From a virus, in the IMG/VR virus record IMGVR_UViG_3300021091_004142, positions 1 through 64,000 of that record: a stretch of DNA of 64,000 nucleotides. One strand, given 5' to 3'. Made by a program: the position numbers and the translations under genes. Below, piece after piece: positions 1 to 64,000 of the stretch. How positions within the stretch are numbered: position 1 is the stretch's first letter; every line of letters begins with the position of its first letter. The notes under the pieces were generated by a model. That model made no database searches and had not been told where the DNA came from. It saw nothing but the letters and a program-made list of their open reading frames with translations.

Positions 1-332
1 AATACAGACAAACAACACTTCAGATACTTAAAAAAATAGGCAGTGAATACAACATGACCTATGATGAAGATCTTATGAAGCCAACAAATATATTAGCCAG
101 TATGGCTATAGACAAATTTGCTGAAGCGGTTTCTAAATGTGTACAAGAAATTGTTTTAGAGACTGGTGATCTTTTGGTTATAGATAATAATAAAACCGTA
201 CATGGTCGCAAACCATTTCAGCCCAAGTATGATGGAACTGATAGGTGGGTGCAAAGAATATTGGTTAGAAAACAGCTTCCACCAAAAGAACACATAGTTG
301 GCCATGTAATAACAACTGATTTTATTGAGTAG
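1..332 (+). CDS. TauD/TfdA-like Fe(II)/2-oxoglutarate oxygenase, C-terminal part
   Basis: The frame is open from the window edge (codons from base 3), so the gene starts upstream. The visible part contains the GDLLVIDNNKTVHGR segment, which carries the distal iron-ligand His, and a later DGTDRWVQR segment with the Arg expected to bind 2-oxoglutarate. Both are typical of the C-terminal half of TauD/TfdA (clavaminate synthase-like) dioxygenases. The first HxD is outside the window. The substrate cannot be inferred. It is followed after 12 bp by a methyltransferase, so the two may share a transcript. Confidence 0.75.
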   Translation, partial: YRQTTLQILKKIGSEYNMTYDEDLMKPTNILASMAIDKFAEAVSKCVQEIVLETGDLLVIDNNKTVHGRKPFQPKYDGTDRWVQRILVRKQLPPKEHIVGHVITTDFIE

Positions 333-344
333 AGGAAGAATAAT

Positions 345-926
345 ATGAGATTAGAAACAATACCAAAGGGTTCTGGGATTAAAGTGGTTATAGGAACGAG
401 GACGTATCTTGGACCTGATTGGACTCATGTTGATATTGATCCATTTCCATTATACTCTGCGGATAATACATGGCATCCTGTTGATATTGTTTGTGATGCA
501 AGAAAAATACCCCTTCAAGATAACTACGCTGATGTAGTATTTAGCTCTGAATGTTTAGAACATTTTCCATGGAGAGAATATCCTAAAGCTTTACAGGAAT
601 GGTGTAGGATATTAAAACCAGGTGGAATGATAAGGATTGAAGTTCCAGATTTTCTTGGCGCATGTAGACAAATATTGACAATGGATTCACTAGAAGGAGA
701 TAGAGCTATGCAGCAAATATTTTTTGCAGAGCAAATAAACCCTCATGATTTTCATTTTGTTGGATTCACAAGTAGAATGTTGGTAGACGATTTTCAAAAG
801 TTGGGTTTTGAAATTGTTGATGTAAAATCAGGAGAGGAATGGGGTTGGCTAAAAGTCGATGCTTCTAAACCCATAATCCACGAAGACTATTTATTGAAAA
901 TTGATGCGGTTAAACCGCAAACATGA
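345..926 (+). CDS. class I SAM-dependent methyltransferase
   Basis: 193 aa, preceded by a GAGGAAG ribosome binding site. The region VFSSECLEHFPW fits motif II of Methyltransf_11-type enzymes and ILKPGGMIRIEVPD fits the following strand, a common pattern in small phage and surface-sugar methyltransferases. The glycine-rich SAM motif at the N-terminus is weak (VVIGTRTYLG), and a HVDIDPFP segment supplies the acidic strand-2 end. The substrate is unknown. It is followed immediately by a strong terminator. Confidence 0.7.
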   Translation: MRLETIPKGSGIKVVIGTRTYLGPDWTHVDIDPFPLYSADNTWHPVDIVCDARKIPLQDNYADVVFSSECLEHFPWREYPKALQEWCRILKPGGMIRIEVPDFLGACRQILTMDSLEGDRAMQQIFFAEQINPHDFHFVGFTSRMLVDDFQKLGFEIVDVKSGEEWGWLKVDASKPIIHEDYLLKIDAVKPQT

Positions 927-967
927 AGAGTGAAGCGTGTCCCGGGATGCGCTTCACTCTATTTTTT
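927..967 (+). terminator. intrinsic terminator
   Basis: A perfect 11-bp stem (AGAGTGAAGCG / CGCTTCACTCT, 927-937 and 950-960) is followed by ATTTTTTT. It lies directly after the methyltransferase stop codon and separates that unit from the next plus-strand gene. Confidence 0.9.
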
Positions 968-1011
968 TATTACTATTAGTCTAGCCTAACTATACCGGGG
1001 GGTGCGGCTAG

Positions 1012-3750
1012 ATGCCAAGACTATTTTTGCGCAATAGATGGCTTGCGTTCCTGCCCGCACTCGCCTACTCGCTGTCGCTCGTCGTGGCGCTGGTCGTCCC
1101 TAACCCTGTTCGCGCGTCAGGCGACGGCAAGCTCGTGTTCGCCTGGCAGCAGGCGGTCGTTTCGCAGGACGTAAACATCTCGGCGAGCGTCGCCTCGGCG
1201 AGCACGCTGACGGCGACCATCTCGGCTGCAGAGGTGCAGGACTGGAAGGTGTCGTCCGACACCGTAGCTGTTGGCATCGAGCTTCTTGGCGCCGGCGGAG
1301 GTGGCATCTATTCGCACAGCACCGGGTTCATCACTCTCACCGACGGAGGAACATTCAACAGCTACAGCGTCTCTGTCACCGCAGCCGGCGTTGGCGCTGG
1401 CTGGAACAGCGTCGTCACCGCTCGTATCTTTATCATCGGTCGAGACGGAGAGTTCTGGGCCGGTAACTACGGCGCCCAGGTCGAATCCGCGTCGCTGACT
1501 CTCGACGGCACCGAGCTTCTTACGAACGGCTCGTTTACATCAAACACTGGCTGGACATCTTCTCTCGGTTGGCAGACATGCTCAGCTAACTCTGGACACC
1601 AACCCTGCATTGGATCATCGTCTGCCGTTGAGATCAACAACCCTCCAACAACAACAACCACATCAACAACGACAACGACAACGACAACCACCGTTCCTCC
1701 TACCACAACCACAACAACGACAACGACAATCCCCGCCGCGGGTCAAGGCACAGAGACAACAGAGCAATTCGAGGGTCCCGGGCCAACGCTTACTGGTCTT
1801 ACCGTCACTGTCAACAACAGCAACCTGACGACATCGAACCAAGGCGGTTGGTACTACGCGAACCTGAGCAACGGCTACGGCACGCAAGGTTACGCAATCT
1901 ACGCAAATTATCCGTCACAGCCTGCCGTATTTACGCTTCCGTCGTCGTTGAATCCTCGAAGCTTTTACTTCCGCGTTGGTGCAAAGAACGGCAACGAGAC
2001 AGGCACCGTCACATACGCCGACAACACAACAGCGTCATTTACGATCAGCCACTCGGTTCTTACCTCCGGCTGCTCAACCTGCCAGGCTCCTGGCTATTAC
2101 AAAGAGATCTATTTCAACGGCAACGGCAAGATCATCTTGAGCTTCACACTTCCCTCAGGCGGCGGCGACATCTACTTTGTCGACATGCTGCGCATCAGCG
2201 ACTCAACATCTGTCGCAAGCGTCGTTGATCCAAACCCAGTCTCCACGACAACCACGACAACCACCTCTACGACAACGACAACCACGACAACCACCTCTAC
2301 GACAACGACAACCACGACAACCACGCTGCCGCCCACGACAACTACGGTTCCGCCGACAACGACGACCACAACTACGATTCCGCCGACGACAACCACGACT
2401 ACTACAACAACGACAACTACAACAACCGTTTACGTTCCGCCCGCAACAACAACTACCACAACTGTCTATGTTCCGCCAGAAACGACTACCACTACAACTG
2501 TCTACGTTCCGCCCGCAACAACAACAACTGTTCCGGAAACCACTACAACTACTGTTCCAGAAACAACTACAACAACAACTCTTCCTGAACCAGAAGAAAC
2601 TACTACTACTACTACAGTTCCAAAAACTACTATTCCTGAGGAGGAAAAGGAACCTCAGCCTGAGGAGCCTGAAACAACTCCGACGACTCTTCCTGATGAG
2701 CCAGAGCAATCCCCAGAAGAAGAACAGCAGCAAGAAGAAACAGACCAAGAAGAATCCACACAAGAAGAAACAGAATCATCACAAGATGAAGTAGTAATAG
2801 AAAAAGACGCAACAACTGAAGAAGTTTTGAACGCAATAGATGAAGCTAGTTCAGAAGAGCTTGCGGAAATAATGGAACAAGTTGAACCGGACAAATTGGC
2901 TGAAGTTTTAGAAGAACTTTCGGAAGAAAAAACAACAGAACTTATTGAATCAGTTAAAAGCACTGAGGGTCTAAGCAATGTTATTGAGGCGTTGACTAAA
3001 AAAGATGATGAACCTATAGCCGCAGCTGTAGCCGTAGCTATTATTTTAAATGAAAACTTTGATAATGTTTCTACAGAAACTGCTCAAGAAGTATTCGCTG
3101 CTATAGAGCCAGAGCTTTTTACTGAAGAACAAAAGTCTGAATTGTCAGAGGCTTTGACCGAAGCACCAGAAGAAATTAAAGAAGCTTTTGAAGAAGAAAT
3201 TAATATATACGGAGAAGGCTTTGATGAGTATGTGCCAACCGGCTCTAGCATAGACGTAGGGGATCGCAGAACGATCATAGCAGCTGCCACCGTAATATCC
3301 ACAATAGGCACCGCAGCGGCTTCTACAGGGCCTTCTGGAGGCTCTAGGAGCCCTTCTGGTGGGTCTTCAGGTGGTGGGGGTAGTCCTGGTGGGGGTCAAG
3401 CTTCTGGGGGCTCTGGAGACGCTGCTAGAAAGGAAGAAGAACTAGAAGAAGAAGAGGAAGAGGGTGGTGGAATAGAGGGTCCAGAAGGCGACGAAGAAGA
3501 TATTGTTTTGACAAGAAACAGTATATTTAATTACTATACAGAAGGGGGTATAGAAATGAAAAAAATGAATTGGTTTGGATTGGGTAAAAAGGTATGGGAG
3601 ACCACAGCCGGATTGGCTTTCACATTGGCTGGTAGCTTTGTAATGTTTGTTACATTGTCTGGCGAGACAAGAAAGATGGCTATCATCGCCACGGTTGTAG
3701 CCCTAGGTGTTCATTACATTCATGAAGTATTAAAAAACGACAGTGAGTAA
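1012..3750 (+). CDS. secreted Thr-rich, Glu-rich surface protein (chimeric)
   Basis: 912 aa. A signal peptide (about residues 1-36, ending PVRASG) precedes a beta-rich ectodomain and two long poly-Thr linkers (about 210-245 and 410-560), the second with repeated VYVPP units. Then come a Glu-rich helical part, a Gly/Ser-rich stretch, and a C-terminal tail with two hydrophobic segments from about residue 850. Poly-Thr 'VPPTTTT' linkers are common in secreted proteins of Acidimicrobiia-type actinobacteria. Base composition changes inside the gene: GC-rich codons up to about base 2500, AT-rich afterwards, suggesting a host-derived N-terminal part joined to a phage-like C-terminal part. An internal ATG at 3556 with a GGGGG box could give a separate 64-aa membrane protein. 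Function unknown; a virion fibre or surface adhesin is a guess. Confidence 0.65.
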   Translation: MPRLFLRNRWLAFLPALAYSLSLVVALVVPNPVRASGDGKLVFAWQQAVVSQDVNISASVASASTLTATISAAEVQDWKVSSDTVAVGIELLGAGGGGIYSHSTGFITLTDGGTFNSYSVSVTAAGVGAGWNSVVTARIFIIGRDGEFWAGNYGAQVESASLTLDGTELLTNGSFTSNTGWTSSLGWQTCSANSGHQPCIGSSSAVEINNPPTTTTTSTTTTTTTTTVPPTTTTTTTTTIPAAGQGTETTEQFEGPGPTLTGLTVTVNNSNLTTSNQGGWYYANLSNGYGTQGYAIYANYPSQPAVFTLPSSLNPRSFYFRVGAKNGNETGTVTYADNTTASFTISHSVLTSGCSTCQAPGYYKEIYFNGNGKIILSFTLPSGGGDIYFVDMLRISDSTSVASVVDPNPVSTTTTTTTSTTTTTTTTTSTTTTTTTTTLPPTTTTVPPTTTTTTTIPPTTTTTTTTTTTTTTVYVPPATTTTTTVYVPPETTTTTTVYVPPATTTTVPETTTTTVPETTTTTTLPEPEETTTTTTVPKTTIPEEEKEPQPEEPETTPTTLPDEPEQSPEEEQQQEETDQEESTQEETESSQDEVVIEKDATTEEVLNAIDEASSEELAEIMEQVEPDKLAEVLEELSEEKTTELIESVKSTEGLSNVIEALTKKDDEPIAAAVAVAIILNENFDNVSTETAQEVFAAIEPELFTEEQKSELSEALTEAPEEIKEAFEEEINIYGEGFDEYVPTGSSIDVGDRRTIIAAATVISTIGTAAASTGPSGGSRSPSGGSSGGGGSPGGGQASGGSGDAARKEEELEEEEEEGGGIEGPEGDEEDIVLTRNSIFNYYTEGGIEMKKMNWFGLGKKVWETTAGLAFTLAGSFVMFVTLSGETRKMAIIATVVALGVHYIHEVLKNDSE

Positions 3751-3910
3751 AATATTGTTTCGTAGTAAAAATGATGATAAGATTGATGAGATCAAATTGT
3801 CCGTAGAGAATTTTTTAACTGAAATATCTACGGCTGAAAGACAATTATTTTCTTATGAAGAAGTCGAAAATATTTTATTAGATATATACAGTTTGACAAC
3901 AAAGAATTAA
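3743..3910 (+). CDS. small acidic protein, 55 aa
   Basis: A GTG start overlaps the preceding stop region by 8 bp. The product begins MSKILFRSKNDDKIDE and is predicted helical, with no recognisable family. The tight overlap and lack of other coding content support a real gene. No function assigned. Confidence 0.5.
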   Translation: MSKILFRSKNDDKIDEIKLSVENFLTEISTAERQLFSYEEVENILLDIYSLTTKN

Positions 3911-3913
3911 TTT

Positions 3914-4009
3914 ATGGAACCAAATGTATATGATTCAGAAAATCCACAAGAATATATCTACGATCCGGAATTAAATAATCAATGGTATTGGAATGAGCAA
4001 TTATCTTAA
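3914..4009 (+). CDS. micropeptide, 31 aa
   Basis: ATG three bases after the previous stop; the product is Asn/Tyr/Trp-rich (ends QWYWNEQLS). It overlaps the start of the next gene by 17 bp. Composition is protein-like but evidence is otherwise only position; unknown function. Confidence 0.35.
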   Translation: MEPNVYDSENPQEYIYDPELNNQWYWNEQLS

Positions 4010-4645
4010 TGTAAATATACCAACGTTTTATGCGGGCATGGACAAAGCGTTTCTTTATGATGAGGATCCGAACCCAACTAACGAGCGCATTCCCGTAGAA
4101 GTATTTATGTACACTTCAATACCGCAACGCTGCGGGCTATTCAGCGTTATGACCGAGTACGGTAGTCAGCACGCAAGAGTGCCGATTCAATATTTAACCA
4201 GCCTGTGGGTTGATACCCCAACTGCTTTTCCGTTGGACTGGATACAGCTGTGGGATTCTATTTCTTATTATGCATCGGTAAATATTATTGACTACTGCAA
4301 GAATCGTGGTGCCATGATATGGCTTAAGGATCACACGCAGCATAAAGCCAAATATATGTTTACGCTTGATTGGTGCATGGGTCCTCAATATCAGGCGGGC
4401 TACGGTGAGTACGCCGCAGGCCACAAGTGTGGGCATGTGTTCGAGGGCGAGGGTGGACAGTTTTTCATACAACCAAACAACCGTGTGCTTTGGATGGACC
4501 GGACGGAAGTTGGATTACAAAGAAGCTCGACAGACCAGATTGGCTTATATTCTCACGCGAATTTTCATGCGAGCACACTGGTTCACGCTGGGTTGCAGAT
4601 TCTGATGAAGAACTCTACTTTTATAGATTTAAAGAAAGAGATTAA
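3993..4645 (+). CDS. phage-type hypothetical protein with an apparent -1 frameshift
   Basis: The first frame (from 3993) reads naturally up to IQPNNRVLWMD (about base 4505). It then becomes improbable, although it stays open to 4664. The -1 frame from about 4505 to the stop at 4645 gives a natural ending: DRPDWLIF, a Cys-Glu-rich stretch, RWVADSDEELYFYRFKE. I recall similar phage proteins of unknown function ending in a comparable RW..ED..YFY pattern. The most likely reading is one gene of about 217 aa interrupted by a one-base indel or recoding event near 4490-4515. GC content is higher than in the flanking small genes. Confidence 0.55.
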
Positions 4646-4736
4646 TAAAAAACTAGTTAGCTAGCATCACTTTCAGGTTCATCGTCATGTTTATTGCGGC
4701 CTGTCGAAATCATTAGGCCGGCTAATGTTCTCGGGC

Positions 4737-5432
4737 TCAGTCGAGCTTGAGCCTTGCCATGCATTCTGCCTTCATGATGTTCAAATCAAGGTCGTTGGAG
4801 ACCATTCCGTATCGCTTGCCGCAGTTGTTATACCCAGCGGCGAACTGCCATATGTCCCAATCCTTCCAGCCCATCAGTGGTTTGGGCTGTTCAAAAGATA
4901 ATGCCCAATCGACCCAGTCGGCGGGGTTCATCGGCACACTATTCTGCTCAAATTGCTTATGCGAGTACTGGACGTATTTCGCCACCCATAGCGGGCAGTT
5001 GCCGTGCTTGCGCGACTTGACTCTCGAATTCCAGAACCAATCGCCGCTGTACACCGTCGGGGGTCTCCCGAGTGCTTCGGTCGCACGCTTTATGATGTGG
5101 TCAACGGATTTCCTCACATGCCTTGGGTGAAGGTCGCCGTGGTGCTCTACGTCTATCTGTGGAGCGAGGTTCGCCCCGTACTTGCGGTGTGCGTCGAGAA
5201 GAATTGATATCTGCTCCTCGGCGTCAAGTTCTGGTTTCACGTACACGTAGTAGCCGAACGGTATCTTGTTGTTCGCTACGCGCTTCGAGTTGTACTCAAG
5301 CATGGAATCCTGCTTGGTGCCCACGTTGCTTCTGATGTATGCAAAATCAAACCCGAACGAGGCGACCTTCTTCCAGGCTATTTCCCCCTGGTACTCAGAC
5401 ACGTCTATGCCGGTGACATACCCCTGCGTCAT
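4737..5432 (-). CDS. GH25 muramidase (endolysin)
   Basis: 231 aa. The N-terminal GIDVSEYQG, the internal PQIDVEHH segment (catalytic acid region), and the C-terminal WDIWQFA and DLDLN segments are the signature of glycoside hydrolase family 25 lysozymes, which cut the glycan of peptidoglycan. There is no signal peptide, consistent with export through a holin. It overlaps the upstream holin-like gene by 4 bp, forming a lysis cassette. It is GC-richer than its neighbours, suggesting recent acquisition. Confidence 0.92.
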   Translation of the reverse strand: MTQGYVTGIDVSEYQGEIAWKKVASFGFDFAYIRSNVGTKQDSMLEYNSKRVANNKIPFGYYVYVKPELDAEEQISILLDAHRKYGANLAPQIDVEHHGDLHPRHVRKSVDHIIKRATEALGRPPTVYSGDWFWNSRVKSRKHGNCPLWVAKYVQYSHKQFEQNSVPMNPADWVDWALSFEQPKPLMGWKDWDIWQFAAGYNNCGKRYGMVSNDLDLNIMKAECMARLKLD

Positions 5433-5722
5433 GGTTGCTGATCGCCATCTTCGGTGGTCGTCTCGGTCTCCTCGTGCTTATTTCTTCCTGTTGAGATCAT
5501 CAACCCAGCGAGCGTACCGGTAATGAATGTGGCAACACTTGAGAGCACGCCAAAAAACATTTTATCATTCTCTGATTGAACACCTATAGGTTGAGTAACA
5601 AACACCAATGCATACAGCACTCCAGCAGTTGTCATTGCCAACACTCCCGCAAGAACGCAACCAACTACAAATTTTAAACGCGCATCGAGTTCTTCTGGAC
5701 TAAACCTTTTCTTATTTCTCAT
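5429..5722 (-). CDS. two-TM holin-like protein
   Basis: 97 aa from the ATG at 5722, which has a GGGAGG box 9 bases upstream; longer in-frame starts lack one. Two hydrophobic segments (about residues 15-40 and 55-80) lie between a charged N-terminus and a Glu/Thr-rich tail. Size, topology and position directly upstream of the endolysin (4-bp overlap) suggest a holin; this is inference. Confidence 0.6.
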   Translation of the reverse strand: MRNKKRFSPEELDARLKFVVGCVLAGVLAMTTAGVLYALVFVTQPIGVQSENDKMFFGVLSSVATFITGTLAGLMISTGRNKHEETETTTEDGDQQP

Positions 5723-5906
5723 CTGTTTCTTCCTCCCAATCGAATCCAATAAGATCCTTTGAGCACGCACCATCAACTTTGCATATCGGCGGATTGCACT
5801 CTTCATTTTCCCAGTTTATGGGATCTTGACATGAGTAGCGATAACTTCCATCGTATCCACATCCAGATAAAAGCAAAATAGCCACCGCTACTATCGCTTT
5901 TTTCAT
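5712..5906 (-). CDS. small lipoprotein
   Basis: 64 aa. Signal peptide with a lipobox (LLSGC, Cys about residue 16), then a short Cys-rich periplasmic/extracellular part containing YSCQDPINW and CNPPICK. Similar Cys-rich mini-lipoproteins occur next to lysis genes in large phages; a spanin-like role is possible but an actinobacterial host has no classical outer membrane. Overlaps both neighbours by a few bases. Confidence 0.65.
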   Translation of the reverse strand: MKKAIVAVAILLLSGCGYDGSYRYSCQDPINWENEECNPPICKVDGACSKDLIGFDWEEETDEK

Positions 5907-6160
5907 TCTGCATCAGCGACTTTCTTTGCCTTCTTGTCCACCTTGTTGAATACTTCGTTGATTTCTTTGGCACTCAGTTTGCCATCGTCCAGAAATGCAC
6001 GTGACAATCCCTCTACGACCGTGGCCACACCCGCTATGCCAGCCATAAATACAGCCTTCCAAATTGGCACTCCAGCTATCGTGCCCGCGCCAACCACACC
6101 CAAACCTGATGCGGCAAAGGTCGCAACTATCCTAAGTAGTATATTCTTTAACTGTTCCAT
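5903..6160 (-). CDS. small membrane protein, possible second holin
   Basis: 85 aa from the ATG at 6160, with AGGAG five bases upstream. Gly/Ala-rich hydrophobic segments (about residues 10-30 and 33-52) are followed by a charged Lys-rich tail (EVFNKVDKKAKK). It sits in the lysis cassette, so a holin or holin-regulator role is plausible. Confidence 0.55.
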   Translation of the reverse strand: MEQLKNILLRIVATFAASGLGVVGAGTIAGVPIWKAVFMAGIAGVATVVEGLSRAFLDDGKLSAKEINEVFNKVDKKAKKVADAE

Positions 6161-6202
6161 TATCACTCCTGACTAATAATCAAGAGTATAGTAACTAATT
6201 AA

Positions 6203-6373
6203 CTACAAACCCGCTGTGTCAACAGAATCAGCTTCTTTAACGTCGTATTTAGCTAATACTTTTTCCCATTTGGCAATTTCTTTATCAGCTTTTAAAATTT
6301 CTTTCTTTATTTTTTTAAGTTCTTTTAACTCTTTTGTCAGTTCTTTTATAGCTTCATCAATATTAAAATTCAT
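6203..6373 (-). CDS. coiled-coil micropeptide, 56 aa
   Basis: ATG at 6373 with an AGGAG box upstream. Nearly all Lys/Glu/Leu heptads (ELTKELKELKKIKKEI), then a short tail. Likely a helical, self-associating protein of unknown role between the lysis cassette and the OmpA-like gene. Confidence 0.5.
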   Translation of the reverse strand: MNFNIDEAIKELTKELKELKKIKKEILKADKEIAKWEKVLAKYDVKEADSVDTAGL

Positions 6374-6381
6374 ATAAGCTC

Positions 6382-6879
6382 CTATTTTAATCCGGTTATT
6401 TCACATGATCTATTTAAAACTTTACCTTCTTCAGTAGTGGGATCTACGCCAGCGTATGGGGAGTCGTCGGCTATGGCTTCAGACTTTATTTTTTCAAAAT
6501 CTACTCCCAACTTCATCAAATTAAATTCAAGAGCCTTTGCTCTTTTTTGCGAAAGCTCTTCTCTGTTGGTTCTTTGCCCATCTCCAGAAGATCTACAAAT
6601 CAGTTTAAGATTAGTATAGAATCCGGAGTTAACTCTATCTACATATGTGTCAATGCAATTTGTTTGCTCCATCAAAAATTTGTCGGAGTCTTTTATAAAA
6701 AGAACTAGACATGGAGATTCATCAATCTTTACTGATGTAGTTGTCGTTTCAACAATTGTTGTTTCGACTACCTCTTCGACTATTTCTTGCGACTCTGGCC
6801 AAAATATATAAGCCAAAATGCCCAAGGCTACTAGCGCAGTTGCAGATCTGGCAACTATTTTTCTTAATTTGTCATTCAT
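6382..6879 (-). CDS. OmpA-like peptidoglycan-associating protein
   Basis: 165 aa. An N-terminal membrane anchor (about 12-28), an acidic Thr-rich linker, then an OmpA-C-like domain (about 60-165). The domain shows ELSQKRAKALEFNLMKLGV followed by VLNRSCEI, corresponding to the 'LS..RA..V...L...G' and 'NRRVEI' motifs of that family. Such domains bind the diaminopimelate of peptidoglycan. Its start overlaps the upstream stop (ATGA). Probably localises lysis or membrane proteins at the wall. Confidence 0.65.
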   Translation of the reverse strand: MNDKLRKIVARSATALVALGILAYIFWPESQEIVEEVVETTIVETTTTSVKIDESPCLVLFIKDSDKFLMEQTNCIDTYVDRVNSGFYTNLKLICRSSGDGQRTNREELSQKRAKALEFNLMKLGVDFEKIKSEAIADDSPYAGVDPTTEEGKVLNRSCEITGLK

Positions 6880-7718
6880 GAATTTTTTTCTACCTTTTTA
6901 CTAGCTTTAATAAAGTTTTTTCTAGCCATTGATTCTCTGTTTTTTGCGGCTTTTATAAAGTGATCATACACATCAGTATACCAGTAAGCTATAGCAGATA
7001 TCACTAATCCAATTGTTGTCGCAGCTAATGATAGTATAAATTTGTCTGAGTAGTCAAGTTCTTGTTGACTAAATCTCGCTCCAGTAGCAAGTGTTGTCAA
7101 GAGCAAGAATAATACAGAATTTATTCCCATTGTATTTTTTGCCGTTGATTTATTGTAAACTTCTTTTTCTTTGTCAGTTGTATCTTGTTTGTTTTTTCTT
7201 TTTTTTACGAGCATTCTTATTGCATAGGCTGCACCTAATTGAGCACATACAAAAGCGTAAGAAAAAGACATGATAACAGCGGAGGCCCTTTCGGCTCTTT
7301 CGGCCCAAATATCTTCTCCAAATTTACCAACAAAAATATCTTTCCATAATAAAAAATCAAAAACTAAACCAACTACAACTGAAAACCAAATGATTTCTGA
7401 TCCGTAATTAGAGGTATTAGAAGAATGAGGATAAAGTTGTTCTTTTGTTTCTTGATAATTTGTTTGAGCTCCCTGATATTCCTTATAGGCTAATTCATAC
7501 TCTGATAATAGTTCTTTTTTTTGTATTTCTTTTGGCGATGTAGCTTCTTGTAGCTTTTTTTCAAGCTCTTCGTTCTTTGTTTTTAGTTCAAAATTTTCTG
7601 TTTCAACTCCAGAATATTTTTGTGATAAACCATCCAAAAGCTTGCCAAAACGTTTCTTGTTTCTCTTAGACAATAGATCAATTTGATCTTTGTCATCGAC
7701 AGGATGTTGAGCGTTCAT
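6876..7718 (-). CDS. membrane protein with N-terminal coiled coil
   Basis: About 280 aa from the ATG at 7718, which overlaps the ferredoxin stop codon. Residues 10-100 form a long charged coiled coil (ENFELKTKNEELEKKLQE), followed by four hydrophobic segments in the middle and C-terminal thirds and a basic tail. No family recognised. Confidence 0.55.
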   Translation of the reverse strand: MNAQHPVDDKDQIDLLSKRNKKRFGKLLDGLSQKYSGVETENFELKTKNEELEKKLQEATSPKEIQKKELLSEYELAYKEYQGAQTNYQETKEQLYPHSSNTSNYGSEIIWFSVVVGLVFDFLLWKDIFVGKFGEDIWAERAERASAVIMSFSYAFVCAQLGAAYAIRMLVKKRKNKQDTTDKEKEVYNKSTAKNTMGINSVLFLLLTTLATGARFSQQELDYSDKFILSLAATTIGLVISAIAYWYTDVYDHFIKAAKNRESMARKNFIKASKKVEKNS

Positions 7719-7975
7719 TCTTCTATAAAAATGCATTCACCAGGACAGTCTTCGGCCGACTGAATAACTTCATCAAGCATTGTGTCGGGAAACTCGGTCG
7801 TTGCTGTCATTTTTAGCTTTGGTTCGTTTCCTTTCCCATCTGGGCCAAGCAAATTTGGCCAGCTCGGATCCTTGACGTATGCAAGTCCATCCGAATGCAT
7901 CATGAATACAGCCGGAGCTAGTTCCGTGCACAGGCCATCGCCAGTACATAGGTCTTGGTCAATCCAAACTTTCAT
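7715..7975 (-). CDS. ferredoxin, 3Fe-4S/4Fe-4S type
   Basis: 86 aa. CTGDGLC at residues 10-16 and CPGEC near the C-terminus (SAEDCPGECIFIEE) are the cluster ligands of small actinobacterial-type ferredoxins, the kind that serve cytochromes P450. The middle (about 35-60) is longer than usual, with a Gly/Lys-rich insert. No redox partner is seen in this window, so it probably reroutes electrons in the host. It overlaps the downstream membrane-protein gene. Confidence 0.85.
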   Translation of the reverse strand: MKVWIDQDLCTGDGLCTELAPAVFMMHSDGLAYVKDPSWPNLLGPDGKGNEPKLKMTATTEFPDTMLDEVIQSAEDCPGECIFIEE

Positions 7976-7980
7976 GAAGA

Positions 7981-8403
7981 TTAGTCTTCATCGTCCATAT
8001 CTTCTTCGTCCATACCAATATTAACCAATCCGTCTGGTATGGCCGCTAAACGGCAGCGTCCGCCTGGCTCTATCTTTTGTTTAATAATTCTACATACGGA
8101 CTCTGACTCGTGCAGTACACAGTTCTCGCAACGCACACCTATATCGTAGTCGTCGTTCTCAGCTTTGGAAACATATCCAACCCATATTCCGTTGTTGTCC
8201 ATGTCGGAAAGCTTTCCGTACTTTTGAGCAATCGACAATAAGCTATTAGCAAATTCTCTCTCGGCGGCGGACATTCTTACTCTGTCCATATCTGATACGT
8301 CGCAACATGGCATGGCTTTTGAAGATCCCTTTTTAGCGGCTTCACTAATGTTTTTAGCTACGCTTTTTTGATAGTTAATATCTGATAGCCAGTGATTAGA
8401 CAT
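7981..8403 (-). CDS. Cys-rich protein, possible metal or Fe-S binding
   Basis: 140 aa. A conserved-looking block (about 88-125) reads CENCVLHES...CRIIKQKIEPGGRCRLA, four Cys in a pattern seen in small phage proteins resembling high-potential iron-sulfur proteins. The C-terminus is very acidic. First gene of the leftward lysis/ferredoxin unit; its promoter must lie in the 97-bp divergent gap. Confidence 0.5.
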   Translation of the reverse strand: MSNHWLSDINYQKSVAKNISEAAKKGSSKAMPCCDVSDMDRVRMSAAEREFANSLLSIAQKYGKLSDMDNNGIWVGYVSKAENDDYDIGVRCENCVLHESESVCRIIKQKIEPGGRCRLAAIPDGLVNIGMDEEDMDDED

Positions 8404-8436
8404 TTTTAATCTCCATAATTTGAGAATTATTAATAT

Positions 8437-8482
8437 ATAGTAACATATTTAATTGCCTTGCGCAATATATATATGTTACTAT
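8437..8482. promoter_or_regulatory. 12-bp inverted repeat in divergent promoter region
   Basis: ATAGTAACATAT (8437-8448) and its exact reverse complement (8471-8482) flank 22 bp in the AT-rich gap between the divergent genes at 8403 (-) and 8501 (+). This is the layout of an operator controlling both promoters, or of paired half-sites for a dimer. Confidence 0.55.
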
Positions 8483-8500
8483 CAACATAAGAGGTAAATT

Positions 8501-10216
8501 ATGGCACCAGATGATGAGATCATAGACTTTGGCGAAGACTTTGGTAAAGTAAAATTTGTAGGCGATGATGTGGCCGAATCTAGCGGTCCAATAAAATTTA
8601 ATGCTGCAGAGACACAACCAAGCACAGCAGGCCCAAACATGGAAGATCTTAGGGCAAGGTTTGCTGATGCAGGGCCTAGACCAGATGCTGATCTGGATAA
8701 GAATCCGAGCGCCCAAAAAATGATTGAAAACATGAAAGCTGAAGCAGAAGCTAAAAAAAACGCTAATGATTTAGCAAGGCCCGCAACAAGAGAAGCAATA
8801 GAAAAAGAAGGATATCTTTATCACTTTGCTCCGAACAAGTACGCTGAAAACATTGCTGAAACAGGAATAGTATCTAATAAAGACCCACGCGCGCCACAAG
8901 GTGCTGGAAAAATATTTTATTGGACAGATCCCTCTCATGCCACAACCGGTGGTTTTGCTCCTGAAACTTTCAAGGAAGGTGGCACTTTAGATCTTTATAG
9001 AACAAAAGTTACTCCAGAAATGTTAGATTCATTTCAAATGGATCCTTTAATTGGTAACAAAGATGGTGTTGCAAGATCGGTTTTTTTTGAGGCCGACAGT
9101 TTTCCAGCTGAAAAAATTGGAGTAGGAGGAGTTTTTGATGAAAGTACTGGTGGAATAAAATATCAAAAGCTTGGTCATCACAGTCCAGAGGAAATAGCGG
9201 GAAGACATCCATCTCATAGAAAGCCTCAACCAAAACCAGCTACAAAAAGAGTAGGCCCTACACCACCAGGATCAGGAACTACATTAAAAAATGTTGGCGA
9301 AGAATCTGTAACAGTTGGTAAAACTGGAAGACTCACAACTAGTGCAGCCACAGCTAAAAAGATGGATGACGCAGCCAATAAAAAAATAACTGAATTTACT
9401 TCTGATCCGGAAAAACTGTATAGAAAGTTTCTTGCACATTTTGGAGATATAAAAGGAGAAGGTGGTATTTTAGATGAAAGACTTGGACCTGGAGTTAGAA
9501 ATTTAGATCCAAATGATATTAGAGTAGCAGCGATAAATCGTTTAGGCATGGAAACTGGTTTAGTAGAAGACGCAGGCAAATATGATCCACATGGAGCGCT
9601 TACAAAAATTAGAAATACATTAGAAAGCAATAAAACATTTGCTGATCAAGCAATTTTAGATGAGGCAAAAGTTTCTGGCAGAAATGTAGTTGTTGGAGGA
9701 AGATCTTTAAAGGATTTACAAAAAGAAAATCCGGGTAAATCTATTGATGAATTAATAGATATGAATAAACGACAACAAGTTGAAATAATGAATCCAGGAG
9801 CAACAGCCAAAAAAGCTAAACAAGCTGAAGATTTTGCTGCTAGAGATGCCAAAAAAAAAGAAAAAAAAGCAGCAAGAAGAGAGGGAAGATTAAGGCATGG
9901 TAAACCAGCTGATTTGCCAACCGAAGCAGAGCCCATTGTTTCTAAAGCTGACGACGTTGCTCCAAAGGTCGCAGCAGAAACCGCCGCAGAAACTGCTCCT
10001 AAATCTCCTCCAATACCTTCTCCAGCTGATTCTACAAGGAGGACTAGTAATACAACTAAAAAAATTGCAGAGTCCCTGGATGCCGCCAAAAAAGCAGTTA
10101 AAGGACACACCAATGCAAGAAGTCTTTTATTTGCTGGAGCCGCAAGTATAGTTGGAGTTGGCTTATATCAAAGAAATAGGCAAACTAGAATTGAACCCGA
10201 TGAAGACTACCACTAG
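8501..10216 (+). CDS. large protein with ADP-ribosyltransferase-like N-terminal domain
   Basis: 571 aa, with GAGG at 8491 before the ATG. Residues 95-240 resemble small ART folds (HYD1/Tpt1-like): YLYHFAPNKYAENIAETGI gives the Tyr-His-Phe NAD-binding start, FYWTD lies mid-domain and FFEAD follows. The middle is helical; the region about 430-540 is rich in Lys/Ala/Glu/Pro, and a single hydrophobic segment (about 543-557) lies near the C-terminus. ADP-ribosylation of a host target is plausible, but no catalytic Glu can be assigned by eye. It could also be an injected virion protein. Confidence 0.5.
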   Translation: MAPDDEIIDFGEDFGKVKFVGDDVAESSGPIKFNAAETQPSTAGPNMEDLRARFADAGPRPDADLDKNPSAQKMIENMKAEAEAKKNANDLARPATREAIEKEGYLYHFAPNKYAENIAETGIVSNKDPRAPQGAGKIFYWTDPSHATTGGFAPETFKEGGTLDLYRTKVTPEMLDSFQMDPLIGNKDGVARSVFFEADSFPAEKIGVGGVFDESTGGIKYQKLGHHSPEEIAGRHPSHRKPQPKPATKRVGPTPPGSGTTLKNVGEESVTVGKTGRLTTSAATAKKMDDAANKKITEFTSDPEKLYRKFLAHFGDIKGEGGILDERLGPGVRNLDPNDIRVAAINRLGMETGLVEDAGKYDPHGALTKIRNTLESNKTFADQAILDEAKVSGRNVVVGGRSLKDLQKENPGKSIDELIDMNKRQQVEIMNPGATAKKAKQAEDFAARDAKKKEKKAARREGRLRHGKPADLPTEAEPIVSKADDVAPKVAAETAAETAPKSPPIPSPADSTRRTSNTTKKIAESLDAAKKAVKGHTNARSLLFAGAASIVGVGLYQRNRQTRIEPDEDYH

Positions 10217-10219
10217 TTT

Positions 10220-10294
<75 letters not shown>

Positions 10295-10401
10295 AATTAC
10301 TATTATAGTATGATAATTCGCATATTGTTTGCCCAATTATTTCAAATTCTGAGAAATTGGAAAACATATATAAAAATTTTTAGTACAAAAATTGATTAAA
10401 A

Positions 10402-10665
10402 TTAATTTATAAACCAATCGGCATTTTCGTGCAGGTCGTAAGTGTTATTATCAAGACTGTTCTTTATTATTTCTTTTATGTTTTCAATAGTATTTTGATA
10501 AGATCTAGATTCTCTACCTAGAAAAAGACATATTTGCCAAACTGAATCAGTTAATTTTTTTGCCATTGTTATAGCAAATTTTTCTTCTAACTTATCATTT
10601 TTTAATGAATTAAAAATAGATTTATATATTTGAGTATATTGATCATTATTTATTTCATCGGTCAT
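10402..10665 (-). CDS. hypothetical helical protein, 87 aa
   Basis: Start chosen at the ATG at 10665 (product begins MTDEINNDQ), which has GGAAG upstream; longer starts run into the previous gene. Predicted all-helical, acidic, with no recognisable domain. Translationally coupled to the upstream gene (2-bp spacing). Confidence 0.5.
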   Translation of the reverse strand: MTDEINNDQYTQIYKSIFNSLKNDKLEEKFAITMAKKLTDSVWQICLFLGRESRSYQNTIENIKEIIKNSLDNNTYDLHENADWFIN

Positions 10666-10666
10666 T

Positions 10667-11032
10667 TTAATCTTCCATTTCATGCCAGTTAGATACTTTT
10701 GCTCCAACCATTATACCGTTTTTGAAAACAATTTCATACTCTAGCCAATAGTTCTTATGTTCAGAAACCTTTATTATTCCGTAGCACGTAATATTTTTGT
10801 CAATTGAAATTGGTTCTGATTCTTCATAAAAATTGGTATTCTCACTATATCTATTTATCTCTTTTAGCGCACCCTTCATAGTAACAACGTATCTTGTCAT
10901 TACGTTCTCAAAATCTTTGGTTTGAAAGACGTCTTCGTCAAGAAATTTTTCTATTGCCGGACACAATTCTTTGTCCAAATCCTTTGGTAGGGGCAATCTG
11001 GGTTCAAAATATATTTCATCAAACAATCCCAT
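10667..11032 (-). CDS. phage-type protein of the 'MGLFD' family
   Basis: 121 aa when begun at MGLFDEIYFE (ATG 11032). That opening followed by PLP is typical of a common but uncharacterised phage protein family, usually in early or middle regions. An upstream ATG at 11068 is also possible. A beta-rich C-terminal half ends SNWHEMED. Unknown function. Confidence 0.55.
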   Translation of the reverse strand: MGLFDEIYFEPRLPLPKDLDKELCPAIEKFLDEDVFQTKDFENVMTRYVVTMKGALKEINRYSENTNFYEESEPISIDKNITCYGIIKVSEHKNYWLEYEIVFKNGIMVGAKVSNWHEMED

Positions 11033-11068
11033 ATTTAATCCATTCTTGTATGGGGCTAGCAGTTTCAT

Positions 11069-11316
11069 TTACTAACCCCATACAGAGCATCTGACTTCGT
11101 GATAGAAATTATACCACATCCCCTAATAGGGAAAAAACTCCAAAATGAAAAACCCCTCGAAAAATTTTTCCCAATTTTACCCTATATAGGAAAAATAAAG
11201 ATTGTTTTGAGATTACTATTTAGGCATGGCGCAGACTAGAAGATTATATCGGACCAGGTGATAAATTTAATTTAATTAATATTGGTAGTCGAACTTCAAT
11301 ATCCACGAGATCTGGA
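11069..11316. other. divergent non-coding gap
   Basis: AT-rich gap between divergent units. It contains two imperfect CCCTA(N)TAGG dyads (about 11119 and 11181) that could be operators, and an ATG at 11225 whose 11-codon frame stops at TGA. The HAD frame is open from 11224 without an ATG. I see no RNA gene. Confidence 0.35.
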
Positions 11317-12078
11317 TTGATTCCAGCAATTGCCCTAGATCTTGATAAAACTGTTTATACTAATTCACCTGCAATGGAAGCAGCAGAAAACTCAGCTGTA
11401 TTTGACAGAGTAATTCCATTTAATGAAGCAAAAAAGATGTTTGGACTTACTAATTTTCCTGAAAAACAAGAAATTGCAATGAAAAAAGGATTTTGGGGTG
11501 AATGGGAAAAACTAGCAATTAAAGATATTGAACCAAATGAAGAAATGATAAAGTTTTTGCAAAGGCTACAGGGATCTGGAATTTCGCTAAATGCAATGAC
11601 GGCAAGAAGCGCAAGAATTCAAGAGCCAACAATGAGATTGTTGGAAAAAATGGGTATAGTTCCAAATGAAGTATTTTTTAGACCAGATACGGTTGCAGGT
11701 GAGGATATGTCCGCTGCTACTATGAAAGTTAATTGGATGAAACAAACTGCAAACAAATATAATTATGTTGCTATGTTTGATGATTCTAAGTCAAATGTAG
11801 AGGCTGCTTTAAAATATGGGGTTCCAACAATTCTTCAGCCATCCGACAAATCAAGTAAGGTGGATCCAGAGTTTTTAGAGGGAGCTATTTCAAGGGGTCG
11901 TAGCAAAATGGAAGAATTCGCAGCAAAGGGCTTAATTACGCCAAAGCAAATGAAAAAAGGAGTATATAATACAAGAGCCTTACTTGATATTGCGATAGGT
12001 GGATCAGCGTCAAGTCAAAGAACTTTTTCCGGAATATCTGAAGCCAAATCTTTGGCGAAACTTATTATGAGAATTTAA
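11317..12078 (+). CDS. HAD-superfamily phosphatase-like protein
   Basis: About 253 aa from a TTG start. The first HAD motif is IALDLDKTVYT (D-x-D), the second is NAMTARS, and the Asp-rich last motif is AMFDDSKSNV. This combination marks HAD hydrolases acting on phosphate esters such as nucleotides; a polynucleotide-phosphatase or 5'-nucleotidase role would fit a phage. The frame stays open upstream to 11224 with no ATG, so the start is uncertain. The last ~25 residues (QRTFSGISEAKSLAKLIMRI) match the end of the next gene's product. Confidence 0.75.
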   Translation: MIPAIALDLDKTVYTNSPAMEAAENSAVFDRVIPFNEAKKMFGLTNFPEKQEIAMKKGFWGEWEKLAIKDIEPNEEMIKFLQRLQGSGISLNAMTARSARIQEPTMRLLEKMGIVPNEVFFRPDTVAGEDMSAATMKVNWMKQTANKYNYVAMFDDSKSNVEAALKYGVPTILQPSDKSSKVDPEFLEGAISRGRSKMEEFAAKGLITPKQMKKGVYNTRALLDIAIGGSASSQRTFSGISEAKSLAKLIMRI

Positions 12079-12108
12079 AAAGCAGTAATCTGAGGCCTAG
12101 GTATCTAT

Positions 12109-13408
12109 ATGAATGAAAACACTTTCAGAATATTAGTTGGCAAAACGGCTACGCGTAACACTACCATTGACCCTTCTTATGTTGAAGAACTCAATAAAAA
12201 TCTTTCTGAATTAAAATTTGGAAACATAACTTTTGAAAAAGTTGGAAGAAGCGGATCAGTTCAACTGGGCAGACCGGTTAATTTGAGCGGGGCAGTCAAT
12301 ATAATAACCGCAGATCCAGGAACCGTAGAAACAGAAGCCGTTTTTGGTGAAAATATAAAAGGAAGAGCAGGACGCGCAAAGCACACACCTGTAACTGACC
12401 TAGACTTTCAAAGATTTATTTCTTCTGAAAATCTTGTTGACAAAATAAGCACAACGGCACAAAGTCAGCTTTATGTAACCCCCAGTCTAATCGACAACGT
12501 GCCCGACGAAACCTACTTAGGTATCAATAGGGGCGCACCGCCCGGCGACATTCGCACCTATTCAGCGATGCACGAAATGAGGATAAGTCTTTCCGTTCCG
12601 TTTCACGAAATGGGACACGCTGCGAGTCATCAAGCTGGTGTTTATCGAGGCTCCGTTCTTTTGGGATCTGGAAAAAATCTATCAAAAAATATAGCCGACA
12701 TGGTCAATAACAATTATAGGTTTGACGGCGGTATCATGACGATGAGCGACACATACATAAGTAATCAGGTGGACAGATTGCAACAAATGTTCTTAGAAAC
12801 CGTAGTTGAACGAGGATTGGAAGAGGCCAGAGCTGATACGTTCATGTGGCAAGCGATAAGCGATTCTGATTATATGTTTAAGACGGGCTCAGTCTCGGTC
12901 AAAGAACGAGAATTTATGGACTTAGCCTCACACTATCTCTTGCCAGGATCAATGGATTATTATTCAAGAGAAACAGCCGACTTTTTCAACCTAGATGGTG
13001 TGCATCTTAATAATCCTATAACAGATGACCTTATAGAAGAAGCTTCTTATAGGGCAAGAGCAGCCTATTTGGCGACCGTGGGTTACGGAGATCTGGACCC
13101 CCTGCTGGGTCCTATGAGACAAGAATTTATTGATAATACAACCTTTGACAAATCAAAGAACCTTTTTCTCCTCCGGTGACGGCTCCGCTTTGACGGCAGG
13201 AGAAGCACAAGAGGCGTTTGTTGACGAATACTATAGGCATCAAGAAAGATATCAAGTGCGACTTTCTTCCGGCGTAGCTTCAGAAGTTCAAGATGTAGTT
13301 GAAGAAAAAATACCCAGTCTTTCCACAAAAGCAGGATCTAGAAGCGCAAAAACATTTATGGGAATCGTAGATGCAAAACAAGTGGCAAGAGCTATAACAA
13401 GACTATAA
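12109..13408 (+). CDS. zincin metalloprotease-like protein, frameshifted
   Basis: The first frame (356 aa to 13179) carries HEMGH at residues 166-170 and, about 70 residues later, GLEEARADTF, supplying the third zinc ligand: an HExxH...E/D gluzincin-like arrangement. Near its end, at a CTTTTTCTCC run (about 13160-13172), the +1 frame takes over and continues to 13408. The C-terminus there (SAKTFMGIVDAKQVARAITRL) resembles the tail of the upstream HAD protein. I read this as one gene of about 430 aa split by an indel or a +1 recoding event. Substrate unknown. Confidence 0.6.
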
Positions 13409-13477
13409 AGCAATAATCTAAATTTCTAATATAAAAAATATTTTTTGAATCAACAAAAAAAAGAGCATTTCAATCCA

Positions 13478-13586
13478 CTGTGAGGATCGTCATAGGAAGG
13501 AATTCTATAGTCGCCCAACCCAGGAACAGACAGATGTACGAACTCATCTATCTTTCGACTAAAGATTTATACGACGACCCTCACAG
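13478..13586. ncRNA. candidate structured RNA with three-way junction
   Basis: CTGTGAGGATCGTC (13478-13491) pairs with 13573-13586 (13 of 14). Inside lie a hairpin (ATAG...CTAT, 13492-13508) and a second arm TAGTCG/CGACTA (13508-13513 with 13556-13561) capped by AGATG/CATCT (13532-13549). No poly-T follows on either strand. It lies in a gap between convergent genes. Found by eye only. Confidence 0.5.
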
Positions 13587-13603
13587 CAGAAAACTGAAGC
13601 TTA

Positions 13604-13951
13604 TTACTTAGGCGAAACCATTACCCAAAGATCGTACATCTTTGTAGCGTCATTGAATACGCTAGACGATGACAAGGCAAGATTGTCTTTTGCCGCGCGT
13701 GCATAAAGAGAACCTATTATAGAGGCTTTTGTCTTCTTGTCGGTTATCGGAATGTTGACATGAGCCCAAACATTGCGGTTCCGAATCAACTCGTTGTATA
13801 TCGCAGAAATTACTGGACTGCGACGACGACCCCGTCCTGCGTTGTAGGGTGGTTCACCCTTAAGGAAAGTAACGAGCTTTGTCGGCTCTGCCATCGCAAA
13901 CTTTTGCGGGTTCTGGATGACTTGTGTTTCGGTGCTGGCAACCATCGGCAT
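13604..13951 (-). CDS. hypothetical protein, 115 aa
   Basis: A basic central segment (GRGRRRSPVISAIYNELI) followed by a beta-rich C-terminus (YDLWVMVSPK). The plan resembles small nucleic-acid-binding phage proteins but no family is recognised. ATG at 13951 has GGAGAT upstream. Confidence 0.6.
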   Translation of the reverse strand: MPMVASTETQVIQNPQKFAMAEPTKLVTFLKGEPPYNAGRGRRRSPVISAIYNELIRNRNVWAHVNIPITDKKTKASIIGSLYARAAKDNLALSSSSVFNDATKMYDLWVMVSPK

Positions 13952-14013
13952 GATGATCTCCTATTTGTTGTTTGGATGTTGAAAATATTATATGATAAGT
14001 TCAATACTTTGAT

Positions 14014-14214
14014 TTACAATAAAAATATTTCTGTTTTCTGTACCTTTATATTGGCAGTATCTACTTCTGCATTTCTTACAATGGTAAAATTGCAAGGGTT
14101 AGATATAGCCTCCAATGCTACGTCGACTGCTCTATTGGAAGAAGCAGCGTCAACGTACAAGGTTATAGGCACTGTTACTGAATATATGTTGTATTCGCTA
14201 CTTTTGGTTACCAT
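14014..14214 (-). CDS. small protein, 66 aa
   Basis: Starts at ATG 14214, 2 bp after the upstream stop. The core (VTVPITLYVDAASSNRAVDVALEAI) has the beta-strand/helix pattern of small phage proteins with a 'YVDA.....A...A.EAI' motif. A plus-strand ORF over the same bases looks less natural. Unknown function. Confidence 0.5.
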   Translation of the reverse strand: MVTKSSEYNIYSVTVPITLYVDAASSNRAVDVALEAISNPCNFTIVRNAEVDTANIKVQKTEIFLL

Positions 14215-14216
14215 TG

Positions 14217-14411
14217 TTAATCCACTCTCATTCCTTCCCAATCAACCAAAGGCTTCTTTCGATAAAACAAAGTGAAAACCAAAAGTAACAATAATTCAAA
14301 TATTTTCGCAATATTTTTTATGTTAAACAAATTAGATATAAACTTTATAATATTTTGGCCAAATTTTTCTGAAATATTTTTATCATCAGAATCAACATTG
14401 AAATCATTCAT
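14217..14411 (-). CDS. single-TM membrane protein, 64 aa
   Basis: GGAAGATC upstream of the ATG. Acidic N-terminus, one hydrophobic segment (ELLLLLVFTLFY), then a basic tail. Directly coupled to the downstream 66-aa gene. Confidence 0.5.
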   Translation of the reverse strand: MNDFNVDSDDKNISEKFGQNIIKFISNLFNIKNIAKIFELLLLLVFTLFYRKKPLVDWEGMRVD

Positions 14412-14472
14412 GATCTTCCTTTTTGTTTAAGAGTTGTTATACTATGCTATATCAATACTCTATAAAACAAAA

Positions 14473-14781
14473 CTAAACCGCTACTTGCGCTTGCCGACCA
14501 CTAATTTGCATTTCAATTTTTCTTGAAGAATGTGACACGGGATTCTGACAAACAGGAGAATACTCCAAATTCACAAACACAGTAACGCTATTGCCACAAA
14601 GGGGACAAACCCATTTTGTAGCTTTTTTTGAAGACTGAGCAGGCATTACAGAACTGCACTCATGCAATACGATATTATCTTTAATGCACTCGGGACAAAC
14701 CCTAGGTTTTCTTCCCCTAGATTTGTTCCGTGTCCACGTAGAACTACAAACTTCGCAAACCAAAGACTCTTTAAGTGCCAT
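14473..14781 (-). CDS. double zinc-ribbon protein
   Basis: 102 aa. Four Cys pairs: CEVC (9-12), CPEC (29-32), CPLC (about 59-62) and a partial C-terminal site. A basic stretch (NKSRGRKPR) follows the first knuckle. Zinc ribbons of this size in phages are often transcription or nucleic-acid-binding factors. Ends with QVAV. Confidence 0.6.
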   Translation of the reverse strand: MALKESLVCEVCSSTWTRNKSRGRKPRVCPECIKDNIVLHECSSVMPAQSSKKATKWVCPLCGNSVTVFVNLEYSPVCQNPVSHSSRKIEMQISGRQAQVAV

Positions 14782-14842
14782 TTAAATCTCCATAAAAATA
14801 GTTAAAATATATAATAATCTATAAATAGATATTATACACAAA

Positions 14843-15472
14843 CTACCTACGTCTCTTGCCTACTTTAGGCGTTTCCTGCACAAAAGTATGAAAAGGAGCT
14901 CCAGTGCCTGGATCAAACCTTGCGGCGACGTTGACGGCCTTAAGGGCCAAAGTCTTAGCTTGATTTATGGATATCTTTCTTTTCCCTCTAATGACCTGCA
15001 AGGCACCCAGAGCATAAGAAGACCCTGTGCCTATAGCATAAAAATTCTGCGCATCAGAAGTCCAAGAATAGTCTCCATCAAGTATGTATATTACTCCTGC
15101 AACAGAAATCAAAACAGTAGAATCGTTCTCTGCTATATGCTTTTTTTCATTGGTATCAGGCAAAGCATATCCATGTTGTTCAAAACACTCTCTTATCGAA
15201 GGCACAACCTTAGAAGTAAAAAACTGATCTAACTTTTTACCGACCGTTGCCGGAGGTACAGCCGGAGGCTGATAAACATGATGCAAAAGATTAATCGCCC
15301 TCATGTCTCCCGCCGCACCTAAAAGGTACTTTCCATTCACTGCAACTTTGCCGTTTCCATCTTTCAAAGTAGTAATTTGAGAAATGACACCTTCATCATC
15401 AACGGTAGATATACGCGAATCAGAACAAACCACAGAAAAATTATCGCCCTGTATACCCACTATGGTAGTCAT
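14843..15472 (-). CDS. proteasome beta / HslV-like Ntn-hydrolase peptidase
   Basis: 209 aa beginning MTTIVGIQGD. Removal of Met exposes Thr as N-terminal nucleophile, as in HslV. Counting that Thr as 1, Asp17 lies in CSDSRIS as in proteasomes. A LGAAGD segment follows the first sheet, with Lys36 a candidate for the usual Lys33. AIGTGSSYALGAL matches the AIGSG..YALGAL signature, and RFDPGTG fits the D166-x-x-S169-G position (Ser replaced by Thr). Family enzymes form rings that degrade unfolded or tagged proteins with an AAA+ partner. No propeptide and no alpha-subunit gene are seen. The Ycf46-like AAA+ and ubiquitin-like genes lie 9-16 kb upstream on the same strand, so a shared role is inferred. 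Confidence 0.85.
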   Translation of the reverse strand: MTTIVGIQGDNFSVVCSDSRISTVDDEGVISQITTLKDGNGKVAVNGKYLLGAAGDMRAINLLHHVYQPPAVPPATVGKKLDQFFTSKVVPSIRECFEQHGYALPDTNEKKHIAENDSTVLISVAGVIYILDGDYSWTSDAQNFYAIGTGSSYALGALQVIRGKRKISINQAKTLALKAVNVAARFDPGTGAPFHTFVQETPKVGKRRR

Positions 15473-15493
15473 ATAGCAATACAGTCTAACATA

Positions 15494-15658
15494 CTACAGC
15501 CTAGATTCAGAAGAACTGCTATAATACAAAGAACCAAAAACCTTGTGGGCAATATCATTTACTTCAGAAGATGTGACTGTTTTACAAGAAAGATCTACAA
15601 AAAGTATACGCCTATTTTTATTCCTCCATTTATTCTTCTTCTTGTTTCTCTTTCCCAT
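15494..15658 (-). CDS. small basic protein, 54 aa
   Basis: ATG at 15658, overlapping the end of the KTSC gene by 29 bp. Very basic start (MGKRNKKKNKW) then a natural-looking RRILFVDLSCKTVTSSEV core. It fills the gap before the proteasome-like gene, 22 bp upstream of it. Unknown function. Confidence 0.45.
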   Translation of the reverse strand: MGKRNKKKNKWRNKNRRILFVDLSCKTVTSSEVNDIAHKVFGSLYYSSSSESRL

Positions 15659-15911
15659 GTTGTTTATGTTCCTTAATATTCGACTTTTTATTTATAGTTT
15701 GACAAATATATTTATTCCTTATATTTTTGTTAAAATACTCTCCAACAGAAGGAGACCTAACTAAAGATTCATAAACTTCTTTAGGCACTCCATGATACAT
15801 CCAAGTAGAACCACTAGAAAACTGAACTAAAAGAACCTCACTATTAGAGTCCCAAGAAACATTCTTAATAAACGAACTTGTGCGATAGAAAATAGACCTT
15901 ATTGAACTCAT
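15630..15911 (-). CDS. KTSC-domain protein
   Basis: 93 aa. The central SWDSNSEVLLVQFSSGSTW, then YHGVPKEVYESLVRSPSVG and YFNKNIRNKY match the KTSC domain (about residues 15-68), a short domain of unknown function named for lysyl-tRNA synthetase C-terminal-like proteins. A highly charged Lys/Glu tail follows. Confidence 0.8.
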   Translation of the reverse strand: MSSIRSIFYRTSSFIKNVSWDSNSEVLLVQFSSGSTWMYHGVPKEVYESLVRSPSVGEYFNKNIRNKYICQTINKKSNIKEHKQHGKEKQEEE

Positions 15912-16351
15912 GGGTAACCGTAAAACTCCTTTGTATACTCATTGACATAAAGACCAGCATCAGACACGGTGCCTTGAGTCCTAACTACATAATACATTCC
16001 GTTAGACCACAATGCGCCCTCTACGATTTTTCCTTCTTTATGCTTAGAAGGTACAGTCTTAACATAGTACCATGTTCCATCGTCCAAAAGTTTATATCTG
16101 AATAACTCCAAGGGCACTCTAGAAGATATCTGTTGTTTTGAAGACTCAAAAATATCTATCTTAGAATGAAACACAGCAAAAGTATTTATTAAATCTAAAA
16201 TTTCATCCAAACTGTAATTTAAAGTAGTGTAAGAAACATAAGAAGGAAACATCGTCAAAAACTGCGTATGCAAATAATATGAACTGTCCTCAGAAATAGT
16301 CGAATCTATAGAAGATATAGTTTCTGGAACATGCAATAATATACTAGGCAC
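15908..16351 (-). CDS. hypothetical protein, 147 aa
   Basis: Overlaps KTSC by ATGA and the upstream gene by one base, so it is in a tightly coupled operon. Helical N-terminal half, beta-rich C-terminal half (DGTWYYVKTV, GMYYVVRTQG). No family recognised. Confidence 0.55.
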   Translation of the reverse strand: MPSILLHVPETISSIDSTISEDSSYYLHTQFLTMFPSYVSYTTLNYSLDEILDLINTFAVFHSKIDIFESSKQQISSRVPLELFRYKLLDDGTWYYVKTVPSKHKEGKIVEGALWSNGMYYVVRTQGTVSDAGLYVNEYTKEFYGYP

Positions 16352-16719
16352 TAGACGACCTTATCTTGTAAGATACTTTCCTTCATAAGCAATTTGACAT
16401 AAAGTATTTTCTTCTCTAAAGAATTCAAAAACTTAAGAGTATTTACTCTCCACAAAGATTCCGTTGCCAGTAATTTGTGGATGTCCTCTTTTGGTGCATT
16501 TCTATCCTTCATTTGCTGTAGCAATATCTTTCTACCGGCCTCGCGAGAAGAAATATTGTACTCTACATCTCTTTTTATTGAATACAAACAATAAAACCAT
16601 TTATCAATATTTAAAACCAAAGTTTCCAATTCAGATGAAGTAACCTGTGTTTTGATATCTTTGTTAACCAAAGCTTCAAAAGCCGACAAGTCACTTCGAT
16701 TATACTGCTTTGCCTGCAT
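16351..16719 (-). CDS. hypothetical helical protein, 122 aa
   Basis: All-helical, basic (GRKILLQQMKDRNAPKEDI). Overlaps the UDG-like gene by 20 bp. Could be a small DNA-metabolism accessory; no family recognised. Confidence 0.5.
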   Translation of the reverse strand: MQAKQYNRSDLSAFEALVNKDIKTQVTSSELETLVLNIDKWFYCLYSIKRDVEYNISSREAGRKILLQQMKDRNAPKEDIHKLLATESLWRVNTLKFLNSLEKKILYVKLLMKESILQDKVV

Positions 16720-17470
16720 GATGGGGTTCCTTTTTGATGTGTATATTATTTATATATTTATAAACCTGTACTAAATCAGCAATAAACTGTTCTGTCATGG
16801 ATTCAAACTTTGACGCATAGCCTGGTGAATACATGGGCATCACCATCCAATAACCCAAGGCCGTTAAATTTCCACGATAATCCTTTATTTTTACTTCCGT
16901 GCCAAATAAAACAGAAGTAGCTAAAGATCCCATTGTAATTATAACGCTTGGGCGCAACAGCTGTAACTCAGAATGCAAATAAGGAGCACAATTTATAACT
17001 TCTTGATTTTCGTATTTGACACTCTTTGGACATCTGTTGACGTAAGTTAAACAAAGTTGATCGGATTTAAACCCAACCTGTTTGATTTTGTCAACCAAGA
17101 AACCGATTGAATTTGAATCAAGTGAAGGACTTTCGATCACTATTGCAACTTTAGGATTAGTAGAATTCCATTTCGGCAATTCAGGCTTGGAAGCAATAGC
17201 GCACTTTCTACAATTTAACACAACAGTGTGAAGATCTTTTATGGTAGATTTAGACTTACCAGAAACAAGATCGACTCTTAGTTCGTGTAAGAAAGCGTCG
17301 ATAGAAGATTCAGGCAAATAGTCAGATAATCTTTTTGCGACAACAGACAAAAGCTGCGAGTCACCATGACCAAGGTGATTAACCGCAAAAGCATGAGACT
17401 GACTTGTGCCTTTTTCGGCTAAAGCTTCTTGGATTAACGAATTTAGATTATCTTCGTCAAAATCCGGCAT
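16700..17470 (-). CDS. uracil-DNA glycosylase superfamily protein (divergent)
   Basis: 256 aa. The core (about 85-245) has CRKC, then VAIVIESPSLDSN in place of the GEAPG motif, NRCPK and NCAPYL (further Cys of a possible 4Fe-4S site), LLRPSVIITMGSLA, and MYSPGYASK in place of the HPS motif. The order matches family 4/5 UDGs, which remove uracil from DNA, but both catalytic motifs are degenerate, so activity is uncertain. It shares one base with the SSB gene, consistent with DNA repair or replication. Confidence 0.65.
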   Translation of the reverse strand: MPDFDEDNLNSLIQEALAEKGTSQSHAFAVNHLGHGDSQLLSVVAKRLSDYLPESSIDAFLHELRVDLVSGKSKSTIKDLHTVVLNCRKCAIASKPELPKWNSTNPKVAIVIESPSLDSNSIGFLVDKIKQVGFKSDQLCLTYVNRCPKSVKYENQEVINCAPYLHSELQLLRPSVIITMGSLATSVLFGTEVKIKDYRGNLTALGYWMVMPMYSPGYASKFESMTEQFIADLVQVYKYINNIHIKKEPHHAGKAV

Positions 17471-17892
17471 TAGAAGCTATCTGGAACCGAAGACGAACCT
17501 ACCGTAGCAGTTTCGTTAGTGCTAGAAGACTTTGAAGAACCTGCAGTAGCAGCATAAGAAATATGCTCAGCAACTATGACAACCTTGCTTCTATTCTGAT
17601 CTTCCTGCTTCCATCTTTCCTGAACCAAACGACCAACAATTGTTAGTTTAGAACCTTTCTTGATCTTGGAATCAGAGATTTGACCGTGCATAAAAGATGC
17701 ATTCTTACTTGCAAAACCGTTTGCATCCTTGAGATAATAAACAATATCAAAATAACCAGAATTGTTGTCTCCGCCTTTTTCTTGGCCGGCGTAATCAACC
17801 GCCAAACGAAACTTGGCAATTTTGTCATTGATTAACTCGGGGTCAGCTACGACACCGCCTGTGATGTTGATTAGGTTTCTTGGATCAATCAT
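17470..17892 (-). CDS. ssb: single-stranded DNA-binding protein
   Basis: About 140 aa from the ATG at 17892 (GAGAG upstream). OB-fold pattern: NLINITGGVVADPEL, a KFRLAVDY strand, FDIVYYLKDA, KKGSKLTIVGRLVQERW. A Ser/Thr-rich linker ends in an SSB-type tip, VPDSF. The family coats ssDNA in replication and recruits partners through that tip. Overlaps the upstream gene by 8 bp. Confidence 0.85.
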   Translation of the reverse strand: MIDPRNLINITGGVVADPELINDKIAKFRLAVDYAGQEKGGDNNSGYFDIVYYLKDANGFASKNASFMHGQISDSKIKKGSKLTIVGRLVQERWKQEDQNRSKVVIVAEHISYAATAGSSKSSSTNETATVGSSSVPDSF

Positions 17893-18133
17893 TTTTGTTA
17901 CTCTCTTTTTGGTCAATTAATATTTGTTTAAAATTATATGATATTTCATCTAGAAACTGAGTAGACTGGCGTATGGCTTCCTCTACACCAACTTCTAGTA
18001 TGAGACTATTATACATTGATATAAACAAGTTGTATATACCTGACTTCAACTCAACAACCGAATCCGTAAATATTGGCTCTTCGACCTTATCTACTAAACT
18101 CAAATCTTCTGATTTATCATTACTCATGTTCAT
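17885..18133 (-). CDS. hypothetical helical protein, 82 aa
   Basis: Acidic N-terminus, helical core (EEAIRQSTQFLDEISYNFKQIL). Overlaps the HTH gene (ATGA) and the SSB gene, so it belongs to the same operon. Unknown function. Confidence 0.55.
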   Translation of the reverse strand: MNMSNDKSEDLSLVDKVEEPIFTDSVVELKSGIYNLFISMYNSLILEVGVEEAIRQSTQFLDEISYNFKQILIDQKESNKND

Positions 18134-18423
18134 ACTCTCTTTGAAAAAACTTCGTCAATAATTTGCCCCAAAATCTTAGGATCAGTATAACCCTTGTCGT
18201 ACATGACGGATATTACTGGTTTAGGATCGACGTGACTATAAGTAATAAGCTGAAGATTAAATATGTCATTTAAAGTATACACCCTATAATTGTTTAAATC
18301 TCTTTTGGGAACAGGATACTTGCCAGCTTTTTCTCTATTCGAAACCGTAAGAACAGATATATTCAATATCTCAGCAACTTCAGACCTATTAAAAAATGGT
18401 TCAACAACAACCGTTCTAGCCAT
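18130..18423 (-). CDS. MerR-like HTH regulator
   Basis: 97 aa from the ATG at 18423 (AAGG upstream). FNRSEVAEILNISVLTVSNREKAGKYPVPKR is not quoted in full here but spans residues 12-42 and has the winged-HTH layout of MerR/excisionase-like proteins; YTLNDIFNL follows. First gene of the SSB/UDG operon, with a palindromic operator just upstream, so autoregulation is likely. Confidence 0.7.
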   Translation of the reverse strand: MARTVVVEPFFNRSEVAEILNISVLTVSNREKAGKYPVPKRDLNNYRVYTLNDIFNLQLITYSHVDPKPVISVMYDKGYTDPKILGQIIDEVFSKRV

Positions 18424-18444
18424 TTTATGCACCTTTACTTAACT

Positions 18445-18462
18445 TTATATACGTGTATATAA
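18445..18462. promoter_or_regulatory. palindromic operator upstream of the HTH gene
   Basis: TTATATAC-GT-GTATATAA is a perfect 8-bp dyad with a 2-bp centre, 22 bp before the HTH start codon. A binding site for the HTH protein or a host repressor is likely. Confidence 0.55.
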
Positions 18463-18520
18463 TTAGTAAAGGATAGACCTAAGTTTTGATAGTTGAATAT
18501 GTTAAGCCTTATGTAATAAC

Positions 18521-19735
18521 TTAAACTTCTGTCTTTTTGGACTTTTTAGCCTTCTGTATGAAAGCGGCAGAAACAAATGAATTGTATCTAGACTTTATCG
18601 CAACCAAAGTGCTACTTTCCGAAGATATATTCTTCAATACATTTTCACAAGTAAGATAATTGTATACATACGGCTTAAGGGATATCTTACCGCTATTAAG
18701 GACGTACTGATAATATGCGTCGCCGTCATAATCTCCATTCTCAATCATGTGCGCGATATCTTCTGGATCCTCTCCTTCGTAATAATCATGAGCCCAATCG
18801 TTTAGCCAATCGTAATAAGAAGGATGTTCATACAATTCATCACCTATACCCGATGGCTTGTAAGCACTGGAAGGAAAATGCTGCTCAACAGAAGAAGCGG
18901 GCCAAACAACACTCAAAATTTCTTCTAACGGTATTTTTTCCCACGCAGAAAGTATCGTCATAACTTGAGGGGCGGCGTAGTACACCGCGCCATACGGATT
19001 GGCAAACATGCTCGTATAGTCATTATAAGATACATGCTTAAACACCGTGTCCTTGACAGCACTAGTGTAAGATTCCAAACTGAACCCAGTAGATTCCAAC
19101 TTAGGATATACAGATTGTAAGTTAATGTGAACCACAGCTTCATTCAAGTCATTGTTGGTTCCATTGTTCCAAACCCAATCATAAGCTGACGCAATAACAC
19201 CAGAAATATTCTTCTGATATCTTTCTACATCCTGCATCTCAGCAAAAAAGGGTCTGCACAATTGCCCGTTTGTATAAAAATTGGGCAATGGTGGCAAACA
19301 TAACTGCTGTGTTTCTTCAGTCAATGAAGCAGAAGAAAAGAACATGTTTACGTCTGTTAAATAATAATTAGAATCGAACCTAGCAATATATATCTGCCAT
19401 GGCACAGGAATCCTGTACACATGCATGGTGCTATCAGACATTTTAGAATGTACTTTATCGGTGTTGTAAAAAATGTTTTGATAACACGGGGGGCGCTCAA
19501 ACAGTACATAATTGCTGTCAATAATTCTTACGCCCGGAGGTAAAACACCGGAATTTCTACCATCAAGAACACTACCACTGAACCCAGAAAACACTGTACC
19601 TAACAGATAACTAACAGCATCATAGCCAGAAAAACTAACCGACTCATCGTTATGATCAGTAACGACGACCTTAAAGTTTGTGTTCGTGCTGTGATAAGCG
19701 GTAGTACCATCAAATATTGATATCAAACTTGACAT
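18521..19735 (-). CDS. E2-like protein (PRTRC-B / Prok-E2_D type), paralogue 1
   Basis: 404 aa, GGAG before the ATG. FERPPC (79-84) is followed by a YRIPVPWQIYIA strand (107-118), then QLCLPPLPNFYTNGQLC, putting Cys160 in the place of the E2 catalytic Cys (N-x-x-x-x-G-x-[IVL]-C). This matches my memory of the PRTRC system B / Prok-E2_D layout; I cannot search it. It shares the ERPPC, PW and Cys blocks with the 591-aa neighbour. The C-terminal half (200-404) is unique and Tyr/Asp-rich, with a Lys-rich end (KKSKKTEV). The role would be thioester transfer of the Ub-like protein, or a structural E2 relative. Confidence 0.5.
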   Translation of the reverse strand: MSSLISIFDGTTAYHSTNTNFKVVVTDHNDESVSFSGYDAVSYLLGTVFSGFSGSVLDGRNSGVLPPGVRIIDSNYVLFERPPCYQNIFYNTDKVHSKMSDSTMHVYRIPVPWQIYIARFDSNYYLTDVNMFFSSASLTEETQQLCLPPLPNFYTNGQLCRPFFAEMQDVERYQKNISGVIASAYDWVWNNGTNNDLNEAVVHINLQSVYPKLESTGFSLESYTSAVKDTVFKHVSYNDYTSMFANPYGAVYYAAPQVMTILSAWEKIPLEEILSVVWPASSVEQHFPSSAYKPSGIGDELYEHPSYYDWLNDWAHDYYEGEDPEDIAHMIENGDYDGDAYYQYVLNSGKISLKPYVYNYLTCENVLKNISSESSTLVAIKSRYNSFVSAAFIQKAKKSKKTEV

Positions 19736-19761
19736 ATAATCTCCTATAGAATATTGGTTTA

Positions 19762-19854
19762 TTAAGACAAATAATAAGCAAATAAACCCTCAATCGCTGC
19801 AACAAGTATTGCGCCGATTGCGGTCAGTATAGCTGCAATAATTACTGGATCCAT
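19762..19854 (-). CDS. TM micropeptide, 30 aa
   Basis: ATG at 19854 with AAAGAG upstream; one hydrophobic helix (MDPVIIAAILTAIGAILVAA). It sits alone between the two E2-like genes and is not a fragment of either. Confidence 0.5.
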   Translation of the reverse strand: MDPVIIAAILTAIGAILVAAIEGLFAYYLS

Positions 19855-19875
19855 TATGTTATATCTCTTTCTATT

Positions 19876-21636
19876 TCAACTAACCCTAATATAATTCATC
19901 GCTTCATTAATACGATGCACTATCTGTGAATTACTCTTTGAAAGCTTTTGCTTAGATTTTGGAGAATTTCCAAGAGAAGCAAGCCTATCTAACAAATTAG
20001 CCTTGAAACTATCATAATAATTAATAAGATCTTGTTTGGTATAAAATGTGTATGTCTTTTCTTTACAATCAGCGTGAACAAAAAAAGTATCTGAAGTTTG
20101 ATTCTTCAACTGAGAATAAAACTCCATTAAAGGCGCAAAATCAAATCCTTGACTCTCAAGAATACTATACGCATCGTCTACTCTATACAAATCCATTTTT
20201 TTAACTTGAGACCTATTGATATTTTTAAATAAATAAACTATTGTATAATTAGAATAATAAGAAGATGCTTTTTCTATGGTGCAACGAGGATCATTTGCAG
20301 CCACTGCCTTAACAAGCGGATCTTGAATACAAAGACCAAGTTCACCCATCGTTATAGGCCTATTTACAGATTGCGACTGAAATACGCTACTAAGCAAAGG
20401 ATCAATAGTATGTGCGGGACTAAATGAAGGATCTTCGTCATCAAAAACATCTTCCATGTCATCAAAAACTTGTTCCCGTCGATCATTAATTGCATCCTGA
20501 AAATCCTCTTCTTGATTGAAAAGTTCAAACTCAATATCTGCACAATACTCTTTGACAACCTCAGAAAACTTCTGGGCAACACACGAAAGTAGAGAATAAA
20601 CATTCTTTTTATTCTTGCTATTCTTCTTATTCTGTACCTCAACATCCTTAACAACGTCACCAATTTGTTTGTAGAAAGACAAAGTCTCTTCCAACGACAA
20701 TAAAGACATAAAAGACAATAATTTTACGTAATCGTAATTACTGATATAGGAATCATATTGTGCATTTGAAACAACATCCAATGCCTTGGATCTAGAAAAA
20801 TTAAACTTGTTAATTACAACAGAAACCAACCTATCGTAAAACTCAGGATAAGATTGAGGATTTCTGTACATATCTACCAAAGGATACTTAGATTTATAAT
20901 CTCCTTCTAAGATCTGATTAACTATCCCAGCTTCTCCCACGTTAGTTCTACCAGACAAAGCATACAATGGTCTTGATATCAGGTCATTGTTCCATCCACC
21001 TAACATGTAATCATTAAAAATCATAGAATGCCAGTATCTATAATCAAAAGTATTAAAGTCGGACTGATCTTTTACATGAGTCAATAAATTTGAAAAAGAA
21101 CCAGACCAACATATTCTTGCATCTGAATGCGTATTGGGAAACAAAGAATTAATATACATTTGAGTAGAAGAAGACAACGCAGAATGAGAATAATAAATCC
21201 TTACATCGCCTGGATCATATTTATTTATGAACGTAACTGGCATTATTGTTATTGTCCAAGGTACCCATATAAACAAATCTTCAACTTCCGGAGCGCTGTG
21301 CGACGCTCTCGCATTTTTGTATTTAACATTAATTCTGCATGGTGGGCGTTCAATATAATAAGACTGAGACTTGTCTACGTATCTAACTGCCATAGGCAGT
21401 ATATGCCGTTTCGAACGCATCTGTAAATTATAGTCCTGCTGATCGTAAATCAGCTCAGTAGGAACAACATACTGTAGAGACACTAATGACTGAACGAGAA
21501 AATCAAAACTGTCTTCTGGAAATAATTCACTTGCTGCTCTTACGCAAGAATAATAACCAGTTATTGATGTGTTCCTTACCTGAAACCAATTAGAATTGTC
21601 AGGTGAATACTGCACTATATTATACACGCCTGGCAT
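19876..21636 (-). CDS. E2-like protein (PRTRC-B / Prok-E2_D type), paralogue 2
   Basis: 586 aa from the ATG at 21636, which has GAGAGGAG upstream. IERPPCRINVKY matches paralogue 1; VPWTITIMPV is the following strand; then LFPNTHSDARICW puts a Cys (about 176) at the E2 active-site position after a Pro-Asn pair. The ~350-residue C-terminal extension contains a very acidic segment (DDMEDVFDDEDPSF) and a basic end. Alone or with paralogue 1 it may carry the Ub-like protein to virion or host targets. Confidence 0.45.
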   Translation of the reverse strand: MPGVYNIVQYSPDNSNWFQVRNTSITGYYSCVRAASELFPEDSFDFLVQSLVSLQYVVPTELIYDQQDYNLQMRSKRHILPMAVRYVDKSQSYYIERPPCRINVKYKNARASHSAPEVEDLFIWVPWTITIMPVTFINKYDPGDVRIYYSHSALSSSTQMYINSLFPNTHSDARICWSGSFSNLLTHVKDQSDFNTFDYRYWHSMIFNDYMLGGWNNDLISRPLYALSGRTNVGEAGIVNQILEGDYKSKYPLVDMYRNPQSYPEFYDRLVSVVINKFNFSRSKALDVVSNAQYDSYISNYDYVKLLSFMSLLSLEETLSFYKQIGDVVKDVEVQNKKNSKNKKNVYSLLSCVAQKFSEVVKEYCADIEFELFNQEEDFQDAINDRREQVFDDMEDVFDDEDPSFSPAHTIDPLLSSVFQSQSVNRPITMGELGLCIQDPLVKAVAANDPRCTIEKASSYYSNYTIVYLFKNINRSQVKKMDLYRVDDAYSILESQGFDFAPLMEFYSQLKNQTSDTFFVHADCKEKTYTFYTKQDLINYYDSFKANLLDRLASLGNSPKSKQKLSKSNSQIVHRINEAMNYIRVS

Positions 21637-21650
21637 AAAAACTCCTCTCA

Positions 21651-22916
21651 CTATATAAGAGACAATATAAAGCTTTTCTTCTCAACGGGTGTCTCAGTAG
21701 AAGGAGGCACTTCAAGAGAAACCAACGTGGAAGACACTTCCTCTGGACAAGAAGAAACAACCTCATTGACCACAGAATCAATTTCAGAAACTACTTGATC
21801 ATAAGGTGCGTCTACGGGAGGAACCAAAGTATAAGACACCTGATCATTTTCAGGATTGATCAAATTAAAAACCTTATTTCCCTTGTAATCTGTATGCTCA
21901 TAAAGATCAAAAGATAATGATCCTTTACCCTTAGAAGTGTACTTCTTTCGTAGCACAGAACTAGACTTATAATAAGGACAGATAGTTTGGTTTGGAGTCA
22001 AACCAAAGCCACAATAAGATGCTTTGTCAGGCTTAGATAAAGCAGAATGCGTACAAATGCAAATGTTTTCCGGACGATTTGCATAAGCATAATCCTTGCT
22101 GACTATATCTACGTTTTGAGTTTTCAAGCTAAAATAAGAACATATTGAAAACTGCGACATGGACTCTTCCTCCTCTAATATTATATCGGTATGAAATATT
22201 GGTGCGTTACTTTGACCCTTACTATTAAAAACACTAAATGCTTCATGACCTTTAGTCTTATTCGGCGACAAATTTGTTGTCTTCATCTTCTTGATTGCCT
22301 TAGTGAGTTTCTCAATATCATTACTAAGTTTATCTGATAAATTCTTAGATTGATCACTGGATACGACAAAATTTTTCATAGAGCCTACATAAAACATATG
22401 CCCTATCATAATTTCCCAGCCATCATAAAATTCAGATATGTGACGCTTAAAATTCAACGTATAATCAGCCTGAAATGGATCACTAAAAGATATCTGGACT
22501 GCGTATACAAATCCATGTGGATATTCAGTGTTAATCAACGGAGAAGATTTCCAAACATTATTGATATGGACATACAAAGGTAATGAATTAGACTTAATTC
22601 CATTCATTATATTAGCTTTGGAAATATAAAAACTACCGGTATTAAATAAATCAAATATGATAATTTCGTCAATAGAATGACCCTCATCCAACTCCGCGGC
22701 ACTATTAACATAATTAGGATTTATTGGATACACATAAAAATTCATAACAGAATTTAATTGTATAAGCAAGTTCCCCGCCGGTTCTCCTGTATCGACACTG
22801 GGAGAACAAGGAATCTCCAGTTTCAAATAAGTCACCTCATCTAAATTTATCTGAGGTTTACCTATAAAAGCGTAATCCAATAAACTTGCTTCGGCAACAC
22901 TGCTATCGTTATCCAT
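21651..22916 (-). CDS. unknown 421-aa protein with Cys/His cluster
   Basis: Beta-rich N-terminal half; a Cys/His cluster at about 285-325 (NICICTHSALS, CGFGLTPNQTICPYY) that could bind zinc; an acidic, Val/Ser/Glu-rich C-terminus. It lies between the E2-like and AAA+ genes in the same orientation with a short gap, so it is probably part of the same transcription unit. No family recognised. Confidence 0.5.
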   Translation of the reverse strand: MDNDSSVAEASLLDYAFIGKPQINLDEVTYLKLEIPCSPSVDTGEPAGNLLIQLNSVMNFYVYPINPNYVNSAAELDEGHSIDEIIIFDLFNTGSFYISKANIMNGIKSNSLPLYVHINNVWKSSPLINTEYPHGFVYAVQISFSDPFQADYTLNFKRHISEFYDGWEIMIGHMFYVGSMKNFVVSSDQSKNLSDKLSNDIEKLTKAIKKMKTTNLSPNKTKGHEAFSVFNSKGQSNAPIFHTDIILEEEESMSQFSICSYFSLKTQNVDIVSKDYAYANRPENICICTHSALSKPDKASYCGFGLTPNQTICPYYKSSSVLRKKYTSKGKGSLSFDLYEHTDYKGNKVFNLINPENDQVSYTLVPPVDAPYDQVVSEIDSVVNEVVSSCPEEVSSTLVSLEVPPSTETPVEKKSFILSLI

Positions 22917-22926
22917 AACATTCTCC

Positions 22927-23679
22927 TTAATGCCAAGTCATTAAATAACCATTAATTCCCTGTTTATCTTGCAATTCCATTTTTTTCAACAAAGATTCGT
23001 AACTGTTTTGAACAAAATTGTTATCCTTAATTAGGTTCTCAATGTATGACTGCATGGACTTAAGTACATCAAAAACATCTTTAGAATCAGAAAGCATCGT
23101 GTCATACGCAAGGGAAGTAGAAGATTTATTCATGGTGAATATATGCTCGTTACTCGGATCGTAAGGAACAATTGTTACAAACTTATTCGACTTATCCGGA
23201 ACAATTATTTTATTCTTAAACATAAAACTTAACAAAGAAATACGAACCGAAGGATAAAAAGAACCAAAAATAATATTAAAAAAATCATTGAAAAAATAAG
23301 GTAAAACCACAGCCTTCTTCTGCGCGGCAGTAAGAGATTGATACGAAACATTAAAAGCATCTAACCGCTTTTGAGTAACAGGTTTCTTTCTTGGTTGATA
23401 CCTCATGTAAAAATTAAACGCAACATCACGACAATTCATAAAAGCTTCTAAATTCATTTTACAATATGCTTCGTGTGTATTTATATCAGACTGAGGTATC
23501 TGATCAGATACACCAATCATTGAATCAGCCAAAGCCCGCAAAAAGAAAGTAATGTTGAAATCATAAAGACAAGCAACAACGGGTCGATTCTCAAAATGTT
23601 TACTAAACAAAGATACCTTCTTATTCCAAACTTGATCAAAATGATCAACTGACTTAATATGAGAATGTATATCCATCAT
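22927..23679 (-). CDS. unknown 250-aa protein
   Basis: GGAGG just upstream of the start, which overlaps the previous stop (ATGA). Mostly helical with Phe/Tyr-rich stretches (YFFNDFFNIIFGSFY) and a C-terminal coiled-coil-like helix. No domain recognised; in the ubiquitin/AAA+ gene run. Confidence 0.5.
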   Translation of the reverse strand: MMDIHSHIKSVDHFDQVWNKKVSLFSKHFENRPVVACLYDFNITFFLRALADSMIGVSDQIPQSDINTHEAYCKMNLEAFMNCRDVAFNFYMRYQPRKKPVTQKRLDAFNVSYQSLTAAQKKAVVLPYFFNDFFNIIFGSFYPSVRISLLSFMFKNKIIVPDKSNKFVTIVPYDPSNEHIFTMNKSSTSLAYDTMLSDSKDVFDVLKSMQSYIENLIKDNNFVQNSYESLLKKMELQDKQGINGYLMTWH

Positions 23680-23960
23680 AACGCCTCCAATGAATAAAGT
23701 TCGATTTTTTGAGATTTAAGATAATCTAAAAACGAAGTATTAGCCAAATGCAAAGATCTAAACTCCGGATAAACAGTTTTAACACAAGCGTATATTTCAG
23801 AAAGATAACTTAAATGATTTAACAAAACGTGATTGTATCTATCTAGAAACAGTACGCATTCGTGATCATTGACCAAGGTCAGATAGCTTTTCTGCAACCA
23901 CGTCTGCAATGGCTTGTCCAATTTTTTTGTCGCCGTCTGCCACAAAAGATTGTGTTCCAT
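23676..23960 (-). CDS. unknown protein, up to 94 aa
   Basis: The natural-looking part begins near base 23895 (YLTLVNDHECVLFLDRYNHV); the ATG at 23960 would make it overlap the coiled-coil gene by 95 bp, so a TTG start near 23870-23895 may be used. Helical; unknown function. Confidence 0.4.
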   Translation of the reverse strand: MEHNLLWQTATKKLDKPLQTWLQKSYLTLVNDHECVLFLDRYNHVLLNHLSYLSEIYACVKTVYPEFRSLHLANTSFLDYLKSQKIELYSLEAL

Positions 23961-24246
23961 CCTGCATTACCTCCAACATAGACTTTCTTGCCTCTTTCAA
24001 AGTATCACGAAAAGACTTTTGGGCTTCAACGGTAGAAAAAGCTATCTGACCTATCAAAGCTTCCATAAAAACAGCCTGTTCGCCGTACGCCAAAACTAAA
24101 GTAGCAATCTGTTTTTCGACTGCTTCTACTCTCTGTTCGATATCCTTTTGAACCGAAGTGACTTCTTTGGCGAGAACGTTCAACATATTATCAATTGCAA
24201 TTTGTATGGTAGAAAAGTCAGTATCATAATTTCCCTGTTCGGTCAT
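23866..24246 (-). CDS. coiled-coil protein, 126 aa
   Basis: Starts at ATG 24246, overlapping the upstream stop. Long amphipathic helices (KEVTSVQKDIEQRVEAVEKQ; SFRDTLKEARKSMLEVMQ), no Cys. Possibly a scaffold or adaptor for the neighbouring AAA+ protein; this is inference. Confidence 0.55.
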   Translation of the reverse strand: MTEQGNYDTDFSTIQIAIDNMLNVLAKEVTSVQKDIEQRVEAVEKQIATLVLAYGEQAVFMEALIGQIAFSTVEAQKSFRDTLKEARKSMLEVMQDGTQSFVADGDKKIGQAIADVVAEKLSDLGQ

Positions 24247-24866
24247 ACGGCATACCAATCTGATTTGTTTGCCACGTGAGATATCAACGAAAGATTCAAC
24301 ATATGAGAGATGCTGACTATTTCTGATCTAGTAACCTTTATGCTATCAACGGACAAAGAAGATTTCATGTCCGGGATGAATGCACCTGACTCAGTTTTTC
24401 TAGCAGCAAAATGACCGCACTTCCAAACAAACGCAGAAGAATCAAAACTATTATCGGAATTCTGCCAATAATGAGACTTGAAAATCCTAGAAATAGGTTT
24501 TGACTCTATTATGCCTCCACCGTAAGAAACAAAACCTTCATCGGTTGGAATACCGGTTTTGCTGTTTGCGGGAAAATTTATGCTTCCTATACCAATAGCA
24601 ATAGAATTTAAATAACCAGAAAAATCTATGGCATCTAAATATACCATCGTGCTAGAAATGAGTTTGCCATCGGGCGAAGTTTTACCTATGTCCAGCTTAA
24701 ACTTAAGACCTTGATACCAAGGCCTTATGGACAAAAATCCACTTTGAGTTTTAGACCTAAACCATTTCTTGTAAAGATCTTTCTCGTAATCTTTCTGTAA
24801 GATATCAGATACAACAGGCTCAGCAGTCTGAGACATCTGATATTCTATTTGATCCATGTCTGACAT
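24243..24866 (-). CDS. unknown 207-aa protein next to the AAA+ gene
   Basis: Start at ATG 24866 with GGAG four bases upstream. Beta-rich middle (MVYLDAIDFSGYLNSIAIGIG). It lies 8 bp after the AAA+ stop, so it is translationally linked to it and may be a cofactor. No family recognised. Confidence 0.5.
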   Translation of the reverse strand: MSDMDQIEYQMSQTAEPVVSDILQKDYEKDLYKKWFRSKTQSGFLSIRPWYQGLKFKLDIGKTSPDGKLISSTMVYLDAIDFSGYLNSIAIGIGSINFPANSKTGIPTDEGFVSYGGGIIESKPISRIFKSHYWQNSDNSFDSSAFVWKCGHFAARKTESGAFIPDMKSSLSVDSIKVTRSEIVSISHMLNLSLISHVANKSDWYAV

Positions 24867-24874
24867 ATGTCTCC

Positions 24875-26473
24875 TTATATTTTCCAAGTAACCTGCGGCT
24901 GATCAACGGTACGACCAGATAGTACGTTTTGTGCATCGATCTGTTGTTCAGAAGAAGCCCAATCCCATTGTGCCAAGGCATAACTGTACATTGATTTTAT
25001 CATATCTCTATGTTTATTCCAAATTATGTTCTTAACATTAGGGGCATGAGCCATAATGTCCTGGGTGTTGATTGCACGAAATTCATCGGCAACAACAAAG
25101 AACTTGACTTCTTTAATCAAAGCAGAAATCTCTGCACCGGTGAAATTTTCGGTTACTCTTGCAAGGGCATCATAATCGTACTCGTGATCGGTATCTATAC
25201 CAGACAAATATATCTTTAGTATCTCTACACGCTCACTGTAAGATGGCAAACCAACGAACACTATCTTGTCGAAACGATCAGCGCGAAGCATCTCTGGTCG
25301 CAAATTATCAAGTTGATTTGCGGCACACATCAAAAATGTATCTTCTGGTAATTCCTGTAATCCAGTTAAGAACTCGCCATGGACACGATCTGTGGTACCG
25401 GCGTCAACTTGTGACGAACTCGAACCACCAGAAAGATCACGACCAAACTCGTCAATCCAAACGCACAAAGGCGTCATAGCTCTAATCTGATTAAACACCG
25501 CACGCATGTTGGCTTCTGACTGACCAACAAAAGAATTCATGACTTGGCTGATGCCGGTTCTGGCAAGATCAAGCCCAAGTTCACTAGCGGTAGCTTGACA
25601 GATGGCCGACTTGCCAGTGCCGGGGACACCAACCATCAATATTCTTCTGATTGGAGACACACCAAAAGACTCAGCTTTCTGTCTATTGTTCCTAAGGAAA
25701 GCGGTACGTTTGATTATGTTCTTGATGTTATCAAGACCACCGATTTCGGCAAATGTCAACCGAGGCTTTATGATCTCAAGAATGCCCTTTTGTTTAACGG
25801 TGGCCATCTTTCTCTCGTATATGTACTTTGGATCCAAAAGACCGTTGTCGACTATTGAAGTCAAACAATAATCGATGAAATCAGTTTCCGTTAGACCAAT
25901 GCCAGATTTTACGAGATCTTTTACGGTTTCTGGATTAACAAAACGACCATGTGAAGACACATTAATATGATCCACAATGTGGAACAACTCTTCGGAAGTG
26001 GGAACTCCATGACCTATGACTTTGAAAAGGTTGGGATAATCAACAGGCACATCGAAAGCGGAAAGAAATATGAACTGCATTTCTTCATACATGGTGTCGG
26101 TCCAAAAGGACTTGCGATACTTTTCAACAAGTTGATACACCATAGGCACGTACCTAAACAAATTAACCTCTGGCTTGCCATGTATGGGAAGCAAAAACGT
26201 AGGCGCCTTGCCTCCAGAAACGGTATTATTCTTTATATGATTTACGGCAATAGATAAATCATAAGTGTGAACATGAGCGACTGTGCCTGATTCGTCAGTA
26301 AATTCTACGAGCACCGGTTTCCAATCTGAATCAACGTACTTGGAAAACCCTTGCTGTGGATCTATCATATAATAGTCTCTGAAATCAAAAGACACGATAT
26401 TACTAATAACCCTAGAATACTCAGTGGTTTTTATCCATAAAGCAGGATAACCAATCTTTATTTCGTTTAACAT
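24875..26473 (-). CDS. AAA+ ATPase, Ycf46-like
   Basis: 532 aa. N-terminal region (1-45, GYPALWIKTTEYSRV) resembles the Ycf46-type start of plastid/cyanobacterial AAA proteins. AAA core 235-425: EIGGLDNIK, Walker A GVPGTGKS (282-289), the sensor-region segment FVGQSEANMRAVF, Walker B CVWIDEF (337-343), and RADRFDKIVF with the Arg finger. A Gly/Ser loop (349-354) resembles the Ycf46 insertion before an RVHGEFLTGLQE helix. Such rings unfold or remodel proteins. The C-terminus (VTWKI) lacks a canonical HbYX proteasome-docking tail. Its place beside Ub-like, E1 and JAMM genes suggests it handles modified proteins, perhaps feeding the beta-type peptidase at 14.8 kb. Confidence 0.85.
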   Translation of the reverse strand: MLNEIKIGYPALWIKTTEYSRVISNIVSFDFRDYYMIDPQQGFSKYVDSDWKPVLVEFTDESGTVAHVHTYDLSIAVNHIKNNTVSGGKAPTFLLPIHGKPEVNLFRYVPMVYQLVEKYRKSFWTDTMYEEMQFIFLSAFDVPVDYPNLFKVIGHGVPTSEELFHIVDHINVSSHGRFVNPETVKDLVKSGIGLTETDFIDYCLTSIVDNGLLDPKYIYERKMATVKQKGILEIIKPRLTFAEIGGLDNIKNIIKRTAFLRNNRQKAESFGVSPIRRILMVGVPGTGKSAICQATASELGLDLARTGISQVMNSFVGQSEANMRAVFNQIRAMTPLCVWIDEFGRDLSGGSSSSQVDAGTTDRVHGEFLTGLQELPEDTFLMCAANQLDNLRPEMLRADRFDKIVFVGLPSYSERVEILKIYLSGIDTDHEYDYDALARVTENFTGAEISALIKEVKFFVVADEFRAINTQDIMAHAPNVKNIIWNKHRDMIKSMYSYALAQWDWASSEQQIDAQNVLSGRTVDQPQVTWKI

Positions 26474-26515
26474 AAAATACTGCTTTCTATTGTATTAAAT
26501 ATCGCCTTTATATAA

Positions 26516-26557
26516 GAGTGGGGGAAACCATTTGAAAGGTTATGGTCCCCCCCACTC
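26516..26557 (-). promoter_or_regulatory. strong hairpin between Ub-like and AAA+ genes
   Basis: GAGTGGGGG (26516-26524) pairs with CCCCCACTC (26549-26557), extended by ACCAT/ATGGT inside. On the minus transcript it follows the Ub-like stop and is followed by TTATATAAA rather than a pure T tract. It may attenuate read-through or protect the Ub-like mRNA end, keeping that small protein in excess. Confidence 0.6.
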
Positions 26558-26572
26558 AAACCTTGAACTATA

Positions 26573-26824
26573 TCAGCCCTTCTCGCCTGCGCGACGGTGG
26601 AACTCCACGTTGTCGCCTGGCTGGATGACATAGTTTTCATCAAGTTTGTCCTTGCCTTTGTAGGCAACAGCGTCCGTGGGAATGCCCCACAGTCGAGAAA
26701 ACTGCTCTCTTGCCTGAGAAACTGTTTTACCTCCAATGTTGCTTGGCTGATTGTATACACCAAAGCGAACATTGGCAATACCTTGCGATGCAGAAGGTTG
26801 ATTCTGCGATGCTGACTGATCCAT
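26573..26824 (-). CDS. ubiquitin-like beta-grasp modifier
   Basis: 83 aa, AGGAG upstream. After a Gln/Ser-rich leader, residues 21-80 show the beta-grasp pattern: VRFGVYN strand, SQAREQFSRLWGI helix, AVAYKG strand, then VIQPGDNVEFHRRAGEKG. The final Gly is exposed without processing, like the ends I recall for PRTRC-C / Prok_Ub proteins. It is directly followed upstream by the E1 gene (25-bp gap) and downstream by the AAA+ gene. The expected role is conjugation through its C-terminal Gly. Related sulfur-carrier proteins share the fold, but the JAMM, E2 and RING-like genes favour a modifier. Confidence 0.75.
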   Translation of the reverse strand: MDQSASQNQPSASQGIANVRFGVYNQPSNIGGKTVSQAREQFSRLWGIPTDAVAYKGKDKLDENYVIQPGDNVEFHRRAGEKG

Positions 26825-26849
26825 TTTATTCTCCTATTGTGTTGTTGTT

Positions 26850-27608
26850 TTATACCATCGCAGGTTGATTGACCTGCGAAACCATTCTGTTGTAGGGCTC
26901 AGATTTTCCCAAACCCAAATCAAAATAGATTTCGGTTTCTTCGGGACTTTGATCTAGAACAATGGTCTTATGAACCCTACCAAGTATGAATGCGGCCACC
27001 GCCATATTGGTAGCCAATAATTGCGTACCGCCCTCAAGCTTAGATCTTTCCTGACAAGAAAGTTCGCCTGGATTTTTGTCAGGAGGATTTTCATATTCAG
27101 GATGAAAAACGACAGGATGTTCAGTTATGTTCTTGCCATCTCTTCTTTGGTAATGATAGATGGAACCGAACAAAGCATCGTCGTTACCGCCTGTGAATAC
27201 ATCGACGTTTATAAGTTTTGCAGCGGCGTCGAAAAGTATCTTGCGAGCAGCAAAATTATCGACGACAGCAAAAACAACGTCGCCGTCAATCAACAAGTCG
27301 GAAGCCTTAATTCTGGGAGAATCACTATCAGCGGAAACTCCAGTGTTGTCGTCAGACACGACCCACTTTGGTACCGGTATGATCGTGGTCTTGGGAAACT
27401 GAGGCGTCAACTCGGCCGCTTTCACAACAGCCTTGTTGCCTAACTTTGTAAAATCCTGGCGCTCCTTGTTCTTCTCTTCGTAGTTGTCTCCGTCTACGAG
27501 AATCAAACCAGAACCAGGCATTTTCCATTCCAAAAGACGTACAAGACCAGCAGCAAGCCACGTGCCTATGCCGCCTGTACCTACGATAACAAATCTTTTT
27601 GATTGCAT
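26850..27608 (-). CDS. E1-like (ThiF/UBA) activating enzyme
   Basis: 252 aa from the ATG at 27608 (AAGG upstream). GTGGIG at 10-15 binds ATP. VDGDNYEEKNKERQD carries the D...N..RQ motif of adenylating E1/MoeB/ThiF proteins. VVDNFAARKIL supplies the ADP-site Asp. Cys185 in PGELSCQERSKLEGG is the candidate thioester Cys. The family adenylates the C-terminal Gly of a Ub-like partner. The protein is compact, like prokaryotic E1s of Ub-like operons rather than eukaryotic UBA1. It sits between the JAMM and Ub-like genes. Confidence 0.85.
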   Translation of the reverse strand: MQSKRFVIVGTGGIGTWLAAGLVRLLEWKMPGSGLILVDGDNYEEKNKERQDFTKLGNKAVVKAAELTPQFPKTTIIPVPKWVVSDDNTGVSADSDSPRIKASDLLIDGDVVFAVVDNFAARKILFDAAAKLINVDVFTGGNDDALFGSIYHYQRRDGKNITEHPVVFHPEYENPPDKNPGELSCQERSKLEGGTQLLATNMAVAAFILGRVHKTIVLDQSPEETEIYFDLGLGKSEPYNRMVSQVNQPAMV

Positions 27609-27620
27609 TTTATCCACCTT

Positions 27621-29393
27621 CTATCTAATTTCGTCATTATATTGAATTTCAGCAAAAGAATTTGCATAATGTTCATAATTGCTGCAACCATTGACGGAAT
27701 GTGTGTAAAGAATAATGTTGAAACTATCTTTAGACCTTACCCATTCTGTCAAAAGCTCTCTAAACGCAGGGCATTTGATGGAATAAAAATGGGTACAATC
27801 ATGGCATGGAGAATTCGGAACATATATATCAGCATTTTCAGCCAAATAACTATCAAAATCCACAACATCATCGGGCATCAGTCTCACGGCACAAACGCAA
27901 TCAGCTTCAGCATTCTCTATCCTTACACCACAACAAGCAGTATGTCCAGAGCTGAAAGCACTGTCTATGGGTATTACGTCCTCTGTATGTGTTGGCAAAT
28001 GAACATAATCAGACAGGTCAGAAACATCCGCCTTTTTGACGGTAGAATTCTGAACGATAGGCTTCATTGCCGTACCCGTATAATATCTCAATTCGTCACT
28101 GATATTCATTATGCTTGGAAGATTATCATCCGTAAACGAATACAAATAAACGGGAGTAGTATACGGCAAATAATTGTCGATCAAATAAGACTCTACCTTT
28201 TCAACAATCGTAGACATATGGTCTTCTGGATGAACAAGGGGAACTTCGCATGTGGGACACAAACCGATTCTTACATCGGAGATATTAATCTCGGTTTCGC
28301 ACACAAGACAATGTCCTCTGTTCCGCTCATCAAGCTCTGCCTCAATAGCCAGAACGGCGTTGTACGGCATATGATAAGCTGCCAGCATATCCTCGTACTT
28401 TTCCAGAAATCTGGCCTGCTTCAAAGGAGTTCTAGATCCCCCAACCGCCTTCCCAGTCTGAAGCCCAGGCTGCTGTTGTGGTGTCGTCGTTTGAGTTGTT
28501 TGCGTGTGCCGACCATTTTGAATGGTGTTGTATCCCCCCTGGTAGGGGGGGTAGGCTTTTTTTACTTTAGTGGACCACTCCACAACTTCAGGATCAGGAT
28601 CTTTCTGCACCGTTACAGTTTCAAAAACATCTTCCATGTCAAGTTTGTATCCTGTGCCTGCCATTTGTAACTCGGCATAATACTGTGTGGCACCATTGTT
28701 TACATTCTTTTGCCAACCATAGGTTATGTGTAAACCATCAAAATCAGCTTGATCGTCATGATCTGTGCCTGAAGCATAGGCAGGCATATCCGGGTGCGAA
28801 TGTACCGAACCAACAATCATGACGTTCTCGGGCTTTAATGCAACGATGCTGTCGGCATCATACTTGCAATGGGCTGCGGTGTTTGTTTGTTCCGGAACCA
28901 GAACACCCCAACCTGCTGGTCCGGTCTTGGTAGTATCGTATGTAAGTATAACGATTGATTCCGTACCGTGCTGTGAGTGTACAAGCCTAAAGAACTCATC
29001 CAGCTTATTGACAACATCAATGGGAATGAGGGGCATGCTATAAGTACATTCGTCTTCAATGTCAATGAATTCAGCAGGAAACTCGTCATTACTTACCGCA
29101 ACTACCCTACCTACGTAATTGTTTACGACCTTGAAAAGTCTAGGCTTCTTTTCTATCTTTATCGACGTAACGGTTGAATTTCCATAAGTGGTATAACCAT
29201 AATTATGCGGCGACGCAGAAGGAGTACTATTTGTGACCGACTTGGTTTCGGTTTTGTGGTTCGAAAGCAAATAATATATTTGAAAACCCATATTCTCCAC
29301 GACATCGCATATGTCTTGACGATCTGCGATAAAACATGGAACACCTGAAGGCATCCAAAAATGCTTCAGGTCATTCAGTTGTGGTACTGTCAT
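27621..29393 (-). CDS. JAMM/MPN metallo-isopeptidase with Cys-rich C-terminus
   Basis: 590 aa, GGAGG before the ATG. The JAMM motif is exact: HSHPDMPAYASGTD at 198-211 gives H198-x-H200-x7-S208-x2-D211, with Glu145 a candidate for the upstream catalytic Glu. A first N-terminal domain (1-100) is unassigned. A Gln/Thr linker (about 300-325) leads to a zinc knuckle CLVC...CPTC and more Cys pairs (CCGV, CVC, CHDC) in the last 120 residues. Such enzymes remove Ub-like proteins (Rpn11, CSN5) or process their ends. The extra zinc modules may bind substrate. It lies between E1 and the RING-like gene. Confidence 0.85.
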   Translation of the reverse strand: MTVPQLNDLKHFWMPSGVPCFIADRQDICDVVENMGFQIYYLLSNHKTETKSVTNSTPSASPHNYGYTTYGNSTVTSIKIEKKPRLFKVVNNYVGRVVAVSNDEFPAEFIDIEDECTYSMPLIPIDVVNKLDEFFRLVHSQHGTESIVILTYDTTKTGPAGWGVLVPEQTNTAAHCKYDADSIVALKPENVMIVGSVHSHPDMPAYASGTDHDDQADFDGLHITYGWQKNVNNGATQYYAELQMAGTGYKLDMEDVFETVTVQKDPDPEVVEWSTKVKKAYPPYQGGYNTIQNGRHTQTTQTTTPQQQPGLQTGKAVGGSRTPLKQARFLEKYEDMLAAYHMPYNAVLAIEAELDERNRGHCLVCETEINISDVRIGLCPTCEVPLVHPEDHMSTIVEKVESYLIDNYLPYTTPVYLYSFTDDNLPSIMNISDELRYYTGTAMKPIVQNSTVKKADVSDLSDYVHLPTHTEDVIPIDSAFSSGHTACCGVRIENAEADCVCAVRLMPDDVVDFDSYLAENADIYVPNSPCHDCTHFYSIKCPAFRELLTEWVRSKDSFNIILYTHSVNGCSNYEHYANSFAEIQYNDEIR

Positions 29394-29421
29394 ATCATAT
29401 CCTCCTCAATTTGTTATTTAA

Positions 29422-30207
29422 TTAAACTATTTCTTTAGAGAAATATCCTACATAGCCGTGACTTTTGATTTGAGCCTGTAAATAAATTGCAGGCACTAAC
29501 ACTTCAACATCATCGTCTGTAGGCTTTTTGTAGTAAGTCTCAACCAATTGTATATATTTTGTCTCGATATCACCCAAAGAATCAGCAACACAAGACAAAC
29601 TTTCTATATTAATATTAGTTGATATCTTATTTATAAATTTATTATAATCAAATGGATTTTCTGAATAACAAGAAGAACAAATCTTAGTAGCATAAAGATA
29701 AACACTATCGGTATGCTCTAGTTGAAGCCTATCCTTCAAAGCAAAGAATGCGTCTGAATGATGCGTGCTAGTTATTTCATCTATAACTATCGGTTTGATT
29801 TGATACATGTCAACTTCTGAAACTGCTTCGCCACACAGACACATCATAGGGTGATACCAATGAGTACTAGAACAAGAATTACAAATAAGATGTTTACAAT
29901 GATTAGTATCTTTAAATTCGTGAACATGAGAATAATGTTCTTTTGGAGGTATATCAACAAGACATAATTTACATTTTGAAATATCATCTATGTAATCTTT
30001 TTTACAAGTACTACAAATAACAACAGGCATATCAGAAAAATTATTGAAAGCCTCTTGATTTTGGTACCAAATATTAAAACTTTCATACGGATTAGACTTA
30101 TTATAATTTTCTTCAAAACAAAAATGTACTTGACCGCAATTTGAACAAACAGCCAAGTAATCCCCATCTTTAGAATACCAAAATCCAGTAGTATTGGAAT
30201 AGACCAA
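29422..30207 (-). CDS. RING-like C3HC4 protein, candidate E3
   Basis: 261 aa from a TTG. After a first zinc pair (CSNC 21-24; C65, C68), residues 79-125 read C79-x2-C82-x21-C104-x-H106-x2-C109-x2-C112-x10-C123-x-C125. This is the RING-HC order and spacing, except that the last pair is C-x-C rather than C-x2-C. RING domains hold an E2 and position its Ub-like cargo. The frame has no ATG, GTG or TTG between 30312 and 30208, yet is open throughout, and a -1 slip at the E2-like stop would join the two. Confidence is moderate: a non-RING zinc ribbon is the main alternative. Confidence 0.5.
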   Translation of the reverse strand: MVYSNTTGFWYSKDGDYLAVCSNCGQVHFCFEENYNKSNPYESFNIWYQNQEAFNNFSDMPVVICSTCKKDYIDDISKCKLCLVDIPPKEHYSHVHEFKDTNHCKHLICNSCSSTHWYHPMMCLCGEAVSEVDMYQIKPIVIDEITSTHHSDAFFALKDRLQLEHTDSVYLYATKICSSCYSENPFDYNKFINKISTNINIESLSCVADSLGDIETKYIQLVETYYKKPTDDDVEVLVPAIYLQAQIKSHGYVGYFSKEIV

Positions 30208-30308
30208 TGTAGTATTGTCAAAATCAACAGTATCAATACTGCCAGTTATGTAGTCTTGAGCCAGTATTGTAAGTGGTACACCATCGAAAGTCTCTTTAGA
30301 ATTTATAT

Positions 30309-31388
30309 CTAAAAAGGACCTTCTTCTCCCCCTTGATCATGGTCGTCATCATCATGATCTTCATCTTCTTCGGACTCAGACTCTTCAAACAACTGACCTT
30401 GGTTAACTTCTTTTCTAGAGTCTCTAAACTTCTTACTATCCTCCATTATGTCCCTACCAACATACTGTGTTGAAGAATTATTGTAAGACTGTACAAAATA
30501 GTTGGTAATATCGGTAATTACGCTCTCTCCATTGCGCTGCAATGCATTTATGGGTTTCAATGGCATCTTATCAGTGTAATAAGATTTGTATGTACCAGTC
30601 AAAGCCATTGAAAATGTAAGCGGAACAGCTTCAGAAGAAGTTGAATGTGCTGCCTGCCGGTCGAGACCCTCAACTACAACAGGAATCCACGGGGCAAACA
30701 AAGTCCACTCATAACCGTCCTGAGATGTTTTGTTCTGCCAAACGCTGGGATTCCACATGTAGGAAAAAGAAGCATCGTTCTGGTACATGTCTCGATAGAA
30801 TCTCGGACCGTCAGTTTCCGACATATTGTTGTCGTTGTATGCTTCAGAACCGGAACAACGCTCCAAAGCAAGCGCCAAACGCTCATTAAACGTCAGACTA
30901 CTCCAATCGGTATTATGATACAAACAAATCCATCCAACGCCATTGCCGCGGTACCCTCTGCAATTTATGTTGGGAAGATTAACATGATACAACTGGACAT
31001 CTGGATGCGTAACAGGGGTAGTGGTGTAAAACGTTCTAGCACCCAACAAATTGTTGGACTTAAAATCTATTATAACCACTCGATAAGGTTGCGCCAAAAG
31101 ATACTTTTTGGCTTCAGGATCCTTTTCGTATGTCCCCCAGTTAACATAATAACTACCTGGTTTGTACTGGTAGGCAACCTGTGTGTATTCGCCTGCTTTG
31201 CGAACACAAAGCAAACCAGTTCCGTCCAACGGTAACAAACCAGTATCAAAGGCAGCATACTGTGAAAACTGCAAATAAAAAGAACGAATGTCTTTGTCCG
31301 TTACATGATCAAGGTTGAATGCCTGTACCTTGGAACGAAAGACAATGCTATCTTCTTGCTTTACAAATGAGTAAGACACTTTGTCCAT
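30309..31388 (-). CDS. E2-like (UBC-fold) conjugating enzyme
   Basis: 359 aa. The core (about 65-185) has AQPYRVVIIDF, VTHPDVQLYHVNLPNIN, then GVGWICLYHNTDWSSLTFNE. Eukaryotic E2s read HPNIN...G.ICL......W.P.LT, so Cys155 sits at the thioester position. The HPN His is Leu here (LPN) while Pro and Asn remain. The order of strands also matches Prok-E2_D. The C-terminus is extremely acidic (SESEEDEDHDDDDHD). It is the first gene of the run E2-RING-JAMM-E1-Ub-AAA. It ends GGT CCT TTT TAG, a T5 run suited to -1 slippage. Confidence 0.7.
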   Translation of the reverse strand: MDKVSYSFVKQEDSIVFRSKVQAFNLDHVTDKDIRSFYLQFSQYAAFDTGLLPLDGTGLLCVRKAGEYTQVAYQYKPGSYYVNWGTYEKDPEAKKYLLAQPYRVVIIDFKSNNLLGARTFYTTTPVTHPDVQLYHVNLPNINCRGYRGNGVGWICLYHNTDWSSLTFNERLALALERCSGSEAYNDNNMSETDGPRFYRDMYQNDASFSYMWNPSVWQNKTSQDGYEWTLFAPWIPVVVEGLDRQAAHSTSSEAVPLTFSMALTGTYKSYYTDKMPLKPINALQRNGESVITDITNYFVQSYNNSSTQYVGRDIMEDSKKFRDSRKEVNQGQLFEESESEEDEDHDDDDHDQGGEEGPF

Positions 31389-31409
31389 GATGTTATATCC
31401 AATCTATAA

Positions 31410-31772
31410 TTATTCTTCTGTTAGAATTTGCTCAATACCTTTGTCTATGTCTTCTTTGAAATCACCAAAAGCCAAAGCAAACCAATTCGGATCCTTTTCT
31501 GCGGCATTGATAACCGACAACTTTGAATCCAATGTATTATAAATTTCTACCAAATCAGACAAACGATCTAAAGCTTTAGATAATTTTTTAAGGTCTTCTC
31601 TGGTAGGATTCATATTGAGAATGAACTTCAATATCGGTGCGTCATTTATCGTAAAATGATCGACTATCTTTTCTATCCTAGACTCTACGCTAGAAACTTG
31701 CTCCTCCAAAGAATCCTTGGCTTTTGCAGCCATGGCAAAAGAAAAATTGAAACTTTCTATGTTAGACGACAT
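31410..31772 (-). CDS. helical protein, 120 aa
   Basis: Starts at ATG 31772 (AAAGGG upstream), overlapping the previous stop. Two coiled-coil stretches (SSVESRIEKIVDHF; LSKALDRLSDLVEIYNTL). Directly upstream of the E2-like gene (21-bp gap). Unknown function, probable partner in the same unit. Confidence 0.5.
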   Translation of the reverse strand: MSSNIESFNFSFAMAAKAKDSLEEQVSSVESRIEKIVDHFTINDAPILKFILNMNPTREDLKKLSKALDRLSDLVEIYNTLDSKLSVINAAEKDPNWFALAFGDFKEDIDKGIEQILTEE

Positions 31773-31999
31773 TATAACCCTTTCTGCGTTTTTCTGATTT
31801 TCAAAAACTGTCTCAACTCCATAACACTCCACCAAATAGAAGCACCACCGACCACTATTTTGGTAAGTATTCTTGCAAGCTGTGCTTCAGCGGTGTTCAT
31901 CAAAGATTGAGAACTCGAAATTCCTTGTATGTCAAAACAACAATCATTAAGATACTGTTGTATTCTGTCTATCTTCTGTTGTCTGTTTAACTGTGTCAT
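31772..31999 (-). CDS. small protein with amphipathic helix, 75 aa
   Basis: AGAGGAA upstream of the ATG. Contains a hydrophobic stretch (KIVVGGASIWWSV), perhaps membrane-associated. Overlaps both neighbours. Confidence 0.45.
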   Translation of the reverse strand: MTQLNRQQKIDRIQQYLNDCCFDIQGISSSQSLMNTAEAQLARILTKIVVGGASIWWSVMELRQFLKIRKTQKGL

Positions 32000-32099
32000 T
32001 TTGTTCCTCTTGAACGTTGATCATATGTTTAAGTTTATTGTTATAAATCCTTAAAACCAAACCAGTTATCAAAATAGGAATAAAAATAGCGTACATCAT
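31947..32099 (-). CDS. TM micropeptide, 50 aa
   Basis: ATG at 32099 with AGGAG upstream, overlapping the M50 gene's stop (ATGA). Begins MMYAIFIPILITGLVL, then a polar Gln/Thr tail. Overlaps the next gene by 53 bp in another frame. Confidence 0.5.
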   Translation of the reverse strand: MMYAIFIPILITGLVLRIYNNKLKHMINVQEEQNDTVKQTTEDRQNTTVS

Positions 32100-32527
32100 A
32101 ACTCCTTGTTAGATATTCTGCGGTATCTTGAACCGTCAGAACCGAAATAATTTAAAATGATCTCAAGCAATGCTATTATCAGCATATAAAGTGGGGAAAT
32201 GATTGGATTTGTAAGGAGATATATAAATATACTTATAGCTGTAATTACGCCAAACAAAGGCCCACCAAAAAGTATGGACTTTTGGGAATTTGGCTTGAGC
32301 TCTTGAAAATTATGTACTCTTGTTATTCCTATTGCAATTAATGGTAACGGTATAATATAGGGTAAGTCAGGACTTGCTCTGTTCAATAAAGATATAAAAT
32401 AATGTCCAAATTCATGAGCCAAAAGAACAAGTATTATAAAAAACACAAATGGTGTAGGCATCAAGGCATAATTTATAGCCGCTGTTGCTACTGCCGTTAC
32501 AATAAGAATGGCAACAGACTTTATCAT
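32096..32527 (-). CDS. M50 (site-2 protease-like) membrane metalloprotease
   Basis: 143 aa. Four to five hydrophobic segments; AHEFGHYF (residues 37-44) supplies HExxH inside a membrane helix; LFGGPLFGVI corresponds to the central GP loop; NYFGSDGSRYRR near the C-terminus replaces the N/D-x-x-P-x-x-D/S-G third-ligand motif. It is short, a minimal S2P core. Such enzymes cut within membranes, often to release regulators. Confidence 0.65.
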   Translation of the reverse strand: MIKSVAILIVTAVATAAINYALMPTPFVFFIILVLLAHEFGHYFISLLNRASPDLPYIIPLPLIAIGITRVHNFQELKPNSQKSILFGGPLFGVITAISIFIYLLTNPIISPLYMLIIALLEIILNYFGSDGSRYRRISNKEL

Positions 32528-33285
32528 ATGCTACGCAGCTGATAATCTACTTGAGTGCCATTCAAATTATTCAACTTCTCAGCAAAAGCCATGTCAACTG
32601 ATTTATTGAATGTTTCCTGCAACAAACAATCCGAAGCCGCTTTGACGTTCTGTTGAGAATTGTTGTACACTTCGCTAGGTGAAGAAACAGACTCTAGTAC
32701 AGACGCATTGGGTACAATATCAAGTTTATTTGCCAATGTGATATACATTGCGCGGTCCTTGGCAAGAATGTGAGAGGAAATTCTTACCAATGTACCTACG
32801 TAAGTAGGAAGATAAGAATCAGAAACCTTCACATCAAGTCTGGCCAAAAACTCTCTAAAAGAATCGTCGTCGTCTTTGTTCCGAGAAACTTGATCAAATG
32901 TTTGACTCAAAAGATATATAATATGTTTGCGTCTAAGTATACTGGTTTCCAAATAATTGTAAAGGTATAAACTGGAAAATCTTCCACCAGTTAACTGATC
33001 AAGAACTTGTGATATAGTAACAAAAGACGAGATGGCGCCGATTGGCGATATCCAATAATCATAAGAATTCAAAATAGCCTGAGAAAATTTTATCCGCAAA
33101 CCGTTGATCTTCAAATAATTTTCATCGTCGTTTTCTTCAATGCTTTTTGTAATCTGATCATAAACTTCATTAGATACTTTTGAATTAGAAGAAGAAGAAA
33201 TATAATCGTGTGATACCTTTGGTTTATCCTTAGACGGATCGTAATCAAACAAATCATCGTCATTCTGACGCGAAAACTCAGACAT
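32524..33285 (-). CDS. unknown 253-aa protein
   Basis: ATG at 33285 with AAAGG upstream. Acidic, Ser-rich N-terminus; helical body (SSLYLYNYLETSILRRKHIIYLL). Overlaps the M50 gene by 4 bp. No family recognised. Confidence 0.5.
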   Translation of the reverse strand: MSEFSRQNDDDLFDYDPSKDKPKVSHDYISSSSNSKVSNEVYDQITKSIEENDDENYLKINGLRIKFSQAILNSYDYWISPIGAISSFVTISQVLDQLTGGRFSSLYLYNYLETSILRRKHIIYLLSQTFDQVSRNKDDDDSFREFLARLDVKVSDSYLPTYVGTLVRISSHILAKDRAMYITLANKLDIVPNASVLESVSSPSEVYNNSQQNVKAASDCLLQETFNKSVDMAFAEKLNNLNGTQVDYQLRSI

Positions 33286-33296
33286 AATCAACCTTT

Positions 33297-33590
33297 CTAG
33301 TCATTGTTTTGACTTTGATCATTGGTAAAATCTGACTCAAATATTATCGTATATATTTCTTTATTAATAGAGTTCAAATTCTTTACCAATCTATAAAAAT
33401 TTTCTTTAAGTTCTGTAATCTTATTTTCATCCGGAGATGGAGTAGAATATATTTCAACAATCAATTTAGACAATTCGCGATAACGAGGAAAAAGATCCTG
33501 AACTTCTAAAATCATCGCATTAAGCTGACTGACTCTATCGTTAAAATTTTTAGTTACACTATTAAAGATTTCATCAATATCTTTGTCCAT
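33297..33590 (-). CDS. coiled-coil protein, 97 aa
   Basis: GGAGATTACG precedes the ATG at 33590. Helical (EIFNSVTKNFNDRVSQLNAM...). Acidic tail (NDQSQNND). Unknown. Confidence 0.5.
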   Translation of the reverse strand: MDKDIDEIFNSVTKNFNDRVSQLNAMILEVQDLFPRYRELSKLIVEIYSTPSPDENKITELKENFYRLVKNLNSINKEIYTIIFESDFTNDQSQNND

Positions 33591-33620
33591 CGTAATCTCC
33601 AATAATAAAAATAAATAATA

Positions 33621-34112
33621 TCAATGTATACTAAATCCACCGGAATGTATACAAAACTCAGCAAAATCTCTAAGATTTTCTGCAGAGAAAGGATAATTCT
33701 TACTAAAAGAATCAGTAAATCCTTCTCCAGAACAAACATGGCAAACTTTACTGCCTGATACGGATTCTGCATCAGCTGAAACGTAAAATTCATTTTCTTT
33801 CACAATGATACCTGTACCACGGCAAAGATGGCATTTTTCTTTTGGCAATTGACTCAACTCTGCCATGTATCTTCTTTCGTACTCCGAAGCAAGTCCGGAT
33901 ACGCAATCCTGTCTAAGTTTTATTCCAAGCTTATATGCGTCAGTTGAATCTAAGCCATAGCCACTATTGCTATGACCGTCCTCTACCTTTTGTGCAATGT
34001 CATTGTGCACAGTTTCGCAGTAATGCCATAAAGGATGCCACCACCATACGCTATTCCGAAAATACTCACCCTTTTTATTTTTCGGATTTTTACCGTATAC
34101 ATCCATTCCCAT
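33621..34112 (-). CDS. phage 'MGMDVYG' family protein with DnaJ-type zinc motifs
   Basis: 163 aa, GGAG upstream. Starts MGMDVYGKNP...YFRNSVWWWHPLWHYC, a widespread phage family of unknown function. Two Cys pairs of the DnaJ form (CHLCRGTG and CHVCSGEG, about 95-140) would bind zinc. Probably early, nucleic-acid or chaperone related. Confidence 0.7.
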   Translation of the reverse strand: MGMDVYGKNPKNKKGEYFRNSVWWWHPLWHYCETVHNDIAQKVEDGHSNSGYGLDSTDAYKLGIKLRQDCVSGLASEYERRYMAELSQLPKEKCHLCRGTGIIVKENEFYVSADAESVSGSKVCHVCSGEGFTDSFSKNYPFSAENLRDFAEFCIHSGGFSIH

Positions 34113-34114
34113 AG

Positions 34115-34210
34115 TTATTTCTCCTTGGGGACGTCCGCCGGTGGCGGTGGTGGTGGTGTGGGAGGCTTTTTAGGACCTTTGGAAACTTTGCGAGACTTAG
34201 CGAGACTCAT
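34115..34210 (-). CDS. basic Pro-rich micropeptide, 31 aa
   Basis: ATG at 34210, overlapping the upstream stop. Basic start (SRKVSKGPKK) then a run of Pro. Its codon bias toward CCA/CCG and clean overlap with neighbours support it weakly. Confidence 0.4.
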   Translation of the reverse strand: MSLAKSRKVSKGPKKPPTPPPPPPADVPKEK

Positions 34211-34511
34211 TTTTAAGATTCACTCTCGTATATTTTGTGCCAACCAAAACATAATCACTATAAGAAAGTGAACCGCGTTCCTTCCTCTTTACAAAAAAAT
34301 GATATGTACCATCTTCCAACAATGAATAAGATATGCCAACATACTCTCGTGTGTCTCTACTCTGACCAATGTAAAAGGTGGGCTGTACGGGCATTCTAGA
34401 TATTTCTTCCATCGTAGAAGCTCTTCCATAATAATTATCAGGGCTTAAAGGTAAACAAAAAACGTTGTTTCTTGGTATTGCTATTCCATCTGGACCTATA
34501 ATATCTGCCAT
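34197..34511 (-). CDS. hypothetical protein, 104 aa
   Basis: Beta-rich (TFYIGQSRDTREYVGISYSL; GTYHFFVKRK), reminiscent of small SH3/OB-like folds. Unknown. One base separates it from the upstream acidic gene. Confidence 0.5.
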   Translation of the reverse strand: MADIIGPDGIAIPRNNVFCLPLSPDNYYGRASTMEEISRMPVQPTFYIGQSRDTREYVGISYSLLEDGTYHFFVKRKERGSLSYSDYVLVGTKYTRVNLKNESR

Positions 34512-34512
34512 T

Positions 34513-34830
34513 CTAAACCTCTGTTTCGTCAGACGGATCTACCGAATAAAAATCCTCAATATCAAGATCATCATCAATATCCGAATCAAAATCATCAACT
34601 TCTTTATTTCTATGATGAGATGTCTCTATATTCTCAACAACAGAATACATGTAAGCTTTGGAAGTTAAACTTACACCCTCTTCATCATATTCGTCGTCAT
34701 TCAAATCACAAAGCTTCAAACCAGCAATGGCCAAACCATCCAATAAATCGTGAACACCAATAGGCAATTCGTTCTCGGCACAAAAACGCAAAGCCATTCT
34801 GTACTGATTAATTATATCTTGACTGTCCAT
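34513..34830 (-). CDS. acidic protein, 105 aa
   Basis: Helical start (INQYRMALRFCAENELPIGVHDLL), then highly Asp/Glu-rich (DFDSDIDDDLDIEDF). Charge pattern is that of DNA-mimic or interaction tails; no family recognised. Confidence 0.5.
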   Translation of the reverse strand: MDSQDIINQYRMALRFCAENELPIGVHDLLDGLAIAGLKLCDLNDDEYDEEGVSLTSKAYMYSVVENIETSHHRNKEVDDFDSDIDDDLDIEDFYSVDPSDETEV

Positions 34831-34848
34831 AACGTAACTCCTTTACAA

Positions 34849-35133
34849 CTATTTGATATACAACGAACCGGCAGAATAAAAAGACTCTCTACGAAGAATA
34901 CGCTCAAAAGAAACCTGTAGCTGAGCATGCCAACGACTAATGTCAAGCATTCTGTCCCTAATCACCATTAAATTATACGGCATTTTGTAAGGGACAACTA
35001 CAGGTTTGTTCTTGTTGGCAAACAAACAAGGTTCAGATTCCATCATTAATTTAACCATTAGGGCTGGTTGGACATTGGTAGTTTTCCGTTCCCGTTCGTA
35101 CTCTTCTATGTCATGGGTGTCCCTACTTGTCAT
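34849..35133 (-). CDS. hypothetical protein, 94 aa
   Basis: Start at ATG 35133 with AAAGG; an ATG at 35148 overlaps the previous gene. Basic and helical (MLDISRWHAQLQVSFERIL). Unknown. Confidence 0.5.
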   Translation of the reverse strand: MTSRDTHDIEEYERERKTTNVQPALMVKLMMESEPCLFANKNKPVVVPYKMPYNLMVIRDRMLDISRWHAQLQVSFERILRRESFYSAGSLYIK

Positions 35134-35144
35134 GATACGGCCTT

Positions 35145-35396
35145 TCATTCAGCAAAATAAGCTGTTCGATAATTCTGTATAGTTAATTGTTTTCTCATTA
35201 AGTCATTTACGACCTTTTGGCCCTCTAAAGCTTGGGCTATAAGTTCTAACTGACGAACCTTATAATGCTCCAAAGAATAGGCAGAGGCAACTCTTTGATT
35301 CTTCTTTGTGCTTGGACCACTGTACGACTCACCCTTGTAAACATAAGCACCAAGCTCGTGATCCCAAACTATTGGATGATGTGCATGATTGTTCAT
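35145..35396 (-). CDS. hypothetical protein, 83 aa
   Basis: His-rich start (MNNHAHHPIVWDHELG) then a helix (EHYKVRQLELIAQALEGQ). Overlaps the micropeptide upstream by ATGA. Unknown. Confidence 0.5.
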   Translation of the reverse strand: MNNHAHHPIVWDHELGAYVYKGESYSGPSTKKNQRVASAYSLEHYKVRQLELIAQALEGQKVVNDLMRKQLTIQNYRTAYFAE

Positions 35397-35506
35397 TTGT
35401 AATCTCTTTCATCTTTCTCTTCCTGAACATATGATTTTACGGTTATAGCAAACATTAGACCAAGAAGAACAAGAATTATCAAACCAAAAATAGATTCAAC
35501 GATCAT
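35393..35506 (-). CDS. TM micropeptide, 37 aa
   Basis: ATG at 35506 with GGAGG upstream; one hydrophobic helix (GLIILVLLGLMFAITV) and a charged tail. Overlaps genes on both sides by 1-4 bp, a strong sign of a real operon member. Confidence 0.6.
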   Translation of the reverse strand: MIVESIFGLIILVLLGLMFAITVKSYVQEEKDERDYK

Positions 35507-35631
35507 TATTGATCCTCCTTGTCTATTAAACGCTTAACATAAAATCCTATTATAGCGCATAATATAATCGTTACCACAAAAAATATATCTATTCCCGTGG
35601 TGTCTAATATATTATGATGATCAGCTATCAC
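35506..35631 (-). CDS. TM micropeptide, 41 aa
   Basis: GTG start at 35631 inside the end of the previous gene; hydrophobic helix IFFVVTIILCAIIGFYV, then KRLIDKEDQ. Stop overlaps the next start by one base. Confidence 0.5.
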   Translation of the reverse strand: MIADHHNILDTTGIDIFFVVTIILCAIIGFYVKRLIDKEDQ

Positions 35632-35905
35632 TGCCGTCTTCTTCTAACATTTTATTTATAGCTTGATCCAAATCAAAAATTTCTCTATCAACTAATTCGC
35701 TTTCCCATTGGTCCACCGCATAGCTGATATGTGGTTCTAAAATTTGTTGGACTTGAGTCAACCAACCTATTTCTAAATCTTTTTCAGACAAAACTCCAGC
35801 CCCTACCCAATCAGCTATCCGAGCGGATATGGCCTTAGACACTTCCCACATCTGCTGATATGTCAAAACTATTGACGCTTTGTAATCTGAAGGATCATGC
35901 ATCAT
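35621..35905 (-). CDS. hypothetical protein, 94 aa
   Basis: Helical, acidic (EKDLEIGWLTQVQQILEPHI). Stop overlaps the next TM micropeptide, start overlaps the previous one. Unknown. Confidence 0.55.
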   Translation of the reverse strand: MMHDPSDYKASIVLTYQQMWEVSKAISARIADWVGAGVLSEKDLEIGWLTQVQQILEPHISYAVDQWESELVDREIFDLDQAINKMLEEDGSDS

Positions 35906-36042
35906 AGGTTATTGCCTATGCAAGAACTAAAGAAAGCACCCATAAATATAAAGTACAATACTACACCACTTGCTAACAAGTACTTTCCAAATGTACGATA
36001 CTTTTTAACATATTTATATTCGTTTTTCATTGGCATTTCCAT
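35902..36042 (-). CDS. TM micropeptide, 46 aa
   Basis: ATG at 36042 with AAGGAG upstream. Basic Tyr/Lys-rich head (KNEYKYVKKYRTFG), then a hydrophobic helix ending in SSCIGNNL. Overlaps the next gene by ATGA. Confidence 0.55.
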   Translation of the reverse strand: MEMPMKNEYKYVKKYRTFGKYLLASGVVLYFIFMGAFFSSCIGNNL

Positions 36043-36106
36043 GGTACTCCTTGTAATCTGATGAATCATGTATCAAACATACTCATTTGCTGTCTTTTAA
36101 GAAACG

Positions 36107-36355
36107 TCACGAACCAGGCCAGTATTGAGCGCCATCTTTCCAAGCCATCTCCGACTCATCATCAAACAACACATAGTTGTCATTTCCATCGTCCATCAAA
36201 CCCGTGTAGATAATAATTTGTCCATCGCCATCTTCGTCAATCAAATAGTTCTTACAAAGCGCAGCGATTTTGGCGCGGAACCGCTCCCCACTCGTCGTCT
36301 TTGCGCGTTTAGCGCGGGGTCTTGCTTTGGCCTTGCGCTTCTTTGCTTTCGCCAT
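36107..36355 (-). CDS. basic-head protein, 82 aa
   Basis: ATG at 36355 with GGAG eight bases upstream. First 25 residues are Lys/Arg/Ala-rich (AKAKKRKAKARPRAKR), a nucleic-acid-binding tail; the rest is acidic with a DDGNDNYVLFDDESE stretch. An upstream ATG at 36385 lacks a ribosome binding site. Confidence 0.55.
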   Translation of the reverse strand: MAKAKKRKAKARPRAKRAKTTSGERFRAKIAALCKNYLIDEDGDGQIIIYTGLMDDGNDNYVLFDDESEMAWKDGAQYWPGS

Positions 36356-36381
36356 TATTTGCACTCCTTGTCTAATATGGT

Positions 36382-36519
36382 TCATGAATCATGATCAACT
36401 CCGCAAACTTCACATGTTCTTGATTCTTTATCAAGAAAATTAATACCTACATAAATTCTAATCGCAAGCAAACATACAAATAAACCATAACCTATGTTGC
36501 TGATAATCATATCTGTCAT
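36382..36519 (-). CDS. small membrane protein with Cys pair, 45 aa
   Basis: ATG at 36519. Hydrophobic segment (GYGLFVCLLAIRIYVGI) then CEVCGVDHDS, a possible zinc site. Fills the gap between the tRNA cluster and the next gene. Confidence 0.5.
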   Translation of the reverse strand: MTDMIISNIGYGLFVCLLAIRIYVGINFLDKESRTCEVCGVDHDS

Positions 36520-36562
36520 ATTTAACACTACCGTTTCGGGATACTTAACGCTACTGTTTCGG

Positions 36563-36635
36563 TGGGCCGTGTAGGGATCGAACCTACGACCAAGGCATTA
36601 TGAGTGCCACGCTCTAACCACTGAGCTAACGGCCC
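36563..36635 (-). tRNA. tRNA-Met or tRNA-Ile2 (CAT)
   Basis: Acceptor GGGCCGT/ACGGCCC, T arm GTAGG-TTCGATC-CCTAC, anticodon loop CTCATAA. Whether it is Met or lysidine-modified Ile cannot be told by eye. Confidence 0.9.
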
Positions 36636-36643
36636 GTATGTCG

Positions 36644-36715
36644 TGAGCCGAGAGGGAATCGAACCCCCGACACTCACCATGTAAAGGTGACACTCTGCCA
36701 CTGAGCTACCGGCCC
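36644..36715 (-). tRNA. tRNA-Val(TAC)
   Basis: Acceptor GGGCCGG with TCGGCTC (two G-T pairs), T arm GGGGG-TTCGATT-CCCTC, anticodon loop TTTACAT. Eight bases upstream (on the minus strand) of the CAT tRNA. Confidence 0.85.
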
Positions 36716-37087
36716 CTATAAAAGTTCATCATAACCATACTTAAAATTAGTGCTGTTTATACCAGCATCCCGCTTATGTTTAATCTCTCTTCTTTTTCTA
36801 AGAGCCGCAAGTCTATACACGCAATCTATACCACGATCGGTAATGAAATATCGTTTACCGTCAGCGTGAGAATAGAAGTTCACTAGTTTCATTTTTAACA
36901 ATCTAGACAGAGCTCTTTCTAAATTGTCTTTCTTTTTATATCTTGCAGCATTTATTGTATAGAGCTCACTAGACGTAGGATCTGTATACGCAGTGGTCCT
37001 ACTATACATATAAATGAAATGCAACAATACGTCGCTCATAGAGCCGGACTCTACAAAAGGTCTAAGTGCTTTCGACTTTTTCGACAT
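36716..37087 (-). CDS. winged-helix-like protein, 123 aa
   Basis: ATG at 37087 with AAGGAAA upstream. DNLERALSRLLKMKLVNFY and KRYFITDRGIDCVYRLAAL have the spacing of a wHTH ('recognition helix, wing, TDRG'), followed by a basic tail. Its stop abuts tRNA-Val. Probable transcriptional regulator. Confidence 0.6.
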   Translation of the reverse strand: MSKKSKALRPFVESGSMSDVLLHFIYMYSRTTAYTDPTSSELYTINAARYKKKDNLERALSRLLKMKLVNFYSHADGKRYFITDRGIDCVYRLAALRKRREIKHKRDAGINSTNFKYGYDELL

Positions 37088-37415
37088 TAGCAGTTTCCTT
37101 GCCTTTGATATAACCATTTACAAGATCTATGATCTTTGTCCATTTAGGATCATACAAATCAGAAAAAGCCGTAAGATCCTTTAAAATCTTTTCTTTCATC
37201 CCTCTTTGGGTCAAATCCCAAACCATTTCAAGAAAAACTTCACTGTCTGTCTTCAGATGATGATCCTTTCCGGTAATTGGATTACGAACGGTGACATAAT
37301 CTGCATACAGATGGGGAATCATACAATAACTACTGGAATTTATTGCTGCTTGTACCTTTTGTTCCAAAGTCGTTTTTTCTTCCTTGACGACCTTATTCTT
37401 CTTCAATGGTGGCAT
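37062..37415 (-). CDS. hypothetical protein, 117 aa
   Basis: AGGAGG before the ATG at 37415. Lys-rich head, helical body (EVFLEMVWDLTQRGMKEKIL). Overlaps the wHTH gene by 26 bp. Unknown. Confidence 0.55.
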   Translation of the reverse strand: MPPLKKNKVVKEEKTTLEQKVQAAINSSSYCMIPHLYADYVTVRNPITGKDHHLKTDSEVFLEMVWDLTQRGMKEKILKDLTAFSDLYDPKWTKIIDLVNGYIKGKETANVEKVEST

Positions 37416-37503
37416 AAAAATTCCTCCTACTTTTTGTTTGATTAGTTTGAAATGTACGTCACTGCATACTTTTATTTCAAACAAACTTTTTAATGCTGGA
37501 CCG

Positions 37504-37576
37504 TGCGCCCTGCGGGGATCGAACCCGCGACCAGCGGATTAAAAGTCCGTTACTCTACCAACTGAGCTAAAGGCGC
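37504..37576 (-). tRNA. tRNA-Lys(TTT)
   Basis: Acceptor GCGCCTT/AGGGCGC, anticodon loop CTTTTAA, T arm GCGGG-TTCGATC-CCCGC. All arms pair. Confidence 0.93.
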
Positions 37577-37583
37577 GATCTAA

Positions 37584-38240
37584 TCAGTTGTAGACTATCT
37601 TGGTTACGGGTGGTGAACCTGTTGAAACAACGACTGCCTTGGTCTTAGAGTCTTTGTTCTTTCGAAAAGCAACACGCGTATTGTCAGCGGCAACTTTTGC
37701 TTGTTCTACCGTACCCAAAGAAACCAACCTAATCTTGGTTTCCAAAGCAATTGAAATTGTATCATCTTTGCTACCGGAAACAGACAAAGTCTTTTTTGAT
37801 CTTTGTAGTGTACCTGGTGCAACATGGTTGTTGTCAATGCCGATTTTGCATCCTGCATTGAATGATCTTTGCAATACCTCATAAACCGCGTCGTAAGATA
37901 CACCGGCCTTCTGAGCCAAAGATCTGACGGTAAATGCTTTACCGGTTGCAAACAACTGGAATGCATAGGATGCGCCACCGAACTTTGGACGATAACGATA
38001 AAGTGCCGCAAGGAACTCTGCAGTGCCGCTTAAGTACGTCTCCATTACTTCTGCGACTACCTTGGATTCACTCTTGGCATCATCTTTGCTCTTTGGCTTT
38101 GAACTCCCGTTCAATCTTTTGGGATCAAAAACATAAACCTCAGAACCCTTTGAAGAAACTGAAGAATCATGTTTGCCAATAAGCTTGACAAATTCTTCAG
38201 GAGTTCCTTCAAACTCAATTCCATTAATAATTGCTTTCAT
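37584..38240 (-). CDS. HTH DNA-binding protein, 218 aa
   Basis: Residues 100-135 (FTVRSLAQKAGVSYDAVYEVL) form a clear helix-turn-helix. The N-terminal part includes GTPEEFVKLI; the C-terminus is basic and beta-rich. Likely a regulator or partition-type DNA-binding protein. AAGG lies upstream. Confidence 0.6.
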   Translation of the reverse strand: MKAIINGIEFEGTPEEFVKLIGKHDSSVSSKGSEVYVFDPKRLNGSSKPKSKDDAKSESKVVAEVMETYLSGTAEFLAALYRYRPKFGGASYAFQLFATGKAFTVRSLAQKAGVSYDAVYEVLQRSFNAGCKIGIDNNHVAPGTLQRSKKTLSVSGSKDDTISIALETKIRLVSLGTVEQAKVAADNTRVAFRKNKDSKTKAVVVSTGSPPVTKIVYN

Positions 38241-38271
38241 TTTATATTTCCTTTCTTGATGAGATAAGGCA

Positions 38272-39684
38272 TTATTTTAACTTGAAATAATCAGTATACT
38301 GACCTACAACACCAGACTTTGAAACAGCAGCAATTCTGCATGAATCAATGTTAGATACTGGTATAGCAACGTAAAAATAATTTAATCTATGACCTCTATT
38401 ACGAATAGATCTTGAAACATTGTTTGACCCAGAATATGAACAATCAAATAAGTATGCAGAAAGAAGATCTGTTTTACCAGTATACTTGAAATCAAGATAC
38501 AGATAATCTTTTCCGTGTACATCTTTGTATATGCCCAATATTTCAGGAACGGTCAAAACAAACTCAGTGTCTCCTTCAGGAGGAGCCGGCGCAACAACCG
38601 TTGTAGTTGTAACAGGAGGCTTGATAGTGGTTACTGGCGGACGCAAAACCGTTGTTGTTGTAGTTGTGGGTGAAGGCATTTGACCGTCACCAAACAAATA
38701 TCCAAGGTCTATTCTTTTTGTGACGATGGATGTAAAATCATCTATTGCAGGCATTGAACTATCCTTAAAGTCTTGTGTTACTTTGTCTACAGACTGTACT
38801 CCGTACTTGGATCTGTATACTGCGTAAGCACCAGCAACGTGAGGAGCTGCCATGGAAGTACCTGAAGCAGTTCTGTAAGAACCGTTCAATTCTGAAGAAT
38901 ATATATTATCTCCAGGAGCGGAAAAATCTGTATCTTCATGAACATTGGAAAACTTAGTTACTTCGTCCCTATTATAATAGGTTGCAGCTACACTGATAGT
39001 GTCGGTTATGCATGCAGGAGAACTCATTCCGTGAGAATAAGCGTTTCCTGCTGACACAACTGTGGCAATATTTTTTGACTTAAGTTTAGAGATAATACTT
39101 GTAAGATCTGGAATATAGCTATTGCAAGATGATTTAAATACCATCGTCGTGCCAAGAGACATGTTTACTGCAGCAATGTTGTATTCGGATGATATCGAAT
39201 CAACCCACCGCAATGCAGCAATGATATTGCCGTCAAACGTAGATCCGTATCTGTCAAAGATATTTACTGCAATTATCTTTGCTTCTGGTGCGACTCCTGA
39301 CATGTTGGCGTTGGAACCGGCGACGATTCCTGCCACATGAGTACCATGCCAGTGAACCGGCTTTGCGGCTCCCTGTCCAATCATTTTGGTTGTACCATTT
39401 GGACAGGCTACTGCAAAACATGCTTCCAACGCCACCTTGTTGGACAAAAATGAAGATTGAACATCTACGCCTGAATCTATAACGACCACAAAAGACCCAT
39501 TGCCTTTGTGTAGATTCTGATGAGCCTTGACAGCACCAATCTGCGACAAACTTCTTGTAAGATTCATTCTGAACTTAACTGGCCCTAACGCCTGTAATGT
39601 ATCTGCTTTGACACTTGTTGTGTTCGAAAAAACAAACAAAGGCATTAATGCCAAAACAATAAGTGAAATAAAAATCTTCTTCAT
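38272..39684 (-). CDS. secreted subtilisin-like serine protease (S8)
   Basis: 470 aa with a signal peptide (MKKIFISLIVLALMPLFVFS). Catalytic triad segments: VVIDSGVD (Asp, about 70), HGTHVAGIVAG (His, about 116), and GTSMAAPHVAG (Ser, about 275). A 'TTTTTT..PPVTT' linker (about 350-375) leads to a ~90-aa beta-rich C-terminal domain. There is no clear cleavable propeptide. Linker style matches host secreted proteins, so it may be a host gene acquired by the phage; a role in degrading extracellular proteins or aiding release is inference. Confidence 0.9.
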   Translation of the reverse strand: MKKIFISLIVLALMPLFVFSNTTSVKADTLQALGPVKFRMNLTRSLSQIGAVKAHQNLHKGNGSFVVVIDSGVDVQSSFLSNKVALEACFAVACPNGTTKMIGQGAAKPVHWHGTHVAGIVAGSNANMSGVAPEAKIIAVNIFDRYGSTFDGNIIAALRWVDSISSEYNIAAVNMSLGTTMVFKSSCNSYIPDLTSIISKLKSKNIATVVSAGNAYSHGMSSPACITDTISVAATYYNRDEVTKFSNVHEDTDFSAPGDNIYSSELNGSYRTASGTSMAAPHVAGAYAVYRSKYGVQSVDKVTQDFKDSSMPAIDDFTSIVTKRIDLGYLFGDGQMPSPTTTTTTVLRPPVTTIKPPVTTTTVVAPAPPEGDTEFVLTVPEILGIYKDVHGKDYLYLDFKYTGKTDLLSAYLFDCSYSGSNNVSRSIRNRGHRLNYFYVAIPVSNIDSCRIAAVSKSGVVGQYTDYFKLK

Positions 39685-39721
39685 AATATTCCTTTCATAA
39701 ATATTATGCGTATAAACCGTG

Positions 39722-39794
39722 CTGGCGAGGCAGGGCTCGAACCTGCGACCCAGGGATTAACAGTCCCTTGCTCTGCCAACTGAGCTACTCGCCA
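39722..39794 (-). tRNA. tRNA-Asn(GTT)
   Basis: Acceptor TGGCGAG/CTCGCCA, anticodon loop CTGTTAA, T arm GCAGG-TTCGAGC-CCTGC. Its 5' end overlaps the 3' end of the whiB-like gene by 10 bases on the same strand. Confidence 0.93.
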
Positions 39795-40111
39795 ATATCT
39801 TCACCTTCAATGGTGTTGGCTGCTCTGCGATAAACAGTTGAACGACGGAGCTTTATGTTCGGTGGACCAAATCCAAGTAAAGATCTGTCGTATTCATTTT
39901 CGCCAGCCCAAAAACCATGCTCTCTGTTCGAGCGGGCATAGTTTCTGCACTGCTCAAAAACATCGCAGTTATTGCATATTTTACGAGCCTTTTCTTCGCG
40001 CCTATGAGCAGCTTGTGGACGCTCAGATACATGCCCAAAAAATAAGTGTGTCATGCCTTTGCATGCTGCACTTTCTATCCAAGAATAATCTTGATCAAAC
40101 GTTTCTGGCAT
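39785..40111 (-). CDS. WhiB-family transcription factor
   Basis: 108 aa. Four cluster Cys: ACKGM (C17), CNNC and EQC (about 46, 49, 55), then HGFWAGENE in place of the G[IV]WGG turn, and a basic C-terminal helix (KLRRSTVYRRAAN) for DNA contact. WhiB proteins are restricted to actinobacteria and their phages and bind [4Fe-4S], often with the housekeeping sigma factor. The stop codon lies inside tRNA-Asn, so mRNA and tRNA compete for the same transcript. Confidence 0.93.
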   Translation of the reverse strand: MPETFDQDYSWIESAACKGMTHLFFGHVSERPQAAHRREEKARKICNNCDVFEQCRNYARSNREHGFWAGENEYDRSLLGFGPPNIKLRRSTVYRRAANTIEGEDIGE

Positions 40112-40132
40112 AACACCTCCCTAACCAATATG

Positions 40133-40218
40133 TGCCCAAGACGGGAATTGAACCCGTACGACTATCTCTAGTCGAGGGGGTTTAAGCCCCTTGCGTCTGC
40201 CTGTTCCGCCACCTGGGC
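40133..40218 (-). tRNA. tRNA-Leu(TAA)
   Basis: 86 nt with a long variable arm (CTCGACTAGAGATAGTCGT), acceptor GCCCAGG/CTTGGGC, anticodon loop CTTAAAC. Confidence 0.93.
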
Positions 40219-40224
40219 ATAGAA

Positions 40225-40455
40225 CTATTTGACCAACTCACTTGGATCGTAAAGCTGTTCAGACGAAACCAAGGGATTGGTCAAGACGTCGTACATAGAC
40301 TGGTACCAAGTAATCAGATATTCCAATTCTTCGAACCGTTCGTCATCTATAAGCCCAAGAGGTTTCAATTCCTTGACGGCTTCCAGAAAAACTATAGTAT
40401 TCTTAATATTCTTATAATCTTCTGCTTCTGAACCAATCATAATACTTAATGACAT
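40225..40455 (-). CDS. helical protein, 76 aa
   Basis: AAAGGA upstream. Helical (KNTIVFLEAVKELKPLGLIDD). Between tRNA-Leu and a zinc micropeptide. Unknown. Confidence 0.5.
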   Translation of the reverse strand: MSLSIMIGSEAEDYKNIKNTIVFLEAVKELKPLGLIDDERFEELEYLITWYQSMYDVLTNPLVSSEQLYDPSELVK

Positions 40456-40476
40456 ATATATCCTTTCTGTATAACC

Positions 40477-40626
40477 TTATTTATTGCCCAAACTTTTTAT
40501 TTCTCTGTTAATATAACAGGAAACGCAAAGTTTAAGATCAAACTTTTTCTTATAACTTACTTGATTAGAATAAACGTTGCAATCATAACATTTCAATTTA
40601 GAAGGTGGCGAATATTTGGACTTCAT
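40477..40626 (-). CDS. zinc-ribbon micropeptide, 49 aa
   Basis: ATG at 40626 overlaps the upstream stop (ATGA). CYDC and CVSC pairs 20 residues apart, with Lys-rich surroundings. A minimal zinc ribbon, probably nucleic-acid binding. Confidence 0.6.
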   Translation of the reverse strand: MKSKYSPPSKLKCYDCNVYSNQVSYKKKFDLKLCVSCYINREIKSLGNK

Positions 40627-41096
40627 ACTATCATTTTCTGGTCGTAGTATCTTGATATTTGTTCAACAAGCTCGTATGGAACAGAATAATCTACCTCATG
40701 ATTCTGCTGATCAAGAGCACTTGCTGAACCGAATACAAGCACATCACCAGATATCACGTTAGTAGAAAGAAATCCAAGCATCGCCAAAGTGCATGATCTG
40801 TACAAACACGTTGCAACAAAATTTACATTATGATGATGAACCGCAAAATCAGTAACAACATACATATGATAATATGGGTGCAATGGTATCAACAAAAGAG
40901 AAGAAACTTGCTGTTTAAATACCTCCGATTTGACACCATCGGGGGTATTAAAACATATCTTTGGTTCTTTTGAACCAACAGGTATGTACAAAGACTTTAT
41001 TCTTCGTTCAGCGTCTTTTTTTACAGACGGAAAATTTTCTGGAGTAATGCTGAAATGGTTTACTAAATATTTTGAAACATACATAGTAATAACCAT
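40623..41096 (-). CDS. hypothetical protein, 157 aa
   Basis: Ten bases after the helicase stop. Beta-rich with a HPYYHMYVVTDFAVHHHN segment. No family recognised. Start may instead be the ATG at 41084. Confidence 0.5.
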   Translation of the reverse strand: MVITMYVSKYLVNHFSITPENFPSVKKDAERRIKSLYIPVGSKEPKICFNTPDGVKSEVFKQQVSSLLLIPLHPYYHMYVVTDFAVHHHNVNFVATCLYRSCTLAMLGFLSTNVISGDVLVFGSASALDQQNHEVDYSVPYELVEQISRYYDQKMIV

Positions 41097-41106
41097 TATA
41101 GCATAT

Positions 41107-42795
41107 TTACTTCCATTTCTTATTTGAAGCTATTTTGTTTTCAAGCCATTTCGGTTTGGGATTAGCTTCATAATACTTTGTTATGATGTTGCTTGCAATA
41201 CCTTTGGTCATATCTGCAGTCAAAGGTACACCAATTCTTTTGAGCAACCTTTTCTGCTTGTCAGTTGGTTCATCATGTCTCCAAACAGATTGATTATCAA
41301 TTAAATTTACGCTGGAAGATCTATTGTTTATGACCCACCTGTCGCTTCTTGCAAAAGCTTCCCTAATATCAGCTGGGTATCCTAATACGGTCTCATTAGG
41401 AACAGTATTGAACCCAACTTTTTGTATGTGCACAACAGACAATCTTCCAAGAGTGTCTGTGTGTATCTTTAAAGATTCGTTGTTTCCAATGCCCAATCTG
41501 TATTCATCCTGTGCAGTTTCAGCCCAAACAAAAGTTGAATATTGTAATATGAACTGATTAGGTGGTGGCGGCATGAACAAATCAATTCTCTTGTACGCTA
41601 AATCAATGTCCTGTGGTTTAAGCACCCTAACGGCCTCTCCTGGGCAGTAGGCTTCCAGTTCCTTGTACTTGTTGGCAACATCGACCAAATCTTGACCTTG
41701 CAGGTCAAAATCTGGCGGCATGCCCAACAATGTGGGGAGACCCAAAGGCTTTTTGCCTTTCGTGGTATCGGCTACGTCTATGATCATGCAATTGTTTTTT
41801 CCCTCAAATAGACGGGTTCCACGACCGACTATCTGAGTGTACAACAATGATGATCGTGTTGGTCTAGCCAATATAACGACCTCTACAGAAGGCTCGTCAA
41901 AGCCCTCGGTTAATACACCCACATTGACGACTACTTTTATTTTTCCAGAACGAAAATCATTGAAAGTAGATTGTCTTTGTTCGTCTGGAGTGTCGCCAAG
42001 AACTACTCGTACAGGTGTCCCTTGTCTCGCAAAGGATGCGGCCAGGTCTTTTGCGTGCTGTACTCCAGCGGCAAATACGAGGGCTTTTTTATCTTTTGCA
42101 ATCTCCAGATAAGACTTAACAACAAGATTGTTACGGTAAGGATTATTGATAGTATCTTCCAATTGAGACGCGATATAATCGCCATTTGTTGTCTCCACTT
42201 CCGAAATGTCAGTGTCTGTGTTTATTCTATAACCTACTAACCTACAAAGATATCCTTCTTGAATTAAATCAAGAATATTTTTATAGTAAACTATCTCGTC
42301 GAAAACATCTGTCAATCTTACCGAATCACTTCGTTGTGGTGTAGCGGTAACGCCCAAAAGAAGATTGGGATCAAAATAATCCAATATTCTTCTGTACGTT
42401 GTGGCTGCAGCATGATGTGCTTCGTCCACGACTATAGTCTTAAAATAATTTTTAGAAAATTTATTTATTCTGTTAGAATCTGACCTACCAAGAGTTTGCA
42501 CAGAAGCAACTACAACGTCACAGAGTTCTGCAGTTTGTTCTGCTTTTTCTGTTTGAACATCCAGATCAGGATTGGACCATAAAATTTTGTCCTTGGCCTG
42601 TTCTAGAAGTTCACCTCTGTGGGCAAGAACGAGCATCGGTAAAGCATCGGGTATAGTTTGGGGTAGATGACTAAATACAACTGTTTTACCTGAACCAGTC
42701 GGAAGAACTATCAGCTGTCTAAAAATATTCTTGTCAATATTATTGACTATTGCATCTAGCGCTTCCTGTTGATATGGTCTAAGTTGTATAGTCAC
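41107..42795 (-). CDS. SF2 DEAD/DEAH-type helicase
   Basis: 562 aa. Motif I LPTGSGKTVV (about 31-40), motif II VVDEAHHA (about 122-129), motif III GVTATPQRSD, and motif VI QIVGRGTRLF (about 320-330). This is the RecA-like pair of ComFA/UvsW/type-III-restriction-like helicases. A ~200-aa C-terminal region without known domain follows. Likely acts in recombination-dependent replication or branch migration. Thirteen bases separate it from the preceding gene. Confidence 0.92.
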   Translation of the reverse strand: MTIQLRPYQQEALDAIVNNIDKNIFRQLIVLPTGSGKTVVFSHLPQTIPDALPMLVLAHRGELLEQAKDKILWSNPDLDVQTEKAEQTAELCDVVVASVQTLGRSDSNRINKFSKNYFKTIVVDEAHHAAATTYRRILDYFDPNLLLGVTATPQRSDSVRLTDVFDEIVYYKNILDLIQEGYLCRLVGYRINTDTDISEVETTNGDYIASQLEDTINNPYRNNLVVKSYLEIAKDKKALVFAAGVQHAKDLAASFARQGTPVRVVLGDTPDEQRQSTFNDFRSGKIKVVVNVGVLTEGFDEPSVEVVILARPTRSSLLYTQIVGRGTRLFEGKNNCMIIDVADTTKGKKPLGLPTLLGMPPDFDLQGQDLVDVANKYKELEAYCPGEAVRVLKPQDIDLAYKRIDLFMPPPPNQFILQYSTFVWAETAQDEYRLGIGNNESLKIHTDTLGRLSVVHIQKVGFNTVPNETVLGYPADIREAFARSDRWVINNRSSSVNLIDNQSVWRHDEPTDKQKRLLKRIGVPLTADMTKGIASNIITKYYEANPKPKWLENKIASNKKWK

Positions 42796-42802
42796 AACTC
42801 TC

Positions 42803-42991
42803 CTAACTATATGACTCTTGATATTCGTACGACACAGACTCGGTCATCATGTCTTCTACTTGTTCGTCAGAAACAGTGTCGATCTTAACATAATAAACTA
42901 CGGTTTTGTCTTTTAATGTTATATATTCTTTTTCTGTTTTTATATTTTGTTTGTTTTTTTGCATATTTTCATTTACTCTTACTGTAATCAA
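42803..42991 (-). CDS. hypothetical protein, 62 aa
   Basis: Basic start (MQKNKQNIKTEKEYITL) and acidic tail (VEDMMTESVSYEYQESYS). Overlaps the next gene by 23 bp. Unknown. Confidence 0.45.
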   Translation of the reverse strand: MITVRVNENMQKNKQNIKTEKEYITLKDKTVVYYVKIDTVSDEQVEDMMTESVSYEYQESYS

Positions 42992-43574
42992 TATACGTTA
43001 TATTCATATTCTTAAATGATCTAAATTGATAATGCATTGATGTATAGTACGATAACAAATCATTTATACTGAACGGAGGTTTATCAAGATGTGTATAAGC
43101 ATAAAGCAATTCTATCATCTCCTGAGTAACTCCGTCGTGATCCTTTAGATCTATCTCCTTTGAACTTTGTTGGGCAGTGTCCCAAACTACTTCTTTGTCG
43201 TTCAAAGTGTAAGGAAGAAAGACTACGCCGGCCGATTTGTCACCCACAAAATAACAATGCAAACAATTGTTAACATCTTTAGAATCTTTAGATTTATACG
43301 TAGAATCAAGCACAAGCACACATGCTTCTGCATGCACAGCACTGTAAGAATACATCATCTCTGCAATGCAAGACTTGAAATCCGTTTCATCTACATAAGA
43401 TCTGGCCACAATACCAAAAATCTTGTCTCCAAAGAAATCGAAAAATACCAATCTAGGGCGATAAGCAGCATTGTTAGTTAGCTTAACGTGGTCACTAAAA
43501 GAACTAGTGATATTTTTTATTTCTTCTTCTGGACTATTTACATAGTCTTGTAAAGAAGGATACTTAATCGCCAT
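42969..43574 (-). CDS. hypothetical protein, 201 aa
   Basis: Alternating strands and helices (RPRLVFFDFFGDKIFGIVAR; EACVLVLDSTYKS). It has the layout of an alpha/beta sandwich but no motif I can name. Nine bases after the next gene's stop. Confidence 0.5.
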   Translation of the reverse strand: MAIKYPSLQDYVNSPEEEIKNITSSFSDHVKLTNNAAYRPRLVFFDFFGDKIFGIVARSYVDETDFKSCIAEMMYSYSAVHAEACVLVLDSTYKSKDSKDVNNCLHCYFVGDKSAGVVFLPYTLNDKEVVWDTAQQSSKEIDLKDHDGVTQEMIELLYAYTHLDKPPFSINDLLSYYTSMHYQFRSFKNMNITYIDYSKSK

Positions 43575-43582
43575 AATATTTT

Positions 43583-43963
43583 CTACGATCCTTTGATTAT
43601 ACTATTGAATACGACAGAATCTTTGAGCATGTCAAAGAAAGCATAAGTAATATAAACATACAAAGCTGTCCACAATGCAGCAGTAACTACTGCACCGGAA
43701 GACAACAATACCAAGAACGTCAATGCATAAGCGATGCTTTCTACTACCCATGTAGCAACAAGAACGCCTGTTTTTGACTCTGTTCTTTTCACGTAGTTTA
43801 CGGTCTTTTTGGTGTATTTACCAATCTTATAAACTATTCCCTTACGTGACTCAGGATGATAGTCAATAATAGTTGGCTCAACTCTAGGTGAAGAAATTAA
43901 AGTCCGCAAAACGTCCAACATTTTGTCAACGTCGGATGTTTTGGTGTATACTGTAGTCGTCAC
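43583..43963 (-). CDS. two-TM membrane protein, 126 aa
   Basis: Start placed at GTG 43963 with AAAGGAG upstream; longer starts would read through the iteron array. Two hydrophobic helices near the C-terminus (VVESIAYALTFLVLLSSGAVV region). Its promoter is likely within or next to the array. Confidence 0.55.
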   Translation of the reverse strand: MTTTVYTKTSDVDKMLDVLRTLISSPRVEPTIIDYHPESRKGIVYKIGKYTKKTVNYVKRTESKTGVLVATWVVESIAYALTFLVLLSSGAVVTAALWTALYVYITYAFFDMLKDSVVFNSIIKGS

Positions 43964-44038
43964 TTTGTGACTCCTTTGTGGTTGGTAGGGTCGGAATGGG
44001 TGGTATGGGTCCACTCGTTCCGATCCTTTTATTTGAAA

Positions 44039-44388
44039 TGGTTCATTTTTCGTACGTGTTACAATCAAAGGTGTTGATTCATTTCTACCTAATGATACAT
44101 GTTTCGATGTGTGATTCATTCAGGTGGTTTGCTACGAATTCATCCTGATGATTCATTCCCAGTAATTGTTACAAATCAATGACTATAATTCATTCGTGCA
44201 TCATGTTCAAAATCGTTGTTAGTGATTCATTTACTGCGTTTGTTACAAATCGGCGAAAATGATTCATTCGCTTTACATGTTACCATTAAATGTTTGTGAT
44301 TCATTCCTCAGACATGATACTAATCCCAAATGATGATTCATTCATAGATCTTGTTACAAATTGAAATCAATGATTCACTCCGGTGAAC
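44039..44388. repeat. 37-bp iteron array, ten boxes
   Basis: Box A (consensus TGATTCATTC) begins at 44039, 44075, 44112, 44149, 44186, 44223, 44260, 44297, 44334 and 44371: an exact 37-bp period after the first 36-bp step. Between boxes A lies box B (consensus TGTTACAAAT) with 8-9 variable bases on each side. Box cores TGA-T-TCA and TGT-T-ACA are each dyads. The region is a 455-bp gap with no gene. Candidate replication origin, partition site or multi-copy operator. Confidence 0.9.
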
Positions 44389-44418
44389 GGCACTCTCTTC
44401 AGGCTACGGTTAAAAATA

Positions 44419-44952
44419 TTATTCAGATAACGGGTATTGAATCTTGATCTGCTGATACCGCTGGGTCTCAATATTGGACACATTCCAAAGGTTGATAGCC
44501 CAACGTTGCGGATCTACGTTCTCAACCCAATGAACATTTTTACTGTTGAAGGAAAATACCTCTCCTCCAACAAGATCGATCTTTTCGACCTGTTCTTTTT
44601 CCCCCATGCACCAAGTAACTCTACCCAAGTTAATACTTATTGCATGGGCGCACAAAGCTGATGCATCTCTATGTGGGCCTATCTGACCACCCTTTGACAC
44701 CAAACCAAAGTCAGGGCTGAACTTATGAGGTCGACATATCGACTGTATATAAGTCCATATTCTTTGGTCTCTATGTCCGGGTAACCATGGTCTAGATGCA
44801 GTAAGAGGCGCTTCGTACTGAAGCCACAATCTTCTGCGTCCAGGCGCATATCTAGATACATCGGTAACCAATAGTGGATCAAGATGTTCGTCGAAATAAC
44901 TTACGATTGTACTCACTACATCAGAATGTATTTTCGTTAACATTTGTGTCAT
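44419..44952 (-). CDS. 2OG-Fe(II) oxygenase-like protein
   Basis: 177 aa. GPHRDAS (about 88-94) gives H-x-D, NVHWVENVD the distal His, and PQRWAINLWN the Arg for 2-oxoglutarate. The layout matches aspartyl/asparaginyl hydroxylase-like and P4H-like phage oxygenases. Substrate unknown; protein or nucleic-acid modification is possible. Confidence 0.7.
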   Translation of the reverse strand: MTQMLTKIHSDVVSTIVSYFDEHLDPLLVTDVSRYAPGRRRLWLQYEAPLTASRPWLPGHRDQRIWTYIQSICRPHKFSPDFGLVSKGGQIGPHRDASALCAHAISINLGRVTWCMGEKEQVEKIDLVGGEVFSFNSKNVHWVENVDPQRWAINLWNVSNIETQRYQQIKIQYPLSE

Positions 44953-44991
44953 ATTATCCTCCGGTATTTTGGGTCAAAACAAAGAAGTTAT

Positions 44992-45918
44992 TTATTTGTC
45001 CAAAATGATGTATCCGGAAGAAACACCGTCCACTGCTTGATGATAATTCGGCACTTCGATCATATGAGAATGACCGCCATGCTGAATGACATAAGGTCGG
45101 GGTGCGCGTACGGGAGTACCCTGAAGATTAGTGTGGTAATCTTCGTACCACACCGTATGGAAATGAGACAAAAAGATCTTGGCAGCAAAGCGACGTGCCT
45201 GACCATCTATCTGACCGTCAGGTAAATAACCTTCCTGCAGTCTGCGACGGGTAGGATTGTTCTTCTTCCATTGTTTCTGCTCCAAGATTGACTTGGCTCT
45301 TTCGGAATATGTTCCAGATTCGTTCAACTGTACACGACGTGCTTTGTCCTGCAGATACAACTTGCCATAAAAGCACTGGTCGCGACCAGAGAACTTCATG
45401 AAACTCTGTCCAATTTTCCAAACGAGAGTCTTTAGATCTGCGTTATAAGGGCGCTTTTCGCCCTTCTGCCAAACAACCGTGGGATCCATTCCAGCGAAAC
45501 GCCAAATGCTACCAGCAGTATGGGCCTTGGAAATGTCAATGTTGGACAACAATCCAGCGGTGATTACCGGACCTATGCCGTACTGGGAAAGTGCCCATCG
45601 TCCGGCCAAGTACTTGCCACTGAAGTGCTTGAATGGATCAACCAACGACTGCTCCATGTACTTCATGTTGATAGCCATGTGTTCGTTCATTTGATTCGGC
45701 TTTTCGCGTTTGGCCAATTCTCTGGACTGGGCTGCAATCGCAATGCGTGCATCCTGCAGTCGATAATAGGCCTTGACCAATTCCCGAACAGTGTGAGGAT
45801 CTTCGGGATAAGTCATCTTGCGAACGTCCTTCACGAAATTTCTCCACAAAGGAACGTTGATCTCCAAATCAGAACCAATTTCATCTTGCTGCATTTGAAT
45901 CTCTGTATCTTTATTCAT
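44992..45918 (-). CDS. protein with IS110/IS116 transposase-like HhH domain
   Basis: 308 aa. YGIGPVITAGLLSNIDI (about 112-128), RFAGMDPTVVWQKGEKRPYN and an Arg-rich helix match the C-terminal Transposase_20 part of IS110-family recombinases. The N-terminal DEDD catalytic domain is missing, and there are no bordering repeats. I therefore read it as a domesticated DNA-binding protein rather than an active IS. Confidence 0.6.
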   Translation of the reverse strand: MNKDTEIQMQQDEIGSDLEINVPLWRNFVKDVRKMTYPEDPHTVRELVKAYYRLQDARIAIAAQSRELAKREKPNQMNEHMAINMKYMEQSLVDPFKHFSGKYLAGRWALSQYGIGPVITAGLLSNIDISKAHTAGSIWRFAGMDPTVVWQKGEKRPYNADLKTLVWKIGQSFMKFSGRDQCFYGKLYLQDKARRVQLNESGTYSERAKSILEQKQWKKNNPTRRRLQEGYLPDGQIDGQARRFAAKIFLSHFHTVWYEDYHTNLQGTPVRAPRPYVIQHGGHSHMIEVPNYHQAVDGVSSGYIILDK

Positions 45919-45950
45919 ATAATATACTTACCTTTCATATATTGTTGTTA

Positions 45951-48536
45951 TTAATATCTTGATACGCTGGAAGTTCTGGTGAACTTGATCGTGGGTGTGA
46001 ACACAACTTCCGTGTCCTGACGATGTGCTTCTTGGAAAGACATCGGGTCGTGATAGATGTGCTTGTCGTACTGCCATTTGTCGCTCTTGAACGTGTTTAC
46101 GTCCACATCGCCGTCCGCTTTCGGGGTGAAAAAGACGGTGCTTGCAATACCGTAAAACTGTAATGCAGACTCCAAATAAGGATAAACGAATCGATTCATT
46201 ACGATCTGATCCGTAACCTTACCTGCAGATGTGGGAACGTTCAAAGAAACCGAATACATGGACAACACAAAATCATGCTTGTCTTCTATACGCTGGAAAG
46301 AATTAATGATATTAACAATCTCAGTGTACATTGACTCCCATGATCCTCTGACTATGTTGCCAGTTGATTGCGTGGTTTCAGAAATATTGACCTGATAGAT
46401 CTTGCTACGAAAGTCCTTTACCGTGGAAAGTGCCTGAAAGTAGAGGCGTTGGGCGAGATCATGTACGATCTGCGGTGGCTTAGCGTTTAGCTGCGCCCAA
46501 TTGCGTACTTTCTGGCAATACTCCGAATACTTTTGTGAACAAAGTAGATTCATTTGTGTTATCTTACCGTCGTGCAGTACGATCTCTTCTCCGTCCTTCA
46601 GATAACGTTTGAAACCTCGTTTCAGCCAAACATTCGTGTCTATTGGTTGTGCGGAATCGATGATCTCTCTGACGATCTTCTTGGCTTCTTCGTCAATCGC
46701 AAGTACATCCTCTGCAAAGTCGGGGTTGATGCACTTGTCAATTGCCTTTTCCATAGAACAAAGTTGGACTGGACGATGTTTGTGAATGATCAAAGAATGA
46801 ACCATTGCGGCATTGACGTAACCTCCGACATTGCCGCCGGTCATGGCGACTTTGATATCTGAAATGACGTCGTCTTGTGTATACAAGCCGGTTTTCTTGG
46901 ACTTCTTAACGTGTTCGGATGGAAATCCAGTATAACGTACTTCTTTATCACGAATACATTCACTGAGTCGTTTTGGCCATCCGCGCCCGGAAACGGTGGG
47001 GAACTTGATCGGAGTGCCATCTGCTTTGTGCCAAGTGGGTGACCATTGGCCCTCTACATACCGAAAGATCGAGTACTCACCGATACCGTTTGGTGAACGG
47101 CATACGATGACGACTTTTTGTCCGTCAAATTTCCCGCCTTCCATGGTGCGGTAGAACAGCTTGAAATAATCGTCCTCGTCGTGGCCGCCGTGCGACTCGT
47201 ACATCTCGAGCCAATCAGCGTCGTTGACGACGTGAACGCCTATCTCGTTGATACGAATGATTTGACCCTGTTCCACCTGTACGCTCAGCTCATAGCCAGC
47301 CATATGTGCCAACGACTCTGGTATCACCTGTTCGTAGACAGAACAAGGAATGGGAACCCGAGACTGGTATGGTTTTGCGTGGCTGGTTGCCAATGTTTCA
47401 AAGAGCCAAGGTGAATCGGTTATCTTCATTCCAGAGGATACCCATCGGTAACCAACGTACGACATTCTAGAGTTGGCCTCTTCGTCTTCTGCGTCTGCGA
47501 GGTTACGGAACTGTCGTTTGTAGATTTCACGCCAGTTCGTAAGCAGACGACAGTTGACCGCATCATCAAACATTTTCTTGTACTCTTCGTCTAGCCAGAA
47601 CTCCATGTCTGACTGGCGAAACAGATTTGGAAGGTTGATGAGCGTTTGGTCGTCGGTGATTACTCGTTCGTGGGAACCTTGCGGCTCTGCAATGAATTTG
47701 AATCCGTTTTCATACTTGATTTCTGACTTGATGTTATCCTGGGAAGTGATGATATCAACTCCCTCAGGTAGGTTGTCAGAAACTATGCAATTACCCTTGA
47801 GGAAACCCTTATCGAAAACGATGCGGGCATTGTATACTTTCTGCTTCAAGAGATTGCGTACCAGCTTCTTGCGAATCCGCCAATCGTAATAATACTCTTT
47901 GGTGTCGGTGGTCTTTGAGGGTTCGTATACCGGCAAGTTGGCTACAGCACGCTGTATCAACTTTGAAGATACGACAAAACCACCGTCCAACAAGCGAGCA
48001 AGAACTTTTGGGTCCTTGAAATCTACACCGGGATAGTCTTGTGACAAAGAAGCTAACATTTCGGGATCATTGAAATTGTATTCTGAATATTGAGTGGGAT
48101 CTACGATCATTACGTTCAACTCGTCCTTGGCAAACGTTGCGTTCAACAGTGCAGGACGGTGAAAAGTCTTGAGTCGTTTCGCAGTCTTGTCTCCGGCGTA
48201 AACTTCGTAACCAAGACGCTTGAATGCCTCTAGCCAACCTGGACACCCCTCGATGATAACGAAGGCCATTTTGTCCTTGTCCACGATTGCATAAGAAATC
48301 TGTGGATGGCGAACGATGGCTTCTGCTATCCGTAATTCGGATGGTGTCTGAGGTATTGGTAGAGTGGCCATTCTAAACGACACAGGTTTTTCCGTAGAAT
48401 GCTGCTCAGAAAGTGCCTGTACGGCTTGACGCAGAAAGCCTGTGTCATAGAAGCCGAACTGGTAATCGTTCATGCTACGCAAAGGACCGTATATTTCTGC
48501 GTTGAGCCGAACTCTTGGTCGATAGGACAATGTCAT
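45951..48536 (-). CDS. large protein with two-barrel RNA polymerase-like motifs, paralogue A
   Basis: 861 aa. In order it shows LLDGGFVVSS (182-191), GFLKGNCIV (244-252), GGHDEDDYFKLF (450-461) and VCRSPNGIGEYSI (478-490). The 880-aa protein at 57229 has the same four blocks in the same order. The blocks resemble DG-x-G-x-[IV]-S, the KG lysine motif and DxDGD of RDR/YonO-type two-barrel polymerases; here the metal motif is DEDD-like. That would make it a divergent RNA polymerase or an inactive partner. The last block after DxDGD is unusual for the family. GC is higher than in the 8-45 kb region. Confidence 0.45.
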   Translation of the reverse strand: MTLSYRPRVRLNAEIYGPLRSMNDYQFGFYDTGFLRQAVQALSEQHSTEKPVSFRMATLPIPQTPSELRIAEAIVRHPQISYAIVDKDKMAFVIIEGCPGWLEAFKRLGYEVYAGDKTAKRLKTFHRPALLNATFAKDELNVMIVDPTQYSEYNFNDPEMLASLSQDYPGVDFKDPKVLARLLDGGFVVSSKLIQRAVANLPVYEPSKTTDTKEYYYDWRIRKKLVRNLLKQKVYNARIVFDKGFLKGNCIVSDNLPEGVDIITSQDNIKSEIKYENGFKFIAEPQGSHERVITDDQTLINLPNLFRQSDMEFWLDEEYKKMFDDAVNCRLLTNWREIYKRQFRNLADAEDEEANSRMSYVGYRWVSSGMKITDSPWLFETLATSHAKPYQSRVPIPCSVYEQVIPESLAHMAGYELSVQVEQGQIIRINEIGVHVVNDADWLEMYESHGGHDEDDYFKLFYRTMEGGKFDGQKVVIVCRSPNGIGEYSIFRYVEGQWSPTWHKADGTPIKFPTVSGRGWPKRLSECIRDKEVRYTGFPSEHVKKSKKTGLYTQDDVISDIKVAMTGGNVGGYVNAAMVHSLIIHKHRPVQLCSMEKAIDKCINPDFAEDVLAIDEEAKKIVREIIDSAQPIDTNVWLKRGFKRYLKDGEEIVLHDGKITQMNLLCSQKYSEYCQKVRNWAQLNAKPPQIVHDLAQRLYFQALSTVKDFRSKIYQVNISETTQSTGNIVRGSWESMYTEIVNIINSFQRIEDKHDFVLSMYSVSLNVPTSAGKVTDQIVMNRFVYPYLESALQFYGIASTVFFTPKADGDVDVNTFKSDKWQYDKHIYHDPMSFQEAHRQDTEVVFTPTIKFTRTSSVSRY

Positions 48537-48583
48537 ATAATCTCCATTTTCTCCATAGTTGCGTTGATATGGCTATAAATATA

Positions 48584-48997
48584 CTATCTATTGTTTATTT
48601 TGTTTGCTACCCATCTCAATCCCCAGACGGGAAATGTAATTACTTTTATTACTGTATAAATTACTTTAGCAAGATCTTTGAATGCTTGAACCCATTTTCC
48701 GCGAATATGGGAAAGCATGTTGCCACCATAGCGGGCTGCTTGCTCTGAATCATAATTCCAGTGCAAGAATGCATAACCCGGAATAGATAAAACAGTACCA
48801 AACAAAGCAGCGCCCATAACGACAAGACCTGCGGCTCCAAATAGAAAGCCAAGTACTGATGACAAAGTGATTGAAATGATCATGTTAAACCATTTCAACC
48901 GATGAGCATTTTGTCTCCACCACGGAATATTCACTGCGAGCATCATTTCTACGATAAATGATGATAAACCAAGAACGATCATCATAGTAAGGAACAT
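48584..48997 (-). CDS. membrane protein, 137 aa
   Basis: Hydrophobic segments at about 1-22, 40-62 and 63-82, a soluble middle, and a basic C-terminus (ANKINNR). Downstream of an AAAATAGGGG motif. Unknown. Confidence 0.5.
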   Translation of the reverse strand: MFLTMMIVLGLSSFIVEMMLAVNIPWWRQNAHRLKWFNMIISITLSSVLGFLFGAAGLVVMGAALFGTVLSIPGYAFLHWNYDSEQAARYGGNMLSHIRGKWVQAFKDLAKVIYTVIKVITFPVWGLRWVANKINNR

Positions 48998-49062
48998 ACA
49001 ACTAGCCTTTCTTTAGTTAGATGTTTATGCCATATTTTGAATTAAAATAAAGGGAATAAGAT

Positions 49063-49072
49063 CCCCTATTTT
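49063..49072 (-). promoter_or_regulatory. AAAATAGGGG motif, copy 1
   Basis: Directly after the transglycosylase stop and about 66 bp upstream of the membrane-protein gene at 48997. Confidence 0.5.
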
Positions 49073-49718
49073 AGTCAGATGTCGATACCTTTTTTGGACA
49101 CTTGGAAATATCCCATGTGCAGGGATTCCATGGTGACCATCCTGCTATATCATAAAGAAGTTTACCGGCTTTAAGATTGGTCAATGGATCCAACAAAGGC
49201 TCTTGTGTGCAGACAGACATTCTATTGCATACTGCTGCCCACTTGTTGCGCTTAGTGTTGTAATTGACTCCGTTGATCTGTAACAAGCCTGTGTCTGAAC
49301 GGTGGTTCCATTCAGAAACTCTGGTTATGACACAATTAGAATTTACGACATCACCGCCACGACGGTTGGGACAACCGCCTGACTCGCGTAAGATTATCTG
49401 GCCTAACTTATTCCATGTGTGTTCTGGCCAACCTGCTTGAGCAGCAAGGTATGGTAACCAAGAAATATCACCATGTTTAAATGTTAGTCCGTAATGCTGA
49501 ACGCTATTTATATTAGAACCAATATCTTTAGTTTCATTTAATGAATAAAGATTGTTATGTTGTTGTACGGTGTGATGTGTTTGTACCACAAGGGTACTAG
49601 GGGGCTCCTTAACTTGCTTTGTTTCTTCATGTAACTGATTGACTACAAACAGTCCAGTAAAGTTAACAAAGGTAAGTAAGGTTACTACAAAATATTTTAT
49701 CGCGTTTTGTACTAGCAT
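49071..49718 (-). CDS. membrane-anchored lytic transglycosylase/lysozyme-like protein
   Basis: 215 aa from the ATG at 49718 (AAGGAG upstream). A TM anchor (about 8-27) and a linker precede an SLT/lysozyme-like domain (about 90-205): LGQIILRESGGC (catalytic Glu), SDTGLLQINGVNY, and GKLLYDIAGWSPW. Cleaves peptidoglycan from the outside; second muralytic gene of the window after the GH25 lysin. Confidence 0.8.
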   Translation of the reverse strand: MLVQNAIKYFVVTLLTFVNFTGLFVVNQLHEETKQVKEPPSTLVVQTHHTVQQHNNLYSLNETKDIGSNINSVQHYGLTFKHGDISWLPYLAAQAGWPEHTWNKLGQIILRESGGCPNRRGGDVVNSNCVITRVSEWNHRSDTGLLQINGVNYNTKRNKWAAVCNRMSVCTQEPLLDPLTNLKAGKLLYDIAGWSPWNPCTWDISKCPKKVSTSD

Positions 49719-49814
49719 GCGTTTTCGCTCCTTATCGTCTAGTCTGACAATCAATTAACAATTGTCATTAGTATAACGCAGGTTGCGAACCCGAAGATGT
49801 GCGGACAAAAACGA

Positions 49815-49910
49815 AATGCCCGTCACAGATGGCAGGTTGCCTATCTCCGACTTCACAGTATTGCTCTGTTATGTTAGGGATCTTTTCCCTGCCCGCTGGG
49901 AACGGGCATT
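49815..49910 (-). ncRNA. candidate structured RNA with possible alternative pairing
   Basis: AATGCCCGT (49815-49823) pairs perfectly with ACGGGCATT (49902-49910). Inside are three hairpins: AGATGGCA/TGCCTATCT, ACAG/CTGT and AGGGA/TCCCT. A rival hairpin, TGCCCG/CGGGCA (49890-49908), would break the closing stem. On the minus strand a TTTCGTTTTTG tract follows, as in a terminator. It lies in the 5' region of the transglycosylase gene, so it could be a terminator-type switch or an independent RNA. Confidence 0.55.
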
Positions 49911-49945
49911 ATATCCTTGTATAGTAACCTTATCTAATAATAAAG

Positions 49946-50152
49946 TTAAGAATTAGCAGATGTTGAAGCTTGAACTATGGTGTAAGTACCGTAGGATACA
50001 AGCTGAAATCTGTTTTGATTGGCTCTAATATAATTCAACAAAGTTGGAAGGCTCACTCCGATTTGTTCGCACATCTCTTTTGTTGAAAAAGTATTGTTGA
50101 CGTGTGTGTTGATGAATTGTTCAATTTGTGGTGTTTTTGATGGCTTAGCCAT
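49946..50152 (-). CDS. small HTH protein, 68 aa
   Basis: KEMCEQIGVSLPTLLNYIR forms a HTH; YGTYTIVQA is a wing-like strand. A dedicated regulator near structured RNA and late-type genes. Confidence 0.6.
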   Translation of the reverse strand: MAKPSKTPQIEQFINTHVNNTFSTKEMCEQIGVSLPTLLNYIRANQNRFQLVSYGTYTIVQASTSANS

Positions 50153-50318
50153 TATGGTACTCTCCGTTTAAGGTGTATAAAGGTGTATAAATATTATAGT
50201 GTAGAAGGGTAAAATATGCAAGTTTTGTTGAAATTTATTTTATTTGAATTACAACATATTAATATATATATAGTATGGTTGAGAACAAACCTATATAAAT
50301 TTGACCCATTAACAATTT
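50153..50318. other. non-coding AT-rich gap
   Basis: About 165 bp between the two genes. It holds a direct AAGGTGTATAA repeat (about 50170-50190) just before the HTH gene and otherwise plain AT-rich sequence; probably a promoter region. No gene seen. Confidence 0.35.
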
Positions 50319-50777
50319 CTAATATTTAGACTTGACAGGCAAGTAAAAAGGCATGTTAGTCCATAGGACTTGAGTGGGTTCATCTTGGTAATAACGCTCA
50401 ATGATTATATCTTCTTGGCCGTCAAAATAATTGCAAGTATGGACCGAACCAAGGTACAAAAACTTAGAGTTTGAATTGTCTACGATCCATGTAATTCTTT
50501 TGTCGTTACCCAACGAACGGGCTTTTTTAATCTCTAAAGATCCTGAAGTGGATTTATTCAGATTCTGAGTAATCCATAATAAGTTATAACCCTGTTCGTT
50601 TGGCAGTACGACGGATATGTAACCATCATGAGCTGGTACAAAAGGCGTGTACTTCTGGCCGCCCCGCTCAATAAAAGATTCCCTATTCCATAATGCATGA
50701 TGAACTCTAAGAATAGAAACTATCTTAGGGTCATCTGTCATTGGTAAGCGTTTAGAATCCATGAGCTGCGTTGACAT
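50319..50777 (-). CDS. hypothetical protein, 152 aa
   Basis: Beta-rich with YTPFVPAHDGYISVVLPNEQG and SGSLEIKKARS. A long structured leader precedes the start, with AAGAAAGG upstream of ATG. Unknown. Confidence 0.5.
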   Translation of the reverse strand: MSTQLMDSKRLPMTDDPKIVSILRVHHALWNRESFIERGGQKYTPFVPAHDGYISVVLPNEQGYNLLWITQNLNKSTSGSLEIKKARSLGNDKRITWIVDNSNSKFLYLGSVHTCNYFDGQEDIIIERYYQDEPTQVLWTNMPFYLPVKSKY

Positions 50778-50804
50778 ATGGCAATGAACCTTTCTTAAGT
50801 TGGA

Positions 50805-50947
50805 TATAGTTCTGGCGATTCACAGGGGGAGTAGGAATCGGGAACATGTTAGGATAAATGGAGGGAATCCTACAAGGTTGGTCTTCATCCACACATTTTT
50901 GTTATGTGCCCAGAAACTATACCGAATTGGCTGACGCAACAGCCAAT
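50805..50947 (-). ncRNA. candidate structured leader RNA
   Basis: TATAGTTCTGG (50805-50815) pairs with CCAGAAACTATA (50910-50921, one bulge), enclosing hairpins GATTC/GAATC, TAGGAT/ATCCTA and CACAT/ATGTG. An adjacent perfect 8-bp hairpin (ATTGGCTG/CAGCCAAT, 50926-50947) follows. It sits between tRNA-Arg and the 152-aa gene and would be its 5' leader on the minus transcript. Confidence 0.55.
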
Positions 50948-50966
50948 CCTTTTAGTTTCCATTTTG

Positions 50967-51039
50967 CGCCCTGAGTAGGAGTCGAACCTACGACCTGCGG
51001 ATTAGAAGTCCGTTGCTCTATCCACTGAGCTACCAGGGC
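50967..51039 (-). tRNA. tRNA-Arg(TCT)
   Basis: Acceptor GCCCTGG/TCAGGGC, anticodon loop CTTCTAA, T arm GTAGG-TTCGACT-CCTAC. Confidence 0.93.
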
Positions 51040-51152
51040 AGGCCGCCCGCAAAAATTTTTATAATTTTTACGTATATGCTAATAGGGATAGAGTATATGC
51101 TTGTAGGAATATAAAGATATCCCCACTGTTCACCACTGCAACCCACTGGAAG

Positions 51153-51305
51153 TTAGTCGAAGTTGTGATCCAAGGGTATTTTTATTCTACAAGCCTTTTT
51201 GTTCCACGTCTTTTTTTTATCCTGTATGGTAACAGCACGTAGGCGTACTCCATTTTTGAAGTCTTTGCGATCCTGATCATTCCATTTGTTGGGCAATTTA
51301 GCCAT
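51153..51305 (-). CDS. basic protein, 50 aa
   Basis: ATG at 51305 with AAAGGCGG upstream. Product MAKLPNKWNDQDRKDFKNG..., Lys/Arg/Trp-rich. It overlaps an ORF in another frame (51182-51412) that looks less natural. Unknown; possibly nucleic-acid binding. Confidence 0.5.
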   Translation of the reverse strand: MAKLPNKWNDQDRKDFKNGVRLRAVTIQDKKKTWNKKACRIKIPLDHNFD

Positions 51306-51533
51306 GACACTACCGCCTTTGATATTGATATAGTATGTTGATAATACAAAATATAATAAAAGTATAATGGGTTCAGGCCCGAGAGAGCCTTTAATTTTAC
51401 TTTTGATAACATTTTATTCTAATACTGATATTTATTTAAGTTTAATAATAAAAAGTCCTTTTAATTAAATCGAGCTACGAGGTCACAATATAGGGGCATA
51501 TTTAACCTCGTAGCTCTAACAAACTTTTCCTTG

Positions 51534-51764
51534 TTATTTGACTTTAAGAGTAGATTGAAGAGTTATGTTATAATATTTTTTAAAGTCACGGCGTATTGGG
51601 TGTAACGCTGATTCTGTGCCGTGAGTTGTATATATCGGGCCCGGAATTGTTGAAGGGGGGACAATCCGGTATGCGCCTGATTTCTTCTGTTCTACTACAA
51701 AGCCAAGTCTTCTCAGCTCCCGAAAGACTTCTTTGATGGCTTTGGATTGATGTTGCTTTGGCAT
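51534..51764 (-). CDS. HicA/YcfA-like mRNA-interferase-fold protein
   Basis: 76 aa. LRRLGFVVEQKKSGAYRIV followed by HGTESALHPIRRDFKKYY matches the small dsRBD-like HicA fold. The usual G-S-H catalytic His position reads KSGAY, with a later His (THGTE). No HicB antitoxin is next to it, so it may be a phage-adapted single protein. Confidence 0.55.
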   Translation of the reverse strand: MPKQHQSKAIKEVFRELRRLGFVVEQKKSGAYRIVPPSTIPGPIYTTHGTESALHPIRRDFKKYYNITLQSTLKVK

Positions 51765-51872
51765 ACATTGCTCCTTGTAAGTTTGAATAATTTTGGTATT
51801 GCTTGCTGAATATACTATAGCATATATTCTTTTTTAGATGCAACACCTAAAAGAACTTTTTTCTGGGGCCCC

Positions 51873-51960
51873 CCGAAAAATTCGGTGACCAGAGGACTAA
51901 TAAAAATAAAAATATTTATTACCGTAAAGGACCGAATTTTTTCGGTACCCAGAAGACTAG
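51873..51960. repeat. duplicated hairpin element
   Basis: Two copies, 59 bp apart (51873-51900 and 51932-51960), of CCGA...TTCGGT(N2)CCAGARGACTA. Each starts with a short CCGAA/TTCGG hairpin. The 51765-52027 gap otherwise holds AT-rich DNA and CTATAG repeats (about 51984, 52001). Possible terminators or operators. Confidence 0.55.
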
Positions 51961-52027
51961 AAATATTTTTTGTTACTGCTACCCTATAGCCTTATATAGA
52001 CTATAGAGTAGACAGTACACATTCGTT

Positions 52028-52258
52028 CTATAGATCGTGATTGTAACCGATAAACCTGAGTCGTTTGGATTGAACCAAGTTGTCTACACATTCGTCACAC
52101 ACAATGCCGGCAAATTTAGAGGTATCAAACTCACTACCATAATGAGCACTGATCCTGATGTCACAACCACCATTGAGGTTGGTGGCGTTGTTTTCCCATA
52201 GGTGCATTACTGCTTTTTCACAAATGATACATGGTGTTAGTGGTGGGCGTTTTGTCAT
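52028..52258 (-). CDS. small zinc-binding protein, 76 aa
   Basis: CIIC (10-13) and CDEC (about 54-57) pairs would bind zinc; the rest is a compact alpha/beta piece. Resembles single zinc-knuckle proteins common in actinophages. Unknown. Confidence 0.6.
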   Translation of the reverse strand: MTKRPPLTPCIICEKAVMHLWENNATNLNGGCDIRISAHYGSEFDTSKFAGIVCDECVDNLVQSKRLRFIGYNHDL

Positions 52259-52343
52259 TGTTTGCTCCTTTTTGAATTAGTAAAATTTTTTTTATAGGGG
52301 TTTGTGGGTGATAGTGCAAGGACACTACCACCCACTACTACCT

Positions 52344-52625
52344 CTAACGCGTCAAAGCGTCAGTGATTTCATCTACGGTTTTAGTAGCGACCACGATGGC
52401 AAATGCCGAACCAACGACATTCAACCATTGATCTCCACCAAATCCATAGGCTCCCAGAATGCTGACATCTGCTGCCCAGACCGTCAAGACGGTCAACACT
52501 GGAAACAGAACTTCAGGCTTTCCTAGGTATGGAACCTTCTGCAGGAACGGAAGATAATTGAGAATTGCATCCGTGGCAAACGCCACAGCAAAACCCAAGA
52601 ACACCGCCAAGGCAATCGGGTACAT
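52344..52625 (-). CDS. small membrane protein, 93 aa
   Basis: ATG at 52625 with AAAGGTAGG upstream. Hydrophobic segments at about 4-22, 38-55 and 65-80; ends EITDALTR. Possibly a holin-like or pore protein. Confidence 0.5.
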   Translation of the reverse strand: MYPIALAVFLGFAVAFATDAILNYLPFLQKVPYLGKPEVLFPVLTVLTVWAADVSILGAYGFGGDQWLNVVGSAFAIVVATKTVDEITDALTR

Positions 52626-52746
52626 AAATAGCCTACCTTTCATTAGGGCTAGTATTATTTTTTATTATTATAAGTATTGGTGGTGTCCCCGCCAGATGGG
52701 CTTTTTGCTCTGATGGCAACTAACTGGCGGGAACAACACCTTCTAC

Positions 52747-53784
52747 TTAGAACGGTGCAACTGTGGTGTCAACCTGTACTGCGACAGGTGCGTTGGCTGG
52801 CTTGTTGGTCGAGTTAGACCAGACATCCAGATCCACGTTACCATTGGCAGTCACAACCGTCCAACGACCACACGGTGCGTTGGTTGCGTTGTACTTGTCT
52901 CTGGTAACTTTCTCACCATTGGCTTGCACATCAACCTGACGAGAAGCACCAGACCAGATCACTGGGTACTGACGGCTCATGTCAAGTTCGTTCTTGATCT
53001 TGGCTTCGTGCAGTTTGACATCCCCTTGGGACATCTCGGCTGCCTTCTCCTGAATCTGCTTGGACAGGATGCTCGCTGCGGTCTTGTGTTCAATGACACG
53101 CACGAGGTTGCTGAACACCGCGTCAACGATGTCAATGAAACCCTGACCAGTGGTGGATTGCTTGCGGTCGGCTGAACCCAACTCGAAGGCAACCACTTCC
53201 AGACCCTGATTGGCTTTCATGTCATAGCAGGTGTGGAAACGCGGATTCTTGTGCAGCGTTGCCAGATCGTCAATACCACCTGCCGCCTTGAAGATTTCCA
53301 CCGCGTGGGCGAAACCGTTCTGGCTGGCACCCATCTGTTGGAACATCAGTGGCATACCGTCGCTGAGGCCCTTGATCAGGTTGGTGTCGTTGAGGATCTT
53401 ACGCACGTCATCAAGGCTCTTGCCCTTGGCGCTCTCAAGAATGAGGGTCTCGATCAACTCACTCAGCGTCATTACCTGACCGCCGAGTTCGACTTCAACC
53501 TTCAACTTGACTGGCTTGAACACGCCACCAAAGACTTGGCTGATACGGGGCTCTGCGTTCTGGCGGCGGACTTCGTGGTCACGAACCGTCAGACGAGTCC
53601 AGAATGCGGACTCCAGAGTCGCATAGGTGTCAATGGCATTGCCGTTGATGGAACCCTTGATCTTGACGCGCTTGTCCTTGATCAACTTGACGGTTGAACT
53701 CTGGGACTTGAGCGCATCGGGGTTCTCGGTGACAACAGCGAATGTGTCGCTCTTGATACCGAACTTGTTGCTTAGTGTGGACAT
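52747..53784 (-). CDS. unknown 345-aa protein with SSB-like tip
   Basis: N-terminal beta-rich part, helical middle with Lys-rich segments, and a C-terminal strand ending VDTTVAPF. The final Pro-Phe resembles SSB recruitment tips. GC-rich codons. AAAATAGGGG lies 80 bp upstream. Could be a replication or recombination factor; no family recognised. Confidence 0.45.
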   Translation of the reverse strand: MSTLSNKFGIKSDTFAVVTENPDALKSQSSTVKLIKDKRVKIKGSINGNAIDTYATLESAFWTRLTVRDHEVRRQNAEPRISQVFGGVFKPVKLKVEVELGGQVMTLSELIETLILESAKGKSLDDVRKILNDTNLIKGLSDGMPLMFQQMGASQNGFAHAVEIFKAAGGIDDLATLHKNPRFHTCYDMKANQGLEVVAFELGSADRKQSTTGQGFIDIVDAVFSNLVRVIEHKTAASILSKQIQEKAAEMSQGDVKLHEAKIKNELDMSRQYPVIWSGASRQVDVQANGEKVTRDKYNATNAPCGRWTVVTANGNVDLDVWSNSTNKPANAPVAVQVDTTVAPF

Positions 53785-53862
53785 AATATGTTTTTTTCCT
53801 TTGTGTTTTATTGTTTGATATGATATGATGTATTGCTGAAGGAAAGTTCACTGCTGAACGAT

Positions 53863-53872
53863 CCCCTATTTT
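53863..53872 (-). promoter_or_regulatory. AAAATAGGGG motif, copy 2
   Basis: About 80 bp before the 345-aa gene's ATG; surrounding minus-strand context ACAAAATAGGGGATC. Confidence 0.5.
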
Positions 53873-53877
53873 GTATT

Positions 53878-54078
53878 TCAATCGCCTGATTCAGGAACGA
53901 TTGGTGAGGAACTTTCTCCACCAGCCTGTTCCTTGTAACCAGCAACGAAGTCGTCTTTGGCCGTTACCAATGTTGACTTTGTCTTGCTGATCGCAGCCTT
54001 ACCACCACTCTTGGTGGACTTGGCGAGGTTCTTTGTTTGGGCGGTTGTCTTGCCCAACAGTTTACCTAACTTACGCAT
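53878..54078 (-). CDS. Lys-rich protein, 66 aa
   Basis: Lys/Thr/Ser-rich (KTTAQTKNLAKSTKSGGK) with an acidic end. Histone-H1-like composition; may bind DNA. Unknown. Confidence 0.5.
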   Translation of the reverse strand: MRKLGKLLGKTTAQTKNLAKSTKSGGKAAISKTKSTLVTAKDDFVAGYKEQAGGESSSPIVPESGD

Positions 54079-54195
54079 GACATTACCTCTTTCTTTTGTT
54101 GTTAGAATTCTTCATATGTTCCGAATATTGCATCTATTAGTTCAGTGATTAGATCGAACAACCAATCAAACACGCATCACCTCCCTTCAATATGA

Positions 54196-54205
54196 CCCCT
54201 ATTTT
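54196..54205 (-). promoter_or_regulatory. AAAATAGGGG motif, copy 3
   Basis: About 118 bp before the Lys-rich gene (54078), in a non-coding gap; context GGAAAATAGGGGTCA. Confidence 0.5.
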
Positions 54206-54236
54206 CCTAGGAATTTTTAAAACAGGAAGGCTAGTG

Positions 54237-54332
54237 TTATTTTTTTCTATCGTCATTAACCTTGGCCAATCCGACCAAGACTATGACAATAAGATTTAGA
54301 ATGATTGCCGTGAATATTCCCGGTAACAGCAT
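54237..54332 (-). CDS. TM micropeptide, 31 aa
   Basis: ATG at 54332 overlaps the previous stop (TAATG). Sequence is one hydrophobic helix (FTAIILNLIVIVLVGL) plus a charged tail (KVNDDRKK). Confidence 0.55.
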   Translation of the reverse strand: MLLPGIFTAIILNLIVIVLVGLAKVNDDRKK

Positions 54333-54427
54333 TACAAGCCCGGCTTTCGCCGGAACTTGTATGCTGCACCAGAAATTAGGAATGCAATCGTGGTGACGAT
54401 CAAACCAATTTTAGTGATCGGTTTCAT
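54332..54427 (-). CDS. TM micropeptide, 31 aa
   Basis: ATG at 54427 overlaps the previous stop by ATGA. Hydrophobic (IGLIVTTIAFLISGAAY) then FRRKPGL. Same size and plan as its downstream partner, so the two may act as a pair. Confidence 0.55.
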   Translation of the reverse strand: MKPITKIGLIVTTIAFLISGAAYKFRRKPGL

Positions 54428-54744
54428 GAGTACAACTCCTCTTTACGAATTTCACCCAGCATTTCGTACAAGCCTGCACGATAGTTGTCCACAATGGCTT
54501 TTGCCTGTTCGAAATTCGCACAGGGCATCGTGTAGTCGAAGTGGTCTGACGAGTCACCAGTTGGTGATTGAACGGCGAACTCGATCTGGCTGAAAGAAGG
54601 GAACCTATCCAAGGCTTTGTACCACATCGCATTGAACGAAGTGATCATACCCTTGGGCATGGACTTTCCGTCTTTGCGGTAGACAAAGAACCCGTAGATA
54701 CTGCTGCTATCGGTGTCGTATTGGTTTTCGTGGAATATGTACAT
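54424..54744 (-). CDS. hypothetical protein, 106 aa
   Basis: Beta-rich (YGFFVYRKDG; HFDYTMPC), helix at the end (EQAKAIVDNYRAGLYEML). No family recognised. Tightly coupled on both sides. Confidence 0.55.
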   Translation of the reverse strand: MYIFHENQYDTDSSSIYGFFVYRKDGKSMPKGMITSFNAMWYKALDRFPSFSQIEFAVQSPTGDSSDHFDYTMPCANFEQAKAIVDNYRAGLYEMLGEIRKEELYS

Positions 54745-54878
54745 TATTCACTCTCTTTCTTTTTGGCTCTGGGATTATGGAAACCGGGATTTGCTTTGCG
54801 GCGGGCAGAACGACGCTTGTTTTTTTCCTTCAAGCGTTCGGATTCCTTCCACCATTTGGTGTTTTCAGGACTTGCCAT
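54744..54878 (-). CDS. very basic protein, 44 aa
   Basis: ATG at 54878 overlaps the previous gene. Lys/Arg-rich throughout (KEKNKRRSARRKANP). Ends one base into the next start (TAATG). Possible RNA/DNA-binding peptide. Confidence 0.6.
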   Translation of the reverse strand: MASPENTKWWKESERLKEKNKRRSARRKANPGFHNPRAKKKESE

Positions 54879-55071
54879 ACTTCATCTCCTTATTCAGATA
54901 GTGATCGTAGACGGACTGCATCTCTTCGGTCTTGAAACCATCCTTGGTCCTTTTGCTTGGAACCTTGTCCTTGGTCACAAACAAACCGACGATGAACATT
55001 ACCGAAAATGCGATGACCATCCAGATTAGTTGAGCACGCATTACTGCTTTGGTTAACTTCCATGATGACAT
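54865..55071 (-). CDS. single-TM protein, 68 aa
   Basis: Hydrophobic helix at 14-32 (LIWMVIAFSVMFIVGLFV), then a Lys-rich cytoplasmic tail. Overlaps the previous gene by one base. Unknown. Confidence 0.55.
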   Translation of the reverse strand: MSSWKLTKAVMRAQLIWMVIAFSVMFIVGLFVTKDKVPSKRTKDGFKTEEMQSVYDHYLNKEMKYGKS

Positions 55072-55247
55072 TACTTTACCCCTTTGTTTTTGTTGAATAT
55101 TTTCTTAGCCCACTGCCTATCGGCATAGTGGGGATCAATTGCATCGATACGATCAAGTATCGTGTATTCAAGTTTGCTCAATTTGACGGCTATGCGCCAA
55201 CAAGCATTCTTTATTTTCCACATTACTGGCAATAACACATATTTCAT
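55071..55247 (-). CDS. hypothetical protein, 58 aa
   Basis: ATG at 55247; the upstream AAAATAGGGG motif (55253-55262) supplies a GGGG Shine-Dalgarno-like box. Helical and basic. Overlaps the next gene (TAATG). Confidence 0.55.
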   Translation of the reverse strand: MKYVLLPVMWKIKNACWRIAVKLSKLEYTILDRIDAIDPHYADRQWAKKIFNKNKGVK

Positions 55248-55252
55248 AATTA

Positions 55253-55262
55253 CCCCTATTTT
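55253..55262 (-). promoter_or_regulatory. AAAATAGGGG motif, copy 4
   Basis: Six bases before the 58-aa gene's ATG, so its GGGG could serve as a ribosome binding site there. Confidence 0.5.
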
Positions 55263-55483
55263 TAGTGCGACCTTGGAATACCAAGTACATTCATCTCGTT
55301 GTTCTCAATGATGGAAACCCAAACAATGCGGCACGAATCACAAACCCAGTGTTTGCGCGTGTCGTCAATGATCAGGTCACAATCACGAACTTCGCGTTCT
55401 TCAGTGAGTGTCAGTTGTTTTACTCTCATCGGAACATTGTGTATGGTGCACTTGGGCACCAAATCTGTCCATTCTTGCGTCAT
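55262..55483 (-). CDS. small zinc-like protein, 73 aa
   Basis: C12, H15, then CDSC at 48-51 could bind zinc. TEEREVRDCDLIIDDTRKHW region. GGGGGG upstream of the ATG is also the AAAATAGGGG-type motif. Confidence 0.55.
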   Translation of the reverse strand: MTQEWTDLVPKCTIHNVPMRVKQLTLTEEREVRDCDLIIDDTRKHWVCDSCRIVWVSIIENNEMNVLGIPRSH

Positions 55484-55491
55484 GAAACACC

Positions 55492-55501
55492 CCCCTATTT
55501 T
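55492..55501 (-). promoter_or_regulatory. AAAATAGGGG motif, copy 5
   Basis: Nine bases before the 73-aa gene's ATG; has two extra G's. Confidence 0.5.
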
Positions 55502-55554
55502 TCTAGTGTAAATTTTTAGAATTATAAGCTAATAAAAAATTTTTTTATATATTA

Positions 55555-56034
55555 TTATCGAGTGGGCAGGGCTTGCGCCCCACCCACTAGGTTCGCCGTA
55601 GGTGGGTCAGCCAGATGGGACATTACTCGGTTGAACCGAAACCCGTCAATGGCCCGGCATTTAAGCCAGTCCCATAACCATGGGGAGTTGCGAACGCCTT
55701 CCCCACTTTTAATTTTGTGACATACTATTGCACTTTGTCTACTTGGTATGTCAGCAAGAGCTGTCTGATGCTGCAATTACACCATTGATGTATCCACGGG
55801 ACATCAATCTCCCATTAATAGCGCCCTGTGTGTTGCTCCGAAGATATCAACACACTCCGACATCCTTTGGGGCGGGCCAACCCAGTTCACAATAAGTTTC
55901 GTCTATCCTGTACGTACTTCCACTTAAGGGCCGACACAGAATAAACCCGGACAATCCAACCATTCTCCGCTAACATCGGTTCTTCGCCCGATGGCATAAC
56001 CCTGCATGTGATTACGGTTGTACAGGGAAACATC
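55555..56034 (-). ncRNA. candidate ~480-nt large structured non-coding RNA
   Basis: No gene fits here, yet the DNA is GC-rich and full of perfect helices: 55561-55588 (AGTGGG/CCCACT plus GGGC/GCCC closing a GCAA tetraloop on the minus strand); ATGGGAC/GTCCCAT (55615-55621, 55669-55675) enclosing TCGG/CCGA and TGGC/GCCA; TGGGGA/TCCCCA (55681-55705); TGACATAC/GTATGTCA (55718-55753); ATTGATGT/ACATCAAT (55784-55808); GTGTGTTG/CAACACAC (55828-55855); CCCTG/CAGGG (56000-56027). The GNRA loop favours the minus strand. Size and setting recall large ornate phage RNAs such as GOLLD/ROOL; homology is untested. Confidence 0.7.
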
Positions 56035-56241
56035 TTATACGTTATTGTCCTCCGGGATTGAGGAAGCTGCCATCACATTGAAGAGATGGAACTCTTGTTC
56101 TGCACTTTGGTACTTGTCCCACTTGGAAGAAGGTGCGTTCTCGACGATGCTGACGATTTCCGCCAACACCTGAGACCTATCTCCCCGCTTGGGAATCATT
56201 ACTTCAAACGGAATTACTGGATTCACTGATTGCTTAGGCAT
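56035..56241 (-). CDS. hypothetical protein, 68 aa
   Basis: ATG at 56241 (product MPKQSVNPVIPFEVMIPKRGDR...) with GGAGGG upstream; longer starts would read through the upstream hairpin. Helical C-terminus. Unknown. Confidence 0.55.
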   Translation of the reverse strand: MPKQSVNPVIPFEVMIPKRGDRSQVLAEIVSIVENAPSSKWDKYQSAEQEFHLFNVMAASSIPEDNNV

Positions 56242-56270
56242 GATGCCCTCCACTGTTGACTTGGATGTTA

Positions 56271-56280
56271 CCCCTATTTT
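56271..56280 (-). promoter_or_regulatory. AAAATAGGGG motif, copy 6
   Basis: Thirty bases before the 68-aa gene's ATG at 56241, just downstream of the leader hairpin. Confidence 0.5.
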
Positions 56281-56317
56281 TTTTGTATTACCATTCAAGC
56301 ACCCACACGAAAAGACG

Positions 56318-56361
56318 ACCCAGCCCGACGGTGAGAAGTGCATAGCACCGCCGGACTGGGT
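56318..56361 (-). promoter_or_regulatory. strong leader hairpin
   Basis: ACCCAG...CTGGGT with CCG/CGG and GGTG inside forms a near-continuous stem of about 14 bp. It lies in the 216-bp gap upstream of the 68-aa gene, after the terminator at 56417. Likely an mRNA leader structure. Confidence 0.55.
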
Positions 56362-56416
56362 GTCCCCAAGGAGGGATAGCAAGAACCTATATACCTAGAC
56401 CAATTTTTTATTGGCA

Positions 56417-56435
56417 GGGGGGCCGAAGCCCCCCC
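56417..56435 (-). terminator. intrinsic terminator with UUCG loop
   Basis: GGGGGG/CCCCCC stem; on the minus strand the loop reads TTCG. It follows the stop at 56458 and is followed by AATAAAAAATT rather than a pure T run. Confidence 0.7.
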
Positions 56436-56457
56436 ACCAACACATTCCGCCGTTCGG

Positions 56458-56970
56458 TCAGAACGGTGCGTCACTGCTCTCAGCGACCACCACTGGCCGC
56501 GTCGGCTGCGACATCCGACTCTTCAGCGCTGCGAACGCTGCGTTGTCCATCTTCACCGCTGCTGGCCTGCTCCGCTGGTAGGTCTCAACCACGAAGTTCA
56601 CGGGGTACACCGTGATTTGCGGGTGGACGCTGCCATCCTTGTAGGTCAACTCGGTGGCCTTCCCCAGCACGATGTCGTCGCACAAGACGCGCAACACACC
56701 CTTCGGGTTGATTCCACCAGTCGCACTGCGAACCACTTCGTCCACATAGGACTTCAGGTTCACTGAGTGCTTGGCACCGTCCACTTCCACGGTCAACTGG
56801 TCATCTTCGTTGATTGCCCAGTTGTACGCGTTGACCTGACGGTCTTCCGCCGAAACGGCATCAAAGCCAACAGGCCCAACTAGCACCTGCCAGAATCGCT
56901 TGCCCGTCTCGGTGTTCACTCGCTCCTGCCAATCATTGTTGGCGTAGAGCGCCTTCAGTATCTGCTTCAT
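56458..56970 (-). CDS. unknown 170-aa protein with SSB-like tip
   Basis: ATG at 56970 with AAGGAG upstream. Beta-rich N-terminus (FWQVLVGPVGFDAV), an OB-like alternation of strands, and a C-terminus VAESSDAPF: acidic residue then Pro-Phe as in SSB. A ssDNA-binding or recombination protein is plausible. GC-rich codons. Confidence 0.5.
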   Translation of the reverse strand: MKQILKALYANNDWQERVNTETGKRFWQVLVGPVGFDAVSAEDRQVNAYNWAINEDDQLTVEVDGAKHSVNLKSYVDEVVRSATGGINPKGVLRVLCDDIVLGKATELTYKDGSVHPQITVYPVNFVVETYQRSRPAAVKMDNAAFAALKSRMSQPTRPVVVAESSDAPF

Positions 56971-57044
56971 ATTGCTGCGGCTCCTTGACCGCTTTGCCAC
57001 TTTCTTACGCAGGCAGTGACCGCCTGAAGAGGCTCGGGAATGAG

Positions 57045-57054
57045 CCCCTATTTT
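57045..57054 (-). promoter_or_regulatory. AAAATAGGGG motif, copy 7
   Basis: About 75 bp before the 170-aa gene's ATG (56970). Confidence 0.5.
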
Positions 57055-57093
57055 CAGAGTCAAACCCGTTCAGCAACGCCAAACGGGGAAAGA

Positions 57094-57103
57094 CCCCTAT
57101 TTT
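57094..57103 (-). promoter_or_regulatory. AAAATAGGGG motif, copy 8
   Basis: Second copy upstream of the 170-aa gene, 49 bp from copy 7. Confidence 0.5.
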
Positions 57104-57191
57104 GCGCGTTAGACCCGTAAGAAGAGTCAACACGCAACAACCCAAGCCAGCCAAGCAACCTAGAGCCTAGCCAGCCAGAGAGACCTATTTA

Positions 57192-57209
57192 GAATACCCA
57201 TAGGTATTC
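57192..57209 (-). terminator. perfect hairpin after the 880-aa gene
   Basis: GAATACC-CATA-GGTATTC. It follows the stop at 57229 by 20 bp. No poly-T tract, so terminator activity is uncertain. The rest of 57064-57191 holds CCAGCC/AGCC repeats and two AAAATAGGGG motifs. Confidence 0.5.
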
Positions 57210-57228
57210 ACAATCAATAAAGGATTAA

Positions 57229-59871
57229 TTACTTGAGGTCAGCCAAACCTTGGATCAACAGGTCCATGACCGTGGGTTGTCCTTCCTGGCCATTCTGGAA
57301 GATGATCCGGTCACTGAGACCGTACTTGCCAGAGTTCAGGCTCGGATCCACGATGTACCGGTACAGCAGTACAGCCCACTTTTCTGGTGCTGTGTGTGAA
57401 TTGATCCTGTTGTACAGGTCCGATTGAATATCGCCAATTTCCCTGCTGCGCTCGGTTTCGGCAAACATCTTGAGATACTTGCTGTTGAACCCGAGTTTAC
57501 CGGCCTTGGCCACTGAGGAGTGGTACTTTGCATCTGCACGCTTGAGGCGCACATCGAACTCCTTGAAGAGTCCACTTGCCCATTCGACGTGTTCCGGCTT
57601 GACTATCGACAATTTGTCCATGACCAACTGACGAGTTTCAGATTCCAGACGACGACCGAATGAAACTTCAACGATCATCTTCTTGACTTGATCCAGGGTG
57701 TGCTTGTTCACATTGTCCATACGGGTGAATTTGCCATCCACCAGAATGTCCTCAAGCATGTCCTGATCTGTTTCGTCCATGCCAATCGACAGACGTGTCT
57801 TGAACACGAACTTGTCAACAGGCACCTGTTCGCGAATGATTTCATTCACGATCAACTTTTGCATGTGCAACATTCCAAACTTCAGGTAGAGGAAGGAATC
57901 GATGTCCGCCTCCTGTTGATTGGTGTCGATCACATCGTTGCTGTTTGCCGGCAGCCACTCAGGATAGCTCACTCCCATGATTGCAGAGTAAGCCATGATC
58001 AAGTTGGCATACGTACCTACGTTGGGATTTACCAACTGTGCCCTGATCATCCGTTTGACGTTGTCTCGTGTGATCATCCTGCTGGTGTACTCCACTGAAT
58101 GAGGAATCTCTCCTCGCTCAGAGGTCTCCAGCAAAGTCGACATGCCGAATGGAGCAGTGTTCAAGTCGATGACCGGAACCCGCTCGTCATTACGCCTGTG
58201 CCATGGCATGGTCTCTGCATCAAACCACTCAATGCTGTACCCACCTGGTCCGTTTGGTGAACGAATCACTACGCAGACGTCGATGGCTTCCTCCGGTGTC
58301 TCTGGCACAATCATGTTGACTGGCAGTACCGAGTCCGAATACAGCTTCTCCAGTTTCTCTCGACCATACTGGCTGCACCAGATTTTGATCCAGATGAACT
58401 TGGCTTGATCACCGTCTTGATCCCATGTGTCATGCAACACAGCGGTATCAACGAACCTGTCGGTGGGAATTACCACACCAACATTCTCCAGATAGAAGAC
58501 ACAATTGCGCTTCTCTTCCGGAAGGTCCATCATCGCCATGTGCTCCAAGGCAGCATAGGTGTTGACGGTTGCCATGAATGCATTGCTCATTGGCAGCCAC
58601 CAACGGTTGTTGTCTCGTGCTGATTGCATCTGCATTTCTACAGAACCAATCGCCAGCCTGTTAAAGCAAGCAGAAGCAGACAGATCATTCCCTGCCTCAA
58701 GCCACCTGACAACAGCGGTCTTCCAACCAGCCACTACAGGTTCTTCGTGGTGCACACCAGCTTCGTCATGAGCAAACTTTACTTGGTGCAAGATGAAGTC
58801 CGGCACTTTGTTGTCTGCGAACGATTTGGTGATGTCATCCACCAATGACTCTGAGTCCTGAACGAAACGCTCTTCGGTGAACAACCAATCGTGATTGTGG
58901 AACGTGCTCTGCATGTCCCACATCGCCGTGTGGATGTTCTCGTGAATGAACGCCGTTGCCAGATAGTTGTTGCCATCCGAATGGAACTCCGGCTTGATTG
59001 CACTGCTGTGGAAGATGACATCATGAGACATCACCCTGTCAGGCCTGCACAAACCCAAACCCTTTACGAGTCCGTACGGAGTCCTCAGTCGGAAGATGAA
59101 CCGGTCAATCTTGTTGCCCATGATCATTGCAATCATACGGCGCTTTTCATGACCTTCTTCCATCTTGTAGCACATCTCCCGCAAGAAGCTCTGACTGACA
59201 ATGATTGGTCCGTCGTACGGATTGCAATTATTGCCATCAGGGCTCATCTCCAGGGTGACTTCTTCACGAGCAGCAGGCCAGTTACCCGGTCCGTGATCAT
59301 GTTCAGCTTCTGGGATTTCATTGCTGGGGTCCACCAACATCAAGCAGCTCAGTTCGTCGAACTTACCAGACTTGTACATCTGGCATGAACGACCAACTTC
59401 TTGCAGTCGCTTTGGTGTCTTCTTTGCATCCAGTGCAATCATGTCCATTGCCTCGAGGCTGAAGATCTCACGATCCATTCCATCGATGTAAAGGAAGAAT
59501 GCATAGGTCGCATTTGCCCAAGCAAAAGTGGATCCATCAACCAACAGGTCGATATTGGTCCTCTTCAACTTGATTTCATGCTTTAGGTCACTGATTGAGA
59601 TTGAACCAAGTCGGAATGTGAATCCTCTTTTGTTCAACTTGCTCAACGCAGGGTAGATCCAGGTTCCATTGTGGATTTCCATCAGGTAGTTGGAAATTGT
59701 CCTACCTTGTGGAGTCCGTGTCTGGACTTGGATTGGCTCTTTGGTATCCCTGAACAGTTCCAGAGCAGACTTTTCGTGTGCCCTGGGATTGTTGGTCAGG
59801 ATTCGCCACTTTCCTGACAGGAATGCGATGATCGGGATTTCGCCCTTCACCGCTTGGTTGATTGCGCTCAT
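57229..59871 (-). CDS. large protein with two-barrel RNA polymerase-like motifs, paralogue B
   Basis: 880 aa, AAAGGA before the ATG. In order: YDGPIIVSQ (219-227), RTPYGLVKGLGL (263-274), DQDGDQAKF (484-492), VIRSPNGPGGYSI (535-547). DQDGD is the metal-binding DxDGD of two-barrel (RDR/YonO/crAss-type) RNA polymerases, and YGLVKG fits the conserved Lys of the first barrel. This supports a phage RNA polymerase; without a search it remains tentative. Paralogue A at 45951 shares all four blocks. Two such proteins could be virion and late polymerases, matching the phage-specific promoter-like motif around them. Confidence 0.5.
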   Translation of the reverse strand: MSAINQAVKGEIPIIAFLSGKWRILTNNPRAHEKSALELFRDTKEPIQVQTRTPQGRTISNYLMEIHNGTWIYPALSKLNKRGFTFRLGSISISDLKHEIKLKRTNIDLLVDGSTFAWANATYAFFLYIDGMDREIFSLEAMDMIALDAKKTPKRLQEVGRSCQMYKSGKFDELSCLMLVDPSNEIPEAEHDHGPGNWPAAREEVTLEMSPDGNNCNPYDGPIIVSQSFLREMCYKMEEGHEKRRMIAMIMGNKIDRFIFRLRTPYGLVKGLGLCRPDRVMSHDVIFHSSAIKPEFHSDGNNYLATAFIHENIHTAMWDMQSTFHNHDWLFTEERFVQDSESLVDDITKSFADNKVPDFILHQVKFAHDEAGVHHEEPVVAGWKTAVVRWLEAGNDLSASACFNRLAIGSVEMQMQSARDNNRWWLPMSNAFMATVNTYAALEHMAMMDLPEEKRNCVFYLENVGVVIPTDRFVDTAVLHDTWDQDGDQAKFIWIKIWCSQYGREKLEKLYSDSVLPVNMIVPETPEEAIDVCVVIRSPNGPGGYSIEWFDAETMPWHRRNDERVPVIDLNTAPFGMSTLLETSERGEIPHSVEYTSRMITRDNVKRMIRAQLVNPNVGTYANLIMAYSAIMGVSYPEWLPANSNDVIDTNQQEADIDSFLYLKFGMLHMQKLIVNEIIREQVPVDKFVFKTRLSIGMDETDQDMLEDILVDGKFTRMDNVNKHTLDQVKKMIVEVSFGRRLESETRQLVMDKLSIVKPEHVEWASGLFKEFDVRLKRADAKYHSSVAKAGKLGFNSKYLKMFAETERSREIGDIQSDLYNRINSHTAPEKWAVLLYRYIVDPSLNSGKYGLSDRIIFQNGQEGQPTVMDLLIQGLADLK

Positions 59872-59918
59872 GATGAGTTTCCTTTCTCTTGAGCTACTAG
59901 CGGCCTCAGAATAGAGAC

Positions 59919-59958
59919 CTAAGTACTAGTCATAAAGTAAAAGGGGCCGAAGCCCCTT
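59919..59958 (-). terminator. UUCG terminator plus repeated TATGACTAGTACTTAG element
   Basis: AAGGGGC-TTCG-GCCCCTT (59941-59958) with a T-rich tail ends the unit at 60020. It is followed directly by CTTTATGACTAGTACTTAG (59919-59937, minus strand), repeated at 60418-60436. The element lies about 50 bp before the 880-aa gene's ATG, so it may be its promoter. Confidence 0.75.
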
Positions 59959-60019
59959 CTACTGTCGGCTGAACCCGACTCTTGGTTTGCAGGGGTGACT
60001 TCTTTCCCCTGCTAGGTTA

Positions 60020-60337
60020 TTACTTCAAGCTCTCGATGACCTGATAGGTCTTCTCGGGCTGTCCGTCCACGTACTTGACTTTCGTCGTTCCGAGTCGGGT
60101 CTTTGGCGTTTTGGCAATGAATGCCTCGGCGCCCTCCTTGGTCGGGAACACATGGACCTGGTAGGTCTTGGGCTCCTGTGCCTTTGGAGTCTTGACGAAC
60201 TGGCGCTTTGGCATGTCTTTCGCCAGTTCATCCGCTTCCTGGAGTTTGAAAACCCCCAGTGTGTTGTGGCAGCTGAATACCTCTGCCACGGTCGGGTGCG
60301 TATGCCCGCAGGCACCGCACTTGATTTGCTTGTTCAT
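60020..60337 (-). CDS. zinc-ribbon start protein, 105 aa
   Basis: AAGGAGG upstream. CGAC...C pattern at 7-10 and 23 (IKCGACGHTH...FSCHN) then a Lys-rich, beta-rich C-terminal part with FPTKEGAEAFIAKTP, like the viroplasmin or LSR2-type small folds. Unknown. Confidence 0.55.
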   Translation of the reverse strand: MNKQIKCGACGHTHPTVAEVFSCHNTLGVFKLQEADELAKDMPKRQFVKTPKAQEPKTYQVHVFPTKEGAEAFIAKTPKTRLGTTKVKYVDGQPEKTYQVIESLK

Positions 60338-60417
60338 GTCATCCTCCTTGTATGGATGTACATTGCGTCATTTTTGATTTGGGAAACGACACTTCAACCC
60401 TGACTGATACTTGAAGT

Positions 60418-60460
60418 CTAAGTACTAGTCATAAAGAAAAAGGGGCCCTTTTGGACCCCT
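60418..60460 (-). terminator. terminator plus repeated element
   Basis: AGGGGCCC/GGACCCCT hairpin (60441-60460) with TTTTTCTTT on the minus side, then the same CTTTATGACTAGTACTTAG element (60418-60436). Same terminator-then-element layout as at 59919. Confidence 0.75.
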
Positions 60461-60482
60461 TCTTCTTTTCTTGCTTGCCTTG

Positions 60483-60914
60483 TTATTCGTAGATGTGACC
60501 GAAGTCGATCTCGCATTGATCAAGGCTTTCTTTTTCCTTGGTCTTCTTCGAGTTCATCAGTTCACCAATGATTTTTCTGCCTTCTGCCATTGACAGATAG
60601 GGCATGCCAGCCAAATGGCCAGCCATCTTGTATTCGATACGTGACCATTGCGCGGTAGTGCCTCCGAAAGCGGACTCCCTGGCAATAACTTGGTCCACAT
60701 ACATCAGTTTCCTGATGAGTGCAACTTGCGCGATGCTCATTATCTGAACTTGTCCAGTTCCATCGCACCGAAAGCACTTGTGGTGCAAGCCTTCCGGATC
60801 TTCGATGGTTGGCCACAATCCAGTGCCAGCACATCGCTCGCACTTGATGGTCAGTCCTTCAACGTAACCCTTCTGTATTGCCTTCTGTATTTCTTGATCA
60901 AACCGCTTACTCAT
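60483..60914 (-). CDS. DnaJ-type zinc-finger protein, 143 aa
   Basis: ATG at 60914 with GGGGAGG upstream. CERCAGTG and CFRCDGTG (about 25-55) are DnaJ-type CxxCxGxG repeats, two of the usual four. A helical region follows (SIAQVALIRKLMYVDQVI). Possible chaperone adaptor or zinc-dependent regulator. Confidence 0.65.
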   Translation of the reverse strand: MSKRFDQEIQKAIQKGYVEGLTIKCERCAGTGLWPTIEDPEGLHHKCFRCDGTGQVQIMSIAQVALIRKLMYVDQVIARESAFGGTTAQWSRIEYKMAGHLAGMPYLSMAEGRKIIGELMNSKKTKEKESLDQCEIDFGHIYE

Positions 60915-60950
60915 GGGTTTTTCCTCCCCATTGTTGATTTTGGTAGCCGG

Positions 60951-61002
60951 ATGGCTAGCCATAAAAAATAAAAGACTAGTAATATAGTTAAATTTACTAG
61001 CC
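60951..61002 (-). terminator. terminator plus repeated element (variant)
   Basis: ACTAGTAA/TTTACTAG hairpin followed by TTTTATTTTTTATGGCTAGCC on the minus strand; a third, partly diverged copy of the terminator/ACTAGT module, before the gene at 60914. Confidence 0.6.
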
Positions 61003-61037
61003 ATATATAGATCCCTTATTACCAACCAATTAGCTGG

Positions 61038-61577
61038 TTAAAACTTTTTGGTGGTGTCAATGATAAATGCGGGCTTGCCAACCTTCTTGAGGTAGGCATA
61101 GCACCTAGCGGTACCTGGAGTAGTTGGATTGTACACCCAGACAATGTTTGCATGGTCGACCATCCACTCGTTTCGGTCGATGTTTGCACCACCGTTTTGC
61201 GGATACTTAACGCCATTGCCACGTTTGCTTGGGCTTGATGGGCACACGTAAACGATTTCTTGTGCCTTTGACAGGATTTCCTGTGCTTCACTCATTCTGT
61301 TACGCCTGAGCATACTGGTTTTACCCCAGTAGTACTCAATGTAATCAGGGCTGGGAATTGCCGCGATAAACGACACATCAGCCATGATTGCAGCACGAGC
61401 AAGTGCTTCATCAAAGCCTTCTGCCATTCCGCTGATGACAATCAACTTGTCACCATGCTTTTCCTTTGCCTTTGTCAGAAGGTCCGCAAGATAATCACGG
61501 ACCTCACGACGCTTGTCAACATCCAGAATCAGCTCACGAGAGCCAGTCCCAGCGATGTAGTAGCGGTTTGCTTTCAT
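61038..61577 (-). CDS. SLOG-fold (DprA/LOG-like) protein
   Basis: 179 aa. GTGSREL near the N-terminus, VISGMAEGFDEALARAA (48-64), and RNEWMVDHANIVWVY with a following GKPAFII fit the SLOG Rossmann fold used in nucleotide sensing (DprA, LOG, TIGR00725-like). In defence systems such proteins bind cyclic or ADP-ribose-type ligands; here the ligand is unknown. Confidence 0.65.
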   Translation of the reverse strand: MKANRYYIAGTGSRELILDVDKRREVRDYLADLLTKAKEKHGDKLIVISGMAEGFDEALARAAIMADVSFIAAIPSPDYIEYYWGKTSMLRRNRMSEAQEILSKAQEIVYVCPSSPSKRGNGVKYPQNGGANIDRNEWMVDHANIVWVYNPTTPGTARCYAYLKKVGKPAFIIDTTKKF

Positions 61578-61618
61578 TGTTTTGGGCCCTCCTAAGACCC
61601 TTGACTAGGAAACCATAT

Positions 61619-61693
61619 TCCTAGTCATAAAAAAAAAGACTAGTAATGTAGTTAAATATACTAGTCTTATATCAGTCGGCTAAAGAATATTTA
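61619..61693 (-). terminator. terminator/repeat module, copy 1 of ~76 bp
   Basis: GACTAGTA (61638-61645) pairs with TACTAGTC (61659-61666), followed by nine T on the minus strand and TATGACTAGG. The same 76-bp unit, including GTCGGCTAAAGAATATTTATT, recurs at 63779-63857. It lies between the PcfJ-like and SLOG genes. Confidence 0.75.
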
Positions 61694-63736
61694 TTAGTTT
61701 TCCTTCTTTACCAAATTGCTCTTCATCCACTTGACAAGCTCTTTACGTAGATCTTCTCGTGGCTCTTCACCCTTACCTCGAAACTCTTGAATTTCAAGCT
61801 CTTTGCCGGAATCAAGGAGTACGAACCTTGCATGTCCAATCCACTTACCCGTATCTGCATATTCAAAGCCAACGATGAATTGATATCTGTCGGCAACAAC
61901 TTCTGCCCAAGAAGTTCCGATGCAGTTGTTCTGTTGTGTACCCCACAGGTAAAGATCATGCGTGGTCTTAGGAGCCCTGAAGATTACTCCATCAATGATT
62001 TCTTTGCCATCGAACGAATTGATCAACCTGGTATTTTTCGTTGGCCTGGCTTCATTCTTGTATTTCATTGCTTCTGTAACTACGTAATCGTGAGTTTGAT
62101 CAAAGTCATACTTCTGCCTCTTTACCTGTTCAATAACCGCTTTTCTGCGATTTCCAACAGGAATTTTCTTCAATGAAGAAAGAGTGTCAGCAACTTGATT
62201 TAATAGATGATAGATCTGATTCTGACGCTCACACGCTGCGGTGGCGTGGGTGCGATGTGGTTCTTTTGCGAGCTCTTCCAGCTTCTTTGTATCAGTTTCG
62301 TCCCATGTAAAAGTCTGCAAGATTTGATTCTTGTATGCAGTTGTTGCACCAAAGGTCTTGAAGTACTTTTGCATGTTCTGTATGTCATTGTATATACGGT
62401 AATTCCCCGGATTAGACCCTGTTCTTATTGGGTATATCGCATAATTCTGATCGCCTCCAAGTCTTTCAACCTTGTGCATTACAGGTATTGGTGGCAGAAC
62501 AAAATCAATCTTCATTTGTTCAAAGAAATTAAGTCCAAATGCTTTGAACATTCTGACCATTTGAATGGCCGAGCACAAATGGTGCCAATGCTTGAATTGT
62601 TGTTGCCCACCAAATGCTCTTCTTGTAATTCCAGAATTTTCTTTGATAGGAATCTCAAGAAAGATATACCGTGATTCTTCTTTGCCCATTTTCTCTACAG
62701 GAGTACCAAAAGCATTATTTAATGCTTGGTGAATGTTTTTGGCACCAGAAAGATAACGCAACTGATCTTGAGTTATTCCATACAGTTGAGTCGGCATGGG
62801 GTAGCTCAAACTATTGTATTCGTCTGGGAAAATTCTGTCAAATGACAGGTTTTCACAAATTGGCAAAATGTCTGTCTTCTTGTATACCTTTTCTAGACAA
62901 CGATACGCATCATTGACCAAAATCTGTACTTCACCCTGTAGAAACTTGAATTTCAATTGCTGAGAAAGAGATTGCCCCCACAATGGTTTGAATCCATTTT
63001 TATCGACTTTTGTGGTCAAGCAACGTACTCCAACCTTAGTTTCATTGACAAAGATCATTTCTTTCATTGGTTGAAAGAAAGTCGTGCACGTTTTCTTGTG
63101 CTTCATTTTAATTCCCGCTGTTTCAAGTGCGTTTGTGAGCTTGACATAAAGGGGGTCATAATTCTTGCTTCTTTCATCTGATATTGATTCATAGTTGTTG
63201 TAATAAGTCGCACTTAAAGAACAATGAATTGTCCACCCCTTGCCATTCTTTCTCTTATTGAGATTAACTTCTAGGCCCCATATCCACTGACCCCAGTCAT
63301 GCTTGGTGTAACCCCATTGTCCCAACATGTTCTTATCTACTTCACCGGTCTCAGCATTGACGATCTGTGCTAAATAATACCGTGACTCTGGCCAAAGGTT
63401 CTTTCCAACTTCCGTTGTTCCAAATTTCCGAAACCTGTACCCGCTGATCATGTTCTTTGATTCACGAGCAGCATTTTGTTCATTAGCAGCCAACTCATCA
63501 ATCTCATCATAAATCAAGACTTTGAGATTTGGGAAAGTGAACCAATCGGCCACTTTTTGGTCGTTTTCATCAACAACAATACCAATACCTGTTTCTAGCT
63601 TGTTCTCGATTATGTTGAGTTGACGCATGATTTCTACTAACTGATAAGTGTTCTTTGCTTTCAGATTGTCTAGATCAACTTCGATCTCTTGAAACGAGTT
63701 GTCTTGGAACCTGTTAATCCACCTTATTGCTTTCAT
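61694..63736 (-). CDS. PcfJ-like domain protein
   Basis: 680 aa. The C-terminal part (about 560-680) reads FRAPKTTHDLYLWGTQQNNCIG, then ELEIQEFRGKGEE, the layout of PcfJ-like proteins (mobile-element factor of unknown biochemistry). The N-terminal 550 residues, with Trp/Tyr-rich stretches, are unassigned. Likely linked to DNA transfer or replication. Confidence 0.6.
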   Translation of the reverse strand: MKAIRWINRFQDNSFQEIEVDLDNLKAKNTYQLVEIMRQLNIIENKLETGIGIVVDENDQKVADWFTFPNLKVLIYDEIDELAANEQNAARESKNMISGYRFRKFGTTEVGKNLWPESRYYLAQIVNAETGEVDKNMLGQWGYTKHDWGQWIWGLEVNLNKRKNGKGWTIHCSLSATYYNNYESISDERSKNYDPLYVKLTNALETAGIKMKHKKTCTTFFQPMKEMIFVNETKVGVRCLTTKVDKNGFKPLWGQSLSQQLKFKFLQGEVQILVNDAYRCLEKVYKKTDILPICENLSFDRIFPDEYNSLSYPMPTQLYGITQDQLRYLSGAKNIHQALNNAFGTPVEKMGKEESRYIFLEIPIKENSGITRRAFGGQQQFKHWHHLCSAIQMVRMFKAFGLNFFEQMKIDFVLPPIPVMHKVERLGGDQNYAIYPIRTGSNPGNYRIYNDIQNMQKYFKTFGATTAYKNQILQTFTWDETDTKKLEELAKEPHRTHATAACERQNQIYHLLNQVADTLSSLKKIPVGNRRKAVIEQVKRQKYDFDQTHDYVVTEAMKYKNEARPTKNTRLINSFDGKEIIDGVIFRAPKTTHDLYLWGTQQNNCIGTSWAEVVADRYQFIVGFEYADTGKWIGHARFVLLDSGKELEIQEFRGKGEEPREDLRKELVKWMKSNLVKKEN

Positions 63737-63778
63737 GGGTTTATCCTCCCCATTTTTGGTTTGATGACTAAGTCGGAT

Positions 63779-63857
63779 GACTAGTCATAAAAATAAAAGA
63801 TTAATAATGTAGTTAAATTTACTAGTTGTATATCAATCGGCTAAAGAATATTTATTG
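63779..63857 (-). terminator. terminator/repeat module, copy 2
   Basis: Matches 61619-61693 over about 76 bp with roughly 10 differences. The hairpin is degenerate here (ACTAGT/ATTAAT), but the TCTTTTATTTTTATGACTAGTC segment is kept. It lies upstream of the PcfJ-like gene start. Confidence 0.65.
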
Positions 63858-64000
63858 ATCACTATTACGTGATGTAAGTTCTTCAAATCTCTTGATTAGC
63901 AAAAAGTAATGCTGATCAATCATTTCATTCACAAAACATCCGTCTTCGATCTTTATTGTCCTGTAAAGCTTGCCTTTCTTATTGATCTTGATGTTCTTCA
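63852..64000 (-). CDS. partial gene, 48+ aa, C-terminal end
   Basis: Frame open from the right edge to a TAA at 63852-63854. The visible tail is basic then acidic (KINKKGKLYRTIKIEDG ... ELTSRNSDQ). No family can be named. Confidence 0.55.
   Translation of the reverse strand, partial: KNIKINKKGKLYRTIKIEDGCFVNEMIDQHYFLLIKRFEELTSRNSDQ

Follow-up and report, generated by a model that had tools for sequence, protein, structure and literature searches.

The analysed window comprised positions 1-64,000 of the IMG/VR record IMGVR_UViG_3300021091_004142, a 64-kb part of a tailed-phage contig. Within the window, a block of genes encoded a predicted ubiquitin-like (Ub-like) modifier, a ThiF-type E1, three E2-like proteins, a JAMM peptidase, a Cys-rich protein, and an AAA+ ATPase, together with phage SSB and UDG genes (Table 1). 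An earlier note on this DNA had listed seven genes, and all were confirmed at the positions it gave and on the minus strand, but it had counted a single E2 and missed two further E2-like genes, E2-2 and E2-3.

Table 1. Genes of the Ub-like block and its surroundings, in window coordinates
Feature	Position	Strand	Support or occurrence
HslV/proteasome-beta-like peptidase, accessory, not obligate	14843..15472	-	phrog_1040, 3e-23
Phage SSB (context), tail VPDSF	17470..17916	-	Pfam SSB, 5.9e-9
E2-3, E2-like paralogue, 404 aa, LPNFYTNGQLC	18521..19735	-	hhalign to PRTRC_B; Pfam Prok-E2_D
E2-2, E2-like paralogue, FPNTHSDARICW	19876..21651	-	hhalign to 404-aa paralogue
g214, conserved protein of unknown function downstream of AAA+	24243..24887	-	40/40 loci
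AAA+ ATPase (CDC48/PAN-type module) with N-terminal domain	24875..26473	-	Pfam AAA; NCBIfam CDC48
Ub-like modifier, 83 aa, ends GEKG	26573..26824	-	AF2 beta-grasp; Foldseek; hhalign PRTRC_C
E1-like ThiF adenylyltransferase, candidate catalytic Cys188	26850..27617	-	Pfam ThiF; hhalign PRTRC_ThiF
JAMM (JAB) metallopeptidase, N-terminal domain and C-terminal Cys-rich region	27621..29393	-	Prok-JAB; hhalign PRTRC_A
Cys-rich putative zinc protein	29422..30207	-	15 Cys; fused to E2-1 in relatives
E2-1, E2-like, PNIN...C155, acidic C-terminal tail ending GPF	30309..31388	-	hhalign; invariant Cys
g141, conserved, first gene of the block	31410..31835	-	36/40 E1-anchored loci
WhiB domain (host marker)	39881..40081	-	15/15 phage records above Pfam cut-off

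Components of the Ub-like set

The AlphaFold (AF2) model of the 83-aa protein adopted a beta-grasp fold (pLDDT 69), and among the PDB matches listed by Foldseek almost all were parkin Ubl, SUMO, ISG15, and ubiquitin. The GEKG sequence was invariant across relatives, lying either at the C-terminus or two residues before it. A search of NCBIfam gave no match, and profile-profile comparison with PRTRC_C gave a weak one (38.1%, E 3e-4). The predicted fold, its Ub-like neighbors, and the invariant end thus favor the Gly-ending beta-grasp protein proposed in the earlier note. The E1/ThiF assignment was likewise borne out by Pfam (ThiF, 1.2e-11). Comparison of this protein with PRTRC_ThiF by hhalign gave 97.7%, with C188 aligned to the Cys of the PRTRC_ThiF PSCS motif, and against the NCBIfam PRTRC_ThiF model it scored 22 bits, below the cut-off of 144.75.

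The JAMM protein matched Prok-JAB (1.6e-6), and the residues singled out earlier (H198, H200, S208, and D211), as well as E145, were invariant in 23 relatives, providing strong support for its identification. It aligned with PRTRC_A at 73.4%. When the N-terminal domain was checked for the conserved Arg and Trp of JAB-N, the invariant R96 of the phage protein was found to align near an Arg of PRTRC_A, and the conserved Trp had no match.

In E2-1, the LPNIN...GWIC155L motif was present, and both the PN...C active-site motif and C155 itself were invariant in 23/23 sequences, in agreement with the earlier proposal. On the other hand, no profile library, Pfam and NCBIfam among those searched, named the protein, and its AlphaFold model gave no E2 match, or indeed any match, against the PDB with Foldseek; against viral models, one 50%-identical protein of an uncultured phage and two weaker matches were obtained. 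Sequence searches of the PDB with the E2-1, Ub, and E1 profiles also returned no useful match. Compared directly with PRTRC_B, E2-1 was not significant (0.05%). E2-3 was the sole E2-like protein to match PRTRC_B directly (88.9%, E 2.4e-6), with a Pfam Prok-E2_D value of 0.069, and it aligned with E2-2 at 98.9% and with E2-1 at 89.6%; the trio was therefore tied to the PRTRC_B/Prok-E2_D family. The N...C motif was kept throughout E2-2 and E2-3, with the Cys (C181 and C160, respectively) invariant in 20/20 of each. When a human E2 profile was compared with 22 families, the three E2-like families ranked 1 to 3; for E2-1 the Cys fell in register, and the protein could be aligned with human UBE2D2 at this residue. 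The putative E2 identity of E2-1 was accordingly assigned from its homology to the PRTRC_B-like 404-aa paralogue and from the in-register human alignment at the Cys.

The Cys-rich protein had previously been described as RING-like (C3HC4), a reading that was not sustained. The strict pattern C-x2-C-x9-39-C-x1-3-H-x2-3-C-x2-C-x4-48-C-x2-C was absent from the window protein and from all relatives, and the last Cys pair of the window protein was C-x-C. A RING/IBR match was seen only in one sequence, on contig L047, and was sub-threshold. In most relatives, E2-1 was fused to a C-terminal Cys-rich domain, to which the separate gene of the window is equivalent in position.

Relation to PRTRC and other known systems

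PRTRC is a plasmid cassette, type 6d of Iyer et al. 2006, and PRTRC-type Ub-like systems were predicted in that year (PMC1779556). In 154 hhalign profile-profile comparisons between the phage and PRTRC families, a probability above 20% was reached by only four, all of them between expected partners: E1 with ThiF, E2-3 with PRTRC_B, JAMM with PRTRC_A, and Ub with PRTRC_C. No phage family exceeded 20% with PRTRC_E, PRTRC_F, or ParB. The link to PRTRC-type operons drawn in the earlier note is well supported by these one-to-one matches. Both systems have a Ub-like protein with a C-terminal KG, a ThiF E1, an E2_D, and a JAB, and they share the gene order E2-JAB-E1. The phage block differs in lacking counterparts of PRTRC E, F, and ParB, in carrying three E2-like paralogues, a Cys-rich domain fused to E2-1, and an added AAA+, in the position of the Ub gene after E1, and in scores far below the PRTRC cut-offs. 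The block is thus best read as a diverged phage relative of the plasmid system with three E2-like paralogues, and a PRTRC-type conjugation system is very probable. The same matches make a ThiS/ThiF-type sulfur-carrier or metabolic pathway operating without protein conjugation improbable, for although a ThiF-type E1 and a small beta-grasp protein are common to sulfur carriers, here an intact JAMM accompanies them, along with three E2-like families whose Cys is invariant.

The earlier note knew of no phage set this complete, but GenBank holds PRTRC-type sets in two other phages. Bacillus phage vB_BauM_KLEB27-3 (gp194-gp199) is also a large phage with a ThiF E1, a PRTRC_A JAB, an E2_D-like gp196, and a Prok_Ub; its Ubl, however, is repeated four times in tandem, a single E2 was found, and the phage is of another lineage, for which tblastn with E1 gave no direct similarity at the threshold used. 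Burkholderia phage BgVeeders33 carries PRTRC E, C, F, B, A, and ThiF, but this is a canonical PRTRC cassette in a 33-kb genome, with no AAA+ annotated in it. CBASS Cap2/Cap3, Bil, and Bub are similarly bacterial E1/E2/JAB-type conjugation or deconjugation systems, but of host (putative) immune operons, and none of their profiles was matched above cut-off by the window proteins. No report on the function of PRTRC-type systems was found in the literature searched.

Conservation and hosts

The block was carried by approximately 45 IMG/VR contigs. Relatives found via the neighboring SSB gene, counting only loci that extended far enough upstream, contained E1, Ub, and AAA+ in 40/40 cases, and all 37 E1-anchored loci reaching E2-1 contained the full set. 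The earlier note had asked whether close relatives keeping the flanking genes might lack the set; instead, the Ub-like machinery was retained by all relatives open to checking. Chance was ruled out by the invariant catalytic residues and the conserved gene order across contigs. A scan of host genomes with the E1 alignment recovered a single MAG contig, L047, possibly a misbinned virus. Since the phages encode WhiB, their hosts are probably Actinomycetota. With the terminase of actinophage DSL-LC01 as query, no relative was found; phrog_2 did yield one, at G000:85883-87220.

Candidate targets and alternative functions

E2-1 ended in PF in 19/23 sequences, usually in an acidic context, whereas among the remaining ORFs of these loci such an end was found in approximately 0.5%; the tail was missing in the deep members L047 and L118-L122. 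Two other window proteins likewise ended in PF, and the phage SSB had a terminal F in 20/20. SSB-Ct pockets read a C-terminal Phe and the penultimate Pro (PMC10164576). Because the acidic Pro-Phe tip resembles SSB-Ct, recruitment of E2-1 to DNA-metabolism proteins is suggested, and the tail may, tentatively, act as an SSB-Ct mimic. It is a more speculative step, and on balance an unlikely one, that this mimic delivers the modifier to SSB-docking replication and repair enzymes, with separate E2-like paralogues serving different substrates.

The presence of each part is supported by structure prediction and homology, and the chemistry is predicted from the families. In this scheme, the ThiF-type E1 would activate the C-terminal Gly of the 83-aa Ubl, at least one of the three E2-like paralogues would accept the Ubl on its Cys, and attachment to proteins would follow; the JAMM peptidase would remove the Ubl or trim it from extended precursors. 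DNA replication and repair proteins are the suggested targets because of the SSB-like tip of E2-1 and the SSB and UDG genes alongside. A role of the AAA+ in remodeling conjugates or complexes is probable; degradation is no more than a possibility. Overall, the favored explanation, which we regard as reasonably probable, is a phage-encoded, PRTRC-related Ub-like conjugation system acting on such targets.

The earlier note had proposed a modification/degradation pathway, possibly tagging host or antiviral proteins for destruction; in such a pathway, the AAA+ would unfold the Ubl-tagged proteins and the HslV/proteasome-like peptidase would destroy them. The AAA+ (Pfam AAA, 2.7e-23) adjoined Ub in 40/40 E1-anchored loci, and its best NCBIfam matches were of the CDC48 (6e-35), PAN, and FtsH types, so that the AAA+ assignment held and the Ycf46 label did not. 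Neighbors of the AAA+ in Rhizobium, Agrobacterium, Rhodobacter, and Mycobacterium phages gave no match to g214, g130, or g94, and a Ycf46/Ycf35-type module was therefore dropped. The proteasome/HslV-type protein was confirmed (Pfam 4.4e-8; phrog_1040 3e-23), has an N-terminal Thr, and lay within the Ub-set block of most relatives (11/15 related records had HslV). Against this proposal, one subclade keeps the Ub set without HslV anywhere in its whole records, which weakens the case for degradation; DSL-LC01 has HslV and gave no E1 match; many phages without an E1 match carry AAA+ homologues; and the peptidase-docking HbYX motif was not found at the AAA+ C-termini (tails WKI/FKW/WK and others). 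Tag-and-degrade thus appears unlikely, and breakdown of conjugates through AAA+/HslV is doubtful; of the single modification/degradation pathway proposed earlier, the conjugation/deconjugation set is well supported and the degradation arm is weakened.

A counter-defence role, in which the Ubl either disables host immunity (CBASS or other Ub-like systems) or is a competitor of the actinobacterial Pup-proteasome system, would suit large phages with probable actinobacterial hosts, and bacterial Ub-like systems take part in antiphage defence (PMC10097602). However, the set is invariant between relatives, whereas typical counter-defence genes vary; it sits among replication genes; and Pup was found in 0/10 phage records. 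Such a role therefore seems rather improbable.

The Ub-like set is a constant component of a large-actinophage lineage, beside replication genes, so its function could be tested during infection; under the favored reading of a conjugation system, Ub-like protein tagging would extend to bacterial viruses. SSB-Ct mimicry offers a targeting hypothesis open to point-mutation tests. PRTRC is a little-studied plasmid system, of which the actinophage block would be a complete relative, with the tag and the activating, attaching, and removing enzymes.

Gene content and conservation of the proposed conjugation block

As the earlier note had described, the genes of the block lie on a single strand. They overlap or are separated by short gaps, and the ThiF (E1), Prok-JAB (JAMM), AAA+, and proteasome/HslV identities were confirmed by Pfam and NCBIfam. 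No family match was found for the 83-aa modifier (Ub); its proposed beta-grasp fold was upheld, at modest confidence, by an AlphaFold model (pLDDT 69), for which the PDB matches shown by Foldseek were almost all to parkin Ubl, SUMO, ISG15, and ubiquitin. The Ub-like proteins of four relatives (L024, L032, L047, and L122) carry two residues beyond the GEKG ending, which would need trimming, perhaps with JAMM as the candidate enzyme. The claim of a RING-like protein failed, the Cys-rich 261-aa protein departing from the RING consensus. In most relatives this Cys-rich domain is the C-terminal continuation of the gene for E2-1, an E2-like protein; it is a separate gene in the window and is absent in the relative L003.

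In a scan based on the E1 alignment, Ub, E1, AAA+, g214 (a conserved protein downstream of AAA+), g130, and g94 were present in 40/40 loci. JAMM was found in 39 of them and E2-1 in 37; in the remaining loci, the contig is truncated. Every untruncated locus recovered by the E2-1 and g214 scans carried the set. Absence from close relatives had been named beforehand as refuting the proposal; in a scan anchored on the phage single-strand-binding protein (SSB) gene, E1, Ub, and AAA+ were found in 40/40 close relatives having enough upstream sequence, while two remote SSB matches (32 and 26% identity) lacked them. In the deep members L118 to L122, JAMM is encoded in two pieces, and additional genes lie between Ub and AAA+. 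The entire block occurs twice, in diverged form (L028 and L033), on one 267,766-base IMG/VR contig, which is either chimeric or bears a true duplication.

E2-like proteins and the proposed degradation branch

Two further E2-like proteins, E2-2 and E2-3, were mutually homologous (hhalign, 98.9%) and keep an N...C motif, with the Cys unchanged in 20/20 relatives of each. By hhalign, E2-3 was linked to E2-1 (89.6%, 1.9e-6) and to PRTRC_B, the E2_D protein of the plasmid PRTRC cassette (88.9%, 2.4e-6), and Pfam gave a weak Prok-E2_D match (0.069). In the distant contig L047, E2-1 was matched by both the E2-2 and the E2-3 HMMs at ~1e-7. With a small human E2 profile of four sequences, the three E2-like families took ranks 1 to 3 of 22, none significant singly, and PNIN...ICL of E2-1 aligned in register with PNINSNGSICL of UBE2D2. 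The claim that E2-1 is E2-like is favored by this alignment and by the link to E2-3, but Foldseek found no PDB match for its AlphaFold model (pLDDT 78), and a UBC fold is therefore an unproven candidate.

Conjugation and degradation had been proposed as one pathway. HslV was indeed encoded at a conserved distance in 11/15 related records, but it was absent from a subclade of four (L017, L018, L020, and L021; 78 to 194 kb) that retains the Ub set and neighboring genes. The phage HslV is 47% identical to that of actinophage DSL-LC01, in which no E1 match was found, and no HbYX motif was found in the AAA+ tails. Hence, the degradation branch is optional or unrelated.

Relation to PRTRC and to other phage sets

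Across 154 phage-by-PRTRC profile comparisons, using ten PRTRC operons, four exceeded 20%, all of them expected pairs (E1-ThiF, E2-3-B, JAMM-A, and Ub-C), and the Cys of PRTRC PSCS lined up with Cys188 of the phage E1. The gene order E2-JAB-E1 is common to both. The phage block lacks counterparts of PRTRC E, F, and ParB; near the L047 set, a DUF6551/DGQHR protein gave a sub-threshold ParB-like match. These features make the phage set a PRTRC relative but not, by the curated PRTRC models, a member.

In a keyword search limited to open-access journal papers, a jumbo-phage survey from 2021 and a review from 2026 made no mention of such sets. In GenBank, the 33-kb record of Burkholderia phage BgVeeders33 holds a complete canonical PRTRC set (E-C-F-B-A-ThiF), annotated mostly as hypothetical. 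In Bacillus phage KLEB27-3, gp199 is a tandem array of four Prok_Ub repeats, all with the ending KAGVKG, and adjoins E2-, JAB-, and E1-like genes; it reads as a phage poly-Ub-like precursor.

The window lies in a 108,625-base IMG/VR record whose large terminase matches phrog_2 (1.4e-31), identifying a tailed phage; a 209,701-base contig (L002/G275) is nearly identical across the block. WhiB scored above the cut-off in 15/15 phage records tested and, among 14 control genomes scanned, in Corynebacterium only, which suggests that the hosts are probably Actinomycetota.

Coordinates of the features discussed
Feature	Sequence	Position	Strand
E2-1 (359 aa)	window	30309-31388	minus
E2-2 (591 aa)	window	19876-21651	minus
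E2-3 (404 aa)	window	18521-19735	minus
SSB gene	window	17470-17916	
Surface-type protein, Thr-rich TTTTVPP linkers	window	1012-3750	
Subtilase-like protein	window	38272-39684	
Protein ending TTVAPF	window	52747-53784	minus
Protein ending SSDAPF	window	56458-57063	minus
Large terminase	IMG/VR record	85883-87220	
PRTRC set	BgVeeders33 (L169)	5252-9738	
gp199	KLEB27-3 (L170)	718-1425	

The Pro-Phe tail of E2-1

E2-1 ends in Pro-Phe in 19/23 representatives, a count of related sequences that, through their kinship, are not independent events; 18 of these 19 have at least one acidic residue within the six preceding. The E2 part retains the tail both in the window, where the Cys-rich domain is a separate gene, and in L003, which has lost that domain; the tail is missing from the deep members. 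A PF ending is shared by two other proteins of the window. The features that SSB-interacting proteins read are a Phe at the C terminus, a Pro just before it, and acidic residues (PMC10164576). By analogy, E2-1 would be targeted to DNA-metabolism proteins, and Pro-Phe tips may serve as a wider recruitment signal in the phage.
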